Notes under the pieces: model-generated
The model's database searches: none
The model's input: only the letters and a program-made list of their open reading frames with translations
Told to the model about the DNA's origin: nothing
Translations under genes and position numbers: made by a program
Part shown: one piece after another, positions 1 to 64,000 of the stretch
Layout: each line of letters starts with the position of its first letter
How positions within the stretch are numbered: the first letter of the stretch is position 1
NCBI RefSeq assembly: GCF_005577435.1
Contig: NZ_CP040396.1
Location: 1,315,501-1,379,500 of the forward strand
Source: Paenibacillus algicola
Lineage (GTDB): Bacteria > Bacillota > Bacilli > Paenibacillales > Paenibacillaceae
Reading direction: 5' to 3'
DNA: 64,000 nt

Positions 1-1
1 G

Positions 2-523
2 CGGGGGGAGGTCCTGTTATTTATCGATGGAGATATGGTAATTCCGTCCCGGGATCTGCGCCGTTTCGTAGAGGCTGTCACTACCGGGGTGGATGTCGCC
101 CTGAATGACTATGAGGGTCCGGTAGAGCGGCAGCCCGTGCACCGTGTCATTCTGGCAAAGCACGTGCTGAACATTGCACTGGGGCGGCCAGAGCTTGCCG
201 GAGCTTCTATGACGGCGGTTCCGCATGCACTTAGCCGAAAAGCACTTGAAATCATTACCGCGCCAGCCCTTTCGGTGCCTCCCCGTGCCCAGGCTGCTGC
301 CATGATGTCCGGGCTTCAGGTGCAGCGGGTGCACCGGGTTGAGGTTGGAAGAATGAACCCTCGGCGGGTTCAGGGCCGTGATCCGCTGGAAGCGCTCGTG
401 CTGAGTGATCATCTGGAAGCCTTACAGAAACTCTTTCGGAGCAAGGGCTGCCGGGGAGGCTTTCCAGTTTCCTTAGATGCCGCCGCTAGAGAGGAAAAAG
501 CCCGAACTGAGGTGGTCACATGA
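2..523 (+). CDS. Glycosyltransferase-like protein, 5' end outside window
   Basis: The reading frame is open from the left edge, so only the C-terminal 173 residues are visible. The first residues read EVLLFIDGDMVIP, a GT-A fold beta strand ending in a DGD metal-binding motif, as in family 2 glycosyltransferases. The rest resembles the C-terminal half of the next gene: both carry a (V/L)PHALSR segment and a GL(Q/K) strand about 40 residues later, so the two are tandem paralogs. The stop overlaps the next start (ATGA), which indicates translational coupling. It probably transfers a sugar in spore-surface glycan synthesis, from context. Substrate and acceptor are unknown, and the catalytic base region cannot be judged in the truncated copy. 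Confidence 0.65.
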   Translation, partial: RGEVLLFIDGDMVIPSRDLRRFVEAVTTGVDVALNDYEGPVERQPVHRVILAKHVLNIALGRPELAGASMTAVPHALSRKALEIITAPALSVPPRAQAAAMMSGLQVQRVHRVEVGRMNPRRVQGRDPLEALVLSDHLEALQKLFRSKGCRGGFPVSLDAAAREEKARTEVVT

Positions 524-1449
524 ACATGAAATCCAGAAGCCACAAACGTAAATCGAGGTTGAAAAGAGCTGCTGAGATGCTGCATCCTTCGAAAGGAAGA
601 GAGGCAAGGAGCAGAAGAAGCTGTGCTCGCAGGCGGCCGCCTGGCAAGGCGCTCAAGCTTCCTATAGAGCAGCGAAAGCTGCAGGAGGACCGCAGGGTCT
701 CTGCCGTGGTGGGCGTAGGAAACGGAATGATTTACGCACCGGAAGTGGTGGAGAGCCTCCTCTCCATGTCACTGCATGAGGTCATTATTGTGCTGGACGA
801 AAGTCAATCCCAAGCCTTCGAACACGCCCGTTCCTGTAAAGGGGCTATTGTGATTAATCAGCCGGACATCTTGTCTGCGGGGGCAGCACATGTCTTGGGT
901 GCGGAGGTCAGCACAGGAGAGATTGTCATGTTCATGCCCGGAGATCGGATCGTGACGGAAGAGGAGCTGGCCCTTTATATAGAGGCCTGCAGCCAAGGTA
1001 CGGATGTTGTGCTTCAGGATCTTTCCGGGCGGCTTCCGGCTTTCAAGCATCAAAGCCGGGAAATGCGTGTCCGAAGCTTTCTGAACCGGATCATGGGTCG
1101 GGAGGATCTGAATGCCAGCTCGCTTACTGAGCTGCCGCACGCGCTCAGCCGGCGGGCCATTCAGTGTATGGGAAGCTTCCGTCTCGCGACCCCGGCCAAG
1201 GCGCATGGATCGGCTTTGGCCGGGGGACTGAAGATCAGGGCTGTCAGCGCTGCCCCGCTGGCACCGGAGTCCACAAAAGAATCAGAGAAGGGCATGGACA
1301 TGGACATGTCTGAGTCCTCCCTTGCAGAGGAGATCCTCATCGGTGACTATCTGGAGGCGCTGGGCAGCATGATGGAAAGACTCGGTCCGTCGCTAACCCT
1401 AGCGCCGCCTTCCCGCAAAGTGCTCGCCGCCAGGAGGAACCGCCGATGA
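520..1449 (+). CDS. Basic-N-terminus glycosyltransferase-like paralog
   Basis: This 309-residue protein is paralogous to the preceding gene in its C-terminal two thirds. Residues 1-65 are very rich in Lys and Arg. Residues about 68-150 form a Rossmann-like GT-A half (VSAVVGVGNGMIYAPEVVESLL, then HEVIIVLD). Where the paralog has DGD, this protein has MPGDR, so the first acidic residue of the DxD-type motif is missing and activity is doubtful. It overlaps its upstream neighbour by ATGA and the next gene by the same arrangement (ATGAGC), so the three are one transcription unit. Basic extensions recur in this cluster, at 4039 and at the end of the 6953 gene. No specific function can be assigned. 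Confidence 0.6.
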   Translation: MNMKSRSHKRKSRLKRAAEMLHPSKGREARSRRSCARRRPPGKALKLPIEQRKLQEDRRVSAVVGVGNGMIYAPEVVESLLSMSLHEVIIVLDESQSQAFEHARSCKGAIVINQPDILSAGAAHVLGAEVSTGEIVMFMPGDRIVTEEELALYIEACSQGTDVVLQDLSGRLPAFKHQSREMRVRSFLNRIMGREDLNASSLTELPHALSRRAIQCMGSFRLATPAKAHGSALAGGLKIRAVSAAPLAPESTKESEKGMDMDMSESSLAEEILIGDYLEALGSMMERLGPSLTLAPPSRKVLAARRNRR

Positions 1450-2198
1450 GCAGTATAACCCGCTTGACGAGCATAATTATTCCTACCTTCAATGGCCTGG
1501 AGCTGCTGCGCTCTTGTGTAGAGCATATTCGGACATATACCGACACAGCCTATGAGATCATTGTGGTTGACAATGGCTCCCGGGACGGCACCTGTGAATA
1601 TTGCTTACAGGAGGGGCTCTTCCTGATCTCACTGCCGCAGAATCTGGGCTTCCCCGCCGCTTGCAATTATGGGCTGCGCGCTGCCCGGGGCGACTCGCTG
1701 CTGCTGCTCAATAACGACGTTCTTGTCTCCCCGCGCTGGCTGTCTCTGCTGACGCAGGCCTTATACAGCCGGCCCGAATATGGCATCGCCGGTCCGGTCA
1801 CTAATTATGCGAGCGGCATCCAGCAGGTGAAGGTAAGCTATAAGAACCGCGAGGGCTTTCTTGTAGAGGCAGAGCGCCACAACCGGAGTAATCCCGCGCG
1901 GTGGCGCGAAGTGCAGCGGATTGTCGGATTATGCTTTTTGTTCAAACGGGAGGTTGCACAGAGCATTGGCCTGCTCGATGAAGGCTTCTCACCAGGCCAT
2001 TATGAAGATGACGATTACTGCTACAGAGCGCGAAAGAAGGGCTACCGCCTGATTCTGGCCGGAGATGTTCTCGTGCATCATGAGGGAAGCGCCAGCTTTC
2101 GGCGGCGTTACCCCCGGGGAATGCGGGCTTTAATTGCCCGGAACCGGAAGCGGTTTATACAAAAATGGGGCTGTGATCCCCGCACATTCATAACCTGA
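1446..2198 (+). CDS. Family 2 glycosyltransferase
   Basis: A 250-residue GT2 enzyme. It shows the N-terminal strand SIIIPTFNG (residues 9-17), the nucleotide-contact motif VVDNGSRDGT (40-49), a DxD-like NND (89-91) and the acidic cluster EDDDY (187-191) that normally holds the catalytic base. GT2 enzymes of this size transfer a hexose or deoxyhexose from a nucleotide sugar to a growing glycan at the inner membrane face or in the cytoplasm. The gene overlaps the end of the preceding one and sits directly before a sugar nucleotidyltransferase. A rhamnosyltransferase-like role is plausible, but the sugar cannot be read from the sequence. Confidence 0.85.
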   Translation: MSSITRLTSIIIPTFNGLELLRSCVEHIRTYTDTAYEIIVVDNGSRDGTCEYCLQEGLFLISLPQNLGFPAACNYGLRAARGDSLLLLNNDVLVSPRWLSLLTQALYSRPEYGIAGPVTNYASGIQQVKVSYKNREGFLVEAERHNRSNPARWREVQRIVGLCFLFKREVAQSIGLLDEGFSPGHYEDDDYCYRARKKGYRLILAGDVLVHHEGSASFRRRYPRGMRALIARNRKRFIQKWGCDPRTFIT

Positions 2199-2215
2199 TG
2201 GAGGCGATGGTGAAG

Positions 2216-2947
2216 ATGAAGGGAGTGCTGCTGGCTGGCGGAAACGGCACCCGGCTTGCGCCTTTGACGAAGCTGATGAACAAGCACCTCTTGCCGGTAG
2301 GCCGGTATCCGATGATTGCCTATGGCATCGACCGACTCCGCCTTGCAGGCATTACAGAGGTACTGCTCATTACAGGCGCTAGATCACTGGGATTATACGC
2401 TGAATATTTTGAGAATGGACTCAAGCATGGAGTGCGCTTGACCTACCGAGTTCAGGAGCAGGCCGGCGGCATTGCCGAGGCGCTGGAGCTGGCAAAGGGC
2501 TTTATTTTGCCGGGGGAAAAATTTGTGATGCTGCTGGGAGATAACCTGTTTCTGGATGATCTGCAGCCCTATCTTCGAAACTTCAACAAGCAGCCGGCAG
2601 GCAGCGCACGCGTGCTGCTCAGTCCGGTAAAAGACCCGCATCGTTATGGGGTTCCTGTCTTCAATGCAGAGCAGAGCTCGAAGATTGACCGGATTGAAGA
2701 GAAGCCGCAGCAGCCGCAAAGTCAATATGCCGTGACAGGGATTTACATGTACGATGATGCGGTGTTCCAATGGATTGAACGCATCCATCCCTCGGCGCGC
2801 GGAGAGCTGGAAATTACCGATGTGAACAATCTGTATGCGGGTGAAGGCAGGCTTGAGTATGATGTGCTGACACAGTGGTGGTGTGATGCCGGCACGTTTG
2901 AATCCCTGGCGGAGGCTTCGTTGAAGATGAAAAATGTGACGCTGTAA
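2216..2947 (+). CDS. Sugar-1-phosphate nucleotidyltransferase, RmlA-like
   Basis: This protein activates a sugar 1-phosphate with NTP to give an NDP-sugar. The signature GGNGTRL lies at residues 8-14, followed by NKHLLPV, which fits the G-G-x-G-x-R-L and K-P loops of the family. The later motifs LLGDNLF, GGIAEAL and the C-terminal WCDAGT are typical of the short RmlA group (about 240-290 residues; here 243). I chose the ATG giving MKGVLLAGG because it is 11 nt after GGAGG and matches family N-termini; upstream in-frame ATGs at 2198 and 2207 are badly spaced. A thymidylyl- or uridylyltransferase is likely. It could prime dTDP-glucose, but no rmlB follows here, so the product is uncertain. Confidence 0.85.
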   Translation: MKGVLLAGGNGTRLAPLTKLMNKHLLPVGRYPMIAYGIDRLRLAGITEVLLITGARSLGLYAEYFENGLKHGVRLTYRVQEQAGGIAEALELAKGFILPGEKFVMLLGDNLFLDDLQPYLRNFNKQPAGSARVLLSPVKDPHRYGVPVFNAEQSSKIDRIEEKPQQPQSQYAVTGIYMYDDAVFQWIERIHPSARGELEITDVNNLYAGEGRLEYDVLTQWWCDAGTFESLAEASLKMKNVTL

Positions 2948-3047
2948 GACTGAGTTCGGAACCGGTTCTGCCCGTCGTGCATATGTTAAACGAGAAACCC
3001 GTACCATACCGTACCGGTGCTATTGTCCATAGATGGGAGGTGCCTGC

Positions 3048-3386
3048 ATGGAGCAGAAGATTGACGAGCTTATGAACCATCTGTCCCATTCGCAGCAGCA
3101 AATGGCGCGGATCCTGGAGGCCCAGCGCCATGCCGCCGTGCGGATGGCTCAAGTGGTACATGGTATGCCGGATGACTGGAGTGCTCGGTCTGGAGTCGCC
3201 GGAAATGAAGGGAAGCCCGGGAGCCGGGAAAGCGATGATGCCGCAGAAGGCTTTATTCAACAGATCCAGCAGGTCAATGGCAGCATTGCAGCCTATTTGA
3301 ACGTGATGGCTGATTTTCAGCAGGCGGCGGCGGATCATTTGGAGATGGTCATGAAGGAGCTGCGGGGCGGGGACAGCGAGGAATAA
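3048..3386 (+). CDS. Small helical protein 1 of spore glycan cluster
   Basis: A 112-residue protein predicted to be almost all helix, with Gln- and Ala-rich heptad-like stretches (DELMNHLSHSQQQMARILEA and IQQVNGSIAAYLNVMADFQQ) separated by a polar Gly/Ser/Asp linker. There is no signal peptide or cysteine. The start follows GGGAGGTG by 6 nt; an upstream ATG at 3033 would overlap this site. It is the first of three consecutive genes for proteins of about 100 residues with similar composition. I do not recognise a family. Its position between glycosyltransferases suggests a structural or scaffold role at the spore surface, which is only inference. Confidence 0.65.
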   Translation: MEQKIDELMNHLSHSQQQMARILEAQRHAAVRMAQVVHGMPDDWSARSGVAGNEGKPGSRESDDAAEGFIQQIQQVNGSIAAYLNVMADFQQAAADHLEMVMKELRGGDSEE

Positions 3387-3432
3387 TCCAGGCAGGCATA
3401 CCAAGGCACAAGGCAGTCAAGCGGAGGCGTAT

Positions 3433-3744
3433 ATGAGCAGAAATGATTCTTTGATGCGGATGCTGGATGCCGCAGTGTCCATCCAGCGGGAGACAGCGCT
3501 CATTTTGGCGGGCAAAGCGGTGGAAGCGGAGAAAGTGAAGCAGTGGGTCATTACTTACGGCGGAAATGTGGATACCCTGCAGGAGCCGCTGGCGATCCAT
3601 GAGCAGATTGTAGAGCAGATCGAGGGCCTGACGCGGATCAGCTCCGGTCTGTGCCGGAACCTCAGAGCAGTGCTGCAGGCAGGAGACGAGGATTCGGAGG
3701 CCTCCGGCTTTGAAGGCTTTGATTTCGGGGATGCACAGAAATGA
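3433..3744 (+). CDS. Small helical protein 2 of spore glycan cluster
   Basis: A 103-residue protein that is helical in its first 85 residues (SLMRMLDAAVSIQRETALIL, then helices after a GGNVDTLQEP turn) with an acidic Gly/Phe tail (EASGFEGFDFGDAQK). It follows GCGGAGGCG by a short gap and overlaps the next gene by 4 nt (ATGA), so it is co-translated with it. It shares size, the alanine- and glutamine-rich helical pattern and gene order with the proteins at 3048 and 3741. No catalytic motif, signal peptide or membrane segment is visible. Function unknown. Confidence 0.65.
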   Translation: MSRNDSLMRMLDAAVSIQRETALILAGKAVEAEKVKQWVITYGGNVDTLQEPLAIHEQIVEQIEGLTRISSGLCRNLRAVLQAGDEDSEASGFEGFDFGDAQK

Positions 3745-4034
3745 GCCGTTCAACGCGTCGGGAGCAGGAGGCCAAGGCGGAGCTCGTCGCTTCAATCGCC
3801 CGCAGTCAGCATGCGCTGGCCCACATGCTGGAGCAGATTGCCGAATCGGCTTCCTTCTCCGATGTGACGGTGAAGAAGCTTGCGGAGAATATTCGCCTGC
3901 TGACCCAATATCAGGAAGTCATGTCTCAGATGCTGACAGGGATCTCCTTTAACCGGGTGAAGGAGGGCGCACCTGCTCCTGTCTGGCTGGCCAGCATTGC
4001 CGGGCGGGAAACCAGACCACAGGGTAGGAGGTAA
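3741..4034 (+). CDS. Small helical protein 3 of spore glycan cluster
   Basis: A 97-residue protein. It contains two predicted amphipathic helices, KAELVASIARSQHALAHMLE and KKLAENIRLLTQYQEVMSQM, and ends in a short basic tail (GRETRPQGRR). The helical pattern resembles the two genes before it, so this looks like a three-member local set of diverged paralogs, although identity is low. The start overlaps the preceding stop. The basic C-terminus is followed immediately by the very basic protein at 4039. No known family was recognised. Confidence 0.6.
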   Translation: MSRSTRREQEAKAELVASIARSQHALAHMLEQIAESASFSDVTVKKLAENIRLLTQYQEVMSQMLTGISFNRVKEGAPAPVWLASIAGRETRPQGRR

Positions 4035-4038
4035 CGGC

Positions 4039-4344
4039 ATGAAGACATCCCGATCTGCGCGTCCGGGCCGGGCGAGAAAGCCGGGACGGCGAACCCCGTC
4101 CCGCCGCAGTGTACCAGGGACCTTGCGCAGTAAGAAGGTCAGACGGACCTTGGCTGTTAAAAAGTCGATCGTCCGTGCCAAGCTGCGCCGTAAGGCCCGC
4201 AGGAGGCCGGGAAGCAAGTCGGTCAAGCAGAGACTCAGCCGACTGACGTTCAACCCGACTTATGCAACCGGCTATGCCCAGGCCTATGATGAAGGCTTTA
4301 ACTCCGGATTTGCCAAGGGCTATGAAGACGGGCTGAAGGTATAA
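4039..4344 (+). CDS. Highly basic small protein with G-aromatic repeat tail
   Basis: A 101-residue protein. Residues 1-75 are mainly Arg, Lys, Ser and Pro (for example SRSARPGRARKPGRRTPSRR), and the last 30 residues carry repeated glycine-aromatic pairs (YATGYAQAYDEGFNSGFAKG, then YEDG). The start is 8 nt after TAGGAGG. The tail motif G(Y/F)xxG(Y/F) recurs at the N-termini of the two CgeB-like proteins that follow, which suggests a shared interaction module. The composition suggests binding to an acidic polymer such as DNA, teichoic acid or an acidic spore coat protein. It may be a coat or crust protein, but the family is not recognised. Confidence 0.65.
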   Translation: MKTSRSARPGRARKPGRRTPSRRSVPGTLRSKKVRRTLAVKKSIVRAKLRRKARRRPGSKSVKQRLSRLTFNPTYATGYAQAYDEGFNSGFAKGYEDGLKV

Positions 4345-4363
4345 AAATTGCTTTTTTGAACGT

Positions 4364-4402
4364 AAAGAGCTGTGCGGAAAGTCTTCCCCGGCTCTTTTTT
4401 TG
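4364..4402 (+). terminator. Rho-independent terminator
   Basis: The arms AAAGAGC and GCTCTTT (4364-4370 and 4391-4397) enclose a G+C-rich loop, followed by a run of T. It lies just after the basic protein gene and would end the first transcription unit of the glycan cluster. Confidence 0.6.
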
Positions 4403-4541
4403 CTGCTTGCGGGCTCCGCAGAAGCGGGCATCCGCCAATTTCCGGCGGCTGTGGACATCCGTCCATGATGCATCCGTCCTGCCGGCATATAGTTTATGGA
4501 ACCGTTTTGGTATAGGAATTCAATGAAGCAGGGTGAAGCGG

Positions 4542-5642
4542 ATGAAGCAGAGACTCAAGCAAGCAGACCGGAGGAAGCAGCATTATAGGGAGGGCTTTCT
4601 GGAAGGATACCGGCTGGGCTTGTGCCGGGCGGTTACAGACCGGATTCCCGACCCGGCATCGCCTCAGCTGGATCTAAAGCTCATGTACATTCCCCAAGGC
4701 TTTGAGTCGATTGATGCCGGCATCGAAGCCGCTCTCAGCACGATGGTGAGAGAATGGATTCAGGTGAGTCCGGAGGGCATGCTGGAGGCTGCCCGCAAGG
4801 AAAGACCGGACGTCATTCTGGTCATGAACGGGCTGCATGTGTTTCCGAAGGACTGGACGATGCAGCTGGAGGAGGTCTCCTCTCTTGGCATCACAACCGC
4901 TGTGTGGTTTGTGGATGATCCTTATTTTACGGAGGAGACGTCTGTGCTGTGCCGGCACTATGATCTGGTGTTCACCCACGAGCTGAGCTGTGCCGAGCTG
5001 TATCGTTCATTAGGCGCGGAGCGGGTGCACTATATGCCGCTGGCGGTGCATCCCGGCATCTTTGCCCCGATCCCGGCAGGGGCGGACTATCAGTCTGATA
5101 TTTGCTTTATCGGCAATGCCTTTCGTAACCGGGCTGCGCTGTTTGATGAGCTGGCCCCGTATTTATCCGGCAAAAAAGTCCGCATTATCGGCGGGTTCTG
5201 GGAGCGATTGACGCGTTACAAACAGCTGTCCCCCTGTATAAAAAGCGGATTCATTCCACCAGCGGAAACGGCAAAGTATTATAATGGCGCGAAAATTGTC
5301 ATCAATCTTCACCGGCCTGCAGGGATCGGAGACGATAACCGGAACAGCCTGGGTCTGCCGGGCAGGTCCATTAATCCTCGGACCTTTGAGATCAGCGCTT
5401 GTGGAACACTGCAGCTCACCGATATCCGCGAGGATTTGTATCACTATTACGAGCCGGGCGTGGACATCGAGACGTTCCGCGATGCTAGAGAGCTGCAGCA
5501 CAAGCTGGAGCATTATTTATCCCGGGAGCAGGAGCGGCTGGATATTGCAGTACGCGGGCTCCGGACGACCTGGTCCCGGCACACGTATAAGCACAGGCTG
5601 CCTCAGCTTCTGGAGATTCTGGCGCAGGCTGTGCAGCCATGA
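4542..5642 (+). CDS. CgeB-like glycosyltransferase, copy 1
   Basis: A 366-residue protein of the CgeB family, which in B. subtilis includes a spore-crust maturation protein. The N-terminus carries a basic segment and YREGFLEGYRLGL, the G-aromatic motif also present at 4039 and 5678. The central part reads PDVILVMNGLHVFP and TAVWFVDDPYF, and the C-terminal half has DICFIGNAFRNR, FIPPAETAKYYNGAKIVINL and NPRTFEISACGTLQLTD, the glycosyltransferase 4-like donor-binding region. The GTG at 4533 is an alternative start, but the ATG used here is 8 nt after AGGG. The next gene is its paralog. Role: transfer of sugars to spore-surface protein or polysaccharide, inferred from the family. Confidence 0.8.
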   Translation: MKQRLKQADRRKQHYREGFLEGYRLGLCRAVTDRIPDPASPQLDLKLMYIPQGFESIDAGIEAALSTMVREWIQVSPEGMLEAARKERPDVILVMNGLHVFPKDWTMQLEEVSSLGITTAVWFVDDPYFTEETSVLCRHYDLVFTHELSCAELYRSLGAERVHYMPLAVHPGIFAPIPAGADYQSDICFIGNAFRNRAALFDELAPYLSGKKVRIIGGFWERLTRYKQLSPCIKSGFIPPAETAKYYNGAKIVINLHRPAGIGDDNRNSLGLPGRSINPRTFEISACGTLQLTDIREDLYHYYEPGVDIETFRDARELQHKLEHYLSREQERLDIAVRGLRTTWSRHTYKHRLPQLLEILAQAVQP

Positions 5643-5677
5643 GTTGAAACCTTCAGGAAAGAGGGAGAGTGGTGATC

Positions 5678-6796
5678 ATGCGTAACAAAATGCCTTCCCC
5701 GCAGCCTCCGGGAGCTCTAGCCTATCTTCAGGGCCGGGAGGCGGGGCAGCGCGAGGGCTATGAGGAAGGATATTTTCGAGGCAAGCAGCAGGCGTACACG
5801 CAGCGCAGCCACTTTACGCCGGCAATGCGGGACGTCCACGTGCTGTATGTTGCGTCCGGTAAAGGCTATCCGTATTCGCCGATTGATGAAGCAGTGTTTG
5901 CGACCCTGCAGAGCATGGTCCGGCAGGTTACCCTCTCGGATTCCAGAGCGGATGTCGCTTCCGCAGCGGCCGGATGCCGGCCGGATGTGATGATTGTGCT
6001 GGACGGGATGTTTTTACCGACGGATCAGGTAGACCAGGTTCGCAGCATGGGCATCCCTACCGCCGTATGGATGACGGATGATCCCTACTATGCAGATATG
6101 TCGGCAGGCTGGGTCATGCATTATGATTACGTATTTACCTTAGAAAAAAATTGTGTGGCTTACTATCAAAATCTGGGCTGCCCGCGGGTTGCCTACCTTC
6201 CGTTTGCCGCTTATCCCGGTCATTACCGCCCGGTTCCAAAGCCGACTGCCTTCCGCAGGCAGGTGAGCTTTATCGGGACGGCCTACCCGAAGCGGATTGA
6301 ATTTTTCAGTCCGATTATGGAGGAGCTGATGAAATTTGATATGCACATTAACGGGAACTGGTGGGAACGGCTTCCGGGCTACAGTCGATATGGCACAAGG
6401 ATTGAAATGAATAAATGGATGGGACCGGCGGAGACCGCAGACGTCTACAACAGTGCCAAGATCGTCGTGAATCTGCACCGGGCTTTTGATGATGCTGCCA
6501 TCAACCAGAATACCAGCCGGATTCAGGCAGCTTCTCCCAATCCGCGAACCTTTGAAATCGGCGCCTGCGGAACGCTTCAGCTCTGTGATGAGCGGGAGGA
6601 TCTGGCCAGCTTCTACACGCCCGGCGTGGAGATGGATACCTTTCGGTCTCCGGCTGAGCTGCTGGAGAAAATCGCCTATTATGTGGCCAACGAGCCGCTT
6701 CGCAAAGAAATCGCGCTGCGGGGACTGGAGCGGACGCTGAAAGAGCATACGTACGCCCACCGGCTGGAACGGATGCTGTCGGTGATTTTTGCGTAG
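5678..6796 (+). CDS. CgeB-like glycosyltransferase, copy 2
   Basis: A 372-residue tandem paralog of the preceding protein, with the same blocks: N-terminal AGQREGYEEGYFRGKQQAY, PDVMIVLDGMFLP, TAVWMTDDPYY, VSFIGTAYPKR, GPAETADVYNSAKIVVNLHR and NPRTFEIGACGTLQLCDERE. The start follows GAGGGAG by 10 nt; an in-frame GTG three codons upstream is possible. Both copies keep the DDPY and EISACGT/EIGACGT blocks, so both are probably active. In B. subtilis the cge operons are under sigma-K and GerE control. That link is relevant here because gerE lies about 10 kb downstream and is interrupted. Confidence 0.8.
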   Translation: MRNKMPSPQPPGALAYLQGREAGQREGYEEGYFRGKQQAYTQRSHFTPAMRDVHVLYVASGKGYPYSPIDEAVFATLQSMVRQVTLSDSRADVASAAAGCRPDVMIVLDGMFLPTDQVDQVRSMGIPTAVWMTDDPYYADMSAGWVMHYDYVFTLEKNCVAYYQNLGCPRVAYLPFAAYPGHYRPVPKPTAFRRQVSFIGTAYPKRIEFFSPIMEELMKFDMHINGNWWERLPGYSRYGTRIEMNKWMGPAETADVYNSAKIVVNLHRAFDDAAINQNTSRIQAASPNPRTFEIGACGTLQLCDEREDLASFYTPGVEMDTFRSPAELLEKIAYYVANEPLRKEIALRGLERTLKEHTYAHRLERMLSVIFA

Positions 6797-6952
6797 CCGG
6801 CGACATGAAGCTGTCGCCGCCTGAAATGGTTGAATGGAGGGGAACAAGCGTCGTTACACCGCCGCTGTCCTCGTAATATATTGTACCAACTGGGTCCGGA
6901 GGAGGTGAAGTTCGCACCCTGCGCGAGTATCGCAAGCGGCAGAGTGTGATGG

Positions 6953-8341
6953 ATGGTTATGAGCTCAAAGCCGAAGCTGCTATTGTTTTCTCACTTATCC
7001 AATCCTGACAGCATTACCGGTGCGGAAAAGCTGCTGCTGTTTTTTTGCCGGGAATTGCTGCCGTACTTTGACTGTGTGCTGGTGGCTCCGGGAGAGGGGC
7101 GTCTCACCGCCTTGGCCCGGGAGTCTGGCGTTCCTGTTAGAATCTGGCCCCTTCCACTGCTGTACAGCGTGTATACGCCTTCGCCGCAATTGAAAGAGGA
7201 GGCCCGGCGGATGAGAACAAAGCCGGTCTACCGGAGGCTGGTCCGCTGGATGGCGAAGGAAGCGCCAGATCTTATTCTGACCAATACCTGTGTTCATTAC
7301 CTTCCGGCAGCTGCCGGAAAGGCACTGGGCATCCCGGTCATCTGGAAGCTGAACGAGGTGATGATGGATAACGGATTTCTGCAGGAATCGGCAGCGCTCA
7401 TTGATACCTTTAGCGACTGGATTCTCGGGATCTCTCAATCCGTGGTCCAGTGCTTTAGTGAGCCTGTACGAAGCTCCAAGTGCTTCGTGCTGTACCCTTC
7501 CTGGAATGAAGAGGAGCTGCAGCCTGCAGCCTGGACTGAGCTTCGGGAGCAACGGCGCGCTGCACTCGGCGTAGATGCCGGGATGCCGCTGATCGGTGTC
7601 GTCTCTTCCTTTCTCGTTCCGAATAAAGGGATCGCGGATTTCGTCGAGATGGGAATCGCTTTGAAGGAGCGTAACCCGCAAGCCAGGTTCTGGATTGTCG
7701 GCAGCGTATTGCAGGAGGAGTACTATGCTCAGCTCCAGGCCCGGATAACCGAGGCTGGCGCTGCGGAGCGTTTTCTGATCACAGGCAGTCAGGAGCAGTT
7801 AGAGCCGGTGTACAGCGCCCTCGATATTCTTGTGGTGCCAAGCCGGGTGCCGGAAGGCTTTGGACTGACTGCTCTGGAGGGTATGGTACATGGCAAGCCG
7901 GTCGTTGCTTATGCCCACGGCGGGTTAAAGGAGCTGCTGGAGGCGGCAGGGAGCCCGGCGCTGCTGGCCGAGCCGGGAAATCCCGGCGCACTGGCGGATG
8001 CGGTGCAAGGTCTGCTGGAGGATGCCGCATCGTGCCGGGCTTTAGGAGAAAGCAGCCGGGGCAATGTCCTGGGTATATTCGGTCCGCAAATGTACCGCAT
8101 GCGGCTGCAGGAGCTTATCAGCCGCTGGGTGCTGGAGAGACCTCTAGGCTTCCAGAAGGGGGCCGAACGAAGAAAAAGCAGCGCGCGAGCGGTGCCGGTC
8201 AAACGAGGCAGGAGCCGGAGGTCGCTTCGTGTACGTGCCAAAGCCCGTCGCCGCCGGTTGACTGCAGCCCCCAGCCGGACGCGCAGCCGGCACAAAAGCT
8301 TGTCGCGGACAGACAAGCGAAGCAGGCTAAGGCGCGGCTGA
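6953..8341 (+). CDS. GT4-type glycosyltransferase with Arg-rich tail
   Basis: A 462-residue protein. Residues 1-390 form a GT-B enzyme of family 4: the N-terminal SNPDSITGAEKLLL motif, LIGVVSSFLVPNKGI (donor domain start), RFWIVGS and the PSRVPEGFGLTALEGMVHGK motif with the conserved E-x7-E pattern. The last 65 residues are almost all basic (for instance RRKSSARAVPVKRGRSRRS), a C-terminal extension that ordinary GT4 enzymes lack. The start has only a weak ribosome binding site; a good GGAGG lies about 50 nt upstream, before a 14-codon frame that ends next to this ATG. A hairpin without a T run lies at 6799-6818. A spore-surface glycosyltransferase is the likely role. Confidence 0.85.
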   Translation: MVMSSKPKLLLFSHLSNPDSITGAEKLLLFFCRELLPYFDCVLVAPGEGRLTALARESGVPVRIWPLPLLYSVYTPSPQLKEEARRMRTKPVYRRLVRWMAKEAPDLILTNTCVHYLPAAAGKALGIPVIWKLNEVMMDNGFLQESAALIDTFSDWILGISQSVVQCFSEPVRSSKCFVLYPSWNEEELQPAAWTELREQRRAALGVDAGMPLIGVVSSFLVPNKGIADFVEMGIALKERNPQARFWIVGSVLQEEYYAQLQARITEAGAAERFLITGSQEQLEPVYSALDILVVPSRVPEGFGLTALEGMVHGKPVVAYAHGGLKELLEAAGSPALLAEPGNPGALADAVQGLLEDAASCRALGESSRGNVLGIFGPQMYRMRLQELISRWVLERPLGFQKGAERRKSSARAVPVKRGRSRRSLRVRAKARRRRLTAAPSRTRSRHKSLSRTDKRSRLRRG

Positions 8342-8399
8342 AGCCGGGCGCTGTCCATGGGTCAGCCCCGGACTACGATGATAAGGAGCACACCCGCAG

Positions 8400-9488
8400 A
8401 TGAAAGTCTTAACGATTCTAGGAACCCGGCCTGAAATTATCCGGCTGAGCTTGATTATTCCTCTATTGGACCGTTTTGCAGAGCGTCATGTGCTCGTTCA
8501 TACCGGTCAGAATTTCACCGCAGGTCTGAGCCAGGTGTTCTTCTCGGAGCTTGGTCTTCGAAATCCGGACTACGTGCTTCAGGACCGCCAGGCCTCGCTG
8601 GGAGGTCAGCTGTCTCTGATGTTCAGCCGAATGGAAGAAATTCTGGAGGCGGAGCAGCCGGACACTGTGCTGCTACTGGGAGATACGAACAGTGCACTGT
8701 GCGCCGTTCTGGCGGAACGGATGGGGTATCCCGTTGTGCATATGGAAGCCGGGAATCGCTGCTTCGATTTGAACGTGCCGGAAGAGAAGAACCGGAAGGT
8801 TATTGATGCCGTTTCTTCAATTAATATGCCTTACACCGAGTATAGCCGAAAGCATTTGCTGCGCGAGGGTGTTCCCAGCCAGCGGATCGTCTTGACCGGC
8901 AATCCAATCTATGAAGTGATGAAGCATTACGAGAAGCATATTCAGGAGAGCCAGGTGCTGCAGAGGCTGTCCCTGACGCCAAAGCAATATTTCCTGGTCA
9001 CCGTGCACCGGTCCGAAAATGTGGACCGCCCCGAGCCGCTGCGTGAAATTTTGGCCGGCTTGAACCGGGTAGCCGAGACGTACGGACAGCGGTTGATTTG
9101 CAGCCTTCATCCCCGTACAGCCTCCAGGCTGAAGGCGGCCGGCACAGTCATGCACCCGCTGGTGGAGTTTCATGAGCCGTTCGGATTTTTCGATTTTGTC
9201 CGTCTGGAGCAGGATGCCAGATGCGCGATTACCGACAGCGGTACCGTTCAGGAGGAATGCTGCATTCTGCACGTGCCTACCGTAACGGTTAGGCGGACGA
9301 CAGAGCGTCCCGAGACGGTAGACTGCGGCAGCAACATCGTCTCCGGTGTAGATGCAGACCGTATCCATGATGCGGTGAAGCTGATGACAGAGCTGAAGCC
9401 GGATTGGGTTTGTCCGGAAGGGTATTTGACGGAGCATGTGTCGCACACCGTCGTAAAATATGTGGTTGGAGGGAAAGTGAATGTTTAA
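8400..9488 (+). CDS. UDP-N-acetylhexosamine 2-epimerase, WecB-like
   Basis: A 362-residue non-hydrolysing UDP-GlcNAc 2-epimerase fold protein. Visible family signatures are LGTRPEIIRLS at the N-terminus, LLLGDTNSALC, HMEAGNRCFDLNVPEEKNRK (with the catalytic-region acidic and Arg residues), TVHRSENVD, and ITDSGTVQEECC near the C-terminus. Length matches the family (about 360-380). It overlaps the following SDR gene by 8 nt. WecB/MnaA makes UDP-ManNAc, whereas the CapG, FnlC and WbvD subgroup acts on 6-deoxy-L-hexosamines. The two adjacent downstream genes favour the second subgroup. The exact substrate is inferred from context. Confidence 0.85.
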   Translation: MKVLTILGTRPEIIRLSLIIPLLDRFAERHVLVHTGQNFTAGLSQVFFSELGLRNPDYVLQDRQASLGGQLSLMFSRMEEILEAEQPDTVLLLGDTNSALCAVLAERMGYPVVHMEAGNRCFDLNVPEEKNRKVIDAVSSINMPYTEYSRKHLLREGVPSQRIVLTGNPIYEVMKHYEKHIQESQVLQRLSLTPKQYFLVTVHRSENVDRPEPLREILAGLNRVAETYGQRLICSLHPRTASRLKAAGTVMHPLVEFHEPFGFFDFVRLEQDARCAITDSGTVQEECCILHVPTVTVRRTTERPETVDCGSNIVSGVDADRIHDAVKLMTELKPDWVCPEGYLTEHVSHTVVKYVVGGKVNV

Positions 9489-10467
9489 TAATCAACGTAT
9501 TCTGGTTACGGGCGGCACAGGCTCTTGGGGACATGAATTGATCAGCCAGCTGCTGCCGCAAAATCCGAAGCAGATTATCGTATTCTCCAGAAGCGAGGCG
9601 ACTCAGGTCGCAATGGACCGTGAATTCGAGGACCAGCGGCTGACCTTTCGGATTGGAGATATCCGGGATAAGGAGGCGTTAAGCGCCGCCTGTCAGGGCG
9701 TCGATTATGTGTTCCATCTGGCGGCGCTCAAGCATGTGCCGGTATGTGAAGAACACCCGTATGAGGCGCTGAAGACGAATGTGGTCGGCACGCAGCACGT
9801 GATCGAGGCCGCCATTGAGAATAAAGTGAAAAAGGTCATCTATATCTCGACAGATAAGGCCGCGAATCCTTCCAACTTCTACGGTATGACCAAGGCGATC
9901 GGCGAAAAGCTGATCGTGTATGCCAACCTGCTCAGTCCGGACACGAAATTCGTATGCGTCCGGGGCGGGAATGTGCTTGGCACGAATGGCAGTGTGGTGC
10001 ATCTGTTTATTAACCAGATTAACCAGAAGGGGCAGATCCGCATTACCGATCTTGGGATGACGAGATTCTTCCTGACGCTGAAGGACGCCATCTCCCTGCT
10101 GTTCAAGGCTTCGATCGAAAGCGTTGGCGGAGAAATTTTCGTGATGATGATGCCGACGTGTAAAATTTCGGATTTAGCCGAGGTGCTGATTGAGCATTCC
10201 CAGAAGCAGGGCATCAAGCTGGTAGAGACAGGAGTGCGTCCAGGGGAGAAAATTCACGAAATACTGATGAGCGATTTCGAGAGCCTGACAACCGTAGCCT
10301 ATGATGATCAGTATTTGGTCATCCTTCCGACACTGGATATTCCCGGCATTCAGTCTCATTATGCCAGCAAGCCGAAGGTTGCGTTCAAGAGCTTTAGCTC
10401 GGAATTTAATCTGATGAGCAAGCAGGAAATTCGGGACATTTTGCAGCGCGGAGGATTTTTGTCATGA
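9481..10467 (+). CDS. UDP-GlcNAc 4,6-dehydratase/5-epimerase, CapE/WbjB-like
   Basis: A 328-residue extended SDR protein of the polysaccharide biosynthesis (CapD/FlaA1) group. The NAD-binding motif GGTGSWG lies at residues 11-17. An STDKAANPSN block at 123-132 carries the Thr-Asp-Lys catalytic set seen in inverting 4,6-dehydratases, and YGMTK (134-138) takes the place of the YxxxK pair. It overlaps the gene before and the gene after, so all three form one translationally coupled module. The family converts UDP-GlcNAc to a 4-keto-6-deoxy sugar, in the CapE/WbjB branch with epimerisation at C-5. The downstream RmlD-like reductase would take the keto product. Confidence 0.85.
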   Translation: MFNNQRILVTGGTGSWGHELISQLLPQNPKQIIVFSRSEATQVAMDREFEDQRLTFRIGDIRDKEALSAACQGVDYVFHLAALKHVPVCEEHPYEALKTNVVGTQHVIEAAIENKVKKVIYISTDKAANPSNFYGMTKAIGEKLIVYANLLSPDTKFVCVRGGNVLGTNGSVVHLFINQINQKGQIRITDLGMTRFFLTLKDAISLLFKASIESVGGEIFVMMMPTCKISDLAEVLIEHSQKQGIKLVETGVRPGEKIHEILMSDFESLTTVAYDDQYLVILPTLDIPGIQSHYASKPKVAFKSFSSEFNLMSKQEIRDILQRGGFLS

Positions 10468-11288
10468 AAATGCTGGTGCTGGGAGGGAATGGCATGGCTG
10501 GCCATGTGCTTGTGGATTATTTCCGCAGGCACGGCCATCATGTGTTTTACACGACACGGGACCGCAGGAGTGAGGACGGCCTGCTGCTGGATGCGGGAGA
10601 TATCGGCGCGGTGGAGCACATCGTTCGCGCTGTCTCGCCGGAGGTTATCATCAATGCGGTCGGCGTACTGAACCAGTTCGCAGAGCAGGACAAAATTAAC
10701 GCCTACCATATTAACGGATTTCTGCCCCACCGCCTGCGTCATATGGCAGATGCCATTTCGGCGCGCCTGATTCATATTAGCACGGATTGTGTATTCTCGG
10801 GCAGCCGGGGAGGATACCAGGAAAAGGATACCCCGGACGGTACCTCCGTCTATGCCCTGACGAAGGCGCTGGGAGAGGTCTCGCATCCGGAGCACCTCAC
10901 GATTCGGACCTCCATCATTGGACCGGAAATCCGCTCCGGTGGCATTGGTCTGTTCGAATGGTTTATGCGGCAGGAGGGCAAGGTTTCCGGATATCGGAAC
11001 GTCTGGTGGAACGGAGTCACCACGCTGGAGCTGGCCAAAGCGATTCACCATTTCATCAGCTCAGACCTTGGAGGCTTAATCCACCTGGCTCATCCCGAGC
11101 CGCTTAGCAAGTATGAGCTGCTGCAGCTGTTCAAGGATCTATGGAACAAAGAAGATACCCTCATCGAGCCTGACGATGCCATGGTACAGGATCGAACGCT
11201 GATCTCAACTCGGGAAGACGTGGAGTATGCTCTCCCTTCGTATCCTGACATGCTGAGGGAGCTGCGGCAATGGCAGCAAAGGGGTTGA
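10464..11288 (+). CDS. RmlD-like 4-ketosugar reductase
   Basis: A 274-residue SDR protein with GGNGMAG at residues 7-13, HISTDCVFSG at 104-113 and YALTK at 130-134, which are the hallmarks of dTDP-4-dehydrorhamnose reductase-type enzymes. It lacks the C-terminal cupin domain of CapF/WbjC (about 370 residues), so it resembles the shorter WbvR-type reductase of L-RhaNAc/L-QuiNAc synthesis more than the L-FucNAc enzyme. It overlaps its neighbours on both sides (ATGA upstream). Probable role: NAD(P)H reduction of a UDP-4-keto-6-deoxy-L-HexNAc. The stereochemistry of the product is not readable. Confidence 0.8.
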   Translation: MKMLVLGGNGMAGHVLVDYFRRHGHHVFYTTRDRRSEDGLLLDAGDIGAVEHIVRAVSPEVIINAVGVLNQFAEQDKINAYHINGFLPHRLRHMADAISARLIHISTDCVFSGSRGGYQEKDTPDGTSVYALTKALGEVSHPEHLTIRTSIIGPEIRSGGIGLFEWFMRQEGKVSGYRNVWWNGVTTLELAKAIHHFISSDLGGLIHLAHPEPLSKYELLQLFKDLWNKEDTLIEPDDAMVQDRTLISTREDVEYALPSYPDMLRELRQWQQRG

Positions 11289-12217
11289 AGCCTGCCCTGT
11301 TGGTGACCGGGGCTTCAGGCTTTACCGGCAGGCATGCGTGTCAGCATTTCCATGACCTCGGCTGGGCCGTTACAGCGGCAGTGCGCAAGACTCCGCCGGC
11401 TTCGCTTCTTCCGGGCGTGAAGGCGGCAGAGTGTGAGCTGACTGACCGGGAGCAGGTCCGCCAGCTGATTGACAGGATCAGACCTCATTATGTTCTGCAT
11501 GTAGCCGGTAGGAATGCAGTGCCGGATTCCTGGCGCGATCCGGCTGCGCATATGGAAGCCAATGTGATGGCCCCGGTATATCTCATGGAGGCGATGCGTG
11601 AATTCAGGCCGGACGGCAGGCTGCTGCTGGCGGGCTCCAGGCTGGGAGTGGATCCTGCCCAGGGAGCCCGTTCTGTGCCGCATCCTTACAGCCTTAGCAA
11701 GAGCGTAGGAAGCTGGGTCGCAGAGGCCTGGTCCGCCTTATATCATCTGCCTGTGATGATCGCTGAGCCTTCGAATCTAATCGGTCCTGGGGAATCCACA
11801 GGCTTTTGCATGCTGCTGGCAAAGCATATTGCCCGCTGCGAGCTTGGTACTATGGAAGGTAAGGCTCCGTTTACCATCTCCTCCAGAGGAGCAGTTCGTC
11901 GATTTCTGGACGTCAGAGACGCGGTTTCAGCTTATGAGAAGCTGCTGTTATCCGGTGCACCGGGAGAAGTATATCCTGTAACCGGAGAGCAGGAGTGGAC
12001 TTTGGGCGAGGTTGCAGAGCGGCTGTTATGTAAAGCTCGCGGCAGCGTACCTGTGCAGTGGGGCAGTGAGACTGACAACGCCCCCGCTCCCCCCAAAAGT
12101 GAGACTGTACGCTCTCCGTCATTGTCAGAACTGGGCTGGCGTCCTGGAATTGAAATGGAGAAGAGCCTGGATGATATTTTGGCCTATGCACGAGCTGTCA
12201 CGGAATCCTCGCGATAA
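11270..12217 (+). CDS. NAD-dependent sugar epimerase/dehydratase (SDR)
   Basis: A 315-residue extended SDR. TGASGFTG (residues 13-20) is the nucleotide-binding glycine motif, HVAGRNAVPDSWRDP resembles the substrate loop of GDP-mannose 4,6-dehydratase-like enzymes, and YSLSK (140-144) is the catalytic pair. A conserved AEPSNLIGPGES segment follows. The start lies 18 nt inside the previous gene. It is the last gene of the nucleotide-sugar module. It may act on a second nucleotide sugar or as a reductase (the Rmd-like group is of this size). No closer assignment is possible. Confidence 0.75.
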   Translation: MAAKGLKPALLVTGASGFTGRHACQHFHDLGWAVTAAVRKTPPASLLPGVKAAECELTDREQVRQLIDRIRPHYVLHVAGRNAVPDSWRDPAAHMEANVMAPVYLMEAMREFRPDGRLLLAGSRLGVDPAQGARSVPHPYSLSKSVGSWVAEAWSALYHLPVMIAEPSNLIGPGESTGFCMLLAKHIARCELGTMEGKAPFTISSRGAVRRFLDVRDAVSAYEKLLLSGAPGEVYPVTGEQEWTLGEVAERLLCKARGSVPVQWGSETDNAPAPPKSETVRSPSLSELGWRPGIEMEKSLDDILAYARAVTESSR

Positions 12218-12275
12218 CAAGCTTCCCCCTTGCGAGGGGCAGTGTCGCATGACATTAACCATAATAGGAAGACGG

Positions 12276-12310
12276 CAGACTGCTGATCCCTCGGCGGTCT
12301 GTTTGCCTTT
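12276..12310 (+). terminator. Terminator closing the glycan operon
   Basis: CAGACTGCTGA pairs with TCGGCGGTCTG (two G-T wobbles) around a TCCC loop, followed by TTTGCCTTTT. It lies after the last SDR gene and before the lipoprotein gene. Confidence 0.55.
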
Positions 12311-12439
12311 TGCTGGAGGTGCTTGCTTTTCATCCTCATGCGTCTTTGGTGCATCCAAAACCTTTCAGCATACCGCCTGGTCCCATCGGTCATCCTATAC
12401 CTTGTCAGCACACCTATAACAGAGATGGAGGATGAATTG

Positions 12440-13456
12440 ATGATGAAATCCAAAGCCCTTAGCCTGACCTTGTCGGCGGCTTTAATCACAAGCGTGGCCG
12501 GTCTGGCAGGCTGTGGCAACATGAACGACGGCAACTCCACCAAGACGCACAATATCAGCACGAACGATAATGGACGCATCGGGGACAGCCGCATCTTGAA
12601 CAATGGCCGCAACGGCATGCAGCATGACCTCTCCAACCTGAAATACAGCAAGGTGCTCTCCGAGAAGGTGTCCAAAATCAATGGTGTGGGTGACGCACGC
12701 GTATTCGTTACCAAAAATAACGCTTATGTCTCCTTATCCCTGGATGGCGAGTCCGGCATGAATGGCAGCCGCACTGGCAGCAATGGCATGAACGGCATGA
12801 ACGGCCGCATGGGCGGCACTAGCGGCATGACAGATCGCATGGACAGCTTGACAGGACGCAGCAACACGGGAACCAACGGCCGTACAGACGGCTTGTACGG
12901 GGCATCCGGTACCGGGACTGCAGGTCTGCTGCGAGGCATGAGTGATCCGCGCGGCACGCTGGATAACAATACCGGTCTCGGGCGCAGTGCAGGATATGGC
13001 AGCTATGGTACAGGCGGTGGGAACACCATGGGCGACAACTCCGGCGACAATCATTTGATGGGCAGCAACGGAGCGACAATGGGCAACCGCGGCCGCTATG
13101 GAGCCATGAATACAGACAACGATATGGGCATGGGTATGGGTGACAATCAAGTGCCGCAAAATATCCGGAGCCTGATTAACAGCACCGTTCAGAAAACGGC
13201 TCCTCAATGTGAGCAGGTATACGTATCTGATGATGCCGATTTCTTTGACCGCTCTGAAGGCTATGCCGGCAACGGAATGATGGGTAACGGAGATCAAGGA
13301 GACGGCAATGTCGTTGGCAACATGACAGAGGATTTGGGTGCGTTCATCAATCGTCTGTTCCCGATGAACATGAACGGTCGGGATAACGGTATTCTGAATA
13401 ATGACGGTACCTCAAACGGCATGTATAACACAGGCAACAGCGGCACGAACCGATAA
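12440..13456 (+). CDS. YhcN/YlaJ-type sporulation lipoprotein, expanded
   Basis: A 338-residue lipoprotein with a signal peptide whose lipobox is LAGC (cysteine near residue 24). The two conserved parts of the YhcN/YlaJ family are present: KYSKVLSEKVSKINGVGDAR with an ARVFVTKNNAYVSL strand, and, near the C-terminus, NIRSLINSTVQKTAPQCEQV with VYVSDD. Between them lie about 140 residues of Gly/Asn/Met/Ser/Thr-rich low complexity (repeats of NGMNG and similar), and another such stretch ends the protein, making it much longer than the usual 150-220 residues. The start is the first of two adjacent ATGs, 8 nt after GGAGG. The family is associated with forespore and inner spore membrane. The enrichment suggests a cross-linking or surface spacer role, unproven. 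Confidence 0.75.
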   Translation: MMKSKALSLTLSAALITSVAGLAGCGNMNDGNSTKTHNISTNDNGRIGDSRILNNGRNGMQHDLSNLKYSKVLSEKVSKINGVGDARVFVTKNNAYVSLSLDGESGMNGSRTGSNGMNGMNGRMGGTSGMTDRMDSLTGRSNTGTNGRTDGLYGASGTGTAGLLRGMSDPRGTLDNNTGLGRSAGYGSYGTGGGNTMGDNSGDNHLMGSNGATMGNRGRYGAMNTDNDMGMGMGDNQVPQNIRSLINSTVQKTAPQCEQVYVSDDADFFDRSEGYAGNGMMGNGDQGDGNVVGNMTEDLGAFINRLFPMNMNGRDNGILNNDGTSNGMYNTGNSGTNR

Positions 13457-13494
13457 GTACTAGCTTGTCATTATTTTCATCTCTTTATGCTTAA

Positions 13495-13530
13495 AAAAGC
13501 TCCTGCCGAAAGGAATCGGCAGGAGCTTTT
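13495..13530. terminator. Bidirectional terminator
   Basis: Perfect 15-bp arms (AAAAGCTCCTGCCGA and its complement) with a 6-nt loop, and A/T runs on both sides. It serves the lipoprotein gene on the + strand and nagA on the - strand. Confidence 0.9.
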
Positions 13531-13543
13531 GTGCACAGCCCTG

Positions 13544-14725
13544 TTAATATTTGCGGCTGCCCTGAACCCATACCGCTTCCAGGTCCAGCTGGTCGTTCAG
13601 GAGCAGTACATCGGCCAGCAGCCCTTTGGCCAGGGAGCCGGTTCGATCGTCAATGCCGATGACCTTCGCGGGATTGAAGCTGGCCGCAGCCGAGGCCTGC
13701 TGAATGCTGAGGCCGACCTCTTTTACGAGATATTGGAAGCCTCGAATCATGGTCAGGGTGCTTCCGGCCAGACTGTTGCTGTTGGACTTTAAGGTCGCGA
13801 TTCCCTTCTCAACAATGGTCTGCAGGCCGCCCAGCATATATTCGCCATCCGGCATACCGGCTGCAGACACGGCATCGGTCACAAGAATAAGGCCATCTGC
13901 CGGCTTCAGTCGTGCCAGAATGGAGACGGCTGCCGGATGGACGTGAATACCGTCCGCAATAATTTCAGCGCTGAGGCGATCGTCGCCGAGCAGAGCCCCG
14001 GCTGTACCCGGCTTGCGGTGATGCAGTCCGGTCATGGCATTAAAGGTGTGGACCCCGTGGGAAAGACCGGCATCCACCGCACGCTGCACCTGCTCATACG
14101 TGGCGTCGGTGTGACCCAGCGCAGCCACAATACCGTGCTCCTTCAGCCAAGATATGGCTTCAAGGGCACCGTCCCGCTCTGGAGCGAGGGTCATCAGCTT
14201 CACCAGCCCGGGGAAGCTCTGCTCCCATTCCTCCAGCCAGAGGATGCTGGCGGGAACAATGTGCTCCGGATTCTGTGCTCCCGGCCACTGGGGACTTATA
14301 AAGGGTCCCTCCAGATGAACACCCTCCAGCCGGGCGTACGGCATCGTTGAGCTTCGATATTGCTGTACGTTTTGAAGCACAGCATCAATGGCATGTTTAG
14401 GAGCTGTCATGGTCGTGGCGAGCATGGAGGTCGTGCCTTGCGAGCAGTGGAAGGAGGTGATCGCGTTCAGGCCTTCGATATCCGCCTCCATGAAGTCTTC
14501 GCCGCTGCCGCCGTGAACGTGGATATCCACAAAGCCGGGCATAATATAGCCTTCCTTCCGCCTAATCACCTGCTCAGCCTCCTGCTCCAGAACAGAAGGC
14601 AGACCGGATGCGGGACCGGCATATACAATCTGCTCTCCTTGCATGGCGACAGCCCCGTCTGGAATCAGTCCGCCAGGAGTTATGACGCTGCCGTATAACA
14701 GCGTACTCTGTGGGGAGCGGCTCAT
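13544..14725 (-). CDS. nagA: N-acetylglucosamine-6-phosphate deacetylase
   Basis: A 393-residue amidohydrolase that deacetylates GlcNAc-6-P to GlcN-6-P in the cytoplasm. Metal- and substrate-binding motifs visible: PGFVDIHVHGGSGEDFMEAD, HLEGPFISP, GHTDATYEQ, HTFNAMTGLHHRKPG and LVTDAVSAAGMPDG. The start is placed at MSRSPQ, because this ATG overlaps the nagB stop (ATGA) and gives the usual family length; a longer frame upstream runs inside nagB. It is the last gene of the rpiR-nagB-nagA operon. It probably recycles amino sugars from cell wall or from chitin-like substrates. Confidence 0.95.
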   Translation of the reverse strand: MSRSPQSTLLYGSVITPGGLIPDGAVAMQGEQIVYAGPASGLPSVLEQEAEQVIRRKEGYIMPGFVDIHVHGGSGEDFMEADIEGLNAITSFHCSQGTTSMLATTMTAPKHAIDAVLQNVQQYRSSTMPYARLEGVHLEGPFISPQWPGAQNPEHIVPASILWLEEWEQSFPGLVKLMTLAPERDGALEAISWLKEHGIVAALGHTDATYEQVQRAVDAGLSHGVHTFNAMTGLHHRKPGTAGALLGDDRLSAEIIADGIHVHPAAVSILARLKPADGLILVTDAVSAAGMPDGEYMLGGLQTIVEKGIATLKSNSNSLAGSTLTMIRGFQYLVKEVGLSIQQASAAASFNPAKVIGIDDRTGSLAKGLLADVLLLNDQLDLEAVWVQGSRKY

Positions 14726-15450
14726 CGGAAGTATCTCCCGGCGCCTTCGTCCAGAAGCACGACGACATTGGGATGGCATTGAAGCAAGGAAGCAGGGCAA
14801 TCCGTGGTGATCGGTCCGGTCAGTGCTTGGCGGGCAATCTCCGCTTTGTCCGCTCCCCGGATTAGCAGCAGAATTTGGCGTGACTTCATAATAGTAGCTG
14901 CACCCATCGTAATGGCGTGGGTAGGAACCTCATCCAGAGAATCGAAGAATCTCGCATTCGCTACTCGCGTTTCTTCTTTCAGCGGTACGACATGAGTCCC
15001 CCCGATCAGATGATTACCCGGCTCGTTGAAGCCGATATGCCCGTTATGGCCAATGCCAAGCAGCTGCAGGTCTACAGGGCCGTTCTCCTCAAGCATCCGG
15101 TCATAGCGCAGGCATTCCTGCTCCAGGTCAGCCGCATTGCCGTTAGGGACGTGGGTCTGGTCCAGGGAGATGTCCACATGCTTGAACAGCTTCTCGTTCA
15201 TAAAGGTGCGGTAGCTTTCGGAGTGCTGCTCCGGGAGACCGACATACTCATCCAGGTTGTATGTAGTGACACCGGCGAAGCTAACCAGCCCCTGTCTGTG
15301 CATATCGACCAGCTTGGCGTACAGACCGACCGGGGTGCTGCCTGTTGCGAGCCCCAGCTTGGCGCGGGGACGGCTGGTGACCAGTGCGGTAATCAAACCG
15401 GCAGCGGTTTGGACGAAGGCTTCTTCACTGTCTAGGGTGTAAATGTTCAT
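14722..15450 (-). CDS. nagB: Glucosamine-6-phosphate deaminase
   Basis: A 242-residue enzyme converting GlcN-6-P to Fru-6-P and ammonia. Motifs: LATGSTPVGLYAKL (phosphate loop), YNLDEYVGLPEQHSESY (active-site Asp), LLGIGHNGHIGFNEPG (with the catalytic His and Glu) and the C-terminal region AIT/MGAATIM. Length fits the short Firmicute NagB lacking the allosteric tail. AGGAGG precedes the ATG, within the end of the regulator gene. It is translationally coupled to nagA. Confidence 0.95.
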   Translation of the reverse strand: MNIYTLDSEEAFVQTAAGLITALVTSRPRAKLGLATGSTPVGLYAKLVDMHRQGLVSFAGVTTYNLDEYVGLPEQHSESYRTFMNEKLFKHVDISLDQTHVPNGNAADLEQECLRYDRMLEENGPVDLQLLGIGHNGHIGFNEPGNHLIGGTHVVPLKEETRVANARFFDSLDEVPTHAITMGAATIMKSRQILLLIRGADKAEIARQALTGPITTDCPASLLQCHPNVVVLLDEGAGRYFR

Positions 15451-15452
15451 GT

Positions 15453-16331
15453 CTATTCAAGACCTCCTCGGCTTTTACGGTAATTTTGTACATTCAGATA
15501 AGACTGCTCTAATCTCGGTACATAAGTAGAGAAATCGCGGCTGGCCATGCCCATAAATAAAATATCGATAATATGAAGCTGGGCAATGCGGGAGGCCATA
15601 TCTCCGCGGCGCATGCCCTCCTCCAGTGAGGAGGAGTACAGGGCAATATCAGACAGTGCGGCCAGTGCACTGCTGCGGTAAGAGGTGACGCTGATCGTAA
15701 AGGCGCCGGCCTTCTTGGCGCAGCTGAGTGCATCAATAGTCTCCGGCGTTTCTCCGGAATAGGAGATCGCGATGGCGACATCCTCCGGACCCAGGTTGGA
15801 TGCTGAAGTGATCTGCATATGGGAATCGGCAAAGGCCGTACAGCTTTTGCCGATCCGGACGAGCTTCTGGTAGAAATCCTGGGCCACGATGGACGAGGTG
15901 GCAATGCCGTAAAGGTCAATCCGCTTAGCCTTGCACAGTGCATCCACCGCACGCTCCAGCTGTCCCAAATCCAGCAGAGAGGTCGTATCCTGAATGGACT
16001 TCAGATGATTGCTCTCCATGGCCTGCACAATGCCCGCCAGAGGGTTGCCCGCGACAATATCCTGGTACTTTGTCTGTCCGGAGCGGGAGGTGATCTCGGC
16101 ATGAGCCATTTCGGACGCCAGCTTGACCTTGAAATCCGGATACCCCTTACAATCAAAATGCTTGCAAAAGCGGGTGATCGTAGCCGGGCTGACCTCACAC
16201 TGCTCGGCAAGATCCTTAATTCCCAGATGTACAATGCTTCCCGGGTTTTCCAGAATAAAATCAGCCAGCCGCCGCTCCTGCCGGGGCAGAGCGTTCTTCT
16301 CTACAGCGATAATGTGCAGAACGGGTGCCAT
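15453..16331 (-). CDS. RpiR-family regulator of the nag operon
   Basis: A 292-residue transcription regulator. The N-terminal 80 residues form an HTH (DLAEQCEVSPATITRFCKHF, typical RpiR recognition helix) and residues about 120-260 form a SIS sugar-phosphate-binding domain (IDLYGIATSSIVAQDFYQKL and IAISYSGETPETIDALS). GGAGG precedes the ATG. It is the promoter-proximal gene of rpiR-nagB-nagA and probably senses a hexosamine phosphate such as GlcNAc-6-P or MurNAc-6-P. This resembles MurR in domain layout, but the ligand is inferred from the operon. Confidence 0.85.
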   Translation of the reverse strand: MAPVLHIIAVEKNALPRQERRLADFILENPGSIVHLGIKDLAEQCEVSPATITRFCKHFDCKGYPDFKVKLASEMAHAEITSRSGQTKYQDIVAGNPLAGIVQAMESNHLKSIQDTTSLLDLGQLERAVDALCKAKRIDLYGIATSSIVAQDFYQKLVRIGKSCTAFADSHMQITSASNLGPEDVAIAISYSGETPETIDALSCAKKAGAFTISVTSYRSSALAALSDIALYSSSLEEGMRRGDMASRIAQLHIIDILFMGMASRDFSTYVPRLEQSYLNVQNYRKSRGGLE

Positions 16332-16604
16332 GCAAGGCCTCCTTCTTCTTTAACGGCTTTTGCCGTGAAAATAATTATTGTACATCTCATATAAATAAGA
16401 AAATAATTTTAATAATGTCCATGTTAGACCATTACATGTCAGGAATCAAGGGGCAATTTCATATGCAGCTATCCCATAGCCTGCGCTCCCCGCCCAAAAT
16501 GAATACCCCGGCGCACCAATGCCACCGGGTTCTCATATGATGTGTTGACTGTATCCCTTAACCTTGTTAGACCACACATACCCGGGCAAGGAGGGGTGAC
16601 ACCA

Positions 16605-16814
16605 TTGAAGGGAAATGATCAACACAGCAAGTTCTTGTTAACCCACCGTGAGCGAGAAGTATTTGAGCTGCTGGTGCAGGACAAAACGACTCGCGACATC
16701 GCCGGGCAGTTGTTTATCAGCGAGAAAACGGTGCGAAACCATATTTCCAATGTTATGTGGTTTGAAACACACCCATCATTAAAGGCTAAAACCTTTGACT
16801 TCATTGGGTTTTAG
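16605..16814 (+). pseudogene. gerE: gerE 5' part, interrupted after codon 51
   Basis: The first 51 codons encode a LuxR-type HTH protein matching sporulation regulator GerE (LLTHREREVFELLVQDKTTR, then ISEKTVRNHISNVM). Translation starts at TTG, 8 nt after AAGGAGGGG. After VM the frame runs into foreign sequence and ends 18 residues later, so the product would lack the last helix used for dimerisation. The missing 23 codons and stop occur at 31069 and again at 32105. Joining them gives exactly 74 residues, the length of B. subtilis GerE, in frame. GerE is the last mother-cell regulator of coat genes. This is probably not a dead gene but one restored by DNA excision during sporulation. Confidence 0.92.
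16736..16772 (+). other. attL of the gerE intervening element
   Basis: The core 16736-16757 (AAACCATATTTCCAATG plus TTATG) is identical to 31047-31068 at the right junction, in direct orientation. It is followed by the element-side arm TGGTTTGAAACACAC (16758-16772). This arm is the inverted repeat of the arm at 31038-31052 with one mismatch in 15. The core codes for the end of the GerE recognition helix. Confidence 0.85.
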
Positions 16815-16968
16815 GTAATTTCAATGGATTGGAGAAACAGTTAGGCACTTAGTGAGGGGAGAAACAGACCTTACGAGGTGCTTTTTTTCACCGTGTACCA
16901 TACAAATGTGATAAAATGGGAACATATGATTGTATGAAAGGGACAAGTATTAGAGAGGTGAATGTACA

Positions 16969-17970
16969 ATGGTTAACCATACAGATATTTTGATATATCA
17001 GACTGAAGACGGGAATACCAAGATTGACGTGAAGTTGGAAAATGGAACAGTCTGGATGACTCAAAAGGCAATTGCGGAGTTGTACCAGACAAGCTCGCAA
17101 AACATCACTCTCCATATCAAGAATATATATGAAGAAGAGGAATTGTATTTTGAGTCAACTTGTAAGGAATACTTACAAGTTCAAATTGAAGGGTCAAGAA
17201 AAGTTGAACGCCGTGCAAAACATTATAATCTTGAAATGATAATCGCCATTGGCTATCGTGTTCGTTCTCATAGAGGTACGCAATTCAGACGTTGGGCAAC
17301 AGAGCGGCTAAACGAATACCTTGTCAAAGGATTTACAATGGACGATGAACGGTTGAAGGATATGCGTAATTTCGGTCAAGATTATTTTGATGAATTACTT
17401 GGTCGCATTCGTGACATTCGTGCATCGGAGAAAAGATTTTACCGTAAAATCACGGATATCTATGCTACGTCCATCGATTACGATTCACAAGCAGACTTGT
17501 CCAAAGATTTTTTCGCTACCGTTCAGAATAAACTGCATTTTGCTATTCATGGACATACAGCAGCTGAATTAATCGCAGACCGTGCCGATGCGGAGAAAGA
17601 CAATATGGGGCTAACAAATTGGAAGGGCGATAAAGTAAGAAAGTCCGATGTTACTATCGCAAAAAATTACTTGTCGGACAAGGAAATGCAGTCCTTGAAT
17701 CGTATTGTAACCATGTATCTGGACTATGCAGAAGATCAAGCGGAACGACAAAATCCAATGTTTATGAAGGATTGGATTGAAAAGTTGAATTCGTTCTTAA
17801 AGTTTAATGAGCGTGAGATTTTGACTAATGCAGGAAAAATTTCGCAAGAGGTTGCAGAGAAATTGGCTGCGGCTGAGTATGAAAAGTTCAATCAGCAGAG
17901 GCTGACTATTGAAGTGAACGATGATTTTGATGACTTTGTGAAGCAGAATCGATTGCATAGAAAACATTAA
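16969..17970 (+). CDS. RhuM-family protein
   Basis: A 333-residue protein recognised as the RhuM (virulence protein) family from its N-terminal pattern DILIYQTEDGNTKIDVKLEN, WMTQKAIAELY, NITLHIKNIYEEEEL and YNLEMIIAIGYRVRSHRGTQFRRWA. The N-terminal part resembles a Bro/KilA-N-type DNA-binding region with a predicted helix-turn-helix (MTQKAIAELYQTSSQNITLH). Length fits the family. Its biochemical role is unknown; members are common on genomic islands and near restriction systems. It is the first gene of the element, has a weak AGAGAGG ribosome binding site and its own terminator. It may be a stability or defence cargo gene. Confidence 0.85.
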   Translation: MVNHTDILIYQTEDGNTKIDVKLENGTVWMTQKAIAELYQTSSQNITLHIKNIYEEEELYFESTCKEYLQVQIEGSRKVERRAKHYNLEMIIAIGYRVRSHRGTQFRRWATERLNEYLVKGFTMDDERLKDMRNFGQDYFDELLGRIRDIRASEKRFYRKITDIYATSIDYDSQADLSKDFFATVQNKLHFAIHGHTAAELIADRADAEKDNMGLTNWKGDKVRKSDVTIAKNYLSDKEMQSLNRIVTMYLDYAEDQAERQNPMFMKDWIEKLNSFLKFNEREILTNAGKISQEVAEKLAAAEYEKFNQQRLTIEVNDDFDDFVKQNRLHRKH

Positions 17971-17979
17971 TTTATAGTG

Positions 17980-18018
17980 GGAGGAAAGGACATCAAACAG
18001 CCTTTCCTCCAGCTTTTT
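17980..18018 (+). terminator. Terminator after rhuM
   Basis: GGAGGAAAGG (17980-17989) pairs perfectly with CCTTTCCTCC (18001-18010), followed by AGC and a T run. Confidence 0.85.
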
Positions 18019-18166
18019 TAGTGCCTTTTTATAAGCTAACTCTCTTTCTGTCTCTTCACAGTTAAATCTTTGCAAGGCTAAAATCGCAGTGTTCTTTTAG
18101 TCCTCTGACCTCAGCGGTGGCATTAGCTCTTTATATTTAATCGGTTATTGTACAAGATAGATGCTA

Positions 18167-18175
18167 CATAAAATA
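18167..18175 (+). promoter_or_regulatory. Sigma-K-like -10 sequence (tentative)
   Basis: CATAAAATA matches the sigma-K -10 consensus CATAnnnTA. It lies 36 nt before the small ORF that precedes the recombinase. A convincing -35 at the right distance was not found (TGTACA at 18149-18154 is 12 nt away), so this is only suggestive of mother-cell expression. Confidence 0.35.
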
Positions 18176-18210
18176 AATAAACGATATACATGACGAGAGG
18201 AGAATGCCCG

Positions 18211-18381
18211 ATGTCAAGGGTTTTAAATAAAGCATATCGTATTCATCTTCAATCTGGACAAGGGAATCTCAATGAAATGATTGATGAACTTGCCAGACAG
18301 GTTGTTCGTAAAAATATAGATGAATTTCAAGCAAACAATTACCGTGCAAAAAAAATCACAGCTTTGGGACGTGCCGTTTAG
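18211..18381 (+). CDS. Small ORF before recombinase, possible directionality factor
   Basis: A 56-residue charged protein (starting MSRVLNKAYRIHLQSGQGNL, later DELARQVVRKNI and YRAKKITALGRAV). The start is 7 nt after GAGAGGAGA; an in-frame ATG seven codons upstream has no ribosome binding site. No family recognised. It sits directly before the recombinase in the same direction, with a hairpin between them. SPbeta of B. subtilis uses SprB, a protein of about this size, as the recombination directionality factor for excision at spsM. A similar role here is a hypothesis based on size and position only. Confidence 0.55.
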   Translation: MSRVLNKAYRIHLQSGQGNLNEMIDELARQVVRKNIDEFQANNYRAKKITALGRAV

Positions 18382-18410
18382 AAAGTAGCTGTTTATATAT
18401 TGGAACATTC

Positions 18411-18456
18411 AGCAATCCCTTTGGCTTGAGCTTGATTCGTCAGAGGGATTGCTTTT
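18411..18456 (+). terminator. Hairpin between small ORF and recombinase
   Basis: AGCAATCCCT (18411-18420) pairs perfectly with AGGGATTGCT (18444-18453), followed by a short T run, 22 nt before the recombinase start. It could be a terminator or attenuator, which would limit read-through into the recombinase gene. Confidence 0.65.
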
Positions 18457-18477
18457 ATGTAAGGGGAATGATTCAGT

Positions 18478-20076
18478 ATGACAAAAGCAGCGATATACGT
18501 TCGTGTCAGTACGACGAAGGACAGTCAGAAGGATAGCCCAGAACACCAGATTTCCGCATGCAAGCACTACGCAGAGGATATGGGCTGGGAGACAGGCGAG
18601 GACATCATTTATGAAGACAGAGAGTCAGGAGCAAACATTACCGACAGACAAGCGATTCAGCAGGTCGTTAGAGATGCACAGCGTGGTGCGTTTCAGGTTA
18701 TCATATTCGCCGCACTATCTCGTTTCGCGCGTGACATCGGGGATTCCATCAGCTTAAAACGGAAGATGGTCAATGCCTTAAATATCAGGCTTATTTCTAT
18801 AGATGACCATTATGATTCAGACCGAGACGATGAAATGTTATTTTCGATTATTTCCAGCGTCAACCAATCGGTGAGTGAACAAATTAGTCGCAGCTCACGC
18901 CGCGGCAAACGGGAATCAGCGCTAAAAGGAAACTTTACAGGCAGCCGCGCTCCTTACGGATATTATAGGGAAAATAGAAACGGATTAAAGGTGCTTGTAC
19001 CTGATGATCAGCAAACCGGAGTTGTGCGTACCATATTTCAGCTCTATACGGCGAATAAGATGGGCGAAAAAGCGATTGTCGAGTATCTGAACGATAAGGG
19101 TATTCCTTCGCCCAAGGATGGATTGTGGGGCACTACAACTATACAACGAATCCTTCAGAATGAGGCGTACATTGGGAAGAACCGTTCTTCAAAGTATGAA
19201 ACCAAGAAGGTCTACACCAACGTGAACGATACATCAGAAAGAAAAAAAGTATTGGTACAGCGACCGAAGAGTGAATGGCGGTATGCTAACAAGGTTGTCA
19301 CACACCAAGCGATTATTGACGAGGATACGTTTCAGTTAGCGCAAGCTTTGCGGCTTGAACGAGGTGGCGGTGAGCGAGGCGGCGTAAGGCAAAAAATCAA
19401 TGTCTTTGCAGGGATTATGAAATGTGCGCATTGTGGATCATCTGTGGTCAGCATGAAATCCAAAAGTAAAAAGACAGACCGTGATGAAAGAGAATACCGA
19501 TATCTAATCTGTTCCAGACGACGACGACTAGGTGATACGGGATGCAGCAATGATTTTTGGCTTCCCTATCATCCATTTCGAGATGAACTAATCGACACTT
19601 TATCTATTATGCTTAGGAACATAACCTCGGCGGAGGAATTGCTGGAGAAACACAAAGGACTCATTCAAATTAATCAATCAGACTTGGAAAGTGAAATGAA
19701 AAAGCTGCAGAAGCGAATGGCTGACAATCGCAAATGCCTATTTGAACTGCGACGTGAGAAAATGTCAGGTCAGTTCCACGATGAGGAACAATACAATATA
19801 GAAAAAGCGATATATGAAAAGGAAATTGTACAGTGCGAAAAAAGACTTGCGGAATTGACAGAAGAACAACGTAAGAAATCTGATTTAACCGAACTATATG
19901 AGCAAGTCATGGATATGTTGGATGAGCTGCTGGATTTGGATTTTGATTCATTCGATGAGATGCAGTTGATTCTGAAAAAGTTACTGTCTCAAATTAAAGT
20001 TAGCCGTGATGGTGAAATTCAGGTCGTTATGACATTCGGGCTTTCGTTACAAGAACCGGAAGGCGAGAAGAAGTAA
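18478..20076 (+). CDS. Large serine recombinase of the gerE element
   Basis: A 532-residue site-specific recombinase. The N-terminal resolvase domain has AAIYVRVSTTKD with the nucleophile Ser11 and the conserved LSRFARD block near residue 80. The recombinase domain (about 155-290) includes APYGYYRE and LNDKGIPSPKDG. A zinc-ribbon follows (Cys316, Cys319, Cys345, Cys356), then a coiled coil (about 370-480). Size and layout match SpoIVCA and SprA, the enzymes that excise skin and SPbeta. The start follows AAGGGG. It is the only recombinase seen in the interval, so it is the obvious candidate for integration and excision at gerE. Its 3' end abuts a remnant of the right element junction. Confidence 0.93.
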   Translation: MTKAAIYVRVSTTKDSQKDSPEHQISACKHYAEDMGWETGEDIIYEDRESGANITDRQAIQQVVRDAQRGAFQVIIFAALSRFARDIGDSISLKRKMVNALNIRLISIDDHYDSDRDDEMLFSIISSVNQSVSEQISRSSRRGKRESALKGNFTGSRAPYGYYRENRNGLKVLVPDDQQTGVVRTIFQLYTANKMGEKAIVEYLNDKGIPSPKDGLWGTTTIQRILQNEAYIGKNRSSKYETKKVYTNVNDTSERKKVLVQRPKSEWRYANKVVTHQAIIDEDTFQLAQALRLERGGGERGGVRQKINVFAGIMKCAHCGSSVVSMKSKSKKTDRDEREYRYLICSRRRRLGDTGCSNDFWLPYHPFRDELIDTLSIMLRNITSAEELLEKHKGLIQINQSDLESEMKKLQKRMADNRKCLFELRREKMSGQFHDEEQYNIEKAIYEKEIVQCEKRLAELTEEQRKKSDLTELYEQVMDMLDELLDLDFDSFDEMQLILKKLLSQIKVSRDGEIQVVMTFGLSLQEPEGEKK

Positions 20077-20131
20077 CATTATGCTGAAGGTGATGACCGG
20101 CCCTTCTCCGTGTGCTTCAAACCCCATCTCC
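20075..20131 (+). pseudogene. Remnant of lipoprotein gene joined to an att half-site
   Basis: 20075-20104 matches the lipoprotein gene at 31825-31854 with one mismatch (AACATTATGCTGAAGGTGAT and on). 20105-20131 then matches the attR2 left flank at 32069-32095 with one mismatch (including GTGTGCTTCAAACCCC). About 215 bp present between these parts in the intact copy are missing. This shows that the order recombinase-lipoprotein-attR once existed directly here, before the transporter cargo came to lie downstream. Confidence 0.75.
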
Positions 20132-20151
20132 CGGGAGATGGGGTTTGAAGC
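20110..20151. repeat. Perfect palindrome, att-like and terminator-like
   Basis: GCTTCAAACCCCATCTCCC (20114-20132) is followed directly by its exact complement (20133-20151). It lies between the convergent recombinase and response-regulator genes, so it can act as a hairpin terminator. The arms GTGTGCTTCAAACC and GGTTTGAAGC are separated by 18 bp, exactly the spacing of the arms in the reconstructed attP, so it also looks like a symmetric recombinase binding site. Confidence 0.8.
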
Positions 20152-20157
20152 AAGAGG

Positions 20158-21219
20158 TTATTCCTGTTCAAGAGAACCGTATGTCTTGCGATAGGCACTG
20201 GCTGACAGGCCGCAGTGCTTCTTGAACGTCCTCGCAAAATGAGGGTAATCGGCATAACCGACCTTCTGCGAAATTTCATAGGTTTTGAAGTGAGACTGCT
20301 GTAAGTACTTCATGGCGCGCTCCATTCGGTATCGGGTTAAATATTGAATGAATGGAACCCCCATTTCTTCACTGAAGCTCCGGCTCAGATAGGAGACAGA
20401 CACCCCCAGCTTGGCAGCCACGCTTTTAAGCGACAGGCTTTCATCCGGGTAACAGGCTTCCAAATGCGCTACGGCCTTGTCTACCACATGGCGGCTGCTC
20501 CAGCTTCTGGAGCCGCGAATCTCCTCCAACAGAGCCATTACACGCTGCTCAAACATGAATGGATGCTTAGATCCTTCCTGAAGGTCAGTATCATTCTCCG
20601 TGTCCTGGATTTTACGCGAGCTTTTTCGGGATATTTCCTGCTTCACGAAATGAAGCAGCTCCGAATACAGGGCGGGGGAGATTCCGGGCTGATGTGCTTC
20701 TTCCGCCCACGTCAGGGCACGAATCCGAACCAATTCCTCTTGAAGTCCCTCTTCATCCGTACTCCACAATAAATCGCATAGCCGCAAGCCATGCTCTTTG
20801 CACTGCCACACCCAATCAGGCCTCGGGCTTAAAGGAGCAGGCCGCCGGGCTTCCAGCTTGGCATATGTACGATCCAGCGCATCATAAAGCGATTCCACTT
20901 CTACCGGCTTCAGCAAATAATCAACGGCGCCCAGCTGCAAGGACTGTCTGGCATATTCAAATTCAGCATAGCCCGTCAGCAGAATGATTTCTGCCGGATC
21001 GCTGTTATCCTTCAGTGCCTTAATGAGCTGGAGTCCATCTATAACCGGCATGCGGATATCTGTAATCATAAGCGCGGCCTGATGCTGCCCCTGCAGATCT
21101 AAAGCCTCCCGGCCATTGCTGGCGATGCCGACAATATAGAAATGAGGATGGTCATTCACCAGCTTGGTCAGGCTGAGCTTGATCATACGTTCATCATCTA
21201 CCACAATGACAGAATACAT
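20158..21219 (-). CDS. AraC-type response regulator (YesN-like)
   Basis: A 353-residue protein. The receiver domain (residues 1-120) has VVDDE near the N-terminus and the phosphoacceptor Asp in ITDIRMPVIDG near residue 55, with a conserved Lys in LLKPVE. The C-terminal 100 residues are an AraC double HTH (LGVSVSYLSRSFSEEMG and KVGYADYPHFARTFKKHCGL). The start at MYSVIVVDDE overlaps the kinase stop (TAATG) and follows GGAGG by 7 nt. With the upstream kinase it forms a two-component system, divergently oriented from a sugar transporter that it probably controls. Confidence 0.92.
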   Translation of the reverse strand: MYSVIVVDDERMIKLSLTKLVNDHPHFYIVGIASNGREALDLQGQHQAALMITDIRMPVIDGLQLIKALKDNSDPAEIILLTGYAEFEYARQSLQLGAVDYLLKPVEVESLYDALDRTYAKLEARRPAPLSPRPDWVWQCKEHGLRLCDLLWSTDEEGLQEELVRIRALTWAEEAHQPGISPALYSELLHFVKQEISRKSSRKIQDTENDTDLQEGSKHPFMFEQRVMALLEEIRGSRSWSSRHVVDKAVAHLEACYPDESLSLKSVAAKLGVSVSYLSRSFSEEMGVPFIQYLTRYRMERAMKYLQQSHFKTYEISQKVGYADYPHFARTFKKHCGLSASAYRKTYGSLEQE

Positions 21220-23030
21220 TAGCATCCCTCCGGAACGTAATATAGTTGTTTATTCATAGGGAGGCGGAGTTCAACGGTGGTTCCCTCCTTCGAAGATTGA
21301 ATGAAGCGCAGTCCGTAAGGCGAGCCAAAGTGAAGTACAATCCGGGAATGCACATTCCACAACCCGATGGAAGCGTGAGCGAGTCGGCTTGAATCGGATG
21401 ATGAGGCCTTCTCGAATTGTTGATTAAGTGAATCCATTTTTTCCGGAGACATCCCATGCCCATGATCAGTAATGTGAACGCAATAGTGATTCTCTACGAC
21501 ACGGCCAGTAATAGCCAGGTAGCTAGGCGGAAGCATAGGCTTGTCATATCCATGCTTGAATGCATTTTCGACTAAAGGCTGCAGTGTGAATCGGGGAACC
21601 TTGACCTGCATAAGGTCATTGGGTTCCGCTTCAAGAACCGTTTTCAGCTCGGAATAGCGCTCCTTTTGAATAGAAAGGTATGTGGTTATATGTTGGAGCT
21701 CTTCCTCCAAAGATACGACGGCCGTGCCATCCTGGCTGTTATAGCGAAATAACCGGGCCAGTGAAGCTGTCATTTTGCTAATGGAGGTGTTGCCTTCCAG
21801 AATCGCATAAGAGTTAATGATCTCTAGCGAATTATATAAAAAGTGCGGATTAATCTGTGACTGCATCGCGAGCAGCCGGGAGTCCTTTTGTTGAATTTGC
21901 AGTTCCTTCTCCTGAAGCTGCTTCATGTAGATCACCTCGTTCTGCTGTTGTATCCGAGTGAGCATTTTATTAAAGCTGCGATTGAGGCTGCCGAGCTCGT
22001 CATTGCGCCGATCATCTGCGCGGGAGGTAAGGTCACCGTTCTCCGCCCGGTTCATATGATTCTTCAGGCGCAGGAGCGCCCGGGTCAAGGTCATAGAATA
22101 TCCTCCCACAAGAAGCAGGGCGAGCCCAATTAAAGAGAGCCCGACGATGACGGAAATGTTACGCTGCTGAATCAGAAGTGCGGTCATTTCTCGAATTGGA
22201 TAGTAGGAAAGTGTCGTCCAGCCGGTTGCGGTCGAGCGGTAATACACCGTAAGCGTCTGAACTCCCCGAATCTCTTCAAAAAAATATCCTTCGTAACTGC
22301 CATCAAGTCGCTGCGAAAGTGTAGCTGGAATCGGCTCCCCCCACTGCTGCTGATCAGGATGGTAAACATAACGATGTGAGGTATCCACAATTGATACCGG
22401 TGCTGAAGCGTCATCCTCTTCGTACTTGAAATTGCTGACGATCCGGGTAATCTCGGACAGATTTAGATCGAGCATCAGAACTCCCGCAGGTTGAAAATTA
22501 AGAGTACTGGCAATCAGTCGATATACCGAGATGACCGGGACTCCATGAACCCGGCTAATGCCTTCAATACCGAAACGGCCATGGGCTGGAGATAGCTGGA
22601 GGTAGGCTTGCGAGCGCTCCAACGAGTAGGCTGCACCCAGATTACTTGCCGAAATCTGATGAGTGTTTGTCATGATTGTATTATGTATATCCTTGCGTCC
22701 GGCATTTAAAGCAGGGAAGAGATCCTCTTGAATCTGCCGGGTCACGCTGAAGCGGTAATATTCGTCCAAGGGAGTAAGCTTTATAAATTTCTGAGTTAGG
22801 TGGTGGGTAAGAAAAGGCAGAGTCAGGTTTTCAAGGCCTTCCATATATGAGTCTAGACCACCGCTGATTTGACGCACAGCCTGCATCCCGGTATTGACGG
22901 CATTTTGCTCCATCAGCCTCATGGACTGATCGTACCAGAGCTTCCCAAGGATTAGAAAAGGAACGCAGATGAAAAAGAGAATCATGGAAAGAAGCTTCCT
23001 GCGGATCGTGAGCGGTACTATAATTTTCAT
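21219..23030 (-). CDS. Sensor histidine kinase (YesM-like)
   Basis: A 603-residue membrane kinase. It has an N-terminal membrane segment (about 14-30), an extracellular sensor domain (about 35-290), a second membrane segment (about 295-315, SVIVGLSLIGLALLLVGGYS), a HAMP region, a His_kinase domain with phosphoacceptor His in QINPHFLYNSLEI, and an HATPase with LVENAFKHG and HGHGMSPEK. This is the family typically paired with AraC-type regulators next to CUT1 sugar transporters in Paenibacillus. It probably senses extracellular oligosaccharide or the solute-binding protein. Its stop overlaps the regulator start. Confidence 0.93.
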   Translation of the reverse strand: MKIIVPLTIRRKLLSMILFFICVPFLILGKLWYDQSMRLMEQNAVNTGMQAVRQISGGLDSYMEGLENLTLPFLTHHLTQKFIKLTPLDEYYRFSVTRQIQEDLFPALNAGRKDIHNTIMTNTHQISASNLGAAYSLERSQAYLQLSPAHGRFGIEGISRVHGVPVISVYRLIASTLNFQPAGVLMLDLNLSEITRIVSNFKYEEDDASAPVSIVDTSHRYVYHPDQQQWGEPIPATLSQRLDGSYEGYFFEEIRGVQTLTVYYRSTATGWTTLSYYPIREMTALLIQQRNISVIVGLSLIGLALLLVGGYSMTLTRALLRLKNHMNRAENGDLTSRADDRRNDELGSLNRSFNKMLTRIQQQNEVIYMKQLQEKELQIQQKDSRLLAMQSQINPHFLYNSLEIINSYAILEGNTSISKMTASLARLFRYNSQDGTAVVSLEEELQHITTYLSIQKERYSELKTVLEAEPNDLMQVKVPRFTLQPLVENAFKHGYDKPMLPPSYLAITGRVVENHYCVHITDHGHGMSPEKMDSLNQQFEKASSSDSSRLAHASIGLWNVHSRIVLHFGSPYGLRFIQSSKEGTTVELRLPMNKQLYYVPEGC

Positions 23031-23250
23031 GGTTCACTCAACCCCAAATAAGAAATGACTGCCTGGATCACTGTAATTGTCATTTTATCACAGGGGATAA
23101 AGGAGTATAGATCAAAAACTCGAAGCGCTTACGATTCGAATAAAATACGACAAGTCGGACAATTATCATCATATTCAGGTAACAGAAGTGAAGGTAATAT
23201 GGTTGCATGACTTTCTAAAAATAAGATTTTGCGGGGGAGGAGGAGCAGAC

Positions 23251-24150
23251 ATGCAGAAAAGTTATATTCTCAGACATTGGGCTCTTTATTCAATGATTTT
23301 GCCTGGTGTGTTGTATTTTGTGGTCTTCAAATACATCCCCCTTCTGGGGAGTGTTATTGCATTTCAGGACTATAACGTGTTTAAAGGAATCCGGGAGAGT
23401 GCCTTCGTAGGCTTCAAGCACTTCCAGAACCTATTTGCCTATCCCGAATTTTATAGGGTATTGAAAAATACGATACTGATCAGTCTGTACAAAATTATAT
23501 TCGGGTTTCCGGCTCCGATTATTCTGGCGCTACTATTGAACGAAATCCGCAAAATGGCTTTTAAACGTACAATCCAAACGGTCATCTATCTGCCGCACTT
23601 TCTGTCTTGGGTTATCGTAGGTGGACTGGTCATTAATCTGCTGTCCCCTAATTACGGAATTGTAAATGAACTGCTACGTTATTTTGGACTTGAACCGATT
23701 TTTTTCCTGCAGGAGCCGGAATATTTTCGCTCAATCATTGTTCTCTCAGGTATTTGGAAGGAAGTTGGATGGAGTACTATTATTTTCCTTGCTGCCCTGG
23801 CCGGCGTGAATCCGGATCTGTACGAAGCCGCTGAAATGGATGGTGCGGGACGCCTTCGCAAAGCCATTAGCGTAACACTGCCTGCGATTATGCCTACCGT
23901 GGTAGTGCTGCTCCTGCTGAGAATTGGAGACTTTCTGGATCTAGGCTTTGAACAGGTATATATGCTGCTCAACCCGCTAGTAAAATCAACAGGAGAGATC
24001 ATTGATACCTATATTTATGAGGTCGGTCTGCTTGGAGCCCAATTCAGCTACACGACGGCTATCGGGATCTTCAAGTCCGTCGTCGGCTTAATCCTGATTG
24101 TTGGTGCCAATGAATTTAGCAAGCGTTACACGGGCCACTCCATTTATTGA
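23251..24150 (+). CDS. CUT1 ABC transporter permease (LplB-like)
   Basis: A 299-residue polytopic membrane protein with six predicted segments. The cytoplasmic EAA loop reads YEAAEMDGAGRLRKAISVTLP, diagnostic of the MalF-type permeases. The start is chosen at MQKSYIL, after GGGGAGGAGGAG; the longer frame from 23188 lacks this site. It forms the translocation channel with the second permease. The ATPase is absent from the cluster, as is normal for this family, which shares a common MsmX-like ATPase. It lies divergent from the two-component system. Confidence 0.93.
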   Translation: MQKSYILRHWALYSMILPGVLYFVVFKYIPLLGSVIAFQDYNVFKGIRESAFVGFKHFQNLFAYPEFYRVLKNTILISLYKIIFGFPAPIILALLLNEIRKMAFKRTIQTVIYLPHFLSWVIVGGLVINLLSPNYGIVNELLRYFGLEPIFFLQEPEYFRSIIVLSGIWKEVGWSTIIFLAALAGVNPDLYEAAEMDGAGRLRKAISVTLPAIMPTVVVLLLLRIGDFLDLGFEQVYMLLNPLVKSTGEIIDTYIYEVGLLGAQFSYTTAIGIFKSVVGLILIVGANEFSKRYTGHSIY

Positions 24151-24183
24151 TCATGATTCTCTAAGAAAAGGAGGCGATTCACC

Positions 24184-25053
24184 TTGAAGAAATCCAGGCA
24201 CTCAGGCAGTGCATTTGACCGGATCAATGGGCTATTTATGATATTGCTGTCAGCCAGCATGCTGTTTCCGTTCCTGTACATCGCCGCAGGCTCCCTGAGC
24301 AGTGGTACAGCCATTCTTCAAGGCCGGGTATCTATATTTCCTGTGGAATGGACATGGGTGAATTACCAAGCTGTGTTTCGGAATGCAGCCATCTGGAATT
24401 CCTTTGTGGTAACCGCCTTCATTACGGTTGTCGGCACCTTTTTTAACCTGCTGCTGACCTCGCTCATGGCTTACGGGCTTGCCCGCAAGGAACTGAGGGG
24501 ACGCACCTTGATCATGCTCTGTATTATTTTCACGATGATATTTCCAGCGCCGCTTATTCCTTCGTATTTGTTGGTTAAGTCGCTTGGTATGCTGAACACA
24601 CTGCAGGCTCTCATTGTTCCATCTGCCATCAGTGCATTTAACCTGATTATTATGATTTCTTTTTTCCGCAGCTTGCCTGAAGGCCTTCTTGAATCGGCTC
24701 GAATCGATGGGGCCGGGGAATACCGGACCTGGCTGAGCATCGCAATTCCTTTGTCCCTGCCTTCTATCACAACCATCGGCCTGTTTTATGCAGTCACACA
24801 TTGGAACTCCTATTTTGCAGCGATCATTTATATCCGGGATCCCAAGCTGTATCCGCTGCAGGTTAAGCTGAGGCAGCTGCTGGTGGAGAATGATGCAGAG
24901 CAAATGATGCAGGCGGTTGAGGTGAACTTATCCTCGCTGGAGGGGATCAAGATGGCTACGATTATCGTCGCTACGCTTCCGATTTTGTTTGTGTACCCGT
25001 TTATCCAGAAGCATTTTATTAAAGGCAGTATGCTGGGCTCTATAAAGGAGTAA
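24184..25053 (+). CDS. CUT1 ABC transporter permease (YtcP-like)
   Basis: A 289-residue MalG-type permease with six predicted membrane segments and the EAA loop ESARIDGAGEYRTWLSIAIP. The TTG start lies 9 nt after AAAGGAGG. The C-terminal KGSMLGSIKE is typical of the LplC/YtcP group. It pairs with the preceding permease. Substrate is probably an oligosaccharide; the neighbouring SGNH hydrolases suggest an acetylated one, which is inference. Confidence 0.93.
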   Translation: MKKSRHSGSAFDRINGLFMILLSASMLFPFLYIAAGSLSSGTAILQGRVSIFPVEWTWVNYQAVFRNAAIWNSFVVTAFITVVGTFFNLLLTSLMAYGLARKELRGRTLIMLCIIFTMIFPAPLIPSYLLVKSLGMLNTLQALIVPSAISAFNLIIMISFFRSLPEGLLESARIDGAGEYRTWLSIAIPLSLPSITTIGLFYAVTHWNSYFAAIIYIRDPKLYPLQVKLRQLLVENDAEQMMQAVEVNLSSLEGIKMATIIVATLPILFVYPFIQKHFIKGSMLGSIKE

Positions 25054-25102
25054 GGCCTGGTTTGATGCATACAAGCACAAGATGAAAAGGAGAGGGTTCT
25101 TT

Positions 25103-26677
25103 GTGAAAATTTCAAAAATTGCCAGTGCCGCTGCACTGTCTATGCTGTTGATCACAAGCGCGTGTACGAGCGGAACACAAAGCGGTACTGGTGCGCCGCC
25201 TAACACTGAAGGTCAAGGCAACACCCAAATCCAGACGCCGGAAGCAGCTCCGACCATTACACTGGGGGTTACTACGGCAGGCTCCCAGTATGTCGAAGGC
25301 TCAGCCAATATGAATGAGGATGTACATGTTGAGAAGCTGAGAGAGATGTCGGGCGTAGATGTGCAGCTAGAGCTGATTCCATACAACGATTACAAGCAGA
25401 ATATGACGCTGCTGTTTGCAGGCGGCGACATGCCGGATCTGCTGCAAACCGCTGGAGCCACCGCGCCGGAGATTGCCCCTGCCTTCGAAGCAGACGTCTT
25501 TATGCCGCTGAATGATCTTATTGATGAGCATGCTCCCAATTTAAAGAAGCATATACCACAAGAAGCATGGGATTCCGTGCGTGTCAGCAAAAACGGCGTC
25601 ATCTATGCAGTGCCTTCTATTAAGGTCAGCAACATTAATAATGTCACCTTCATGCGTAAGGATTGGCTGGATAAGATGAAACTGGAAGCACCGGAGACGG
25701 TAGAGGAGTATATCGAGGTACTGAAGGCCTTTCGCGATGGAGATCCAAACGGCAATGGAAGAAAGGATGAAATCCCGTACACGGCGAGAGCCAATTTCAC
25801 GTTCGGCGAAGCATTCTTCGGAGCTTTTGATGTCCCGATTGGAGGATGGCGTTATACCGATGGCAAGCTTCTGCCGAATTATGTAAGACCGGAAATGAAG
25901 GAAGCACTGGAGTTGTACCGCGAGCTGTATCAAGAAAAGCTGATCGACAATGAATTTTTCGTACAGCAGGGAAAGGATTGGGATGCAAAAATTAAGGGAC
26001 AGGCGAATGTAGGCATGTGGACACATCAGCCGCATTACCCGGATAAATGGCTCACGGAAGTGCAGCAGGGAGATCCCAACGCCGAGATCGTCATTATACC
26101 TGCTCCTAAAGGATCGAACGGTCAAGGCGGTGCTGCCTACGGCACAGATCCGGTCGGCGGTATGGTTTATATGATTCCACAGGGCAGCAAGGACCCCGTT
26201 GCAGCGATAAAATTCCTGGATTGGTTCTACAGTGACGAAGCCTTGACGTTCTTCTCGTTCGGCATTGAGGGACAGGATTATACGGTAGAGAACGGACAGA
26301 TCAAATATAAGTATCCTGTAACGCAGGAAGAAACCTATTTGCAGTCGATGAGGCAATACTGGCTTCGCCTGATCGGGCCGGACCCAATCGGAGATGAAGC
26401 ATTTATGAAGGAGAAGCCCAACGGACAGCTGGTTCTTGATGCACTGGCAGTAGCCGATGCCGAGGGGATTGTCGACGATGGTAACGGCATGCCGAACATG
26501 ACCACCTTGACCGAACGGCCGGAACTCGGAAGGAACGGTCTCTTTCTGGAGACGGCAGCCCGGATTATGACAGGTGAGGGAAGCCTTGATGAATTCGATG
26601 CTTTTGTCGAGGACTGGATGAAGCGTGGAGGCGACAAGCTGATTGAAGAAGCAACCGCATGGTATGAAAGTAAATAA
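25103..26677 (+). CDS. Extracellular solute-binding lipoprotein (LplA-like)
   Basis: A 524-residue lipoprotein. The signal peptide ends in a lipobox with ITSAC, the Cys near residue 21. The mature part is an extracellular solute-binding protein of family 1 (long form), with blocks LLFAGGDMPDLLQT, FRDGDPNGNGRKDEIPYTA and AAIKFLDWFYSDEALTFFSFGIEG. The GTG start is 10 nt after AAGGAG; an in-frame ATG seven codons upstream overlaps that site. It captures the substrate for the two permeases. The gene is followed by a stable hairpin. Confidence 0.92.
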   Translation: MKISKIASAAALSMLLITSACTSGTQSGTGAPPNTEGQGNTQIQTPEAAPTITLGVTTAGSQYVEGSANMNEDVHVEKLREMSGVDVQLELIPYNDYKQNMTLLFAGGDMPDLLQTAGATAPEIAPAFEADVFMPLNDLIDEHAPNLKKHIPQEAWDSVRVSKNGVIYAVPSIKVSNINNVTFMRKDWLDKMKLEAPETVEEYIEVLKAFRDGDPNGNGRKDEIPYTARANFTFGEAFFGAFDVPIGGWRYTDGKLLPNYVRPEMKEALELYRELYQEKLIDNEFFVQQGKDWDAKIKGQANVGMWTHQPHYPDKWLTEVQQGDPNAEIVIIPAPKGSNGQGGAAYGTDPVGGMVYMIPQGSKDPVAAIKFLDWFYSDEALTFFSFGIEGQDYTVENGQIKYKYPVTQEETYLQSMRQYWLRLIGPDPIGDEAFMKEKPNGQLVLDALAVADAEGIVDDGNGMPNMTTLTERPELGRNGLFLETAARIMTGEGSLDEFDAFVEDWMKRGGDKLIEEATAWYESK

Positions 26678-26685
26678 GACTTACT

Positions 26686-26712
26686 TCTAGGGTCCTCTCG
26701 AGGGACCCTAGA
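26686..26712 (+). terminator. Hairpin after solute-binding protein gene
   Basis: TCTAGGGTCC pairs perfectly with GGACCCTAGA around a 7-nt loop. No T run follows, so it may protect mRNA 3' ends or cause partial termination, giving more binding protein than downstream products. Confidence 0.5.
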
Positions 26713-26738
26713 GTCATAAACAGGAGTGATTTGGGGCT

Positions 26739-28604
26739 ATGGAGAGCACTCGGAATTTGGGTTTCCCGGTAAACCATACGTATCTGTACCAGTATGACTT
26801 TATCCCTTCCCGTGAAGGAGACGAGACCCTCGTCACTGTAACAAACGGAAATCCTGCTCGGCTATGTGTAGTCGATGTGCGCCAGTCAAAGCTACGAGGA
26901 AGCTATCCTTTGGAAGGCGCAGATGGGGCTATGGTGCTGGAGGCAGCAGGAGAAGACCGGGTTATCGCCGGCTCTTTCCCTAATGGGGAGCTTTATATCC
27001 TGCATCTGGAACAGGATGAGATTCAGCGGCTAACGGTGCACAGTGCCGGTCTGAGCTTTGTATATGCCGTCTGCATCGTGGGAGATGACTTGTATTTTGG
27101 AGGCTACCCGGGCTGTATATTGTACCGGATTCATCTGTCTACAGGTATTGTAAGTAAAGCTGCAGAGATAGATTCTAGAGAGATGTATCTGCGATCTATG
27201 CTGGAGGTCGACGGGGAGCTTTTTATCGGCTGCGGGGCTCACGTCCGATTATATCGCTACCAGCCCGCAGAGAAGTCCTGTATCGCTTTGGAATTAGGGG
27301 AAGAGATCGAAGGAAGCCCCGGGTTTGTAACGAATCTCAGGATATATAGAAACAGCATCGCAGCTAGTATTGAAGCGCTGGATATGGTCATTCTGTGTGA
27401 CCGCAGCTCTAACAGACTGATACGCGTGTTCAGAAACTTCTCGCAATTTATCGTTGTGAACGAGAAGCTATTTCTGTTTAATGCGGAAGGGACATACTAC
27501 TATCAGGAGGAAGAAGATCAGCTGACACACATGTCCGGAAGCTTCACTGCAGGATGGAAGGTAATGAGAGCGGCGAGGATGGATGAGGAGCATAAGCTGA
27601 CTGGCATAACCCGTCACGGAGAGCTTAGTATACTTTCTTTATCTACCGGGGCAAAAGAAATGCTGCAACTCCCGCTGCCAACAGCCCCTGCCTTGATTCA
27701 GACGATCCAGGAAGCCCCGACCGGCTGTATTTATATGAGCGGCTACCAGTGCGGGGGACTCTCAATCTATGATCCGGTTACTGGCAGAACTGCGGAGCAC
27801 AAGGGCATTGAACAGATTGATGGAATGGTGTTTACACCTGACAAAGCTTATTTTGGCGCTTATCCAGGAGCCTGCATTTACGAGTGGGATTACAGTGATG
27901 AAAAAGATCCTGAAGCCATGCCAAGGCTGCTGTTTCGTGTCGGCGAGCACCAAGACCGTCCTTTTGCAATGGCAGCACATGCAGAGTATCTCTTCGTGGG
28001 CACGATTCCGGATTATGGGAAAAGCGGGGGCGCGTTGACCGAATATGATACTGTCGGCAAGAAGCGCGTAACCTATCGGCATCTGATAGAAGCTCAAAGC
28101 ATTTCGGCATTAGCGATATCACCTGAGGCTCCCCGGTATCTGTACGGTGGAACAACGGTCTGGGGAGGTCTCGGTCAGACGCCGGTGGAGTCGGATGGAA
28201 AGCTTTTTATTTGGGATACGGTAAAGAAAAAGGTAGAGCACTCTTGGGTTCCGCTGCAGGGTGAGGACGGAATCGGGTGCTTAGCGTTTGACAGTGAAGG
28301 AGGTCTATGGGGCGTCACACGTGGAACATTGTTCCAGATCGATCCCTCAAGTGGCATACTGCTGAGAAGTAAAGTGTTGGTGGAAAAGGTGTGGCAGGGG
28401 CATTTTTGGAGAGGTCCATTTCTTCGGGTGCTCAGTGATGGGGATCTTATTGTTAATGTAGACCGTACCATATACCGCCTGAATAAGGATAGTCTTGAAG
28501 CTGCCGTAATATACCGGGACGCCAAGCTTTTAGCGGTAGATGAAGCGCGAGACACGCTTTATTTTGTAAGAAATCAGAGTTTGTTTAGTATACAACTTAC
28601 CTAG
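26739..28604 (+). CDS. Predicted beta-propeller protein in sugar-uptake cluster
   Basis: A 621-residue protein without signal peptide or membrane segment. It contains many repeats of about 45-55 residues of beta structure with Gly-rich turns (for example DLYFGGYPGCILYRIHLSTG, YMSGYQCGGLSIYDPVTGRT, KAYFGAYPGACIYEWDYSDE), typical of a WD40/PQQ-like beta-propeller. No catalytic motif was recognised. It lies between the transporter and two SGNH hydrolases in one direction. A sensing, scaffold or sugar-processing role is possible; some carbohydrate lyases and glycosidases have propeller folds. Function unknown. Confidence 0.65.
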   Translation: MESTRNLGFPVNHTYLYQYDFIPSREGDETLVTVTNGNPARLCVVDVRQSKLRGSYPLEGADGAMVLEAAGEDRVIAGSFPNGELYILHLEQDEIQRLTVHSAGLSFVYAVCIVGDDLYFGGYPGCILYRIHLSTGIVSKAAEIDSREMYLRSMLEVDGELFIGCGAHVRLYRYQPAEKSCIALELGEEIEGSPGFVTNLRIYRNSIAASIEALDMVILCDRSSNRLIRVFRNFSQFIVVNEKLFLFNAEGTYYYQEEEDQLTHMSGSFTAGWKVMRAARMDEEHKLTGITRHGELSILSLSTGAKEMLQLPLPTAPALIQTIQEAPTGCIYMSGYQCGGLSIYDPVTGRTAEHKGIEQIDGMVFTPDKAYFGAYPGACIYEWDYSDEKDPEAMPRLLFRVGEHQDRPFAMAAHAEYLFVGTIPDYGKSGGALTEYDTVGKKRVTYRHLIEAQSISALAISPEAPRYLYGGTTVWGGLGQTPVESDGKLFIWDTVKKKVEHSWVPLQGEDGIGCLAFDSEGGLWGVTRGTLFQIDPSSGILLRSKVLVEKVWQGHFWRGPFLRVLSDGDLIVNVDRTIYRLNKDSLEAAVIYRDAKLLAVDEARDTLYFVRNQSLFSIQLT

Positions 28605-28648
28605 CTTATGCATCCGTAATCACAACAAGAAGAAAGGGGTCAAATTAC

Positions 28649-29740
28649 ATGCACCATTCATACAACAACATGGCGAGAGAACAGAGTCAGAGACTTAGGG
28701 ATTGTACTGCAGGCAAGGTTCGTTGGTACTCTCCGCTGCAGGAGCCTTTTTATGTAGCCGGGCTGGGATGGTTCATCTCGGAGCAGAAGTATCGCAGGCT
28801 TCCTGTCCTTGCAGATGGCGTTGTACCGGAGGCGGTCGACAGGCTAGCTAACCATACCGCGGGCGGGCAGATCCGGTTCCGTACGGATTCTTCTCAATTC
28901 GTAGTTAGAGTAAGGCTGACAGGCAAGGCGCATCTGCCACATATGGCGTCCTCGGGTCAGTGCGGCGTGGACTGCTATGTTGGGGAGAACGGTGCTCTTA
29001 GATTTGTAAGCACGGCGCAATTTGAAGTTACCCAAGATGAATATGAAAGCACTCTATACATAGGATGGAAGAGGGAAATGCGCAGTGTCGTGCTGAACCT
29101 GCCGCTCTATCAAGGGGTTGAGGAGATCTGGATCGGTCTGGAAGAAGAGGCCTTGGTTCTGCCTCCTGCGGCATATCAGAGCAATCAGAAGGTGATATTT
29201 TATGGAACCTCTGTAACCCAAGGCGGTTGTGCGTCCCGTCCTGGTATGCTGCACACGAATATGTTAAGCCGGCACATCCCGCTAGAATTTCTGAATCTGG
29301 GTTTCTCAGGAAGCGGGAGAGGAGAGCCGGAGGTAATTGAGCTGATTGCAGGTATAAAGAACCCGGGCTGTATCATTCTCGATTATGAGGGGAACTGCAA
29401 ATCTACTGAACTATTTCGTCAAACTCTGCCGGAAAGTATTGCTATTTGCAGGGCCCGGCATCCATCTGTCCCAATTCTCATCTCTTCTCGTATGAAGTAC
29501 GCTCGTGAAGCAGAGCGGAAAGAACTGCGCAATACGAGGCTGGAGCGAAAGGAACTGGAGCAGGAACTGGTTCGAAAGCTGCGTCAGGAAGGTGACTTTC
29601 ATGTCTATTTCTTCGATGGATCTGATCTGCTCGGGCAGTACTACCAGGAATGTACGGTGGATGGAGCCCATCCCACCGATCTTGGTTATTGGCATTTGGC
29701 TAAAGGCTATGAGCCAGTTTTAAGAGCGCTGCTGCTATAG
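28649..29740 (+). CDS. Two-domain SGNH/GDSL hydrolase, copy 1
   Basis: A 363-residue protein with an N-terminal beta-sandwich region (about 30-180; GWFISEQKYRRLP, then the Gly-Val-Asp-Cys-Tyr segment QCGVDCY) and a C-terminal SGNH esterase domain: block I YGTSVTQGG with the nucleophile Ser, block II GFSGSGRGEPE, and block V DGAHPTDLGY with Asp and His. This matches the GxDLY plus lipase_GDSL_3 layout found in carbohydrate esterases. No signal peptide, so it acts in the cytoplasm, presumably deacetylating imported oligosaccharides. The following gene is a paralog. Confidence 0.85.
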   Translation: MHHSYNNMAREQSQRLRDCTAGKVRWYSPLQEPFYVAGLGWFISEQKYRRLPVLADGVVPEAVDRLANHTAGGQIRFRTDSSQFVVRVRLTGKAHLPHMASSGQCGVDCYVGENGALRFVSTAQFEVTQDEYESTLYIGWKREMRSVVLNLPLYQGVEEIWIGLEEEALVLPPAAYQSNQKVIFYGTSVTQGGCASRPGMLHTNMLSRHIPLEFLNLGFSGSGRGEPEVIELIAGIKNPGCIILDYEGNCKSTELFRQTLPESIAICRARHPSVPILISSRMKYAREAERKELRNTRLERKELEQELVRKLRQEGDFHVYFFDGSDLLGQYYQECTVDGAHPTDLGYWHLAKGYEPVLRALLL

Positions 29741-29784
29741 CGAACAGGCTTTAACGATGTAACGAAGGGAGCGATCATTTTTAT

Positions 29785-30879
29785 ATGTCCCGGAGCGACA
29801 ATGATATTACACGATATGACCCTGCTATGAAAGGGAGCAGCAGAGCTCATGATGATGTTGACTGGCTGTCACCGTTAGAGGAGCCATTTCAGGTGATAGG
29901 CTTGGCCTGGTTTACTGAGGAACGTCAATATCGAAGGCTCCCTGTTGTATTGGACAAGAAACTGGAGGAGGCTGTTGGTGACAGCGCTAACCATCTGTCT
30001 GGCGCTCAGATCCGTTTTCGCACAGACTCTGCCTCTCTATCGATTCGGGTCAGACTGAAAGGGAAGGCGGATATGGTGTATATGCCTGCGACAGGGCAAT
30101 GCGGGGTGGACTGCTACATTGGGGATGTTGACCGTATGTGGTATATGGCGACGACCAAGTATGACTGGATGCAATCTGAATATGAATCCGTACTGTATCA
30201 GAATAGGCCAAGTAGCATGGAGACAGTTACGCTGTATTTGCCTCTCTTTCAAGGTATAGACGAGCTATGGATAGGAGTAGATCAGGGAGCCTCGCTATCA
30301 GCTCCGCCACCGTTTGCTTCAAATCAGAAGATCCTGCTTTACGGAACCTCCATCACCCAGGGTGGCTATGCCTCCCGTCCTGCAATGGCATATCCCAATA
30401 TTCTGAGCCGAAGCATGCCGCTAGAGATTATCAATCTAAGCTTTGCGGGCAGCGGGAGGGCTGCGCCGGAAGCTGCCCAGCTTATCTCTACCATTTCCTG
30501 CCCGGCTTGCCTCATTCTTGATTATGAAGCTGATGGCGATCCAGAGGAGTTCCAGATCACACTTCCAGAGTTTATCACAGTGTACCGCACTGCTCATCCT
30601 GTAACTCCCATTCTTGTCGTTTCTCGGCTCCGTTACAGTCTAGAGACTCATGATCCTGCATGGATCCGCGAGAGAGAGGAGCAAGCAGCTTTTCAGCATA
30701 AGCTTGTCCGCAGACTTCGTGAGGAAGGGGATCGGCATATCTTTTTCTTTGACGGTTCCATTCTCCTGGGCAGTGTTGATTATGATGAATGCACGGTGGA
30801 CGGCAAACATCCGACCGACCTGGGCTTCCAGAGGATGGCGGAAGGTCTCCTCGGAACGATAAGGACGATCGTTTGGTAA
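29785..30879 (+). CDS. Two-domain SGNH/GDSL hydrolase, copy 2
   Basis: A 364-residue tandem paralog of the previous protein, with matching blocks: QCGVDCYIGDVD, LLYGTSITQGGYASRP (nucleophile Ser), FAGSGRAAPE and CTVDGKHPTDLGF (Asp and His). All catalytic residues are retained, so both copies are probably active, perhaps on differently acetylated sugars. There is no signal peptide. The ribosome binding site (AAGGGAG) is followed by a long spacer. It is the last gene of the transporter cluster; the next sequence is a decayed element junction. Confidence 0.85.
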   Translation: MSRSDNDITRYDPAMKGSSRAHDDVDWLSPLEEPFQVIGLAWFTEERQYRRLPVVLDKKLEEAVGDSANHLSGAQIRFRTDSASLSIRVRLKGKADMVYMPATGQCGVDCYIGDVDRMWYMATTKYDWMQSEYESVLYQNRPSSMETVTLYLPLFQGIDELWIGVDQGASLSAPPPFASNQKILLYGTSITQGGYASRPAMAYPNILSRSMPLEIINLSFAGSGRAAPEAAQLISTISCPACLILDYEADGDPEEFQITLPEFITVYRTAHPVTPILVVSRLRYSLETHDPAWIREREEQAAFQHKLVRRLREEGDRHIFFFDGSILLGSVDYDECTVDGKHPTDLGFQRMAEGLLGTIRTIVW

Positions 30880-30963
30880 TTTTTGAGTCCTGGCCCGCAT
30901 GGGTATGAATGAGATCTGCACCGAGAGGAGAATATTCATGCCTAAAGGTTCAGAGTCATCAGA

Positions 30964-31035
30964 CAAGGTGGATTACGAATATATGTCCTCCTATTATGGC
31001 CTATAGCCCTGGAGTCGAGGCAGTGAATGCCACAG
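30964..31035 (+). pseudogene. Decayed 3' part of the junction lipoprotein gene
   Basis: This stretch matches codons of the intact lipoprotein gene at 31895-31959 (including ATTACGAATATATGTCCTCC and GTGAATGCCACAG), with a small insertion that breaks the frame (a TAG appears). About 115 bp that separate this segment from the att site in the intact copy are missing. It is the left part of a duplicated lipoprotein-attR-gerE unit. Confidence 0.8.
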
Positions 31036-31037
31036 AG

Positions 31038-31068
31038 GTGTGCTTCAAACCATATTTCCAATGTTATG
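31038..31068 (+). other. attR1 of the gerE element
   Basis: The element-side arm GTGTGCTTCAAACCA (31038-31052) runs into the core 31047-31068, identical to the 22-bp core of attL. It is followed by gerE codons 52 onward. With attL it reconstructs an attP of 15-bp inverted arms (one mismatch) around a 16-bp centre. Confidence 0.85.
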
Positions 31069-31140
31069 CAAAAGCTGAACGTCAAAGGCCGTTCGCAAGC
31101 CGTCGTTGAACTGATCAAGCTGGGAGAGCTGAAAATCTGA
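31069..31140 (+). pseudogene. gerE: gerE 3' part, copy 1
   Basis: Twenty-three codons and a TGA encode QKLNVKGRSQAVVELIKLGE LKI, the last helix of GerE. The phase matches codon 51 of the 5' part at 16755-16757, so excision joins them in frame. It is followed by an intact terminator, which suggests it is (or was) the native gene end. Confidence 0.9.
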
Positions 31141-31168
31141 CGTCCTGCCGCATACACACCTTTGCGCG

Positions 31169-31205
31169 AAGCTCTCTTTTCCATCGGGAAAAGAGAGCTT
31201 TTTTG
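31169..31205 (+). terminator. gerE terminator, copy 1
   Basis: AAGCTCTCTTTTCC (31169-31182) pairs perfectly with 31187-31200 around ATCG, followed by a T run. Confidence 0.92.
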
Positions 31206-31455
31206 TGGTAGCGTGCCCAGCCAAGCACGCATCTTTAGCTTTACTTAGCCGAAGTACAGATTCATCATATGAGACCCGCAGACTATAACGGCTCAGACAG
31301 CTCGTATTGAACTAATCGCATATTAAAAAGAAACGGATAAAGAAAATATGCGATTGAGTGTATAGAATTAGGAGTGAAAAAGCCCTGCTTTTTTCTGCAT
31401 TGTATAGGCCGCAAAATAAACTAATATGTTTGACTAGAACTTCGTATTTTCGGAG

Positions 31456-31484
31456 TTTACCAGTCGACATTATCTGCATATAAT
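31456..31484 (+). promoter_or_regulatory. Putative sigma-A promoter for the lipoprotein
   Basis: TTTACC and TATAAT are separated by 17 bp, ending 48 nt before the lipoprotein start. The -10 is perfect; the -35 matches four of six positions. Confidence 0.5.
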
Positions 31485-31532
31485 ATTGACGAAATCAATC
31501 GAGTTTCTGTTTTGTTAGAAGGAGGTGGCTTT

Positions 31533-32033
31533 ATGGTAAAGAGAAGTATTTCACTTTTATTAATTTTTATATTGTTTTTAATCGGTTGTACTACCTCTAC
31601 AAATGTCAAAACAGAACAACTGACCGATTTTAAGAAGAGTGTTCGCACCGAATATAAAGAAATAGCTGATCTGAAAATCCAGATGGCACCGACCCAAGTA
31701 ACCTTTAATTACCATCTCAAAGAAAATACAGATAAAGAGGTCAGCGAGAACATTTTTGTTGAGACAAGAGAACTGATCCTTACCGAGGAGTTTAAAGAGA
31801 CTACAATAGAAGAGATCTATTTTAAACATTATGCTGAAGGTGATGACCAGCCCTACCCACACATTATTATTCGATTTCACAGTAATCCAAAAGGCAAGGC
31901 AGATTACGAATATATGTCCTCCTATTATGGCCCCGGGGTCGAGGGAGTGAATGCCACAGATCGATCAATAGATAATTATCAAACATGGTACTTTGATGAT
32001 TATGAAAAAACACCTGTAATTGTTACGCCGTAA
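31533..32033 (+). CDS. Small lipoprotein next to attR2
   Basis: A 166-residue protein with a signal peptide and lipobox LIGC (Cys near residue 19). The mature part is mixed alpha/beta and charged, ending in KTPVIVTP, and has no recognised domain. The start is 7 nt after AAGGAGG. Its base composition is A+T-richer than the flanking chromosome, like rhuM and the recombinase. Fragments of the same gene occur at 20075 and at 30964, always next to an att half-site, so it belongs to the right end of the ancestral element. Function unknown; it could modify the surface of the host cell. Confidence 0.75.
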   Translation: MVKRSISLLLIFILFLIGCTTSTNVKTEQLTDFKKSVRTEYKEIADLKIQMAPTQVTFNYHLKENTDKEVSENIFVETRELILTEEFKETTIEEIYFKHYAEGDDQPYPHIIIRFHSNPKGKADYEYMSSYYGPGVEGVNATDRSIDNYQTWYFDDYEKTPVIVTP

Positions 32034-32073
32034 AATGCAGTAAACTGATTAATCCTCCTTTTATATCTTCTCG

Positions 32074-32104
32074 GTGTGCTTCAAACCCCATCTCCAATGT
32101 TATG
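32074..32104 (+). other. attR2 of the gerE element
   Basis: GTGTGCTTCAAACC is followed by CCATCTCCAATGTTATG and then gerE codon 52. The left half differs from attL and attR1 (CCCATCT in place of CATATTT), while TCCAATGTTATG is shared. A left half that differs from gerE sequence is what a true P-by-B recombination product should have, so this may be the original right end. Confidence 0.8.
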
Positions 32105-32176
32105 CAAAAGCTGAACGTCAAAGGCCGTTCGCAAGCCGTCGTTGAACTGATCAAGCTGGGAGAGCTGAAAATCTGA
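32105..32176 (+). pseudogene. gerE: gerE 3' part, copy 2
   Basis: Identical in coding sequence to the copy at 31069-31140 and in the same phase. Excision between attL and attR2 would therefore give the same GerE protein. Sequence similarity continues through the terminator and ends near 32243. Confidence 0.9.
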
Positions 32177-32206
32177 CGTCCTGCCGCATACACACCTTTG
32201 CGCGAA

Positions 32207-32241
32207 AGCTCTCTTTTCCATCGGGAAAAGGGAGCTCTTTT
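32207..32241 (+). terminator. gerE terminator, copy 2
   Basis: AGCTCTCTTTTCC pairs with GGAAAAGGGAGCT (one G-T wobble), followed by CTTTT. Confidence 0.85.
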
Positions 32242-32346
32242 GTGTATAATGAATTTAGGCACAATAAAAAAAGTTCAGCTTCGCTGAGTGAGTCAAATGC
32301 CAAATGGGTATTTAACAAAAAAGAACTTATTGTGGGAGGGCTTGGC

Positions 32347-32619
32347 ATGGACAAACTCCTGATCTACCTGCTTCCGATTACAGTCATTGCCGTTATTGGA
32401 CTGTTCTACTTCCTTCGTAAACCTGCCCCCAGAACCAGCAGAAATGTAATCTCCCTTGAAGAGGCAAGAAAGAAACGCCAGCATAAGGCACAAGCCTGCA
32501 GCAGATGCAAACAGCGCAGCACACTCATTTTTTATGCGAATGAAGCGGGCGTTGTCCGTGGATTTTGCCGGGATTGCAAGGGAAAGGCCGAGCGTTACGA
32601 GGAGCTGTATCCGGTATAG
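32347..32619 (+). CDS. Small membrane-anchored protein with Cys4 motif
   Basis: A 90-residue protein. Residues 3-20 form one membrane segment (KLLIYLLPITVIAVIGLFYF), followed by a basic linker and a putative zinc knuckle, CSRCK then CRDCK about 28 residues later. The start is at ATG, 7 nt after GGGAGGG; a longer frame from 32242 runs back into the gerE-end duplication. Outside the element, it is the first gene of normal chromosome to the right. Function unknown. Confidence 0.65.
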   Translation: MDKLLIYLLPITVIAVIGLFYFLRKPAPRTSRNVISLEEARKKRQHKAQACSRCKQRSTLIFYANEAGVVRGFCRDCKGKAERYEELYPV

Positions 32620-32689
32620 CTCTGTTTTCGCTTGACTTTATCGGCAGGGACAAGGTAAGGTATGGGCAAATCCATTTCGCATAATAACG

Positions 32690-32940
32690 TTGATCAAGGA
32701 TTATAAGATACAGATGACGGCGCGTCAGAGAGGAAGCCCCAGGCTGAGAGGCTTCTCGCGCACGACTGTAGTCTTCCTTCCCTTGGAGTTGTCTCTTGAG
32801 CCTAGCGGGTGAAACGGCCAATAGACCGGCCCGGCCCGTTATTGCCGATGAGAGGATCTGTTGCCTGCCTGAGCAGGACAGATCGAAACAGGGTGGTACC
32901 GCGAGCACATTCGTCCCTTCAGACGAGCGTGCTTTTTTTG
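32690..32940 (+). promoter_or_regulatory. T-box riboswitch leader of proS
   Basis: The conserved T-box AGGGTGGTACCGCG lies at 32890-32903, followed by the terminator formed by AGCAC...GTGCT with a T run (about 32904-32939). Upstream is a structured leader with an AGAGAGG-AAGCC element typical of stem I. A possible promoter (TTGACT at 32632, TAAGGT at 32656, 18-bp spacing) precedes it. Uncharged tRNA-Pro should favour antitermination, judged from the gene it controls; I did not identify the specifier codon. Confidence 0.9.
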
Positions 32941-32991
32941 CGTTATTCATCATTTAAACGATGTCCATTATTCAAAAGGAGCTGGGAGTCC

Positions 32992-34746
32992 ATGCGTCAA
33001 AGCAAGTTATTGATGTCTACCTTAAGGGAAGTGCCTGCCGAGGCAGAAGCACGGAGCCACCAATGGATGCTGAGAGGCGGATATATTCGTCAGGCGGCAT
33101 CCGGTATTTACTCCTTTCTTCCGCTAGGTTACAAGGTATTACGAAAAATTGAATGCATCATCCGTGAAGAAATGGATGCAGCCGGCGCTCAGGAACTGCA
33201 TATGCCGGCCATGCAGCCGGCAGAGCTATGGAAGGCTTCCGGTCGTTACGAGCTGTATGGTCCGGAGTTAATGCGGATGCATGACCGTCACGAACGGGAA
33301 TTTGCATTAGGACCTACCCACGAAGAAGTAGTGGTCAGCATTGCCCGTCAGGAAATCTCATCTTATCGCCAGCTTCCAGTTAATGTGTATCAGATTCAGA
33401 CCAAATTCCGTGACGAACGCAGACCGCGCTTCGGCTTGCTTCGTGGCCGTGAGTTTCTCATGAAAGATGCTTACTCCTTTGATCGGGACTGGGAAGGGCT
33501 GGATGTGGTTTATCGTCAAATGTTTGCTGCGTATGAGCGGATCTTTCAGCGCATGGGTCTCGAATTCCGGGCTGTGGAAGCAGACAGCGGCGCAATTGGC
33601 GGACAGGGTGAAACGCATGAGTTCATGGCGCTGGCCGAGATTGGAGAGGATACCGTTGTATCCTGCAGCGCTTGCAGCTATGCCGCGAACCTAGAGCGGG
33701 CTGGCTTCAGGGTTAAAGCCTGTGCAAGTGATGCTAAGGCTGATCCTGAACAGCATGCAGAGGAAGCCGCTTTAGAGCCGGAGCAAGTCTATACCCCTGG
33801 GATCAAAACGATAACAGAGCTGGCCGATTTTCTGGTTGTGCCGCCGGTAAAAATCATCAAAACGCTGATCTATGAAGCGGACGGACAGCTTGTTGCAGTT
33901 CTCGTACGCGGAGACCGCGAAGTGAATGAAGTGAAAGTGAAAAATGATTTGCAAGCAGAGCATGTTGCCTTGGCATCCCCCGAGACTGTGCTTGCCGTAA
34001 CAGGAGCTGAAATGGGATTCGCTGGTCCGGCTGGACTTGTACTTCCAATCCTTGCGGATAAGGAGGTGGCAGAGATGACAGCAGCAGTGGCAGGTGCAAA
34101 CCTCTTAGATACCCATGTGCGAGGCATCGTTCCAGGCATTCACTTTTCTTTAGAGCAGACGGGCGATTTTCGGAATGCGGAGCCGGGAGACAAATGTCTG
34201 CTTTGCGGCTCAGAGCTGGAATTTCACCGCGGAATTGAGCTTGGGCATGTATTCAAACTGGGTACCAAATATAGTGCTGCACTGGATGCAACGTTTGTTG
34301 ATCAGGATGGGCAGCAGAAGCCGTTCGTCATGGGATGCTACGGCATTGGGGTATCCCGGGTCATGGCAGCCGTTGCAGAACAGAGCATTACAGAAGAACG
34401 CTTGATTTGGCCGCTGTCCATCGCTCCATTCCATGTGCATATTATTCCAATATCCATGAAGGATGATGCTCAGCGAGAGCTGTCTGAGCAGCTGTACGTC
34501 CAGATGACACAAGCAGGAATAGACGTGCTGCTGGATGACCGGGAGGAGCGGGCTGGCGTAAAGTTCAAAGATGCCGATCTCGCAGGAGCCCCGATGGTCA
34601 TTATTGTGGGGAGAGGAGCGGGAGATCAAGAGGTGGAGTGGTTAGGAAGAGAGGGCGTGAAGGAGAGTATCACTTCAATAGAAGCCTTGGAACGGGCTGT
34701 TCTGGCCGTAAAGGGTCTCGCCGCCATGGCCCCGGAAAGGAAATGA
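32992..34746 (+). CDS. proS: Prolyl-tRNA synthetase
   Basis: A 584-residue class II aminoacyl-tRNA synthetase of the bacterial type with an editing insertion. Seen: motif 1 region YSFLPLGYKVLRKIE, motif 2 TKFRDERRPRFGLLRGREFLMKD with Arg residues for ATP, an insertion domain of about residues 225-400 (INS editing, with KIIKTLIYEADGQ), motif 3 GCYGIGVSRVMAA, and an anticodon-binding domain at the C-terminus (VHIIPISMKD on). The start at MRQSKLL is 10 nt after AAGGAG. It charges tRNA-Pro and is controlled by the T-box leader. The next gene overlaps its end. Confidence 0.96.
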   Translation: MRQSKLLMSTLREVPAEAEARSHQWMLRGGYIRQAASGIYSFLPLGYKVLRKIECIIREEMDAAGAQELHMPAMQPAELWKASGRYELYGPELMRMHDRHEREFALGPTHEEVVVSIARQEISSYRQLPVNVYQIQTKFRDERRPRFGLLRGREFLMKDAYSFDRDWEGLDVVYRQMFAAYERIFQRMGLEFRAVEADSGAIGGQGETHEFMALAEIGEDTVVSCSACSYAANLERAGFRVKACASDAKADPEQHAEEAALEPEQVYTPGIKTITELADFLVVPPVKIIKTLIYEADGQLVAVLVRGDREVNEVKVKNDLQAEHVALASPETVLAVTGAEMGFAGPAGLVLPILADKEVAEMTAAVAGANLLDTHVRGIVPGIHFSLEQTGDFRNAEPGDKCLLCGSELEFHRGIELGHVFKLGTKYSAALDATFVDQDGQQKPFVMGCYGIGVSRVMAAVAEQSITEERLIWPLSIAPFHVHIIPISMKDDAQRELSEQLYVQMTQAGIDVLLDDREERAGVKFKDADLAGAPMVIIVGRGAGDQEVEWLGREGVKESITSIEALERAVLAVKGLAAMAPERK

Positions 34747-34748
34747 TG

Positions 34749-35756
34749 ATGGAGCTGAACATCTTATCCCATGAGCCGGAAATCCTCCAGTACAGCAGCG
34801 GCCTGATTCAGATTAAAATCCCGCTGGATAATCCGCTGCGCTGGGTAAACAGCTATGTGCTGCAGCACGGTAGGGAGCTTGCCGTTATTGATCCCGGGCC
34901 TCGCACGGCGCGGGCAGAGCGGGAATGGGAGCTGGTATTGCAGAAGCTTGGAATGCAGGTGCAAGAGATCACCTCGATCGTGTTGACTCACCATCATCCG
35001 GATCATTACGGCTTGGCAGGCTTTTTTCAGGAGCTCAGCGGGGCTGCGGTATGGATGTCGGAGCGTGCTCATCAGGAAGCGAAGCTCATGTGGGGCAAGC
35101 ACAGCAGCATGAGTGCAGACCTGCCGGCGTTCTTTCGCATTCATGGCATGCCTGCAGCGTGGCTGGAGCAGCTGCCGGGGCATCTGGACTCCTTCCTGCC
35201 GCAGGTCAAGCCGGCTCCGCAGGCGCGCTTTCTGCGAGATGGTGATGTTGTGCCGCTTGGCGGACGTTTGTGGCAAGCGGTACAGACCCATGGACATGCA
35301 CCGGGACACTTGTCCTTCTGGCATGCAGAGAGCGGCGACCTGATTTGCGGCGATGCCGTGCTGCCGCAAATCTCGCCGAACGTCAGCCTGCTGCCGGGCA
35401 GCGACGCCCAGCCGCTGCACAGCTTCCTGGAGGGGCTGCGCCGCCTCCGGGAGCTCCCGGTCCGGACTGCGTATCCCGGACACCGAAACCCGTTCACGCA
35501 TTACCGTGAACGGATTGACGCGCTCCTCGCCCATCACGAGGAGCGGCTGGACACCGCGGCCGACCTTCTGCAGACGGCCGGCCCCCAAAGCGCCTTCGAG
35601 GTGTGCACCGCCCTCTTCGGCGGCCGGCTCGGCATCCACCAGATGCGCTTCGCCATGTGCGAAGCGCTGGCCCATCTCGCCGAGCTGTCCCGGCGCTCCC
35701 GAGCCGTGCCCCGGGAGCACCCGGATGGATGGATTTCGTTTGCCGTGCCAGAATAA
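34749..35756 (+). CDS. MBL-fold metallo-hydrolase
   Basis: A 335-residue metallo-beta-lactamase-fold protein. The metal-binding motif THHHPDHYG is the HxHxDH signature; HGHAPGHLS and ICGDAV provide further His and Asp ligands, and the C-terminal AYPGH gives the last His. Three ATGs overlap the proS stop; I chose the last, 7 nt after GAAAGGA. A C-terminal winged-helix-like region (about 250-330) is present, as in the LACTB2/YflN-type group. Probable thioesterase or nuclease-like hydrolase; substrate unknown. Co-transcribed with proS. Confidence 0.85.
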   Translation: MELNILSHEPEILQYSSGLIQIKIPLDNPLRWVNSYVLQHGRELAVIDPGPRTARAEREWELVLQKLGMQVQEITSIVLTHHHPDHYGLAGFFQELSGAAVWMSERAHQEAKLMWGKHSSMSADLPAFFRIHGMPAAWLEQLPGHLDSFLPQVKPAPQARFLRDGDVVPLGGRLWQAVQTHGHAPGHLSFWHAESGDLICGDAVLPQISPNVSLLPGSDAQPLHSFLEGLRRLRELPVRTAYPGHRNPFTHYRERIDALLAHHEERLDTAADLLQTAGPQSAFEVCTALFGGRLGIHQMRFAMCEALAHLAELSRRSRAVPREHPDGWISFAVPE

Positions 35757-36069
35757 ATCACGGCTTTCCTTAAACTAATCCTCACACCCTGCTGACATAA
35801 AGGTTTATGGACAACGCATTTTCGAATATGGTAGAGATAGCCGGATTATGAGTCCGGATAAACGTTTAATGATGTGTAATGGCTGTTTTTTTCGCCGCCT
35901 GAGCCGCTTGGCTTTGTACATAAGGGCTTTCCCCGGATTTCTCCTTTGGCCGCATCTCTCAGGCATAGGCGCCAGCCGCCCAGAGTACACTCGCATTACC
36001 GGTACGGCCGTTTTCCATTTATGAAGGCAAGGCCGCACCCCTCATACCATACGCAAAGGAGAATCTGCC
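35757..36069. other. Non-coding gap before the glycogen operon
   Basis: No convincing gene was found in these 313 bp. The promoter of the glg operon should lie here, but no clear -35/-10 pair was seen. An AAAGGAG ribosome binding site ends the stretch. Confidence 0.5.
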
Positions 36070-37233
36070 ATGAAAAGAAAAGAAATGGTAGCGATGCTGC
36101 TTGCCGGAGGCCAGGGCAAACGGCTGAAAAGCCTTACCCGCAATCTGGCAAAGCCGGCCGTATATTTCGGCGGGACTTACCGTATTATTGATTTTCCATT
36201 GTCCAACTGCGCAAATTCAGGCATCGACACTGTCGGGGTGCTGACACAGTATGAGCCGCTCGTGCTCCACTCCTATATCGGGGTAGGCAGCGACTGGGAT
36301 CTGGACCGGAAGAACGGTGGTGTTTTCGTGCTCCCTCCCTACGAACGGGAGGACGGGACAACCTGGTACCGGGGAACAGCGGATGCGATTTTCAGAAACC
36401 TGAAATTTATTGAGCAATACAATCCGGAGCATGTGCTGATTCTTTCCGGGGATCACATCTACAAGATGAACTATGACCGGATGCTTCAATACCATAAAGA
36501 AAAAAATGCCGACTGCACCATTTCCGTCGTGAATGTATCCATGGAGGAGGCGACCCGGTTCGGAATTCTGAACACCGAGGATGACCTGCGGATCTACGAA
36601 TTCGAAGAGAAGCCCGCGCAGCCCAAGAGTACGCTGGCTTCCATGGGAGTCTATATTTTCCGCTGGGAAATGCTGCGTGAGTATCTGCTGATGAACGTCC
36701 GCAATCCCGATACGACTCACGATTTTGGCAAAGACATTATTCCATTAATGCTGGAGGAGAACCGTACCCTGTATGCGTATCCGTTTGAGGGCTACTGGAA
36801 AGACGTCGGAACCGTCCAGAGCCTGTGGGAAGGTAATATGGATCTGCTCTCCGAGCATCCCAAGCTGGATCTGAACGATCCCGACTGGCGCATCTATACC
36901 CGAAACCCCAATCAGCCGGCTCAGTACATCGCTCCACTGGCCAAGGTCAGCAACTGTATGATTAATGAGGGCTGCCGGGTATACGGCGAGGTCCGCCAAT
37001 CCGTGTTGTTCTACGGCGTAGAGGTTGGTGAGGGCAGCGTGATTACCGATTCGGTCATTATGCCGAAGGTGAAGATCGGGCGGAATGTCACCATCCATCG
37101 CGCCATTGTGACGGAGAACATGGTCATCCCGGACGGGAGCGTCATTGGTCCGCAGGGAGAAGACGATTCCGAAATCAGGCTGATCAGCGAGGAGGAGGCG
37201 GACGTGTCGCCGGAAGCGACCGGGAGTCATTAA
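36070..37233 (+). CDS. glgC: Glucose-1-phosphate adenylyltransferase
   Basis: A 387-residue ADP-glucose pyrophosphorylase. The N-terminal pyrophosphorylase loop [20 protein letters not shown], the [11 protein letters not shown] motif, [11 protein letters not shown] (catalytic region with Lys) and GYWKDVGT are all present, followed by a left-handed beta-helix ([20 protein letters not shown] on). It makes ADP-glucose for glycogen synthesis. It precedes glgD by 58 nt. Length matches B. subtilis GlgC. Confidence 0.95.
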
Positions 37234-37291
37234 AGTACCCAGCGCTGATGAGCCTGCAGCATAGCTATTATAATGAGGGACGGTGTAGACG

Positions 37292-38395
37292 ATGAAATCC
37301 ATGATCGGCGTAATTAATTTGGACCACGAGCTGGATGTACTGAGTGAGCTGACCTATTTCCGCTGCGGTGCGGCTGTGCCTTTTGCCGGACGCTACCGGC
37401 TGATCGATTTTGTAATGTCGAATATGATGCACTCCGGGGTGGAGGATATCGCGCTGTTCGTGCGCCGCAAATACCGCTCCCTGCTGGATCATCTGGGAGA
37501 AGGCGGTCCCTGGGATCTGGACCGGAAGCGGGGCGGATTATTTATTCTCCCTCCGGACTGGAACGATCCGTCAGATGTATCTATCGGAGAAATGCAGCAC
37601 ATTTATAATAATCTGGATTTTTTCGAGCGCGGTCCGGCACCGCATATTGTGTACTCCGGCAGTCAGCATTTAGGCAGTGTGGATTTCAGCGCCGCCTATG
37701 AATATCATATCCAGCAGGGGGCTGACGTGACTCTGATTTACAGCACTCCCGAGGAGCTGCTCCCGGAGCACCGCCCTTGTGTTCGCCTGGACGTTGCAGA
37801 GGATGGACGGGTCACGGATATTCATCATGAGCAGGACAACCGGAACATTTATATGGAAATGTTTATTATGGAAAAAAATCTGTTTCTGCAGCTCGTCAAC
37901 CAATGCATTGCCCACCAGGAAAGCCATGTTTTCCGGGATGCCATCCAAAAGAATCGGCATAAGCTCAAGATTGCCGCTTATCAGCATACCGGCTATCATG
38001 CGGTCATTAACTCACTGGAAAGCTATTACCGCAACAGTCTGGAGCTGCTTAATCCGGATACCTTCCACGCTCTGTTTGATCCGCAGCCGGTGCTGACCAA
38101 GATCAAGTATGAGGTTCCGGCCAAATATCTGGAGGGAGCGCAGGTTAACCATTCTCTGGTGGCAAATGGCTGTCAGATTGATGGCCAGGTGGAGAACAGC
38201 ATTCTGTTCCGCGGCGTGAAGGTCAAGGAAGGGGCGCGCATCCATAACTCGATCATTATGCAGAAATGCGTCATTGAAGAGGGTGTGGTGCTGGAGAATG
38301 TCATACTGGACAAAGACGTCAGAATTACCGCAGGAATCAAGCTGCAGGGAGATGTACGCAAGCCGTACGTCGTTGCCAAGGATACGGTGATTTAA
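37292..38395 (+). CDS. glgD: GlgD-type glucose-1-phosphate adenylyltransferase subunit
   Basis: A 367-residue GlgC paralog. The pyrophosphorylase loop is degenerate (GVINLDHELDVLSELTYFRC instead of the glycine-rich LLAGG loop), while the structural motifs GRYRLIDFVMSN, NIYMEMFIM and the C-terminal beta-helix hexapeptides remain. GlgD is the regulatory or non-catalytic partner of GlgC in Firmicutes and forms mixed oligomers. It lies between glgC and glgP in a compact operon. Confidence 0.93.
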   Translation: MKSMIGVINLDHELDVLSELTYFRCGAAVPFAGRYRLIDFVMSNMMHSGVEDIALFVRRKYRSLLDHLGEGGPWDLDRKRGGLFILPPDWNDPSDVSIGEMQHIYNNLDFFERGPAPHIVYSGSQHLGSVDFSAAYEYHIQQGADVTLIYSTPEELLPEHRPCVRLDVAEDGRVTDIHHEQDNRNIYMEMFIMEKNLFLQLVNQCIAHQESHVFRDAIQKNRHKLKIAAYQHTGYHAVINSLESYYRNSLELLNPDTFHALFDPQPVLTKIKYEVPAKYLEGAQVNHSLVANGCQIDGQVENSILFRGVKVKEGARIHNSIIMQKCVIEEGVVLENVILDKDVRITAGIKLQGDVRKPYVVAKDTVI

Positions 38396-38425
38396 ATTTT
38401 TACTATGGTCAGGAGGCTTCATCTT

Positions 38426-40858
38426 TTGTTTAACAATAAAGAATTGTTCAAGGCGTCATTTCAGGAGCAGCTCGTTAGTCGGCTCGGCAAGAGTATGGAA
38501 GAAGCAACAGCCGGCGATGTGTACAAAATTTTAGGATCCTTAATCCGTGAAAATATTGGCCGGGATTGGGCGGAAAGCAACCGGATCGCGAAGGTACAGG
38601 AAGAGAAGCAGGTATACTACTTCTCCATGGAGTTTCTGATCGGGCGCCTGCTCGGCAACAATCTGCTGAATATCGGCATGCTGGAGACCGTCCGGGACGG
38701 CTTGAAGGAGCTCGGCTGGGATCTTGATGAGATCGAGTCCCAGGAGCCGGATGCAGGGCTTGGCAACGGCGGCTTAGGCCGCCTGGCCGCCTGCTTTCTG
38801 GATTCTCTTGCTTCGCTCCAATATGCCGGACACGGCTGCGGCATCCGCTATAAATACGGTCTGTTTGAACAAAAGATTATCGACGGCCATCAGGTGGAGC
38901 TGCCGGATGACTGGCTTCAGCGGGGCAATGTGTGGGAAGAGCGCCGTCCCGACAAGAAGGTAGAGGTCCGTTTCTGGGGCCGTGTCGAGATGAGTGAGCG
39001 GGACGGACGCACAGTGTTTGAGACTACCGGGTACGAGAAGGTATGGGCCGTTCCTTATGATGTGCCGGTCATTGGCCATGGCGAAGGCAGAGTGAACACG
39101 CTGCGTCTGTGGAGTGCGGAATCCGCCGTAGATCCTATCAAGATGGCGCAGGATGGCCAAAACAGCTATTATTCCTTCTTGAATTACAGCCGTTCCGTGC
39201 AGTCAATCTCGGAATTTCTGTATCCCGATGACTCCGGCTATGAAGGCAAGCTGCTCCGGCTCAAGCAGCAGTACTTCCTGTGCTCCGCCGGCTTGCAAAG
39301 CCTGCTTCGAACCTTTGAGAAGCTGAAGCTTCCTTACACGGAGCTGCCGGAGAAGGTATCTGTGCATATTAATGATACGCACCCCACCCTGGTCATTCCG
39401 GAGCTGATGCGGATTCTGATGGATGAGCAGGGCTTTGGCTGGGACGAAGCGTGGGACATTACCGTTCGAACCGTATCCTATACGAATCATACACTGCTCA
39501 GCGAAGCGCTGGAGAAGTGGCCTGAGAATATGATTCGGGAGCTGCTGCCACGCATCTATATGATTATTGAGGAAATCAACAAACGTTTCTGCGGCCAGCT
39601 ACTGGAGGAGGGACGGTCTCAGGAGTTTGTGTCCCAGGTGGCCATTCTGGAGAGCGGCCAGGTCAAAATGGCGCATCTTGCCATAGCAGGCAGCAACAGC
39701 ATTAATGGCGTAGCCGGTCTGCATACCGAGCTGCTAAAAACCGATGTCATGCAGCCCTTCTATGAGCTGTATCCGGATCGGTTCAATAATAAAACGAACG
39801 GCATAACACATCGCCGCTGGCTCATGCATGCCAATCCGAAGCTCAGCAGCCTGATTAGCGAAGCCATCGGCAGCGGCTGGACCACCTCTCCTCTGCAGCT
39901 GAAGGAGCTTGCGAAGTTCAAGGATGACCGGCACATACAGGATGTCCTGATGGGCATCAAGCTGGACAATAAGCGGCGCCTGGCAGCTTATATCCAAGAC
40001 AAGCAGGGAGTTATGGTGGATCCGGAGTCTATTTTTGACGTTCAGGTAAAACGATTGCATGGCTACAAGCGGCAGCTGATGAACATTTTGCATGTGATCC
40101 ACCTGTATCACGAAATCAAGGATCAGCCGAATGTCGAGCGTGTCCCAAGAACCTTCATCTTCGGCGCTAAAGCCGCGCCGGGCTACTACTTGGCGAAGAG
40201 CATTATCAAGCTGATTAATGTGGCCGCAGATGTCATTAACCGGGATCCTCAGGTGTCACAGCAGCTGAAGGTGGTCTTTCTGGAGAACTACTCGGTATCT
40301 CTGGCAGAGAAGATTATTCCGGCGGCTAACGTCAGTGAACAAATCTCGACAGCGGGGAAGGAAGCGTCCGGTACCGGAAATATGAAGTTTATGATGAACG
40401 GGGCGCTGACCATTGGCACGCTGGACGGCGCGAATGTGGAAATGTTCGATCTGCTTGGCGAGGAGAATATGTTCCTGTTCGGGCTCCGCTCGCAAGAGGT
40501 GCTGAACTACTATCGTCATGGAGGGTATGTCGCTCGGGAACTTTATCATCAGGATGCCCGCCTGCGGCGCGTGCTGGATTCTCTCGTGACAGAAGGGCCG
40601 TTCTGCTGCCACGAACGGGAGTTTGAAATCATTCGTCAGGCGTTGCTCGACCATAATGATGAGTTCTTCGTCCTGCGGGATTTTGATGATTATGCGGCTG
40701 CTCAGAAGCAGGTAGAGCAGGCTTACCGCGATTCCGTCTCTTGGGCAAGCAAGTCCATCGTGAACATCGCGAACAGCGGGCATTTTTCAAGTGACTGTAC
40801 GATTGAGCGTTATGCTGCAGATATTTGGGATATTGCTCCCGTGCGCCGTGAGAGCTGA
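38426..40858 (+). CDS. glgP: Glycogen phosphorylase
   Basis: An 810-residue GT35 family glycogen/starch phosphorylase. Motifs: LGNGGLGRLAACFLDSLASL (substrate and phosphate region), TNHTLLSEALEKW, NGVAGLHTELL, VKRLHGYKRQ and the PLP Lys within KEASGTGNMKFMMNGALTIG. The TTG at 38426 is chosen because it is 9 nt after AGGAGG and in frame with FNNKELF; the ATG at 38405 has no ribosome binding site. It releases glucose 1-phosphate from alpha-glucan. No glgA or glgB is present in the operon. Confidence 0.95.
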   Translation: MFNNKELFKASFQEQLVSRLGKSMEEATAGDVYKILGSLIRENIGRDWAESNRIAKVQEEKQVYYFSMEFLIGRLLGNNLLNIGMLETVRDGLKELGWDLDEIESQEPDAGLGNGGLGRLAACFLDSLASLQYAGHGCGIRYKYGLFEQKIIDGHQVELPDDWLQRGNVWEERRPDKKVEVRFWGRVEMSERDGRTVFETTGYEKVWAVPYDVPVIGHGEGRVNTLRLWSAESAVDPIKMAQDGQNSYYSFLNYSRSVQSISEFLYPDDSGYEGKLLRLKQQYFLCSAGLQSLLRTFEKLKLPYTELPEKVSVHINDTHPTLVIPELMRILMDEQGFGWDEAWDITVRTVSYTNHTLLSEALEKWPENMIRELLPRIYMIIEEINKRFCGQLLEEGRSQEFVSQVAILESGQVKMAHLAIAGSNSINGVAGLHTELLKTDVMQPFYELYPDRFNNKTNGITHRRWLMHANPKLSSLISEAIGSGWTTSPLQLKELAKFKDDRHIQDVLMGIKLDNKRRLAAYIQDKQGVMVDPESIFDVQVKRLHGYKRQLMNILHVIHLYHEIKDQPNVERVPRTFIFGAKAAPGYYLAKSIIKLINVAADVINRDPQVSQQLKVVFLENYSVSLAEKIIPAANVSEQISTAGKEASGTGNMKFMMNGALTIGTLDGANVEMFDLLGEENMFLFGLRSQEVLNYYRHGGYVARELYHQDARLRRVLDSLVTEGPFCCHEREFEIIRQALLDHNDEFFVLRDFDDYAAAQKQVEQAYRDSVSWASKSIVNIANSGHFSSDCTIERYAADIWDIAPVRRES

Positions 40859-40902
40859 AGGCATCATCCATTGTTTCTAACCTAAAGGCTATGTAACCCC
40901 CA

Positions 40903-40944
40903 AGGGTTCAACCTCTCGATCTGAAGAGGTTGAACCCTTTTTTT
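40903..40944 (+). terminator. Terminator of the glg operon
   Basis: AGGGTTCAACCTCT pairs perfectly with AGAGGTTGAACCCT around an 8-nt loop and is followed by a T run. Confidence 0.92.
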
Positions 40945-41013
40945 GATGTTATGAGCGTCCGTATACTCACTGTTACACCCTGTAAAATAAGAGATATGAG
41001 AAGGAGAATGCTT

Positions 41014-41790
41014 ATGCATACGAACCCCTTGCTGGAGCGGCTGGACGCAATCGGGAGAGCTTTGTCGAAGAAGGAAGAGGCGCTGGCCTTGTTTGGCCTG
41101 GGCTCTGTGGGAGTGGAGACTGCACGGCTGGATGAATATTCGGATCTTGATTTTTTTGTCATTGCAAGGCCTGGACGCAAGCAGGAGCTGATTGATTCTC
41201 TGGATTGGCTTGAGGTCGTTTGTCCGCTGGCGTACCGGTTTATGAATTGTGAGATCGGCTATAAATTTTTGTTCCAGGATGGGATTTACGGAGAATTTGC
41301 CGTATTTGAGCAGGATGAGCTGGAGCGTGCACTATACACCGGGGGACGGATGATATGGAAAAGCTCGGCTCTGATTCCCGATGATCTTGCAGCAGGACGC
41401 GGCTGTATTCCATCACGGCGAGCAAAGTCTCTGGATCATGTCGTTGGTGAAGCCGTAACGAATCTGTATGTGGGCCTGGGGCGCTATTTGCGTGGAGAGA
41501 AAATGTCGGCCTTTAAATTTGTGCAGGGCTATCCTCTGGATGGCCTCATGTCCATTCTTCATCTGTTGGAAAACGAGTCGGAAGGGTTTCCGGATCCCTT
41601 CGGCCAGGAGCGCAGGCTGGAAATCCGCTTTCCGGTCTTCTCCAAGAAGCTGGGCTCCATGCTTCAGGGCTATGAGAACACACCGCAAGCTGCGCTGATC
41701 ATTCTGGATTTCCTGGAAAGCATCTATCCCGTACATGCAAGCATGAGCGCCGAGATTCGGGCTCGGGCTGAGCAATGCCTGAAGCTTTAA
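41014..41790 (+). CDS. Nucleotidyltransferase-like protein
   Basis: A 258-residue protein. Its N-terminal part reads LALFGLGSVGVETARLDEYS and DLDFFVI, a GSxG...DxD pattern of the polymerase beta-like nucleotidyltransferase fold (residues about 20-50). The rest is helical. The start follows AAGGAG by 7 nt; ATG at 41008 is an in-frame alternative. No third catalytic carboxylate or substrate domain is clear. It stands alone between two terminators. Confidence 0.7.
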   Translation: MHTNPLLERLDAIGRALSKKEEALALFGLGSVGVETARLDEYSDLDFFVIARPGRKQELIDSLDWLEVVCPLAYRFMNCEIGYKFLFQDGIYGEFAVFEQDELERALYTGGRMIWKSSALIPDDLAAGRGCIPSRRAKSLDHVVGEAVTNLYVGLGRYLRGEKMSAFKFVQGYPLDGLMSILHLLENESEGFPDPFGQERRLEIRFPVFSKKLGSMLQGYENTPQAALIILDFLESIYPVHASMSAEIRARAEQCLKL

Positions 41791-41807
41791 AGCATATGGA
41801 GCACAAT

Positions 41808-41840
41808 AAAGCCGGCTGGGAGCTTCCCAAACCGGCTTTG
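41808..41840. terminator. Bidirectional terminator
   Basis: AAAGCCGGCTGGG and TTCCCAAACCGGCTTT form an imperfect stem between convergent genes. Confidence 0.55.
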
Positions 41841-41847
41841 CTGCAGG

Positions 41848-42405
41848 CTAGAGGTTATGATTCTCCTCGGTATCTCCCGTCAGCTCGATCTCCCGCTCGC
41901 CCTGCTTGCGATGCGCGATCCGGCTGCTGGCAGCCGCGGCTACGGCTCCGACAATATCATCGAGGAAGGTGTGTATCGTATGATCCGATTTATCATTGAG
42001 CCGCTGCAGAACGCCCGGCTTCAGCTTGTCTACATAACCATAGTTGGTGAAGCCGATGCTTCCATACACATTGACGATCGAGAAGGCGAGGACCTCATCG
42101 ACACCGTATAAGCTTTCGTCATTGGAGAGCATTTCCTGCAGCGGGGACATCAGCTGACCCTGCTCTGCCAAAATATCCAGCTGAATGCCGGTCAGGACGG
42201 CGTTCTGAATTTCCCGCTTGGCGAGCACGCTTTCGACGTTCTCGATGCACTCCTGCATGGTCAGGTCGGGATAATATTTCTTCTGCAGAAACATGACCAG
42301 CTCGGCGATCTCTTCCATGGTGACCCCGCGTTCATGAAGCAGGCGGGTGGTCGCTTCGGCAACCTTCTTGCTGTTCAGGCTGTAAGGAATGTTAGCTTCT
42401 GTCAT
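41848..42405 (-). CDS. Phosphatidylglycerophosphatase A-family protein
   Basis: A 185-residue protein of the PgpA/YutG group. Visible are the helical region KVAEATTRLLHERGVTMEEI, AELVMFLQKKYYPDLTMQEC and the C-terminal DEVLAFSIVNVYGSIGFTNY then FLDDIVGAVAAA, where the acidic DD pair is conserved. The start is placed at MTEANIPY, 6 nt after GGAGG. Unlike enterobacterial PgpA it lacks obvious membrane segments. It may dephosphorylate phosphatidylglycerophosphate; the biochemical role of this Gram-positive group is uncertain. Confidence 0.75.
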   Translation of the reverse strand: MTEANIPYSLNSKKVAEATTRLLHERGVTMEEIAELVMFLQKKYYPDLTMQECIENVESVLAKREIQNAVLTGIQLDILAEQGQLMSPLQEMLSNDESLYGVDEVLAFSIVNVYGSIGFTNYGYVDKLKPGVLQRLNDKSDHTIHTFLDDIVGAVAAAASSRIAHRKQGEREIELTGDTEENHNL

Positions 42406-42558
42406 ACTCATCCTCCGTTCTGGTGTAAGTAGGGTTGGTATTGATTGTACTTGTCCGGCAGGTGCTTTGTCCAGAAAGGGTAAATGACGGTCATGTTTTG
42501 GAAAAGAGCTCGTATACATAGGAGTACAACCTGTACAAAATGTAGGGAGGAACTATAC

Positions 42559-43626
42559 ATGACACAGAAGCACTCCATTCGCGGACTTTCAGCCGCTGGC
42601 TTGCTGGCGGTACCTATTCTGCTGGCGGGCTGCGGTCCCTTCGGGGGGAAAGAGTCGGAGGCCGTGGATCCGCCGCCAGCGCAGCTCGAGGCCCAAATGA
42701 TCGGCGCGGCGAACAGCAGCGCCAGCGTCATTCCCGTTCTGGCAGATGATGCAGTCCAGAATACAGTATACCTCTCGGACTCGAAGGGTATGCTTGCCCC
42801 CGTTACTCTTGCTTTACCCAAAGACAGTGCCAAAGACCCGATTTCCAGTGCAATCATGGTGCTGGTGAAGAACAGCCCGTACGCCGGCTACATCCCTGAA
42901 GGCTTCAGCGGTGTGCTGCCGGCAGGCACAGAAGTGACGAATGTGACTGTAGACGCAGAACGCAAGCTCGCCATGGTAGAGTTTAACGAAGTATTCAAGA
43001 AGTACGATCACAAGGAGGAACGGCGGATTCTGGAAGCCCTGACCTGGACGCTCACAGGGCAAAAGGGAGTCGAGAAGGCGGAGCTGTGGGTAGCGGGGGA
43101 GAAGCTGACCGAGATGCCGCTAAACCGCACCCCGCTGGATCGCCCATTGTCCCGCACCATGGGCATTAATCTGCAGAAAGCGGATGATACCCAGTACAGT
43201 CAGTCCTCACCGGTGACGGTGTACTTTTCTGGAGTGACGCCAGGAGGAGTACAGTATTATGTTCCGGTAACGCGCCTGGTGCCTGCCGGACAGGATGCTG
43301 TTCAGGCGGCTGTGCATGAGCTGATCCGCGGACCGCAGTTTGGTGACGGGCTCGCGATGGTGATGACGGGAGGAACGACACTGACAGGCGTAGAGCAGGG
43401 AGAAGACGGATCGCTGACCGTGGCTTTAAGCGACAGCATGTTCCAGCAGGGTGATCACATCCCGGCGGAGCTGCTGCAGGCTGTCGTCCTGACGGTGACA
43501 GAGAATGCCGGAGCCACTAAAGTAAAGATCAAAATGAATGATCTGGCTGAGGTAACCGGTACGGACAGTGTGAGCTATAGCCAGCCGGTCAGCCGTCCGG
43601 AGCATATCAACGAGATTCCAATCTGA
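42559..43626 (+). CDS. gerM: Spore germination lipoprotein GerM
   Basis: A 355-residue lipoprotein with a signal peptide and lipobox LLAGC (Cys near residue 25). Two GerMN domains follow (about 70-185 and 215-340), each with the pattern VYLSD or VYFSG, then conserved Ala-Val and Leu-x-Gly motifs ([38 protein letters not shown]). The start is 8 nt after GGGAGG. In B. subtilis GerM is needed for septal peptidoglycan hydrolysis in engulfment and for germination. Upstream of rph as in B. subtilis. Confidence 0.92.
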
Positions 43627-43708
43627 TTCCGGCAGGGTGCTTTTATGCGTCACCTTTGTTAAAATAAAGGAAGCTAACCAGTATTGCGATAAAGTAGGAG
43701 GCAAAAAG

Positions 43709-44467
43709 ATGAGATCTAACGGACGCAAGAACGACGAGCTTCGGCCCTTGAATTTATCAACTCATGTCAATAAATATGCAGAAGGCTCCGTGTACATCGA
43801 AATGGGAGAAACCAAAGTGCTGGTCACCGCAACGGTGGACGAGAAGGTTCCTCCGTTTCTGAAAGGACAAGGAAAAGGCTGGGTCACTGCCGAGTACTCC
43901 ATGCTGCCTCGGGCGACACATTCCCGTAACCAGCGTGAAGCCAACCGCGGCAAGCTCAGCGGCCGGACGATGGAAATTCAGCGGCTGATCGGTCGGGCAT
44001 TGCGCTCTGTTGTGAATCTGCATGCTTTAGGCGAGCGTACCATTACGTTGGATTGTGATGTCATCCAGGCGGACGGCGGTACGCGGACTACCTCCATCAC
44101 GGGGGCCTTTATAGCGCTCAGCATTGCAGTCAACAAGATCGCTGAGCAGCACAAGCTGAATGTATTCCCCATTACCGACTATCTGGCCTCGGTCAGCGTC
44201 GGCATTGCAGGAGGCCGGGCGCTGCTGGATTTGAACTATGAAGAGGATTCCAAGGCGAAGGTGGATATGAACCTTGTGATGACCGGCAGCGGCAAATTCG
44301 TGGAGGTTCAGGGCACCGGGGAAGAAGCTCCGTATTCGCGCTCCGAGCTGAATGACATGCTGGAGCTGGGCGAGAAAGGGATTTCGGAGCTGATTGCCCG
44401 CCAGCGGGAAATTCTGGGGCCGATTGCAGATAGGATTGGCACAGCGGGCTCCAGAAGCGGGGTGTAA
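43709..44467 (+). CDS. rph: Ribonuclease PH
   Basis: A 252-residue phosphorolytic 3'-5' exoribonuclease that trims tRNA precursors. Family features: [20 protein letters not shown] (N-terminal strand), [20 protein letters not shown] (phosphate-binding Arg), [20 protein letters not shown] and [12 protein letters not shown]. The start lies after GTAGGAGG; an upstream frame is not supported. It is followed at 3 nt by rdgB, as in B. subtilis (gerM-rph-ysnA order). Confidence 0.95.
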
Positions 44468-44470
44468 GAT

Positions 44471-45103
44471 ATGAAGCTGACCGGAAATAGTATTATTGTC
44501 GCAACGCGGAACCCGGGAAAGGTGAAGGAGTTTGCCCATGCTTTTGCGGCCTTCGGGTGGTCTGTACAGAGCATGTTCGATTATCCGGATCTGCCGGATG
44601 TCATTGAGGATGGAACGACCTTCGCCGATAATGCTATCAAGAAAGCAAAAATCATCGGAGATGCCCTGAATCTGCCTGTGCTCGCGGATGACTCGGGCTT
44701 GTGTGTGGATGCGCTGGGCGGAGATCCCGGGGTATATTCGGCACGTTATGCAGGAACCCATGGGGACGATGAAGCAAACAACCGCAAGCTGCTGACCGAG
44801 CTGGAGCGTCTGCGCACGGCAGACGATGCCGGAGAGCCTTTGTTAAGCCAAGCTCAGTTTGTATGTGTCCTGGTCCTGTATGATCCGCACAGCGGCGAGC
44901 ATATAGAGACCCGAGGCACGATAGACGGCTGGATTACCGCCAAGCCTCATGGAGAGGGCGGCTTCGGCTACGATCCCCTGTTCTATCTGAAGCCTTACGG
45001 CAAGACGATGGCGGAGCTGACGCTTGCGGAGAAGCAGGAAATCAGCCACCGGGGTCACGCCCTGCGGGCGTTGACAGACAGACTTCGGGAATTTCAGTCA
45101 TAA
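44471..45103 (+). CDS. rdgB: XTP/dITP diphosphatase
   Basis: A 210-residue Ham1/RdgB pyrophosphatase that removes non-canonical purine nucleotides. N-terminal VATRNPGKVKEFAHAF, the DDSGLCVDALGGDPGVYSAR active-site block (Asp for metal), and FGYDPLFY with HRGHALRAL are all present. Starts directly after rph. Confidence 0.95.
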   Translation: MKLTGNSIIVATRNPGKVKEFAHAFAAFGWSVQSMFDYPDLPDVIEDGTTFADNAIKKAKIIGDALNLPVLADDSGLCVDALGGDPGVYSARYAGTHGDDEANNRKLLTELERLRTADDAGEPLLSQAQFVCVLVLYDPHSGEHIETRGTIDGWITAKPHGEGGFGYDPLFYLKPYGKTMAELTLAEKQEISHRGHALRALTDRLREFQS

Positions 45104-45111
45104 GCATGAAG

Positions 45112-45155
45112 GCCCGCGCCCCGGGATCAAGATACTCCGGGGCGCGGGCTTTTTA
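45112..45155 (+). terminator. Terminator after rdgB
   Basis: GCCCGCGCCCCGG (13 bp) pairs perfectly with its complement at 45137-45149 and is followed by TTTTT. Confidence 0.95.
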
Positions 45156-45178
45156 TGTTACCTATGGCTGCAGACTTC

Positions 45179-47023
45179 TTATTTAATAGAAATTTTGTAG
45201 GCTTTGAGCCAATGATTCACTTGAGTTAAGTAGGCAAACAGCTGAGGGCCGGACATCAGCTGGCCAAACCAGGGGAGATTAGACGAGGCTTCTGACGAAG
45301 CGGCGAGCTCCCTTATTTTAGCGGCATCAATGAGCGGAAGAATCGGCGAAGAAGAATCCTCCAGCACATGGAGCATGCGCTGCTTGACAGCGGAAAGATA
45401 ATTCGGATTATGGGTCTTTGGATAAGGGCTTTTCTTGCGGTACAGGACATCCTGGGGCAGCACGCCTTCCAGCGCCTTGCGGAGAATACCCTTTTCCCGT
45501 CCGCCTGCGGTCTTGATGCTCCACGGAATATTAAACACGTAATCGATCAGGCGATGATCCGTGTACGGTACGCGGACCTCCAGCCCCGCCCCCATGCTCA
45601 TACGGTCCTTCCGGTCCAGCAGAGTAGGCATGAAGCGTGTAATGTTCAGATACGACATGACGCGCATTCTGGCCTGCCCGGCATCCTCGCCTTCCAGCAG
45701 CGGCACCTCCGCCACCGCATCGCTGTACCGGTCAGCAAGATATTCAAGCGGTGAGATCCATTCCCGGATTTCCGGAGATAGCAGCTCACTGCGCAGCTGG
45801 GGAGCAACAGACCAGGGGAACGTTCCGGATTGAAGAGCCTCCTCGCGGTGGAACCAAGGGTAGCCGCCAAAAATTTCATCTGCGGCCTCGCCAGAAATCG
45901 CAACCGTTGCGCCCTTCTTGATTTCCTGGCAGAAGAGCAGCAGAGAAGCATCCACATCCGCCATTCCCGGCAAATCCCGTTTCTCGGTTGACAGCTCCAG
46001 TGTATTGACAAGCTCCGGTGTGTCAAATTCAATCCAGTGATGCTTGGATTTGAGCTCTTCCTGCATTCGCTGAATCCAGGGCGCATCGGCACCCGGCTGA
46101 AAGGCGTGGGATTTGAAATGCTTGTCGTTATCGACATAATCGACAGAATACGTATGGACCTGCCCTTGTCCTGTGCGGGTATAGTACTGCACCGCTAGGG
46201 CGGACAGGGCACTGGAATCCAGACCACCGGAGAGCAGGGAGCATACCGGGACGTCCGAAACAAGCTGACGCTCGACCGTATCCTGAATCAGCTCTCTCAA
46301 ATAAGCCGCTGTCCGGGCTTCGTCATCCTCGTGAGGCCGGCTTTCAAGCTTCCAGTATGTGTAGGTGCGCAGCCCTTCCCGATTGAAGATCATGGCGCGT
46401 CCGGGACGAAGCTCGGCCAGATCGCGGAATACACCGTGGCCCGGTGTCCGCGCGGGGCCTACGATGAAGACCTCGGCCAAGCCTTCCGGACCTACGACAG
46501 GCTCCACTTTAGGATGCTGCAAAATCGCTTTCGGCTCGGAGCCGAACACAAGCGTCCCATCCACATAGCTGTAGAATAGCGGCTTTACCCCGACGCGATC
46601 CCGCGCAAGAAATACCTGCTCCTGAACGCTGTCCCAGATCGCAAAGGCAAAGATGCCGTTAAGCCGCTCCAGACAGTCCGGCCCCCACTCCATGTAGGAC
46701 ACTAGCAGCACCTCTGTATCGCATGTGGTCCTGAAGGAGTGACCGCGGCTGGACAGCTCTTTTTTTAATTCGCCTGCATTATATAGTTCTCCGTTATACA
46801 CAATGGCATAAACCTCTTCTTCCCGATGAATAATCATCGGCTGCGCTCCGTTCTCGGGATCGATGACACTGAGGCGCCGATGTCCAAAGGCACAAGGGCC
46901 CGATATCCAGGTTCCCGAGCCGTCAGGTCCGCGATGCGCTAACGTTTCTGTCATTTTGACCAGCAGTCTGGAATCCTGGGTCAGGTCGCCATTCCATTGT
47001 ATAAAGCCGGTTATTCCGCACAT
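45179..47023 (-). CDS. asnB: Glutamine-dependent asparagine synthetase
   Basis: A 614-residue cytoplasmic enzyme making Asn from Asp, Gln and ATP. The start is placed at MCGITGF because Cys2 is the amidotransferase nucleophile; the frame extends upstream, but that part is not used in the family. The glutaminase domain covers about 1-205 (RGPDGSGTW, NGELYNAGELKKEL). The synthetase domain has the PP-loop SLLSGGLDSSALSAL (near 260) and GEAADEIFGGYPWF. The ribosome binding site is GAGAGG, 10 nt away. The length equals that of B. subtilis AsnO (614), the sporulation-associated paralog, so asnO is a plausible identity. Confidence 0.93.
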   Translation of the reverse strand: MCGITGFIQWNGDLTQDSRLLVKMTETLAHRGPDGSGTWISGPCAFGHRRLSVIDPENGAQPMIIHREEEVYAIVYNGELYNAGELKKELSSRGHSFRTTCDTEVLLVSYMEWGPDCLERLNGIFAFAIWDSVQEQVFLARDRVGVKPLFYSYVDGTLVFGSEPKAILQHPKVEPVVGPEGLAEVFIVGPARTPGHGVFRDLAELRPGRAMIFNREGLRTYTYWKLESRPHEDDEARTAAYLRELIQDTVERQLVSDVPVCSLLSGGLDSSALSALAVQYYTRTGQGQVHTYSVDYVDNDKHFKSHAFQPGADAPWIQRMQEELKSKHHWIEFDTPELVNTLELSTEKRDLPGMADVDASLLLFCQEIKKGATVAISGEAADEIFGGYPWFHREEALQSGTFPWSVAPQLRSELLSPEIREWISPLEYLADRYSDAVAEVPLLEGEDAGQARMRVMSYLNITRFMPTLLDRKDRMSMGAGLEVRVPYTDHRLIDYVFNIPWSIKTAGGREKGILRKALEGVLPQDVLYRKKSPYPKTHNPNYLSAVKQRMLHVLEDSSSPILPLIDAAKIRELAASSEASSNLPWFGQLMSGPQLFAYLTQVNHWLKAYKISIK

Positions 47024-47180
47024 GTAGTTCATCCTCTCTTTGTATGTGATCTCCGCTGACCTTCTCCATGGGACTAAAATCGCCAAAGTGATAAAGATAT
47101 ATGCCGAAGGGAGGCATAAAATGTCTGTCCTTAAACGAAAACTACAAGAGGAGCACGCCAGCGAAGGAGTGGGATGACTG

Positions 47181-47510
47181 TTGAATAAATCCACATACTA
47201 TGTGTCCGTTCACGGCCGCTCGGTCCTGAATGAACAGGGTGCGAGCGCCTATGAGTGGGAGATTCAAGCGACTTCAGAGGAAGCAGAGCAGCTAAGAATG
47301 CAGCTGGAGCTGCTGCAGGAGCAGGAAGAGGAGGACTTTACCGGCTTCGTCTTCCCCTGGCCGGATACGCCGGAAGCAGAGACCAATGCTCGCTTTCAGG
47401 GCACTTTGGATGAAGTATACCGGAGTATTCACCGATTGGGATCAGCACAGACACGCGCCCTGATTGAAGAATACAGGCTCATGCCCCGGAGCGGGAATAG
47501 GGATGACTAG
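47181..47510 (+). CDS. Uncharacterised small acidic protein
   Basis: A 109-residue protein with a TTG start after GAAGGAG. It begins with NKSTYYVSVHGRSVLNEQGA (a beta-hairpin-like segment), then a Glu/Leu/Gln-rich helix (EEAEQLRMQLELLQEQEEED), and a helical C-terminus. No signal peptide, membrane segment or known motif. It is divergent from asnB and precedes another unknown gene. Function unknown. Confidence 0.7.
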   Translation: MNKSTYYVSVHGRSVLNEQGASAYEWEIQATSEEAEQLRMQLELLQEQEEEDFTGFVFPWPDTPEAETNARFQGTLDEVYRSIHRLGSAQTRALIEEYRLMPRSGNRDD

Positions 47511-47575
47511 GAAGACCGTTATGACAAAACAGCCTAGCCTATGGTGGATCTATAAAGAAGAAGGAGAGATGGATT

Positions 47576-47941
47576 ATGTATCAGATCAAGGATGCCAAGA
47601 TTCGCAGAATGACAGAGGTCAACGGAGCTCCTTGCGCGGAGATTGAAGTGTACCCTGCAAGCAGCGGAGACGTTACGGTGCTGGCGTACCTGTCTCCATC
47701 TGCACCCGTTGGAGGCTACGAGCTGGTCAAGCTCGTCCGCAGCGACGCCTCATTAGAGTATGACTGGTACGACAACAGCTTTCACGAAGCGTTTGTGGAT
47801 GCGACAGATACGGCTTTTGAAAGCAGCCTGATGGCGACAGCGGAGGAGGAACGCGACAGCTTCAGGCAGCAGCTGCTGTCCACAGGCTCGCTTCAGCAGC
47901 AGCTGAATGAGCGGTTTTTTGGCGGCGGCAATAGGATGTAG
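47576..47941 (+). CDS. Uncharacterised small protein
   Basis: A 121-residue protein. The N-terminal half looks like beta structure (MYQIKDAKIRRMTEVNGAPC, AEIEVYPAS), the C-terminal half is helical and ends in QQQLNERFFGGGNRM. The ribosome binding site is AAGAAGGAGAG. There is no signal peptide. Probably co-transcribed with the preceding gene. I do not recognise a family. Confidence 0.7.
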   Translation: MYQIKDAKIRRMTEVNGAPCAEIEVYPASSGDVTVLAYLSPSAPVGGYELVKLVRSDASLEYDWYDNSFHEAFVDATDTAFESSLMATAEEERDSFRQQLLSTGSLQQQLNERFFGGGNRM

Positions 47942-48007
47942 GCCAGGGAGCGAAGCAGCTGGTTATGAACACCAAGTTTATCTTTTCGAAAGAGAGTAAG
48001 TGCAGCG

Positions 48008-48043
48008 AAAAAAAAAGCCGGCTGCGTGAGCAGTCCGGCTTTT
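48008..48043 (-). terminator. Terminator of the small membrane protein gene
   Basis: On the - strand AAAGCCGGACTGC and GCAGCCGGCTTT form a stem with one bulge, followed by a long T run. Confidence 0.8.
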
Positions 48044-48045
48044 CC

Positions 48046-48333
48046 TTAATCCCTGAGAACCTGGATGCCTTGAATGATGTTGTACACGAAGGTGCCGAAG
48101 TAAATGATCGCGAACAAAATGACATATCCTATGACTGCGCCGAAGGACCCGGCACTAAAGGCCATAATCAGCAGCAGAATGCCTGCGGCTACAGGAAACA
48201 GATGCGAGAGGAGTGCTCTTTTGGCATGCTCCCTTACAAAGCGGTCCCCGGCGATAATCCAGACGGCAATCGGTAACAGAAATGGAGCAAAAAAAATGCT
48301 GAAATACGATAGCGAAGACAACAGCTGGCGCAT
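48046..48333 (-). CDS. Small DUF4870-like membrane protein
   Basis: A 95-residue protein with about three membrane segments (FSIFFAPFLLPIAVWIIAG, FPVAAGILLLIMAFSAGSF and the stretch GAVIGYVILFAIIYFGTFVY). The charged RFVREHAKRALLSH segment between the first two is the DUF4870 hallmark. The start is 6 nt after GGGAGGG. Function unknown. Confidence 0.75.
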   Translation of the reverse strand: MRQLLSSLSYFSIFFAPFLLPIAVWIIAGDRFVREHAKRALLSHLFPVAAGILLLIMAFSAGSFGAVIGYVILFAIIYFGTFVYNIIQGIQVLRD

Positions 48334-48509
48334 GCAAATCCCTCCCATGTGGATGATATGGTGCGGTTTACTCTTTTTATTACCCTGGGTGGAGGTGCAT
48401 TGCTATGGAGAGCATGAAGCTAATGCAAAAAAATACTTTGAAAAAGAATAAACTTACGTTATAATAATCTTCGTCACTGTTTTGATGGATATACCATTAC
48501 ATAGCTCAT

Positions 48510-48583
<74 letters not shown>

Positions 48584-48597
48584 TATTAGTAAAGATG

Positions 48598-48622
48598 AAA
48601 CCGCCGATTTGGCGGTTTTTTT
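48598..48622 (+). terminator. Terminator after tRNA-Arg
   Basis: AAACCGCC pairs with GGCGGTTT around GATTT, followed by a T run. Confidence 0.9.
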
Positions 48623-48645
48623 ATAACCCAAAGGGGGGTTCCAAG

Positions 48646-49101
48646 ATGTCCGTATCTATTCCAAAAATATCTCAGCATTCCGCCATTCTTCTGGAGCGTG
48701 CCCGTCGCTGCGGCCTGTCTGCCGAAGAGCTGCTGCAGGGGGTAAGAGAGCAGTCACTCCAGGTGTTTGCACCGGCTCAGCATGAGCATTACCGCTACGA
48801 AGAATGGTTCAGCTATGCCGAAGAGCATGGAGAGGATCTGCAAAAAGCCATTCAAGAGGGCTACCGGATCACCTTCAATACCCGCAACGGTCTCAAAATA
48901 TGGCTGGAGCAGACGTTCGGCCTGAATTCCGAAACCGACTTTACGGTTGGCGAAGGAATGATCGAGGGGCTGACCCTGTCAGAGTCTCAGCTAAAGCTGC
49001 TGGAGCAGCGCCTGGCCGTCAACTGGATGATTGCAGACGTTAAGGTTGAGGGCACCGCCGTAATCGTCCGGCTCATGCTCCGCGGCCTTCAGTCGTCCTA
49101 A
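48646..49101 (+). CDS. Uncharacterised protein after tRNA-Arg
   Basis: A 151-residue protein, mostly helical in its first half (HSAILLERARRCGLSAEELL), followed by a mixed region (YRITFNTRNGLKIWLEQTFG) and a C-terminal beta-like segment. The start after AAGGGGGG is chosen over an upstream ATG at 48595 that overlaps the terminator. No signal peptide. No family recognised. Confidence 0.65.
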   Translation: MSVSIPKISQHSAILLERARRCGLSAEELLQGVREQSLQVFAPAQHEHYRYEEWFSYAEEHGEDLQKAIQEGYRITFNTRNGLKIWLEQTFGLNSETDFTVGEGMIEGLTLSESQLKLLEQRLAVNWMIADVKVEGTAVIVRLMLRGLQSS

Positions 49102-49151
49102 GCTTTGGCGAGATGCTCCAGCAGGCGATTAAAGAGGGCAATATCTCAGCG

Positions 49152-51041
49152 TTACATCCTTTCAGGTGCGGGCAAGCCTAGTACATCCAACGCTTCCTTA
49201 AGGGTATCCCTGAATAACAAGGTCAACCAGACCCGAAGCTGATGCAGGGGACCTTCTGATTTCAAAATAGGGCAAGCCGCATAAAAATGATTGAAGAGCG
49301 AAGCTAATTCGTATGCATAGTTACAAATGGTGCTCGGTGAAAGCTCCTGCGCGGCCTCAGCGAGTGTTTCATTCCACATGCTGATATGTCGCAGTAAGGC
49401 ATGCTCCTGAACCTCAAGTGCCTCAATGTGCTCGGGCGCCTCTGGCAGCTGATTCTTCAAGCCGGCTTTATTCAGCACACTCAGCGACCGGGCGTATGAA
49501 TACAGCAGATAGACACCGGTGTTCCCGGAAATCTCTGTTGCCTGCTTCAAGTCAAATACCACCTCAGTTTGCAGAGCAAACCGAAGCAGGTAATAACGGA
49601 TCGAGGCGATAGCGATGTCACGGCTTGCCAGCCCGTTTTTATCCGAGCGGTGGTCCTCTATAAAAGCTTCCACGCGTTCGATCAGCTCAGCGACTTTGAT
49701 TCCGATTCCCTGACGCCCGGACATGGCGTAGGAAGCTTTTCTTTCCGATGTATCCACTCCCAATTCTTCAGCGGCGGCAGGACTTAAAGACACGACACCG
49801 TAGCTGACATGGCGGAGCTTTTGCGCTTCTTCTTGAAACCCAAGCACCTCCAACGCTTGTTTTACCATGGCTTGTGGATACTGCTGCCTATAGTCAATTA
49901 CGTTGATGACGGCATCCGCCCGTCCAAACGTCTTGATCTGACCGGTGTTGTTGGGCGCGGTGGTCCATACCCCTTCAGTAAAGCCTGTATATGAAAAATC
50001 GTTTTGCAGCAGCCCGTATTTCCACAAGTGGTAGGCAATGTCTTTTGCCGTATAGGTCAAAATGCCGTTAGAGCGCACGAGCACCTTATCCAAGCTGTGA
50101 TCCTGCTCTAGGGTCCTCATGCCCCCCGAACTTTCATCATCCGAATGGTTTTGTTTTAACACCCAGCAGCCCGCAAGCTTGCCTTGAGTTTCTTGAACAA
50201 AAAGAGGTGTTTGCTGTAGCAGATGAAATGCGGTGTTCCAGAAACCTTCTTTAACAATGCTGCTCTCCCAAACCAGCAGGTCATATTCAATGCCAAACTG
50301 CTGCATCTCTTCCAGATGCTCGCGCACAATACGTTCTGCAGTAATGAGGCCGATCCAGGCTATGTTTTGATCGCCTTTTTCAAGTGCATGAAGGACTTCG
50401 GTTCTTTTTTGCAGCAAATCAGGTTTTTCCTTGTAAGCCCGGTTCACCGCAGCGTAAACATCCCAGCAGAAATCGCCGAATCGTTTGTGGCTGCCATTTA
50501 TAGGCTGCTGGAGCAGGCCAACCAGTGTATCCGCCAGCTGATTCCCCAAATCATCGATATAATTGTGGACCTCTACATGATATCCATTTTTCCTGAGCAG
50601 CCGAACGAGAGTGTCCCCGATACAGGAGTTTCTCAAGTGACCGATATGTGCTGATTTATTCGGATTAATGGAGGTGTGCTCGATTACCACTTTTTGTCCT
50701 GCAGGCTCTGATTTTTCAGTATTCATCTTGGCCCAGGCCGTCCAATGGATTTTGAAATTGATGAAGCCGGGAGCAACGATGTCTATTTGCGGAAATAGCT
50801 CGCTAAATTTCGGGTTTTGCTGGAGTACCTCTGTAATCATTTGAGCGATAGAGAGTGGCGGTTTGCGCAGTGTCTTGGCCAGCTGCATGGCGGCATTGGT
50901 TGAATAGTCTCCATGCTTCATGTTGGCAGGCTGCTGAATCTGGATCCGCAGGCTTGCTTCATCTGACGCCGGTTGTCCCGATAAGGATAAGATTTCCTGA
51001 ACTGCGGTTAGAACGGATGATTTAATAAACTGGCTCAGCAT
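49152..51041 (-). CDS. argS: Arginyl-tRNA synthetase, T-box controlled
   Basis: A 629-residue class I synthetase. Visible parts: an N-terminal Add-1 domain (about 1-100), the HIGH-like AHIGHLRNSCIGD (near 132), the YIDDLGNQLADT region, the KMSKS-equivalent MSGRQG (near 450), and an all-helical DALR anticodon domain at the C-terminus (GVYLLYSYARSLSVL). It is longer than the usual 550-560 residues of Bacillus ArgS, so it may be a second, regulated ArgS; that is inference. It charges tRNA-Arg. A T-box leader precedes it, and it lies between two tRNA-Arg genes. Confidence 0.9.
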   Translation of the reverse strand: MLSQFIKSSVLTAVQEILSLSGQPASDEASLRIQIQQPANMKHGDYSTNAAMQLAKTLRKPPLSIAQMITEVLQQNPKFSELFPQIDIVAPGFINFKIHWTAWAKMNTEKSEPAGQKVVIEHTSINPNKSAHIGHLRNSCIGDTLVRLLRKNGYHVEVHNYIDDLGNQLADTLVGLLQQPINGSHKRFGDFCWDVYAAVNRAYKEKPDLLQKRTEVLHALEKGDQNIAWIGLITAERIVREHLEEMQQFGIEYDLLVWESSIVKEGFWNTAFHLLQQTPLFVQETQGKLAGCWVLKQNHSDDESSGGMRTLEQDHSLDKVLVRSNGILTYTAKDIAYHLWKYGLLQNDFSYTGFTEGVWTTAPNNTGQIKTFGRADAVINVIDYRQQYPQAMVKQALEVLGFQEEAQKLRHVSYGVVSLSPAAAEELGVDTSERKASYAMSGRQGIGIKVAELIERVEAFIEDHRSDKNGLASRDIAIASIRYYLLRFALQTEVVFDLKQATEISGNTGVYLLYSYARSLSVLNKAGLKNQLPEAPEHIEALEVQEHALLRHISMWNETLAEAAQELSPSTICNYAYELASLFNHFYAACPILKSEGPLHQLRVWLTLLFRDTLKEALDVLGLPAPERM

Positions 51042-51063
51042 TATGCTTTCCTCCTAGGATAAA

Positions 51064-51300
51064 ATAAAAAAATCCTCGTCTCTTATAAGAGACGAGGATT
51101 TGGCTCGCGGTACCACTCTTGTTGCTGATGTAAACACACTCAGCCACTTTATACGTTAACGGTGTAAGCCGGGACTCCTACTATAATTTCGGAGATCCAT
51201 CTCCCGGGCCCGTTTCGTAAACGAATCTGTACCGGCTCCCACTCTTCCGGCTCGCTTGGACATAGATATACGTTCATTACTCTCCCGATCATTGAATTGC
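51064..51300 (-). promoter_or_regulatory. T-box riboswitch leader of argS
   Basis: On the - strand the T-box GAGTGGTACCGCGAGCC lies at about 51101-51117, followed by the terminator AAATCCTCGTCTC...GAGACGAGGATTT with a T run (about 51064-51102). The upstream sequence has a stem I-like region with GGGAGAGTA. Antitermination by uncharged tRNA-Arg is expected from the gene it controls; the specifier codon was not identified. Confidence 0.9.
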
Positions 51301-51350
51301 ATTGATATGTACATAATGTTTTTCATATTATAACCAATATTATGTGAAAA

Positions 51351-52121
51351 TCAACTACATTTTATAGCAGCGATACGAAGGCGCGTATAGTCAGCGCTGT
51401 ACCATTCCCCGTTCCATAAGGCGGGTTTTACTCGCTCACTTATTTTATGGTAGGCATCCTTCTTGTCCTGCGGGTTCATTCCCGAGAAAAGCATTTGTCC
51501 AAAGTGAGAGAGCCAATGCTGTACTCCCTTTTCCCCATCTGGAAGAGGAGTGGGGCGCTCATAATGCAGCGCCTGTGTAACCCGAAAGCCTGCTTCCTCC
51601 AGCAATAAAGTGTACTGGCCAAGGGTTGGAAAATACCATGGATTTCGACCTGCGGCTTCGATCCCGTAATCTGTTTTTAACGTGTCCAATGCAGCCTTCA
51701 GGATCATCTCAATATTGCCCTGCCCGCCAAATTCAGCAATGAATCGTCCTCCAGGCTTCAAGCAGCGGTGGATCGACAATGCGGCGCTTTTTGCGTCTTT
51801 CATCCAGTGCAGTGCAGCATTAGAGAATATGGCATCATACGAAATATCGGAGGTGTAATTTTCTCCGTTGCCTTGTATAAAGTGAAGTTCGGGGTATTTG
51901 ACGGATGCAGCCCGGACCATATCGTGCGAGAAATCCATTCCCGTTACTTCAGCACCGGAGCGTGAAATGCTGTAAGCCAGATCGCCGGTTCCACAGCCCC
52001 AATCCAAAATCGATTCACCTTCCTGCGGAGATAGCCAGTCGATCAGACCCTTGCCGAATCCGGATACAAAACTCATAGAGCGGTCATATTCTTCTGGACT
52101 CCATCTCTGAGAATCTGCCAT
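51351..52121 (-). CDS. SAM-dependent methyltransferase
   Basis: A 256-residue class I methyltransferase. Motif I ILDWGCGTGDLAYSI (about residue 38), the acidic end of strand 2 GMDFSHDM, motif II-like YDAIFSNAALHWM and RCLKPGGRFIAEFGG are clear. The pattern resembles trans-aconitate methyltransferase-like and TylM-like enzymes. The start at MADSQRW is 8 nt after GGAGG. The substrate is unknown. It is probably a separate transcript from argS. Confidence 0.85.
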   Translation of the reverse strand: MADSQRWSPEEYDRSMSFVSGFGKGLIDWLSPQEGESILDWGCGTGDLAYSISRSGAEVTGMDFSHDMVRAASVKYPELHFIQGNGENYTSDISYDAIFSNAALHWMKDAKSAALSIHRCLKPGGRFIAEFGGQGNIEMILKAALDTLKTDYGIEAAGRNPWYFPTLGQYTLLLEEAGFRVTQALHYERPTPLPDGEKGVQHWLSHFGQMLFSGMNPQDKKDAYHKISERVKPALWNGEWYSADYTRLRIAAIKCS

Positions 52122-52404
52122 GGACAATTCCTCCCAACAAAAGACTTGTAATGTTGGACTTATTATTACTCTTAGAGTGTTATAAATAGAAATACTAAAT
52201 AACTATCCAACTTATAGGTTAAATCTATAAAATCCTGGAAAAGCATTGGAACCAGAATCCTCTTACCCCCTTCGGATGAAAAAAAAATCGCACAGCGGCT
52301 TCGACCATCCACAGCTCTGAGACCATGCGAAACTTTTGAGTTTGACCATCAATCGTGTCATTAGATCTAGCAAACTTCGCGTGAGTGAAGTAGTGAGATG
52401 TGTA

Positions 52405-52786
52405 TGAAAAACCGAATACGATAGGTGTCGAGAGCGGCGTAAGGGGCGAATGTGTGCGAAAAACCGAACACGATGGTGCAGTAAATGGCATAAGAGGCGA
52501 ATGAATGCGAAAAACCGAACACGATGGTGCAGTGGTGGCGCAAAAGGCGAATGAATGCGAAAAACCGAACACAATGGTGCAGTAAATGGCGTAAGAGCCG
52601 AATGAATGCGAAAAACCGAACACGATGGTGCAGTAAATGGCGCAAAAGGCGAATGAATGCGAAAAACCGAACACAATGGTGCAGTAAATGGTGTAAGAGA
52701 CGAATGTGTGCGAAAAACCGAACACGATGGTGCAGTAAATGGCATAAGAGGCGAATGAATGCGAAAAACCGAACACAACAGCATGT
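52405..52786. repeat. 51-bp tandem repeat (minisatellite)
   Basis: Units share a GCGAAAAACCGAACAC start at 52456, 52507, 52557, 52608, 52659, 52710 and 52761, giving periods of 51, 50, 51, 51, 51 and 51 bp; a degenerate unit lies near 52405. Each unit also holds ATGGTGCAGTAAATGGC. The period is a multiple of three, so frames stay open on both strands and encode 17-residue repeats (for example NAKNRTRWCSKWRKRRM). No ribosome binding site or homology supports translation. Confidence 0.9.
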
Positions 52787-52790
52787 TGCA

Positions 52791-53029
52791 GGCGGACTGC
52801 GAAGAATATGCTTTCGAAGCGTCAGCTTCGACGAACCAACGGGGTTCTCATCCCTCTGGAACGCGAAAAACCGCCCGAGGGCGGTTTTTCTATGTACGTC
52901 CCAGAAGGGATGCCGCCCGTTTGGGCGGACTGCGAAGAATATGCTCCCGAAGCGTCAGCTTCGACGAACCAACGGGGTTCTTATCCCTCTGGAACGCGAA
53001 AAACCGCCCGAGGGCGGTTTCTCTATGTA

Positions 53030-53045
<16 letters not shown>
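52791..53045. repeat. 133-bp-spaced direct repeat including a tRNA 3' end
   Basis: 52791-52912 and 52924-53045 are nearly identical. Each contains GGCGGACTGCGAAGAATATG, a terminator hairpin (AAACCGCCCGAGGGCGGTTT at 52866-52889 and 52998-53020) and the 3' end of tRNA-Arg (CGTCCCAGAAGGGAT). In the first copy the tRNA part stops after about 15 bp; in the second it continues into the full tRNA gene. Confidence 0.85.
52998..53020. terminator. Terminator of inverted tRNA-Arg
   Basis: AAACCGCCC and GGGCGGTTT form a hairpin directly after the - strand tRNA gene, followed on that strand by TTTTTCGCG. A copy lies at 52866-52889. Confidence 0.8.
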
Positions 53046-53103
<58 letters not shown>

Positions 53104-53277
53104 ACGTATTTTTTCAAGCAAAAATTATAATATCATAAACAGAAAGTGAGTTCAACCTTTATTTCAGCTTTGTGGTAGTTGTAACTGGAAATAGGCATGC
53201 GGATCGCCGTTATAATTTGAGATCATGACATCGGGCTGCTCACCTCGCAGGCCTTATTTTTTTAGCGATCAGGGTTA

Positions 53278-53286
53278 TGCTATAAT
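53278..53286 (+). promoter_or_regulatory. Extended -10 promoter for ysoA-like gene
   Basis: TGCTATAAT is a perfect extended -10 element (TGnTATAAT), 38 nt before the preferred start. No clear -35 is present, as is usual for extended -10 promoters. Confidence 0.5.
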
Positions 53287-53323
53287 CAACAAATATGAAA
53301 TCGGTGCGAAAGGAGGTGTCCTT

Positions 53324-54241
53324 ATAAAGGACTCCAACTCCACAGACCAAGACGCAAGAAATGTTATTCTGTTCCCCAAAACCCTCGATTACTACCAGAT
53401 CCAGCTGACCGTGATGCTTGAGAACGAGCGGTACGGGGAAGCCAAGGAGCTGCTCGCCTTTCTTCTTCGCTGCGAGGGGCAGGATCAACGCCACTATGAA
53501 GAGTGGCAGGCCTTGCTGGAGTGGCTGGAGGCGGCTTTTCCATCCTCAGATGCAGGCAGCAGTGATGACCCCGAAGAAGATGGAGATGAAGCGGAGATGA
53601 CCAGGCGCATGGTCCAGGACAAAATGGCGCAGGATGCAGGATACGCAGATAAGCTCCTGGATACAGTGATGAATGGTCCGCTGACGGAACAGACCGTGCT
53701 GGCGCTGGAGCAGCTGGCTTATCTGGACCGGCCGGAAGTGGATGATGCCCTGGCGGCGTGGATGAAGGAACGGCCGCTGCATCCGCTGCTGCAGTTCAGG
53801 GTGCTGCAGACCATGAGACGAAGAGGCGCGACCGGAACGGTGTCTCTGATCCGTGGCAGCGAGACCGTGAGCGTGGAAGTAGAGCATATTCCATTGGGCC
53901 CCGGTGAATATCCGGAGGTCATCCAGCAGGTGCTGGAGCGGGTTGCGGAGAAGACAGAAGTGCATGAGCCGACGCTGTATTATTTTGCGCAGGAGCTGTG
54001 GTCGCAGTTTATTATGGCGGTATACGGGACCAAGGATTATTATTCCATGCTGGATAATGAGGAATCGACCCTTGACATCTGGGCGGCCGCCCTTCAAGAT
54101 ACGGTATCGGTGAGCCTGAAGGGCGTTCGGGACGAAGAGAGCATCCGCTCCGCGTATGGAGTGACAGACACGATGCGCTTCCGCTACGAGCAGGCATGCC
54201 GGGCGATCCGCCAGTTTGTATCCGCAGGAATGGAGAATTAG
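53324..54241 (+). CDS. YsoA-like helical repeat protein
   Basis: A protein of about 305 residues with repeated helical segments (LDYYQIQLTVMLENERYGEA, LTEQTVLALEQLAYLDRPEV, PLHPLLQFRVLQTMRRRGAT), similar to the TPR protein YsoA encoded before tig in B. subtilis. The frame begins at an ATG at 53225, but the promoter -10 at 53278 lies inside that stretch and AAAGGAGGTG lies at 53310-53319. The only codon at the right distance (7 nt after AGGAGG) is ATA (53324), so an AUA start is proposed. Function unknown; a chaperone-related role is suggested by position. Confidence 0.7.
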   Translation: MKDSNSTDQDARNVILFPKTLDYYQIQLTVMLENERYGEAKELLAFLLRCEGQDQRHYEEWQALLEWLEAAFPSSDAGSSDDPEEDGDEAEMTRRMVQDKMAQDAGYADKLLDTVMNGPLTEQTVLALEQLAYLDRPEVDDALAAWMKERPLHPLLQFRVLQTMRRRGATGTVSLIRGSETVSVEVEHIPLGPGEYPEVIQQVLERVAEKTEVHEPTLYYFAQELWSQFIMAVYGTKDYYSMLDNEESTLDIWAAALQDTVSVSLKGVRDEESIRSAYGVTDTMRFRYEQACRAIRQFVSAGMEN

Positions 54242-54284
54242 GGCAGAGGGAACGCTTCCTCTTACCGTCTGCAAGGGTTTACCC

Positions 54285-54313
54285 TTGAAAAAGGAATTAA
54301 TGTTGTTTATACT
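54285..54313 (+). promoter_or_regulatory. Sigma-A promoter of tig
   Basis: TTGAAA and TATACT are separated by 17 bp, ending 68 nt before the tig start. Confidence 0.7.
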
Positions 54314-54381
54314 ATAGTGGTTATTCGGGACGTGAGATTTGATCTGCGCCGACCACGTGAATTTTGGAGGGGAAAGCATAA

Positions 54382-55707
54382 ATGAAAGCAACTTGGGAAA
54401 AAATAGAGAAGAACCTCGGCGTTCTAGACGTTGAGGTAGAAGCGGACCGCGTCGCGGCTGCGCTTGACAAGGCTTTTAATAAAGTGTCAAAGAAAGCGAA
54501 CGTACCTGGTTTCCGTAAAGGTAAAGTGCCACGGCCGATTTTTGAAGCGCGTTACGGTGTGGAAAGCCTGTATCAGGATGCTATCGATATCCTTCTTCCT
54601 GAAGTGTACGGCGAAGCTGTAGAGCAAGCAGACATCTTCCCTGTAGACCGTCCTGAAATCGATATTGAGCAATTCTCCAAAGGTGAGTCGTTCAAATTCA
54701 AGGCGAGAGTAATTGTGAAGCCTGAAGTGAAGCTGGGCGACTACAAAGGGATCGAGGTTGCCGCTGTACCTGTAGAGGTTACAGAGGACGAGCTGAACGA
54801 AGAGCTGAAGCGTATGCAGGAGCGTCATGCGGAGCTGGCTGTTCTTGAAGAAGGACAAGCAGAGTCCGGCGACATCGCGGTTATTGATTTCGACGGATCG
54901 GTTGACGGTGTTCCTTTCGAAGGTGGACAAGCTGAGCGTTACTCCTTGGAGCTTGGAAGCAACAGCTTTATCCCTGGCTTCGAAGAGCAGGTCATCGGCA
55001 TGGCGACTGGCGATTTCAAGGACGTAGAGGTGACCTTCCCAGAAGAGTATCATGCTGAAGAGCTTGCAGGTAAAGTTGCTGTCTTCAAGGTGAAGGTACA
55101 TGAAATCAAGCGCAAGCAGCTGCCAGAGCTGGACGACGAATTCGCTAAAGACGTCAGCGAGTTTGACACGCTGGAAGAATACCAGGCTGACCTGAAATCC
55201 CAGCTGATGAAGCGTAAAGAGCAAGATGCTCAAGGCGTTCGCGAGAACGAAGCTGTGGAGAAGGCGTCTGCTAATGCAGAGATCGAAATTCCAGAAGCGA
55301 TGATTCAGTCCGAAGTACAGAACATGATGCGTGACTTCGACAACCGTCTGCGTCAGCAGGGTATGAACCTGGATATGTTCCTGAGCTTCTCCGGACAATC
55401 CAAGTCCGATCTGGAAGGTCAAATGAAGGACGATGCTGAGAAGCGCGTTCGTAACAACCTGGTTCTGGAGCAAATCGCGAAGGAAGAGAACCTGGAAGTG
55501 AGCGAAGAAGAAATCAACGAGGAGCTTGGCAATATGGCTGAAACCTACAAGCGTCCGGTTGAAGAAATCCGCAGCATCCTTTCCGCGAACGGTTCCCTGG
55601 ACAACCTGCGTGAAGAGCTGGTTCTCCGCAAGACGATTGATTTCCTGATTGAGAACAGCGTTGAGGGTCCTCCAGCACCGAAAGAAGAAGAGTCCACAGA
55701 AGAATAG
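54382..55707 (+). CDS. tig: Trigger factor
   Basis: A 441-residue ribosome-bound chaperone and peptidyl-prolyl isomerase. The ribosome-binding signature GFRKGKVPRPIFEARYG lies near residue 43, the FKBP-like PPIase domain covers about 155-245 (GDIAVIDFDGSVDGVPFEGG), and the helical chaperone domain follows with a Glu-rich end (EEESTEE). The start follows GGAGGGG. It has its own promoter and terminator and precedes clpP-clpX, as in many Firmicutes. Confidence 0.97.
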   Translation: MKATWEKIEKNLGVLDVEVEADRVAAALDKAFNKVSKKANVPGFRKGKVPRPIFEARYGVESLYQDAIDILLPEVYGEAVEQADIFPVDRPEIDIEQFSKGESFKFKARVIVKPEVKLGDYKGIEVAAVPVEVTEDELNEELKRMQERHAELAVLEEGQAESGDIAVIDFDGSVDGVPFEGGQAERYSLELGSNSFIPGFEEQVIGMATGDFKDVEVTFPEEYHAEELAGKVAVFKVKVHEIKRKQLPELDDEFAKDVSEFDTLEEYQADLKSQLMKRKEQDAQGVRENEAVEKASANAEIEIPEAMIQSEVQNMMRDFDNRLRQQGMNLDMFLSFSGQSKSDLEGQMKDDAEKRVRNNLVLEQIAKEENLEVSEEEINEELGNMAETYKRPVEEIRSILSANGSLDNLREELVLRKTIDFLIENSVEGPPAPKEEESTEE

Positions 55708-55737
55708 AAACTGCTTATCGCAGTTAAGGATACGATG

Positions 55738-55772
55738 AGGCACGTGCTTTGTATAAAGACGTGCCTTATTTC
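55738..55772 (+). terminator. Hairpin after tig
   Basis: AGGCACGT pairs perfectly with ACGTGCCT around a 13-nt loop, followed by a short T-rich tract. Confidence 0.65.
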
Positions 55773-55989
55773 TACCCTTTAACATCCAAAAACATACTAA
55801 ATATGACATCAATTGGTCATCAATTGACAACAGCAGCTCCATACATATTGCAAGTTTTCGATCAGGATATTTTGAGCGGCATGTTCATACAATGTATACA
55901 TGGTTAAAAAATGACATGAGACGTTGAACATGTTAGAATATCTTTTGTAACGCTGAAGTATAATTTTTCAAGGAAATGAGGTTGGTCGC

Positions 55990-56580
55990 ATGAGTCTTGT
56001 GCCTATGGTTGTGGAACAAACCAGTCGGGGAGAGCGTTCGTATGACATATACTCCCGGCTGCTAAAGGATCGTATCATCTTCCTCAGCAATGCGATCGAT
56101 GATGATGTAGCGAATCTGGTGATGGCTCAGCTGCTCTTTCTGGCTGCCGAGGATCCGGAGAAAGACATTCATCTGTACATCAATTCACCCGGTGGTTCTG
56201 TGACAGCCGGTATGGGTATATATGATACAATGCAATTTATCAAGCCTGACGTGTCTACGATTTGTGTAGGTATGGCAGCAAGCATGGGCTCACTTCTGTT
56301 AACGGCGGGAGCGCCGGGCAAACGCTATGCGCTTCAGAACAGTGAGGTCATGATTCACCAGCCGCTGGGCGGCATTCAAGGCCAGGCCTCCGATATTCAA
56401 ATTCACGCTGACTGGATCATCAAGACGAGACAGAAGCTGAACCAGATCTATGTGGAGCGGACAGGACAGCCCCTTGAAAAAATTGAACGCGATACAGACC
56501 GTGACTTTTTCATGAGTGCGGAAGAAGCCAAATCCTACGGGATTATTGATGATGTATTGTCTTCGCCGATCAAATCTTAA
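55990..56580 (+). CDS. clpP: ATP-dependent Clp protease proteolytic subunit
   Basis: A 196-residue serine peptidase forming the tetradecameric chamber. Catalytic Ser lies in [14 protein letters not shown] (near residue 98), His in MIHQPLGG (near 123) and Asp in [11 protein letters not shown] (near 172). The start follows AAGGAAATGAGG at some distance. Directly followed by clpX with 14 nt spacing, so protease and unfoldase are likely co-transcribed. No CtsR heptad repeat was recognised upstream. Confidence 0.97.
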
Positions 56581-56594
56581 GAGGTGGTAATAAG

Positions 56595-57854
56595 ATGTTT
56601 AAATTCAATGATGACAAAGGGCAGCTGAAATGCTCCTTCTGCGGGAAGTCGCAGGAGCAGGTGCGCAAGCTGGTAGCTGGGCCCGGCGTTTATATATGTG
56701 ACGAGTGTATCGACCTGTGCTCCGAGATCGTAGAGGAAGAGCTGGGGCATGAAGAAGAAGTAGATCTGAAGGATATTCCGAAGCCGCGGGAAATCCGCGG
56801 AATTCTGGATCAATATGTAATTGGACAGGAAGCAGCCAAGAAATCTCTTGCTGTTGCTGTATATAACCATTACAAGCGCATCAACACCCAGAGCAAGATT
56901 GAGGACGTAGAATTGCAGAAGAGTAACATTCTCTTGCTGGGACCTACAGGCTCTGGTAAGACTCTGCTTGCTCAAACGATGGCGAAGATTCTGAATGTAC
57001 CTTTTGCTATTGCGGATGCTACCTCGCTAACTGAAGCGGGTTATGTAGGGGAAGATGTAGAGAACATCCTCCTGAAGCTGATTCAGGCTGCGGACTTTGA
57101 TGTAGAGAAGGCGGAGCGCGGCATCATCTATATTGATGAGATTGATAAAGTGGCCCGTAAATCCGAGAATCCTTCCATTACCCGGGACGTTTCCGGGGAA
57201 GGTGTACAGCAGGCACTGCTGAAGATTCTGGAGGGCACGGTCGCATCGGTTCCGCCTCAAGGTGGCCGCAAGCATCCGCATCAGGAATTTATTCAGATTG
57301 ATACTACGAACATTCTGTTTATTTGCGGCGGTGCCTTTGATGGCCTGGAGCAGTACATCAAGCGCCGGATCGGCAAGAAGGTCATTGGCTTCAATGCCAC
57401 TACGACGGAAGGTCAGAAGGAGCTCAAGGCTGGCGAGTACCTGACGATGGCATTGCCGGAGGATCTTCTGAAATTTGGCCTGATTCCGGAGTTTGTCGGT
57501 CGTCTTCCAGTAATCTCTACCCTAGAGCCGTTGGATGAGCAGACTCTGGTTCGTATCCTCTCGGAGCCGAAGAATGCGTTGACGAAGCAGTACCAGAAGC
57601 TTCTGGAGCTGGATAACGTCAATCTGAAGTTCGAGCAGGAAGCGCTGGAGGCCATTGCCCGTGAAGCGATCAAGCGTAATACCGGAGCCCGCGGCCTGCG
57701 TTCCATTATTGAAGGCATTATGCTGGAGGTTATGTACGAGGTGCCGTCCCGTGACGATATTGCTGACTGTGTCATTACAGAGCAGGTCGTGAAGGACAAG
57801 GTTGTGCCGGAGCTGCAAAGCAGCAGTGACAAGAAGCAGGAAGAGAGCGCCTAA
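56595..57854 (+). CDS. clpX: ATP-dependent Clp protease ATP-binding subunit
   Basis: A 419-residue AAA+ unfoldase that delivers substrates to ClpP. The N-terminal zinc finger has CSFCGKS and CDECIDLC (Cys pairs, residues about 10-40), followed by Walker A GPTGSGKT (about 116-123), Walker [10 protein letters not shown], sensor 1 and the IGF loop region ([14 protein letters not shown]) used for ClpP docking. GAGGTGG precedes the start. It is downstream of clpP. Confidence 0.97.
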
Positions 57855-57973
57855 TTCGGGTGCCCCTCACTTGACAATCAATTAAACGACAATTCTCCAC
57901 TTCCACTCTTGGCACCGATTACTACGCCGAGTTGAGGAGTGGAGCTTTGCCGTTCTATGGGAGAGATTGATCC

Positions 57974-59083
57974 ATGTTTTTGAGACAGGACACCAGGCCC
58001 GTAAAAGTGGGGAATCTCACAATTGGCGGGAGTAACGAAGTCGTTATCCAAAGCATGTGCACGACCAAAACTGCGGACGTCGAAGCAACCGTTGCCGAAA
58101 TTCTTCGTCTGGAGGAAGCGGGCTGTCAGGTAGTCCGGGTCACCGTTAACAATGAGGAAGCGGCGGAAGCGATCAAGGAGATCAAGAAGCGCATTCATAT
58201 TCCGTTAGTGGCAGATATTCATTTTAATTACAAGCTCGCCCTTCTGGCAATTGAGAACGGGATTGATAAGGTTCGGATTAACCCGGGTAATATCGGTAAG
58301 CGCTCCAAGGTGGAAGAGGTAGTCAAAGCCTGCAAAGCCAAGGGTATTCCTATTCGAATCGGTGTTAATGCCGGCTCTCTGGAGAACCATTTGCTGGAGA
58401 AGTACGGCTATCCGACTCCGGAAGCAATGGTGGAGAGCGCCCTGTACCATATCGGTATTTTGGAGGAGCTGGATTTCCACGACATTATTGTTTCTTTGAA
58501 GGCTTCAGACGTTCCGATGGCTATTGCGGCTTACACCAAGGCTGCGGAGGTCATTCCTTATCCGCTTCACCTGGGAATTACCGAAGCAGGTACGCTGTTC
58601 TCCGGCACCGTGAAGAGTGCGGCCGGATTGGGGGCGCTGCTGGCTATGGGCATCGGGAACACGGTGCGCATCTCGCTCAGCGCAGATCCTGTAGAAGAAA
58701 TCAAAGTAGGGCGGGAACTGCTCAAGACCTTCGGTCTCATTTCTGATGCGCCAACACTGATCTCTTGTCCAACCTGCGGAAGGCTGGATATTGATCTGTT
58801 CTCGATCGCCGCAGAGGTGGAGGAGTATATTTCCAAGCTGAAGGTTCCGATTAAGGTGTCTGTCTTGGGCTGTGCCGTAAACGGCCCGGGCGAAGCAAGA
58901 GAAGCCGATATCGGTATTGCCGGAGCACGGGGCGAAGGCCTGCTGTTCCGCTATGGAGAAATGATTCGCAAAGTACCGGAAGAGACGATGGTTGAGGAAC
59001 TGAAGAAGGAAATTGACCATATCGTTACCGTATATGAACAAACCGGAGAAATTCCGGGACGCAAGCATAAATTGGGTGTGTAA
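57974..59083 (+). CDS. ispG: 4-hydroxy-3-methylbut-2-enyl diphosphate synthase
   Basis: A 369-residue iron-sulfur enzyme of the MEP isoprenoid pathway (GcpE). The N-terminal TIM barrel begins with [20 protein letters not shown], and the 4Fe-4S cysteines lie in [12 protein letters not shown] and [17 protein letters not shown]. Length matches the short bacterial form. It lies between clpX and lonB and is closed by a terminator. The start is preceded by GGGAGAG. Confidence 0.96.
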
Positions 59084-59096
59084 GCAGCCACTATAG

Positions 59097-59133
59097 CCGC
59101 CTGAATCGGGAGTCGCCGGTTCAGGCGGTTTTT
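59097..59133 (+). terminator. Terminator after ispG
   Basis: CCGCCTGAA pairs perfectly with TTCAGGCGG around a G+C-rich loop, followed by TTTTT. Confidence 0.88.
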
Positions 59134-59239
59134 ATGTTTTCACAGATTTGATGAAGTGGTTTACTTTTACTTTCAAATATTCAGGCAATACTACCATATA
59201 AAAAGCTGTTGTTTTGAAAGTACAAAGGAGGAAGTGCTC

Positions 59240-60967
59240 ATGAATCTGAATATCATCATTATGATGATTCAATTGTTTTTTGCTGTGATCATCGGAGTCT
59301 ATTTCTGGAATCTTTTGCGAGGCCAAAAAAACAGTAAAACGGCAGTAGACCGGGAATCGCGCAAGGAGCTGGATAAGCTCCGCAAGCTGCGTTCCATTTC
59401 GCTGACCAAGCCGTTGGCAGAGAAGACGCGTCCGCAAAGTATGGACGATATTGTGGGTCAGAAGGACGGGCTGCGCGCCTTAAAGGCTGCTTTGTGCAGC
59501 GGTAATCCTCAGCATGTCATTGTTTATGGTCCACCGGGGGTGGGTAAAACGGCGGCAGCACGGGTAATTTTGGAGGAGGCCAAAAAAAATCCACAGTCAC
59601 CCTTTAAATTTGATGCCAAGTTTACAGAGATTGATGCTACCACAGCCCGATTCGATGAAAGGGGTATTGCCGACCCGTTGATCGGCTCGGTGCATGACCC
59701 GATTTACCAAGGCGCCGGGGCAATGGGAGTAGCAGGCATTCCGCAGCCCAAGCCGGGTGCGGTGACGAAGGCGCACGGCGGTATTTTATTTGTGGATGAA
59801 ATTGGCGAATTGCACCCGATCCAGATGAATAAGCTGTTAAAAGTACTCGAGGATCGTAAAGTGCTGCTGGAGAGCGCATACTACAACTCGGAGGATGTCA
59901 ACACTCCGGCGTACATCCACGATATTTTTCAGAACGGACTTCCGGCGGACTTCCGTCTTGTTGGGGCGACGACCCGCTCTCCGGAGGAGATTGCGCCGGC
60001 GCTGCGCTCCCGCTGTATGGAAATATTTTTCCGTCCGCTGCTGCCGGAGGAGATCGGGCGGATCGGCGAGGATGCCATTCAGAAGATTGGACTGCAGCCA
60101 TCGCCGGAAGCGGTGGAAGTGGTCAAGCGGTACTGCACGAACGGCCGGGAAGCTGTGAATATGATTCAGATGGCAGGCGGCATTGCGATGTCCGAAAAAA
60201 GGGATGCGCTTCGCGCTGCCGACGTCGAGTGGGTGGCCGGCAGCAGCCAGCTGCAGCCGCGTCCGGACCGCAAGGTGCCGGAGCGTCCGCAGATCGGGCT
60301 GGTCAACGGGCTTGCGGTGTACGGTCCCAATATGGGGGCGCTGCTGGAGATTGAGGTGTCTGCTGTACGTGCCGAAAAAGGCGCCGGAACATATAATATT
60401 ACAGGCGTCGTGGATGAAGAGGAGCTCGGAGGAGGCTCACGGAAGCTGCGCCGCAAGAGTATGGCGAAGGGCTCCATCGAGAACGTGCTGACCGTTTTGG
60501 GCTATATGGGCTTTCAGCCTAAAGCGTATGAGCTGCATATTAATTTTCCGGGCGGCACGCCGATTGACGGCCCCTCGGCAGGCATTGCAATGGCTACAGC
60601 CATCGTATCTGCGATCAAAGGAATTCCGGTAGACAACAAAACCGCTATGACGGGAGAAATCAGTATTCATGGCAGTGTCAAGCCGATTGGCGGCGTCATT
60701 GCCAAAGTGGAGGCGGCTTTTCAGGCTGGTGCCACTACGGTCATTATTCCGAAGGATAACTGGCAGAGCCTGTTTGAGGATTTGGACGGACTGCGGGTCA
60801 TTCCGGTGGAGACGGTGGATGAAGTGTTTGCACACATTTTTGGCGTAGAGGCGGCGCGGGAGCTGCTCCATCAGCCGGCAGTGGAGGTCTTTCCTCCGTC
60901 TGCTGCATCCCTGCTTCAGGCATCGGTACAGCGTCCAAACCAGGTGACAGACGCAGGAGGCTGTTAG
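59240..60967 (+). CDS. lonB: LonB protease, membrane-anchored
   Basis: A 575-residue AAA+ protease. Residues 4-23 are one membrane segment (NIIIMMIQLFFAVIIGVYFW), followed by an AAA domain with Walker A GPPGVGKT (97-104), Walker B GGILFVDEIGE, and a C-terminal Lon peptidase domain with catalytic Ser in GPSAGIAMA and Lys in KPIGGVIAKVEAA. The start follows AAAGGAGG. In B. subtilis LonB is forespore-specific and paired with lonA, as here. Unlike LonA it lacks the N-terminal substrate domain. Confidence 0.95.
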   Translation: MNLNIIIMMIQLFFAVIIGVYFWNLLRGQKNSKTAVDRESRKELDKLRKLRSISLTKPLAEKTRPQSMDDIVGQKDGLRALKAALCSGNPQHVIVYGPPGVGKTAAARVILEEAKKNPQSPFKFDAKFTEIDATTARFDERGIADPLIGSVHDPIYQGAGAMGVAGIPQPKPGAVTKAHGGILFVDEIGELHPIQMNKLLKVLEDRKVLLESAYYNSEDVNTPAYIHDIFQNGLPADFRLVGATTRSPEEIAPALRSRCMEIFFRPLLPEEIGRIGEDAIQKIGLQPSPEAVEVVKRYCTNGREAVNMIQMAGGIAMSEKRDALRAADVEWVAGSSQLQPRPDRKVPERPQIGLVNGLAVYGPNMGALLEIEVSAVRAEKGAGTYNITGVVDEEELGGGSRKLRRKSMAKGSIENVLTVLGYMGFQPKAYELHINFPGGTPIDGPSAGIAMATAIVSAIKGIPVDNKTAMTGEISIHGSVKPIGGVIAKVEAAFQAGATTVIIPKDNWQSLFEDLDGLRVIPVETVDEVFAHIFGVEAARELLHQPAVEVFPPSAASLLQASVQRPNQVTDAGGC

Positions 60968-61051
60968 GCGACGCGCCGTTGGTTTTTTATATGAACATTT
61001 GATAAAATAAGATTCGTGTCAACATTGAGAGCCATTGGAGGTGTGAAAGCG

Positions 61052-63388
61052 ATGGGACCCCATAAGTCGAAAGATCGTCGTTTTCCTTTGCTGCCTTTAC
61101 GAGGACTGCTGGTTTATCCAAGCATGGTGCTTCATTTGGATGTAGGGCGGGAGAAATCGGTAAAGGCCCTGGAGAAGGCGATGGTGGAAGATAATCTGAT
61201 TCTCCTCTGTTCTCAATCCGAAGTGAACATTGAAGAGCCTACGCAGGAAGACATATTCAGAATCGGCACGATCGCCAACGTAAGGCAGATGCTGAAGCTT
61301 CCGAACGGGACCATACGAGTTCTGGTTGAAGGTATGGAGCGCGCGGAAATTATAGAATATACGGACAACGAGGAGTTCTATGAGGTTCTGGCACGGGAGC
61401 TGCCGGAGGAAGAGAATGATGATTTCGAGGTTTCCGCTCTCATGCGGACGGTGCTGAGCCAGTTTGAGAATTATATCAATCTTTCCAAAAAGGTGACGCC
61501 GGAGACGCTCGCCGCGGTATCGGACATTGATGAGCCTGGACGTCTGGCCGATGTCATTACGAGCCATTTGTCTTTGAAGATCAAGGATAAGCAGGAGATC
61601 CTGGAGACGATTGATGTACGTAAGCGGCTGGAGAAGCTGCTGGATATTCTCAATAATGAGCGGGAAGTGCTGGAGCTCGAGCGGAAGATTAACCAGCGCG
61701 TTAAGAAGCAGATGGAGAAGACGCAGAAGGAGTACTACCTTCGGGAGCAGATGAAAGCGATCCAGAAGGAGCTTGGAGACAAGGAAGGCCGCACCGGTGA
61801 GGTTGAGGAGCTGCGCAGCCAGCTGCAGGACCTGGAGCTGCCGGAGGCTGTCCGCGAGAAGGTGGAGAAGGAAATCGACCGTCTGGAAAAAATGCCTGCC
61901 AGCTCCGCAGAAGGTGGAGTAATCCGCAACTATGTGGACTGGCTGCTGGCATTGCCGTGGACGTCCGAAACCGAGGATGACCTTGACATCAAGAAGGCGG
62001 AGCAGGTGCTGGATGAGGATCACTACGGACTGGAGAAGCCGAAGGAGCGGGTGCTGGAGTATTTGGCCGTGCAGAAGCTCGTCAAAAAGCTGAAGGGTCC
62101 CATTCTTTGTCTGGTCGGACCTCCCGGCGTAGGTAAAACGTCCCTCGCGCGCTCCATCGCCCGTTCACTGGAGCGGAAGTTTGTTCGTATTTCCCTGGGC
62201 GGCGTACGGGACGAGGCCGAAATTCGCGGTCACCGCCGGACTTATGTAGGAGCCATGCCGGGACGTATTGTCCAAGGCATGAAGACGGCAGGCTCCAGAA
62301 ATCCGGTGTTCCTGCTGGATGAGATTGATAAGATGGCCAGCGATTTCCGGGGAGATCCGGCTTCAGCTTTGCTGGAGGTGCTGGATCCGGAGCAGAACAA
62401 CACCTTTAGTGACCATTTTGTTGAGCTTCCTTTCGATCTGTCCCAGGTGATGTTTGTCACGACAGCCAATGCCCTGCATACGATTCCGCGTCCGTTGCTG
62501 GACCGGATGGAGGTGCTGTATATCCCGGGCTATACTGAGCTTGAGAAGCAGCAAATCGCCACGCGCTACCTGCTGCCGAAGCAGAAGCGGGATCATGGCC
62601 TGGAGCCGGACCAGCTGCACCTGGAGGAAGACGCGCTGCTGAAGGTGATCCGGGAGTATACCCGGGAATCGGGCGTGCGTAACCTGGAGCAGCAGATCGC
62701 AGCGCTGTGCCGCAAAACAGCCAAGAAGATCGTGACAAGTGAGCCGGGTGTCATTACAATTACAGCAGAAGACATCAAGGAATACCTCGGTGTACCGAAA
62801 TTCCGCTATGGCATGGCTGAGCTGGAGGATCAGATCGGCAGCGTAACGGGGCTGGCCTGGACCGAGGTCGGCGGAGACACTCTAACCATTGAGGTTACAG
62901 TCGTACCGGGCTCCGGGAAGCTGACCCTGACCGGCAAGCTGGGAGACGTTATGAAGGAATCTGCTCAAGCGGCCTTCAGCTATACGCGCTCGAAGGCCGG
63001 AGAGCTCGGGATTCAAGATGATTTCCATGAGAAGCTGGACGTCCATATTCATATTCCGGAGGGAGCGATCCCGAAGGATGGACCTTCAGCCGGCATTACA
63101 ATAGCGACTGCACTCATCTCCGCTTTAACGAAGCGCCACGTCAACCGCGCTGTGGCGATGACGGGAGAAATCACCCTGCGCGGACGGGTATTGCCGATCG
63201 GAGGGCTGAAGGAGAAATCCCTGGCAGCTCATCGTGCAGGCTACAAGAAGATTCTGCTCCCCAAAGACAATGAACGCGATCTGCGTGAAATACCGGACAG
63301 TGTAAAGAATGATGTGGAGTTTGTTCCGGTATCTCACATGGATCAAGTGCTGCAGCATGCGCTTGTTGAACAGGCGGGACTGCACTAG
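61052..63388 (+). CDS. lonA: ATP-dependent protease Lon
   Basis: A 778-residue Lon protease. The N-terminal LAN domain (about 8-200; [20 protein letters not shown]), coiled coil, AAA domain with Walker [16 protein letters not shown] (about 356) and Walker B, and the peptidase domain with Ser in [11 protein letters not shown] (about 677) and the Lys dyad partner in [14 protein letters not shown] are in the usual order. The ATG lies 9 nt after GGAGGTG; a GTG at 61016 is also in frame but lacks a ribosome binding site. Confidence 0.97.
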
Positions 63389-63405
63389 AGAGGAATTTAC
63401 TGCAT

Positions 63406-63993
63406 ATGAAAGTTAATCAAGCCGAATTTGTAATCAGCGCTGTCCGACCTGAACAGTATCCTGATGACGCCTTGCCAGAGATTGCTCTGGCAGGGCGTTC
63501 CAATGTGGGGAAGTCTTCCTTGATCAACACCTTGATCACGAGAAAGAACCTGGCCCGGACAAGCTCAACGCCAGGCAAAACCCAGCATCTGAACTACTAC
63601 CGGATTGAAAATGGCCTTTATTTCGTCGACGTTCCGGGCTATGGCTACGCCAAAGTGTCCAAGACCCAGCGTGCCGCCTGGGGAGCCATGATTGAGCGTT
63701 ACATGCTGGAGCGCGATGTGCTCAAGCTGGTGCTGCTGGTCGTGGATCTCCGCCATCCGCCTTCCAAGGATGATGTCAGTATGTATGATTGGCTGCAGCA
63801 TTATGACCGCCCGATCTGTGTGGTAGCGACCAAGGCGGATAAAATTCCGCGCAGCCGGTGGCAGAAGCATATCAAGGTTGTGAAAGAAACGCTGGGCTTT
63901 CGAAAGGATCATCAGCTGGTCATGTTTTCATCGGAGACGGGGATGGGTAAAGATGAATTATGGAGTATTATTCAGTCCCATATTCACGAATAG
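63406..63993 (+). CDS. ysxC: Ribosome biogenesis GTPase YsxC/EngB
   Basis: A 195-residue GTPase needed for 50S subunit assembly. G1 GRSNVGKSS (about 30-38), G3 DVPGYG and G4 TKADK are visible. GAGAGG precedes the start, 17 nt after lonA. The order lonB-lonA-ysxC is the same as in B. subtilis. The gene ends just inside the window. Confidence 0.96.
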
Positions 63994-64000
63994 GGCAGGG

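Follow-up and report, generated by a model that had tools for sequence, protein, structure and literature searches.

In Paenibacillus algicola, gerE is interrupted by a 14.3-kb integrative element that encodes a large serine integrase. Judged from sequence, the element is very probably excised in the mother cell during sporulation by a crossover at the AA of codon 49, which would restore a 74-residue regulator. The window, the whole stretch of DNA that was analysed, comprises 64,000 nt of the forward strand of NZ_CP040396.1 (1,315,501–1,379,500), and all coordinates are window positions (Table 1). The gerE halves are kept apart by 14.3 or 15.3 kb of DNA carrying the intact integrase gene. The initial annotation had described codons 1–51 as separated from the last 23 codons and stop, present in two copies, by DNA encoding its own large serine recombinase; all parts lie where it had placed them, and Resolvase, Recombinase, and zinc-ribbon domains are found in the intervening frame at 18478–20076. 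It had also predicted a 74-residue joined gene, a 69-residue product before excision, and a 22-bp core repeated at attL and attR1, and each was recovered: 16605–16757 joined to 31069–31140 reads 74 residues in frame and then a stop, the unexcised frame is open over 69 residues, and exact copies of the core (AAACCATATTTCCAATGTTATG) occur at 16736–16757 and 31047–31068. A second, intact gerE, which the initial annotation had named as evidence against excision, was not found in the closed, one-contig 4.48-Mb genome, where the best other match, the two 3' copies aside, is 50% identical and inside a 247-aa open frame; sigK is present in full length. The gerE locus is an interrupted mother-cell sporulation gene that is open once joined, as expected of a sporulation gene-intervening element.

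Table 1. Features of the split gerE locus and its element (window positions;., no strand)
Feature	Position	Strand	Remark
gerE 5' part, codons 1–51	16605..16757	+	TTG start
69-residue open frame	16605..16814	+	read before excision
attL	16724..16775	+	gerE half B, AA 16749–16750, element half P'
RhuM-family protein	16969..17970	+	PF13310
Block upstream of orf56	18145..18174	+	predicted promoter; recurs in several relatives; sigma-E/K-like -10
Sigma-E/K-like -10, CATAAAAT	18167..18174	+	predicted
orf56, 56 aa	18211..18381	+	candidate recombination directionality factor, upstream of integrase
Large serine integrase, 532 aa	18478..20076	+	intact
Perfect palindrome, attP-like 18-bp arms	20114..20151	.	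centre CG 20132–20133; directly 3' of integrase
AraC-type response regulator	20158..21225	-	cargo
Sensor histidine kinase	21219..23030	-	cargo
ABC transporter permease	23188..24150	+	cargo; PF00528
ABC transporter permease	24184..25053	+	cargo; PF00528
Extracellular solute-binding protein	25082..26677	+	cargo
621-aa protein	26739..28604	+	cargo; no Pfam match
SGNH/GDSL-type esterase	28649..29740	+	cargo; PF14606, PF14607
Second SGNH/GDSL-type esterase	29785..30879	+	cargo
attR1	31035..31085	+	element half P, AA 31060–31061, gerE half B'
gerE 3' part, first copy	31069..31140	+	codons 52–74 and stop
165-aa lipoprotein-like protein	31536..32033	+	between gerE 3' copies; by eye; no Pfam match
attR2	32071..32121	+	AA 32096–32097
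gerE 3' part, second copy	32105..32176	+	identical to first over 72 bp

A third core site (32083–32104) differs from the 22-bp core at three of 22 positions, and the AA dinucleotides of the three att sites define two possible circles of 14,311 and 15,347 bp. When the inner half-sites of the element are joined, the deduced attP forms an inverted repeat around a central AA, with matches at 18 of 25 positions using attR1 and 19 of 25 using attR2 (attB, 8 of 25), a symmetry that, for a site deduced from sequence, is more than chance. One crossover, at the AA of codon 49 (Asn49), accommodates all of the gerE splits compared, and the deduced attP arms exceed attB in palindromy in 49/49 pairs (12–22 versus 6–12 of 22). 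Just beyond the 3' end of the integrase gene, the perfect palindrome at 20114–20151 has attP-like arms but CG, not AA, at its centre.

Across the Bacilli, this integrase family is associated with gerE. A gerE half occurs within 10 kb at 52 of the 55 integrase-family loci (L065–L119), which span 12 named genera, and the remaining three loci run into contig ends, their genomes likewise having a broken gerE. In an order-wide sample (n = 392), all 36 genomes with the integrase (~9%) have broken GerE only, with no GerE match extending beyond residue 64; in the genus sample, full GerE is present in 90/100 genomes. The joined GerE is open in 46/46 genomes, and pN/pS in the split-gerE genomes (0.151 for the 5' part and 0.118 for the 3' part) corresponds to purifying selection. 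The comparative data thus say that the split gene is probably kept functional and, together with the lack of a second gerE in this genome, make excision that rebuilds gerE, as initially proposed, the best reading.

The integrase itself has all three expected domains over the cut-off (PF00239, PF07508, and PF13408), matches the phrog_95 integrase of PHROGs (E 1e-106), and is full length at 52 of the 55 family loci. Residue S11, presumably the catalytic serine, is invariant in 18 aligned relatives. The best relative of solved structure is YokA (E 2e-15), the SPbeta integrase, which we take to be SprA. Compared with two relatives, pS is 0.26 and 0.39 for the integrase and 0.80 and 0.76 for gerE, values by which the integrase gene is judged to have been transferred horizontally between hosts, so that part of its spread would reflect mobility and not a common programme. 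An intron was considered for the seemingly interrupted integrases of Mesobacillus subterraneus and a Metabacillus MAG and rejected, with no Rfam match; both have a partial N-terminal integrase copy followed by a full-length, open integrase gene.

Upstream of the integrase gene, orf56 is a candidate directionality factor by position and conservation. Its family has 25 matches in 24 of 56 stretches upstream of the integrase at E <= 0.05; these E values apply to 203 small frames chosen in advance for their place upstream of the integrase. Searches of orf56 against solved structures returned chance matches only, and the small element of P. nasutitermitis gave no match to an orf56-like frame. The predicted promoter ahead of orf56 has a weakly mother-cell-like motif, with p <= 0.05 against mononucleotide shuffles in ten of 25 upstream stretches.

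A phage origin of the element was rejected after nine proteins were compared with PHROGs, the integrase being the sole clear phage function, as were plasmid relatives, the best of the ten matches listed reaching 28%. The lipoprotein-like protein encoded between the gerE 3' copies has a relative in P. lemnae.

Two related loci, in P. lemnae and P. lutrae, pair a truncated integrase with an intact gerE, a pattern not followed by P. cisolokensis, where the integrase is frameshifted yet gerE is split. The additional gerE 3' copies resemble scars left by previous elements, and in the window the second copy would stem from an older, similar element. Models of tandem integration were dropped because attB x attP integration makes no copy of the gene end; the P. 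lemnae and P. lutrae loci suggest that repair of gerE after excision was lost fits the 3' copies better. It is somewhat probable that gerE of spore-forming Bacilli is a standing docking site at which one integrase lineage, carried by islands, pared-down elements of 2.6 kb, and infectious phages, has repeatedly made GerE dependent on excision. Loss of the integrase would be accompanied by mending of gerE, leaving an extra 3' end and terminator and reopening the site, and stacked 3' copies would be fossil traces of former occupants.

What the sequences show directly is that gerE is split, that att sites can be deduced, that the integrase is intact, that no other gerE was found in this genome, and that the integrase family is associated with gerE. 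During sporulation, the integrase and a directionality factor, most likely orf56, would recombine attL with attR1 (or attR2), the factor being expressed from a promoter active in the mother cell. In the forespore the element would stay in place and so be inherited, and the cargo (two-component system, ABC transporter, and esterases) would travel with it. A different course, which we consider unlikely, is that the element is an ordinary mobile island excised at random and at a low level, with gerE rebuilt only in such cells and outside any sporulation programme. The occurrence of a related integrase in temperate P. larvae phages and the horizontal transfer of the window integrase gene are compatible with this, but gerE is under purifying selection in split genomes, excision of gin from gerE has been measured as sporulation-specific (PMC5595907), and the motif upstream of orf56, though weak, is mother-cell-like.

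That the insertion is a dead end, with gerE a pseudogene in a strain that sporulates poorly or without GerE, would agree with P. cisolokensis and with the ten of 100 genus genomes missing full-length GerE, including one (G003) in which gerE decayed without such a split. This is very unlikely given gerE halves that are open and conserved in 46/46 genomes (pN/pS 0.12–0.15) and the preponderance of full-length integrases. The open unexcised frame would also allow the 69-residue product to be a functional regulator, making excision unnecessary; against this, the element-encoded tails show no conservation among the paired genomes, running from 3 to ~100 residues from residue 49, and a comparable truncated GerE of B. 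cereus is inactive (PMC5595907), such that this reading is highly implausible.

If programmed excision of the element is correct, a single gerE case in the literature searched (gin, B. cereus group) would become a lineage-wide rule. GerE, a regulator of late spore coat genes, exists only in pieces in about 9% of the order sample (36/392) and would need DNA rearrangement, and phage lysogeny would be linked to spore quality. In 46 genomes of the collection, both att sites flank a common target, and orf56 represents a small-protein family of candidate directionality factors; for annotators, the warning is that these split gerE genes are unlikely to be pseudogenes.

Several known systems resemble the predicted one. 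In B. subtilis, the skin element in sigK is removed by a serine recombinase that rebuilds the sporulation gene in the mother cell. The same is described for SPbeta in spsM (PMC4191935). Both share with the window a sporulation gene rebuilt by a serine recombinase, and YokA is related to the window integrase, but their target genes are different and their content is that of prophages or defective prophages. Temperate phages of P. larvae (Lily, Xenia, and others) have integrases up to 48% identical to that of the window and an attP whose arms and AA centre match those deduced here, in Lily directly behind the integrase gene; they are complete phages, whereas among the proteins scanned from the window element the integrase alone has a clear phage function. 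The attP query matches Xenia at 38408–38446 and the related phage Xeni_IDv2 is reported to be integrated in gerE with its phage junction at base 38,418 (PMC12453123), a correspondence that assumes common coordinates for both isolates.

The closest precedent is gin, unnamed in the initial annotation, which splits gerE of Bacillus cereus ATCC10987 at residues 47–49 (Abe et al. 2017, PMC5595907), so the kind of system is already known and the idea of gerE excision is not new. The gin element is 28.6 kb, encodes three serine recombinases, with girA and girB side by side and girC elsewhere, and has predicted cleavage at the AA of an Asn codon. GirC and GirX excise it during sporulation, and the truncated GerE is inactive (PMC5595907). 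Judged by the published description of gin, the two elements share the insertion point (AA of the Asn49 codon), a serine recombinase, a lack of phage genes, and a 74-aa composite GerE, and the candidate orf56 would correspond to the small directionality factor of gin. Among the 120 matches listed of 269 and of 221 integrase relatives, many of them nameless, none bears the name B. cereus. The window element differs in its cargo, in having two gerE 3' copies, and in the one serine recombinase recognised among the proteins scanned, while three genus relatives with split gerE (G057, G058, and G092) show the gin layout of two adjacent extra serine recombinases and one of the window family. Relative to gin, what is new is the tie between the integrase family and gerE, the single crossover and attP pattern, the phage attP match, the candidate directionality factor, and the 3'-copy scars.

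The split of gerE proposed in the initial annotation holds at its coordinates (see table), with a 5' part of 51 codons opening on TTG separated from codons 52-74 and the stop, which are present as two identical copies. The 22-base core described as a direct repeat is shared in full by attL and attR1 (22/22) and at 19/22 bases by attR2. Translation of the joined gene gives the anticipated 74 residues, while the open frame before excision, continuing through 18 codons of foreign sequence, gives the 69-residue product that had been expected. A search for an intact gerE elsewhere found none in the one-contig 4.48-Mb genome, where, leaving aside the 3' copies, the next best GerE match has 50% identity and lies inside a 247-aa frame. 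In the same genome sigK is full length, with an extra copy of its 3' part (468 bp, 98% identical) 4.1 kb downstream, a pattern matching that of gerE in P. lemnae; this copy is perhaps the scar of a skin-like element.

Coordinates of features in the window and at related loci
Feature	Record	Position
gerE 5' part	window	16605-16757
gerE 3' part, first copy	window	31069-31140
gerE 3' part, second copy	window	32105-32176
Palindrome, 18-bp arms, centre CG	window	20114-20151
Palindrome with preceding stretch	window	20077-20151
Gene partly resembled by that stretch	window	31536-32033
sigK and extra 3' copy	own genome (G000)	C1:1543299-1548200 (L178 1118-1584, 5219-5685)
gerE, apparently in three pieces	P. 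selenitireducens (G105)	C12:326652-349451
DUF1360 gene, antisense to integrase	P. terrigena (L080)	9043-9393
Partial N-terminal integrase copy, then full gene	Mesobacillus (L086)	10001-12145
Partial N-terminal integrase copy, then full gene	Metabacillus (L089)	10001-12137
Duplicated frames and integrase	Cohnella sp. GbtcB17 (L095)	7790-13522
RhuM gene between gerE 3' copies	P. terrae (L110)	8738
attP consensus match	phage Xenia	38408-38446

The link of one integrase lineage to gerE is unexpectedly wide and strict. When the genome collection was scanned with 18 aligned integrases, 78 loci were retained and divided into a family of 55 (L065-L119; best-segment identity of at least 30%) and a distant set of 23 (L120-L142, including L140 at 31%, over part of the protein only). 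A gerE half lies within 10 kb of the integrase at 52 of the 55 family loci, and in the genomes of the three exceptions (L081, L101 and L109) gerE breaks at contig ends; none of the 23 distant integrases has a gerE half beside it, a weak control, nearly all being from Clostridia. Among the 50 of 55 family genomes searched for GerE, P. lutrae alone has a full-length gene. In an even sample of the order the integrase (E <= 1e-60) occurs in 36 of 392 genomes and 13 of 49 genera, all 36 genomes being without a GerE match (E <= 1e-16) past residue 64, and a class sample, scored for integrase presence only, has it in 18 of 398 genomes. Full GerE is found in 90 of 100 genomes of a genus sample; eight (G000, G005, G009, G046, G057, G058, G066 and G092) are split at codon 51-52, and of the remaining two, gerE is cut by contig ends in G021 and decayed, without that split, in G003.

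In P. selenitireducens gerE appears to lie in three pieces, apparently two insertions in one 74-codon gene, and the GerE of L084, recorded as Paenibacillus sp. FSL R5-0490, resembles Bacillaceae sequences, such that the record name may be wrong.

The deduced attP (the inner half-sites joined) is an inverted repeat centred on AA, matching at 18/25 and 19/25 positions compared to 8/25 for attB (the joined gerE half-sites), and attP was the more palindromic in 49/49 pairs. The AA represents bases 1-2 of the Asn49 codon of the window gerE. Excision, which we infer together with its timing, would release circles of 14,311 or 15,347 bp. Directly behind the integrase is a CG-centred palindrome with attP-like arms, preceded by a stretch that resembles, by eye, part of a gene located between the 3' copies.

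The open halves of the split gerE, its low pN/pS and the 38 silent versus six replacement changes in 74 codons between the window and F. phaseoli are not what a dead gene would show. The two sides could be matched up for 46 genomes, that of the window among them (one side only was available at nine loci, and P. lutrae was omitted as intact), after dropping sites without AA at the homologous position (second alignments of three loci and the P. lutrae remnant). The 3' side ran 26 residues from AA to stop in 46/46 genomes and the 5' side was open in 46/46 across the 48 codons taken, a choice that partly sets the length of 74; pN/pS was 0.151 (5') and 0.118 (3') over all genome pairs, many saturated at silent sites. 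The integrase is full length at 52 of the 55 family loci and broken in P. lemnae, P. lutrae and P. cisolokensis. The intact gerE of the first two is as would be expected if lost excision requires gerE to be mended; P. cisolokensis, with a frameshifted integrase and split gerE, is contrary to this expectation. Partial N-terminal integrase copies precede the full gene in the Mesobacillus (L086) and Metabacillus (L089) elements.

Extra gerE 3' copies occur in the window genome, G057, G058, P. lemnae, P. terrae, B. sp. FJAT-26390 and P. lutrae. We infer that they derive from gerE repair beside a remnant after excision was lost, after which the site would have been reopened. The copies differ little from each other in the window and in P. 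lemnae, with flanking sequence that diverges just past the terminator. One gerE copy is decayed in G058 and G056, and two whole gerE-like genes, one of them with a stop, are present in G072. By eye, the two P arms (element halves) of P. terrae are of different types, as though gerE had been occupied first by one element and then by another; the RhuM gene between its 3' copies shares 82% identity with the RhuM gene of the window.

Silent divergence from the window is lower for the integrase than for gerE in P. sp. SY21-1 (pS 0.26 versus 0.80) and F. phaseoli (0.39 versus 0.76), indicating that the element moved between hosts; both values are near saturation for C. terricola, P. fonticola and P. 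sp. GM2. Against phages, the best ten integrase matches were all to P. larvae phages (up to 48% identical), and a 46-base attP consensus matched 19 phage records, every one a P. larvae phage, with the match in phage Lily directly behind the integrase gene. The match in phage Xenia agrees with an independent report that Xeni_IDv2 had integrated into the gerE of strain B-3650, with the disruption at phage base 38,418 (PMC12453123), assuming coordinates common to both isolates.

From attL, the element carries a RhuM-family gene, orf56 (a 56-aa gene), the integrase and cargo, which comprises a two-component system, two genes for ABC permeases, one for a solute-binding protein, one for a 621-aa product lacking a Pfam match and two for SGNH/GDSL-type esterases. 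The integrase part has a G+C of 0.41 and the cargo one of 0.49; the value is 0.38 between the 3' copies and 0.56 and 0.52 in the flanks. The same cargo operon adjoins the intact gerE of P. lemnae, and the P. allorhizosphaerae gerE element has a related transporter and two-component set.

The candidate directionality factor, orf56, belongs to a small-protein family with 25 matches in 24 of 56 stretches upstream of the integrase, weaker matches in P. phyllosphaerae, Cohnella sp. GbtcB17, P. terrigena and phage Lily, and none listed for P. nasutitermitis or the WH4 MAG. Several species share a block near TTATNGTACAAGA-N-CATAAAAT upstream of orf56, whose CATA is a sigma-E/K-like -10; the motif reached p <= 0.05 in only 10/25 stretches. 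The frames listed for the P. terrigena element, the smallest read (2,580 bp), are the integrase, a 47-aa frame of this family, a 49-aa frame and two antisense frames, one of them a DUF1360 gene. A tandem duplication seems to make up the gerE element of Cohnella sp. GbtcB17, in which the integrase and two frames, one of 173 aa and an orf56-like one of 60 aa, each occur twice at equal lengths.

In the literature covered, with most subscription papers outside its scope, gin of Bacillus cereus is the sole gerE element studied as such, no survey was found, and Xeni_IDv2 integration in gerE appears as a side result. The candidate factor is similar in size to GirX of gin (42 aa; PMC5595907) and the CD1234 directionality factor (53 aa; PMC10747680). 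The window shares with gin the AA of the Asn49 codon, where PMC5595907 predicts cleavage in B. cereus. The elements of G057, G058 and G092 have, besides the family integrase, two adjacent serine recombinases (493 and 537 aa; L045, L044 and L043, respectively) that recall girA and girB, a layout like that described for girA, girB and girC in gin. The window element has one recognised serine recombinase to the three of gin.
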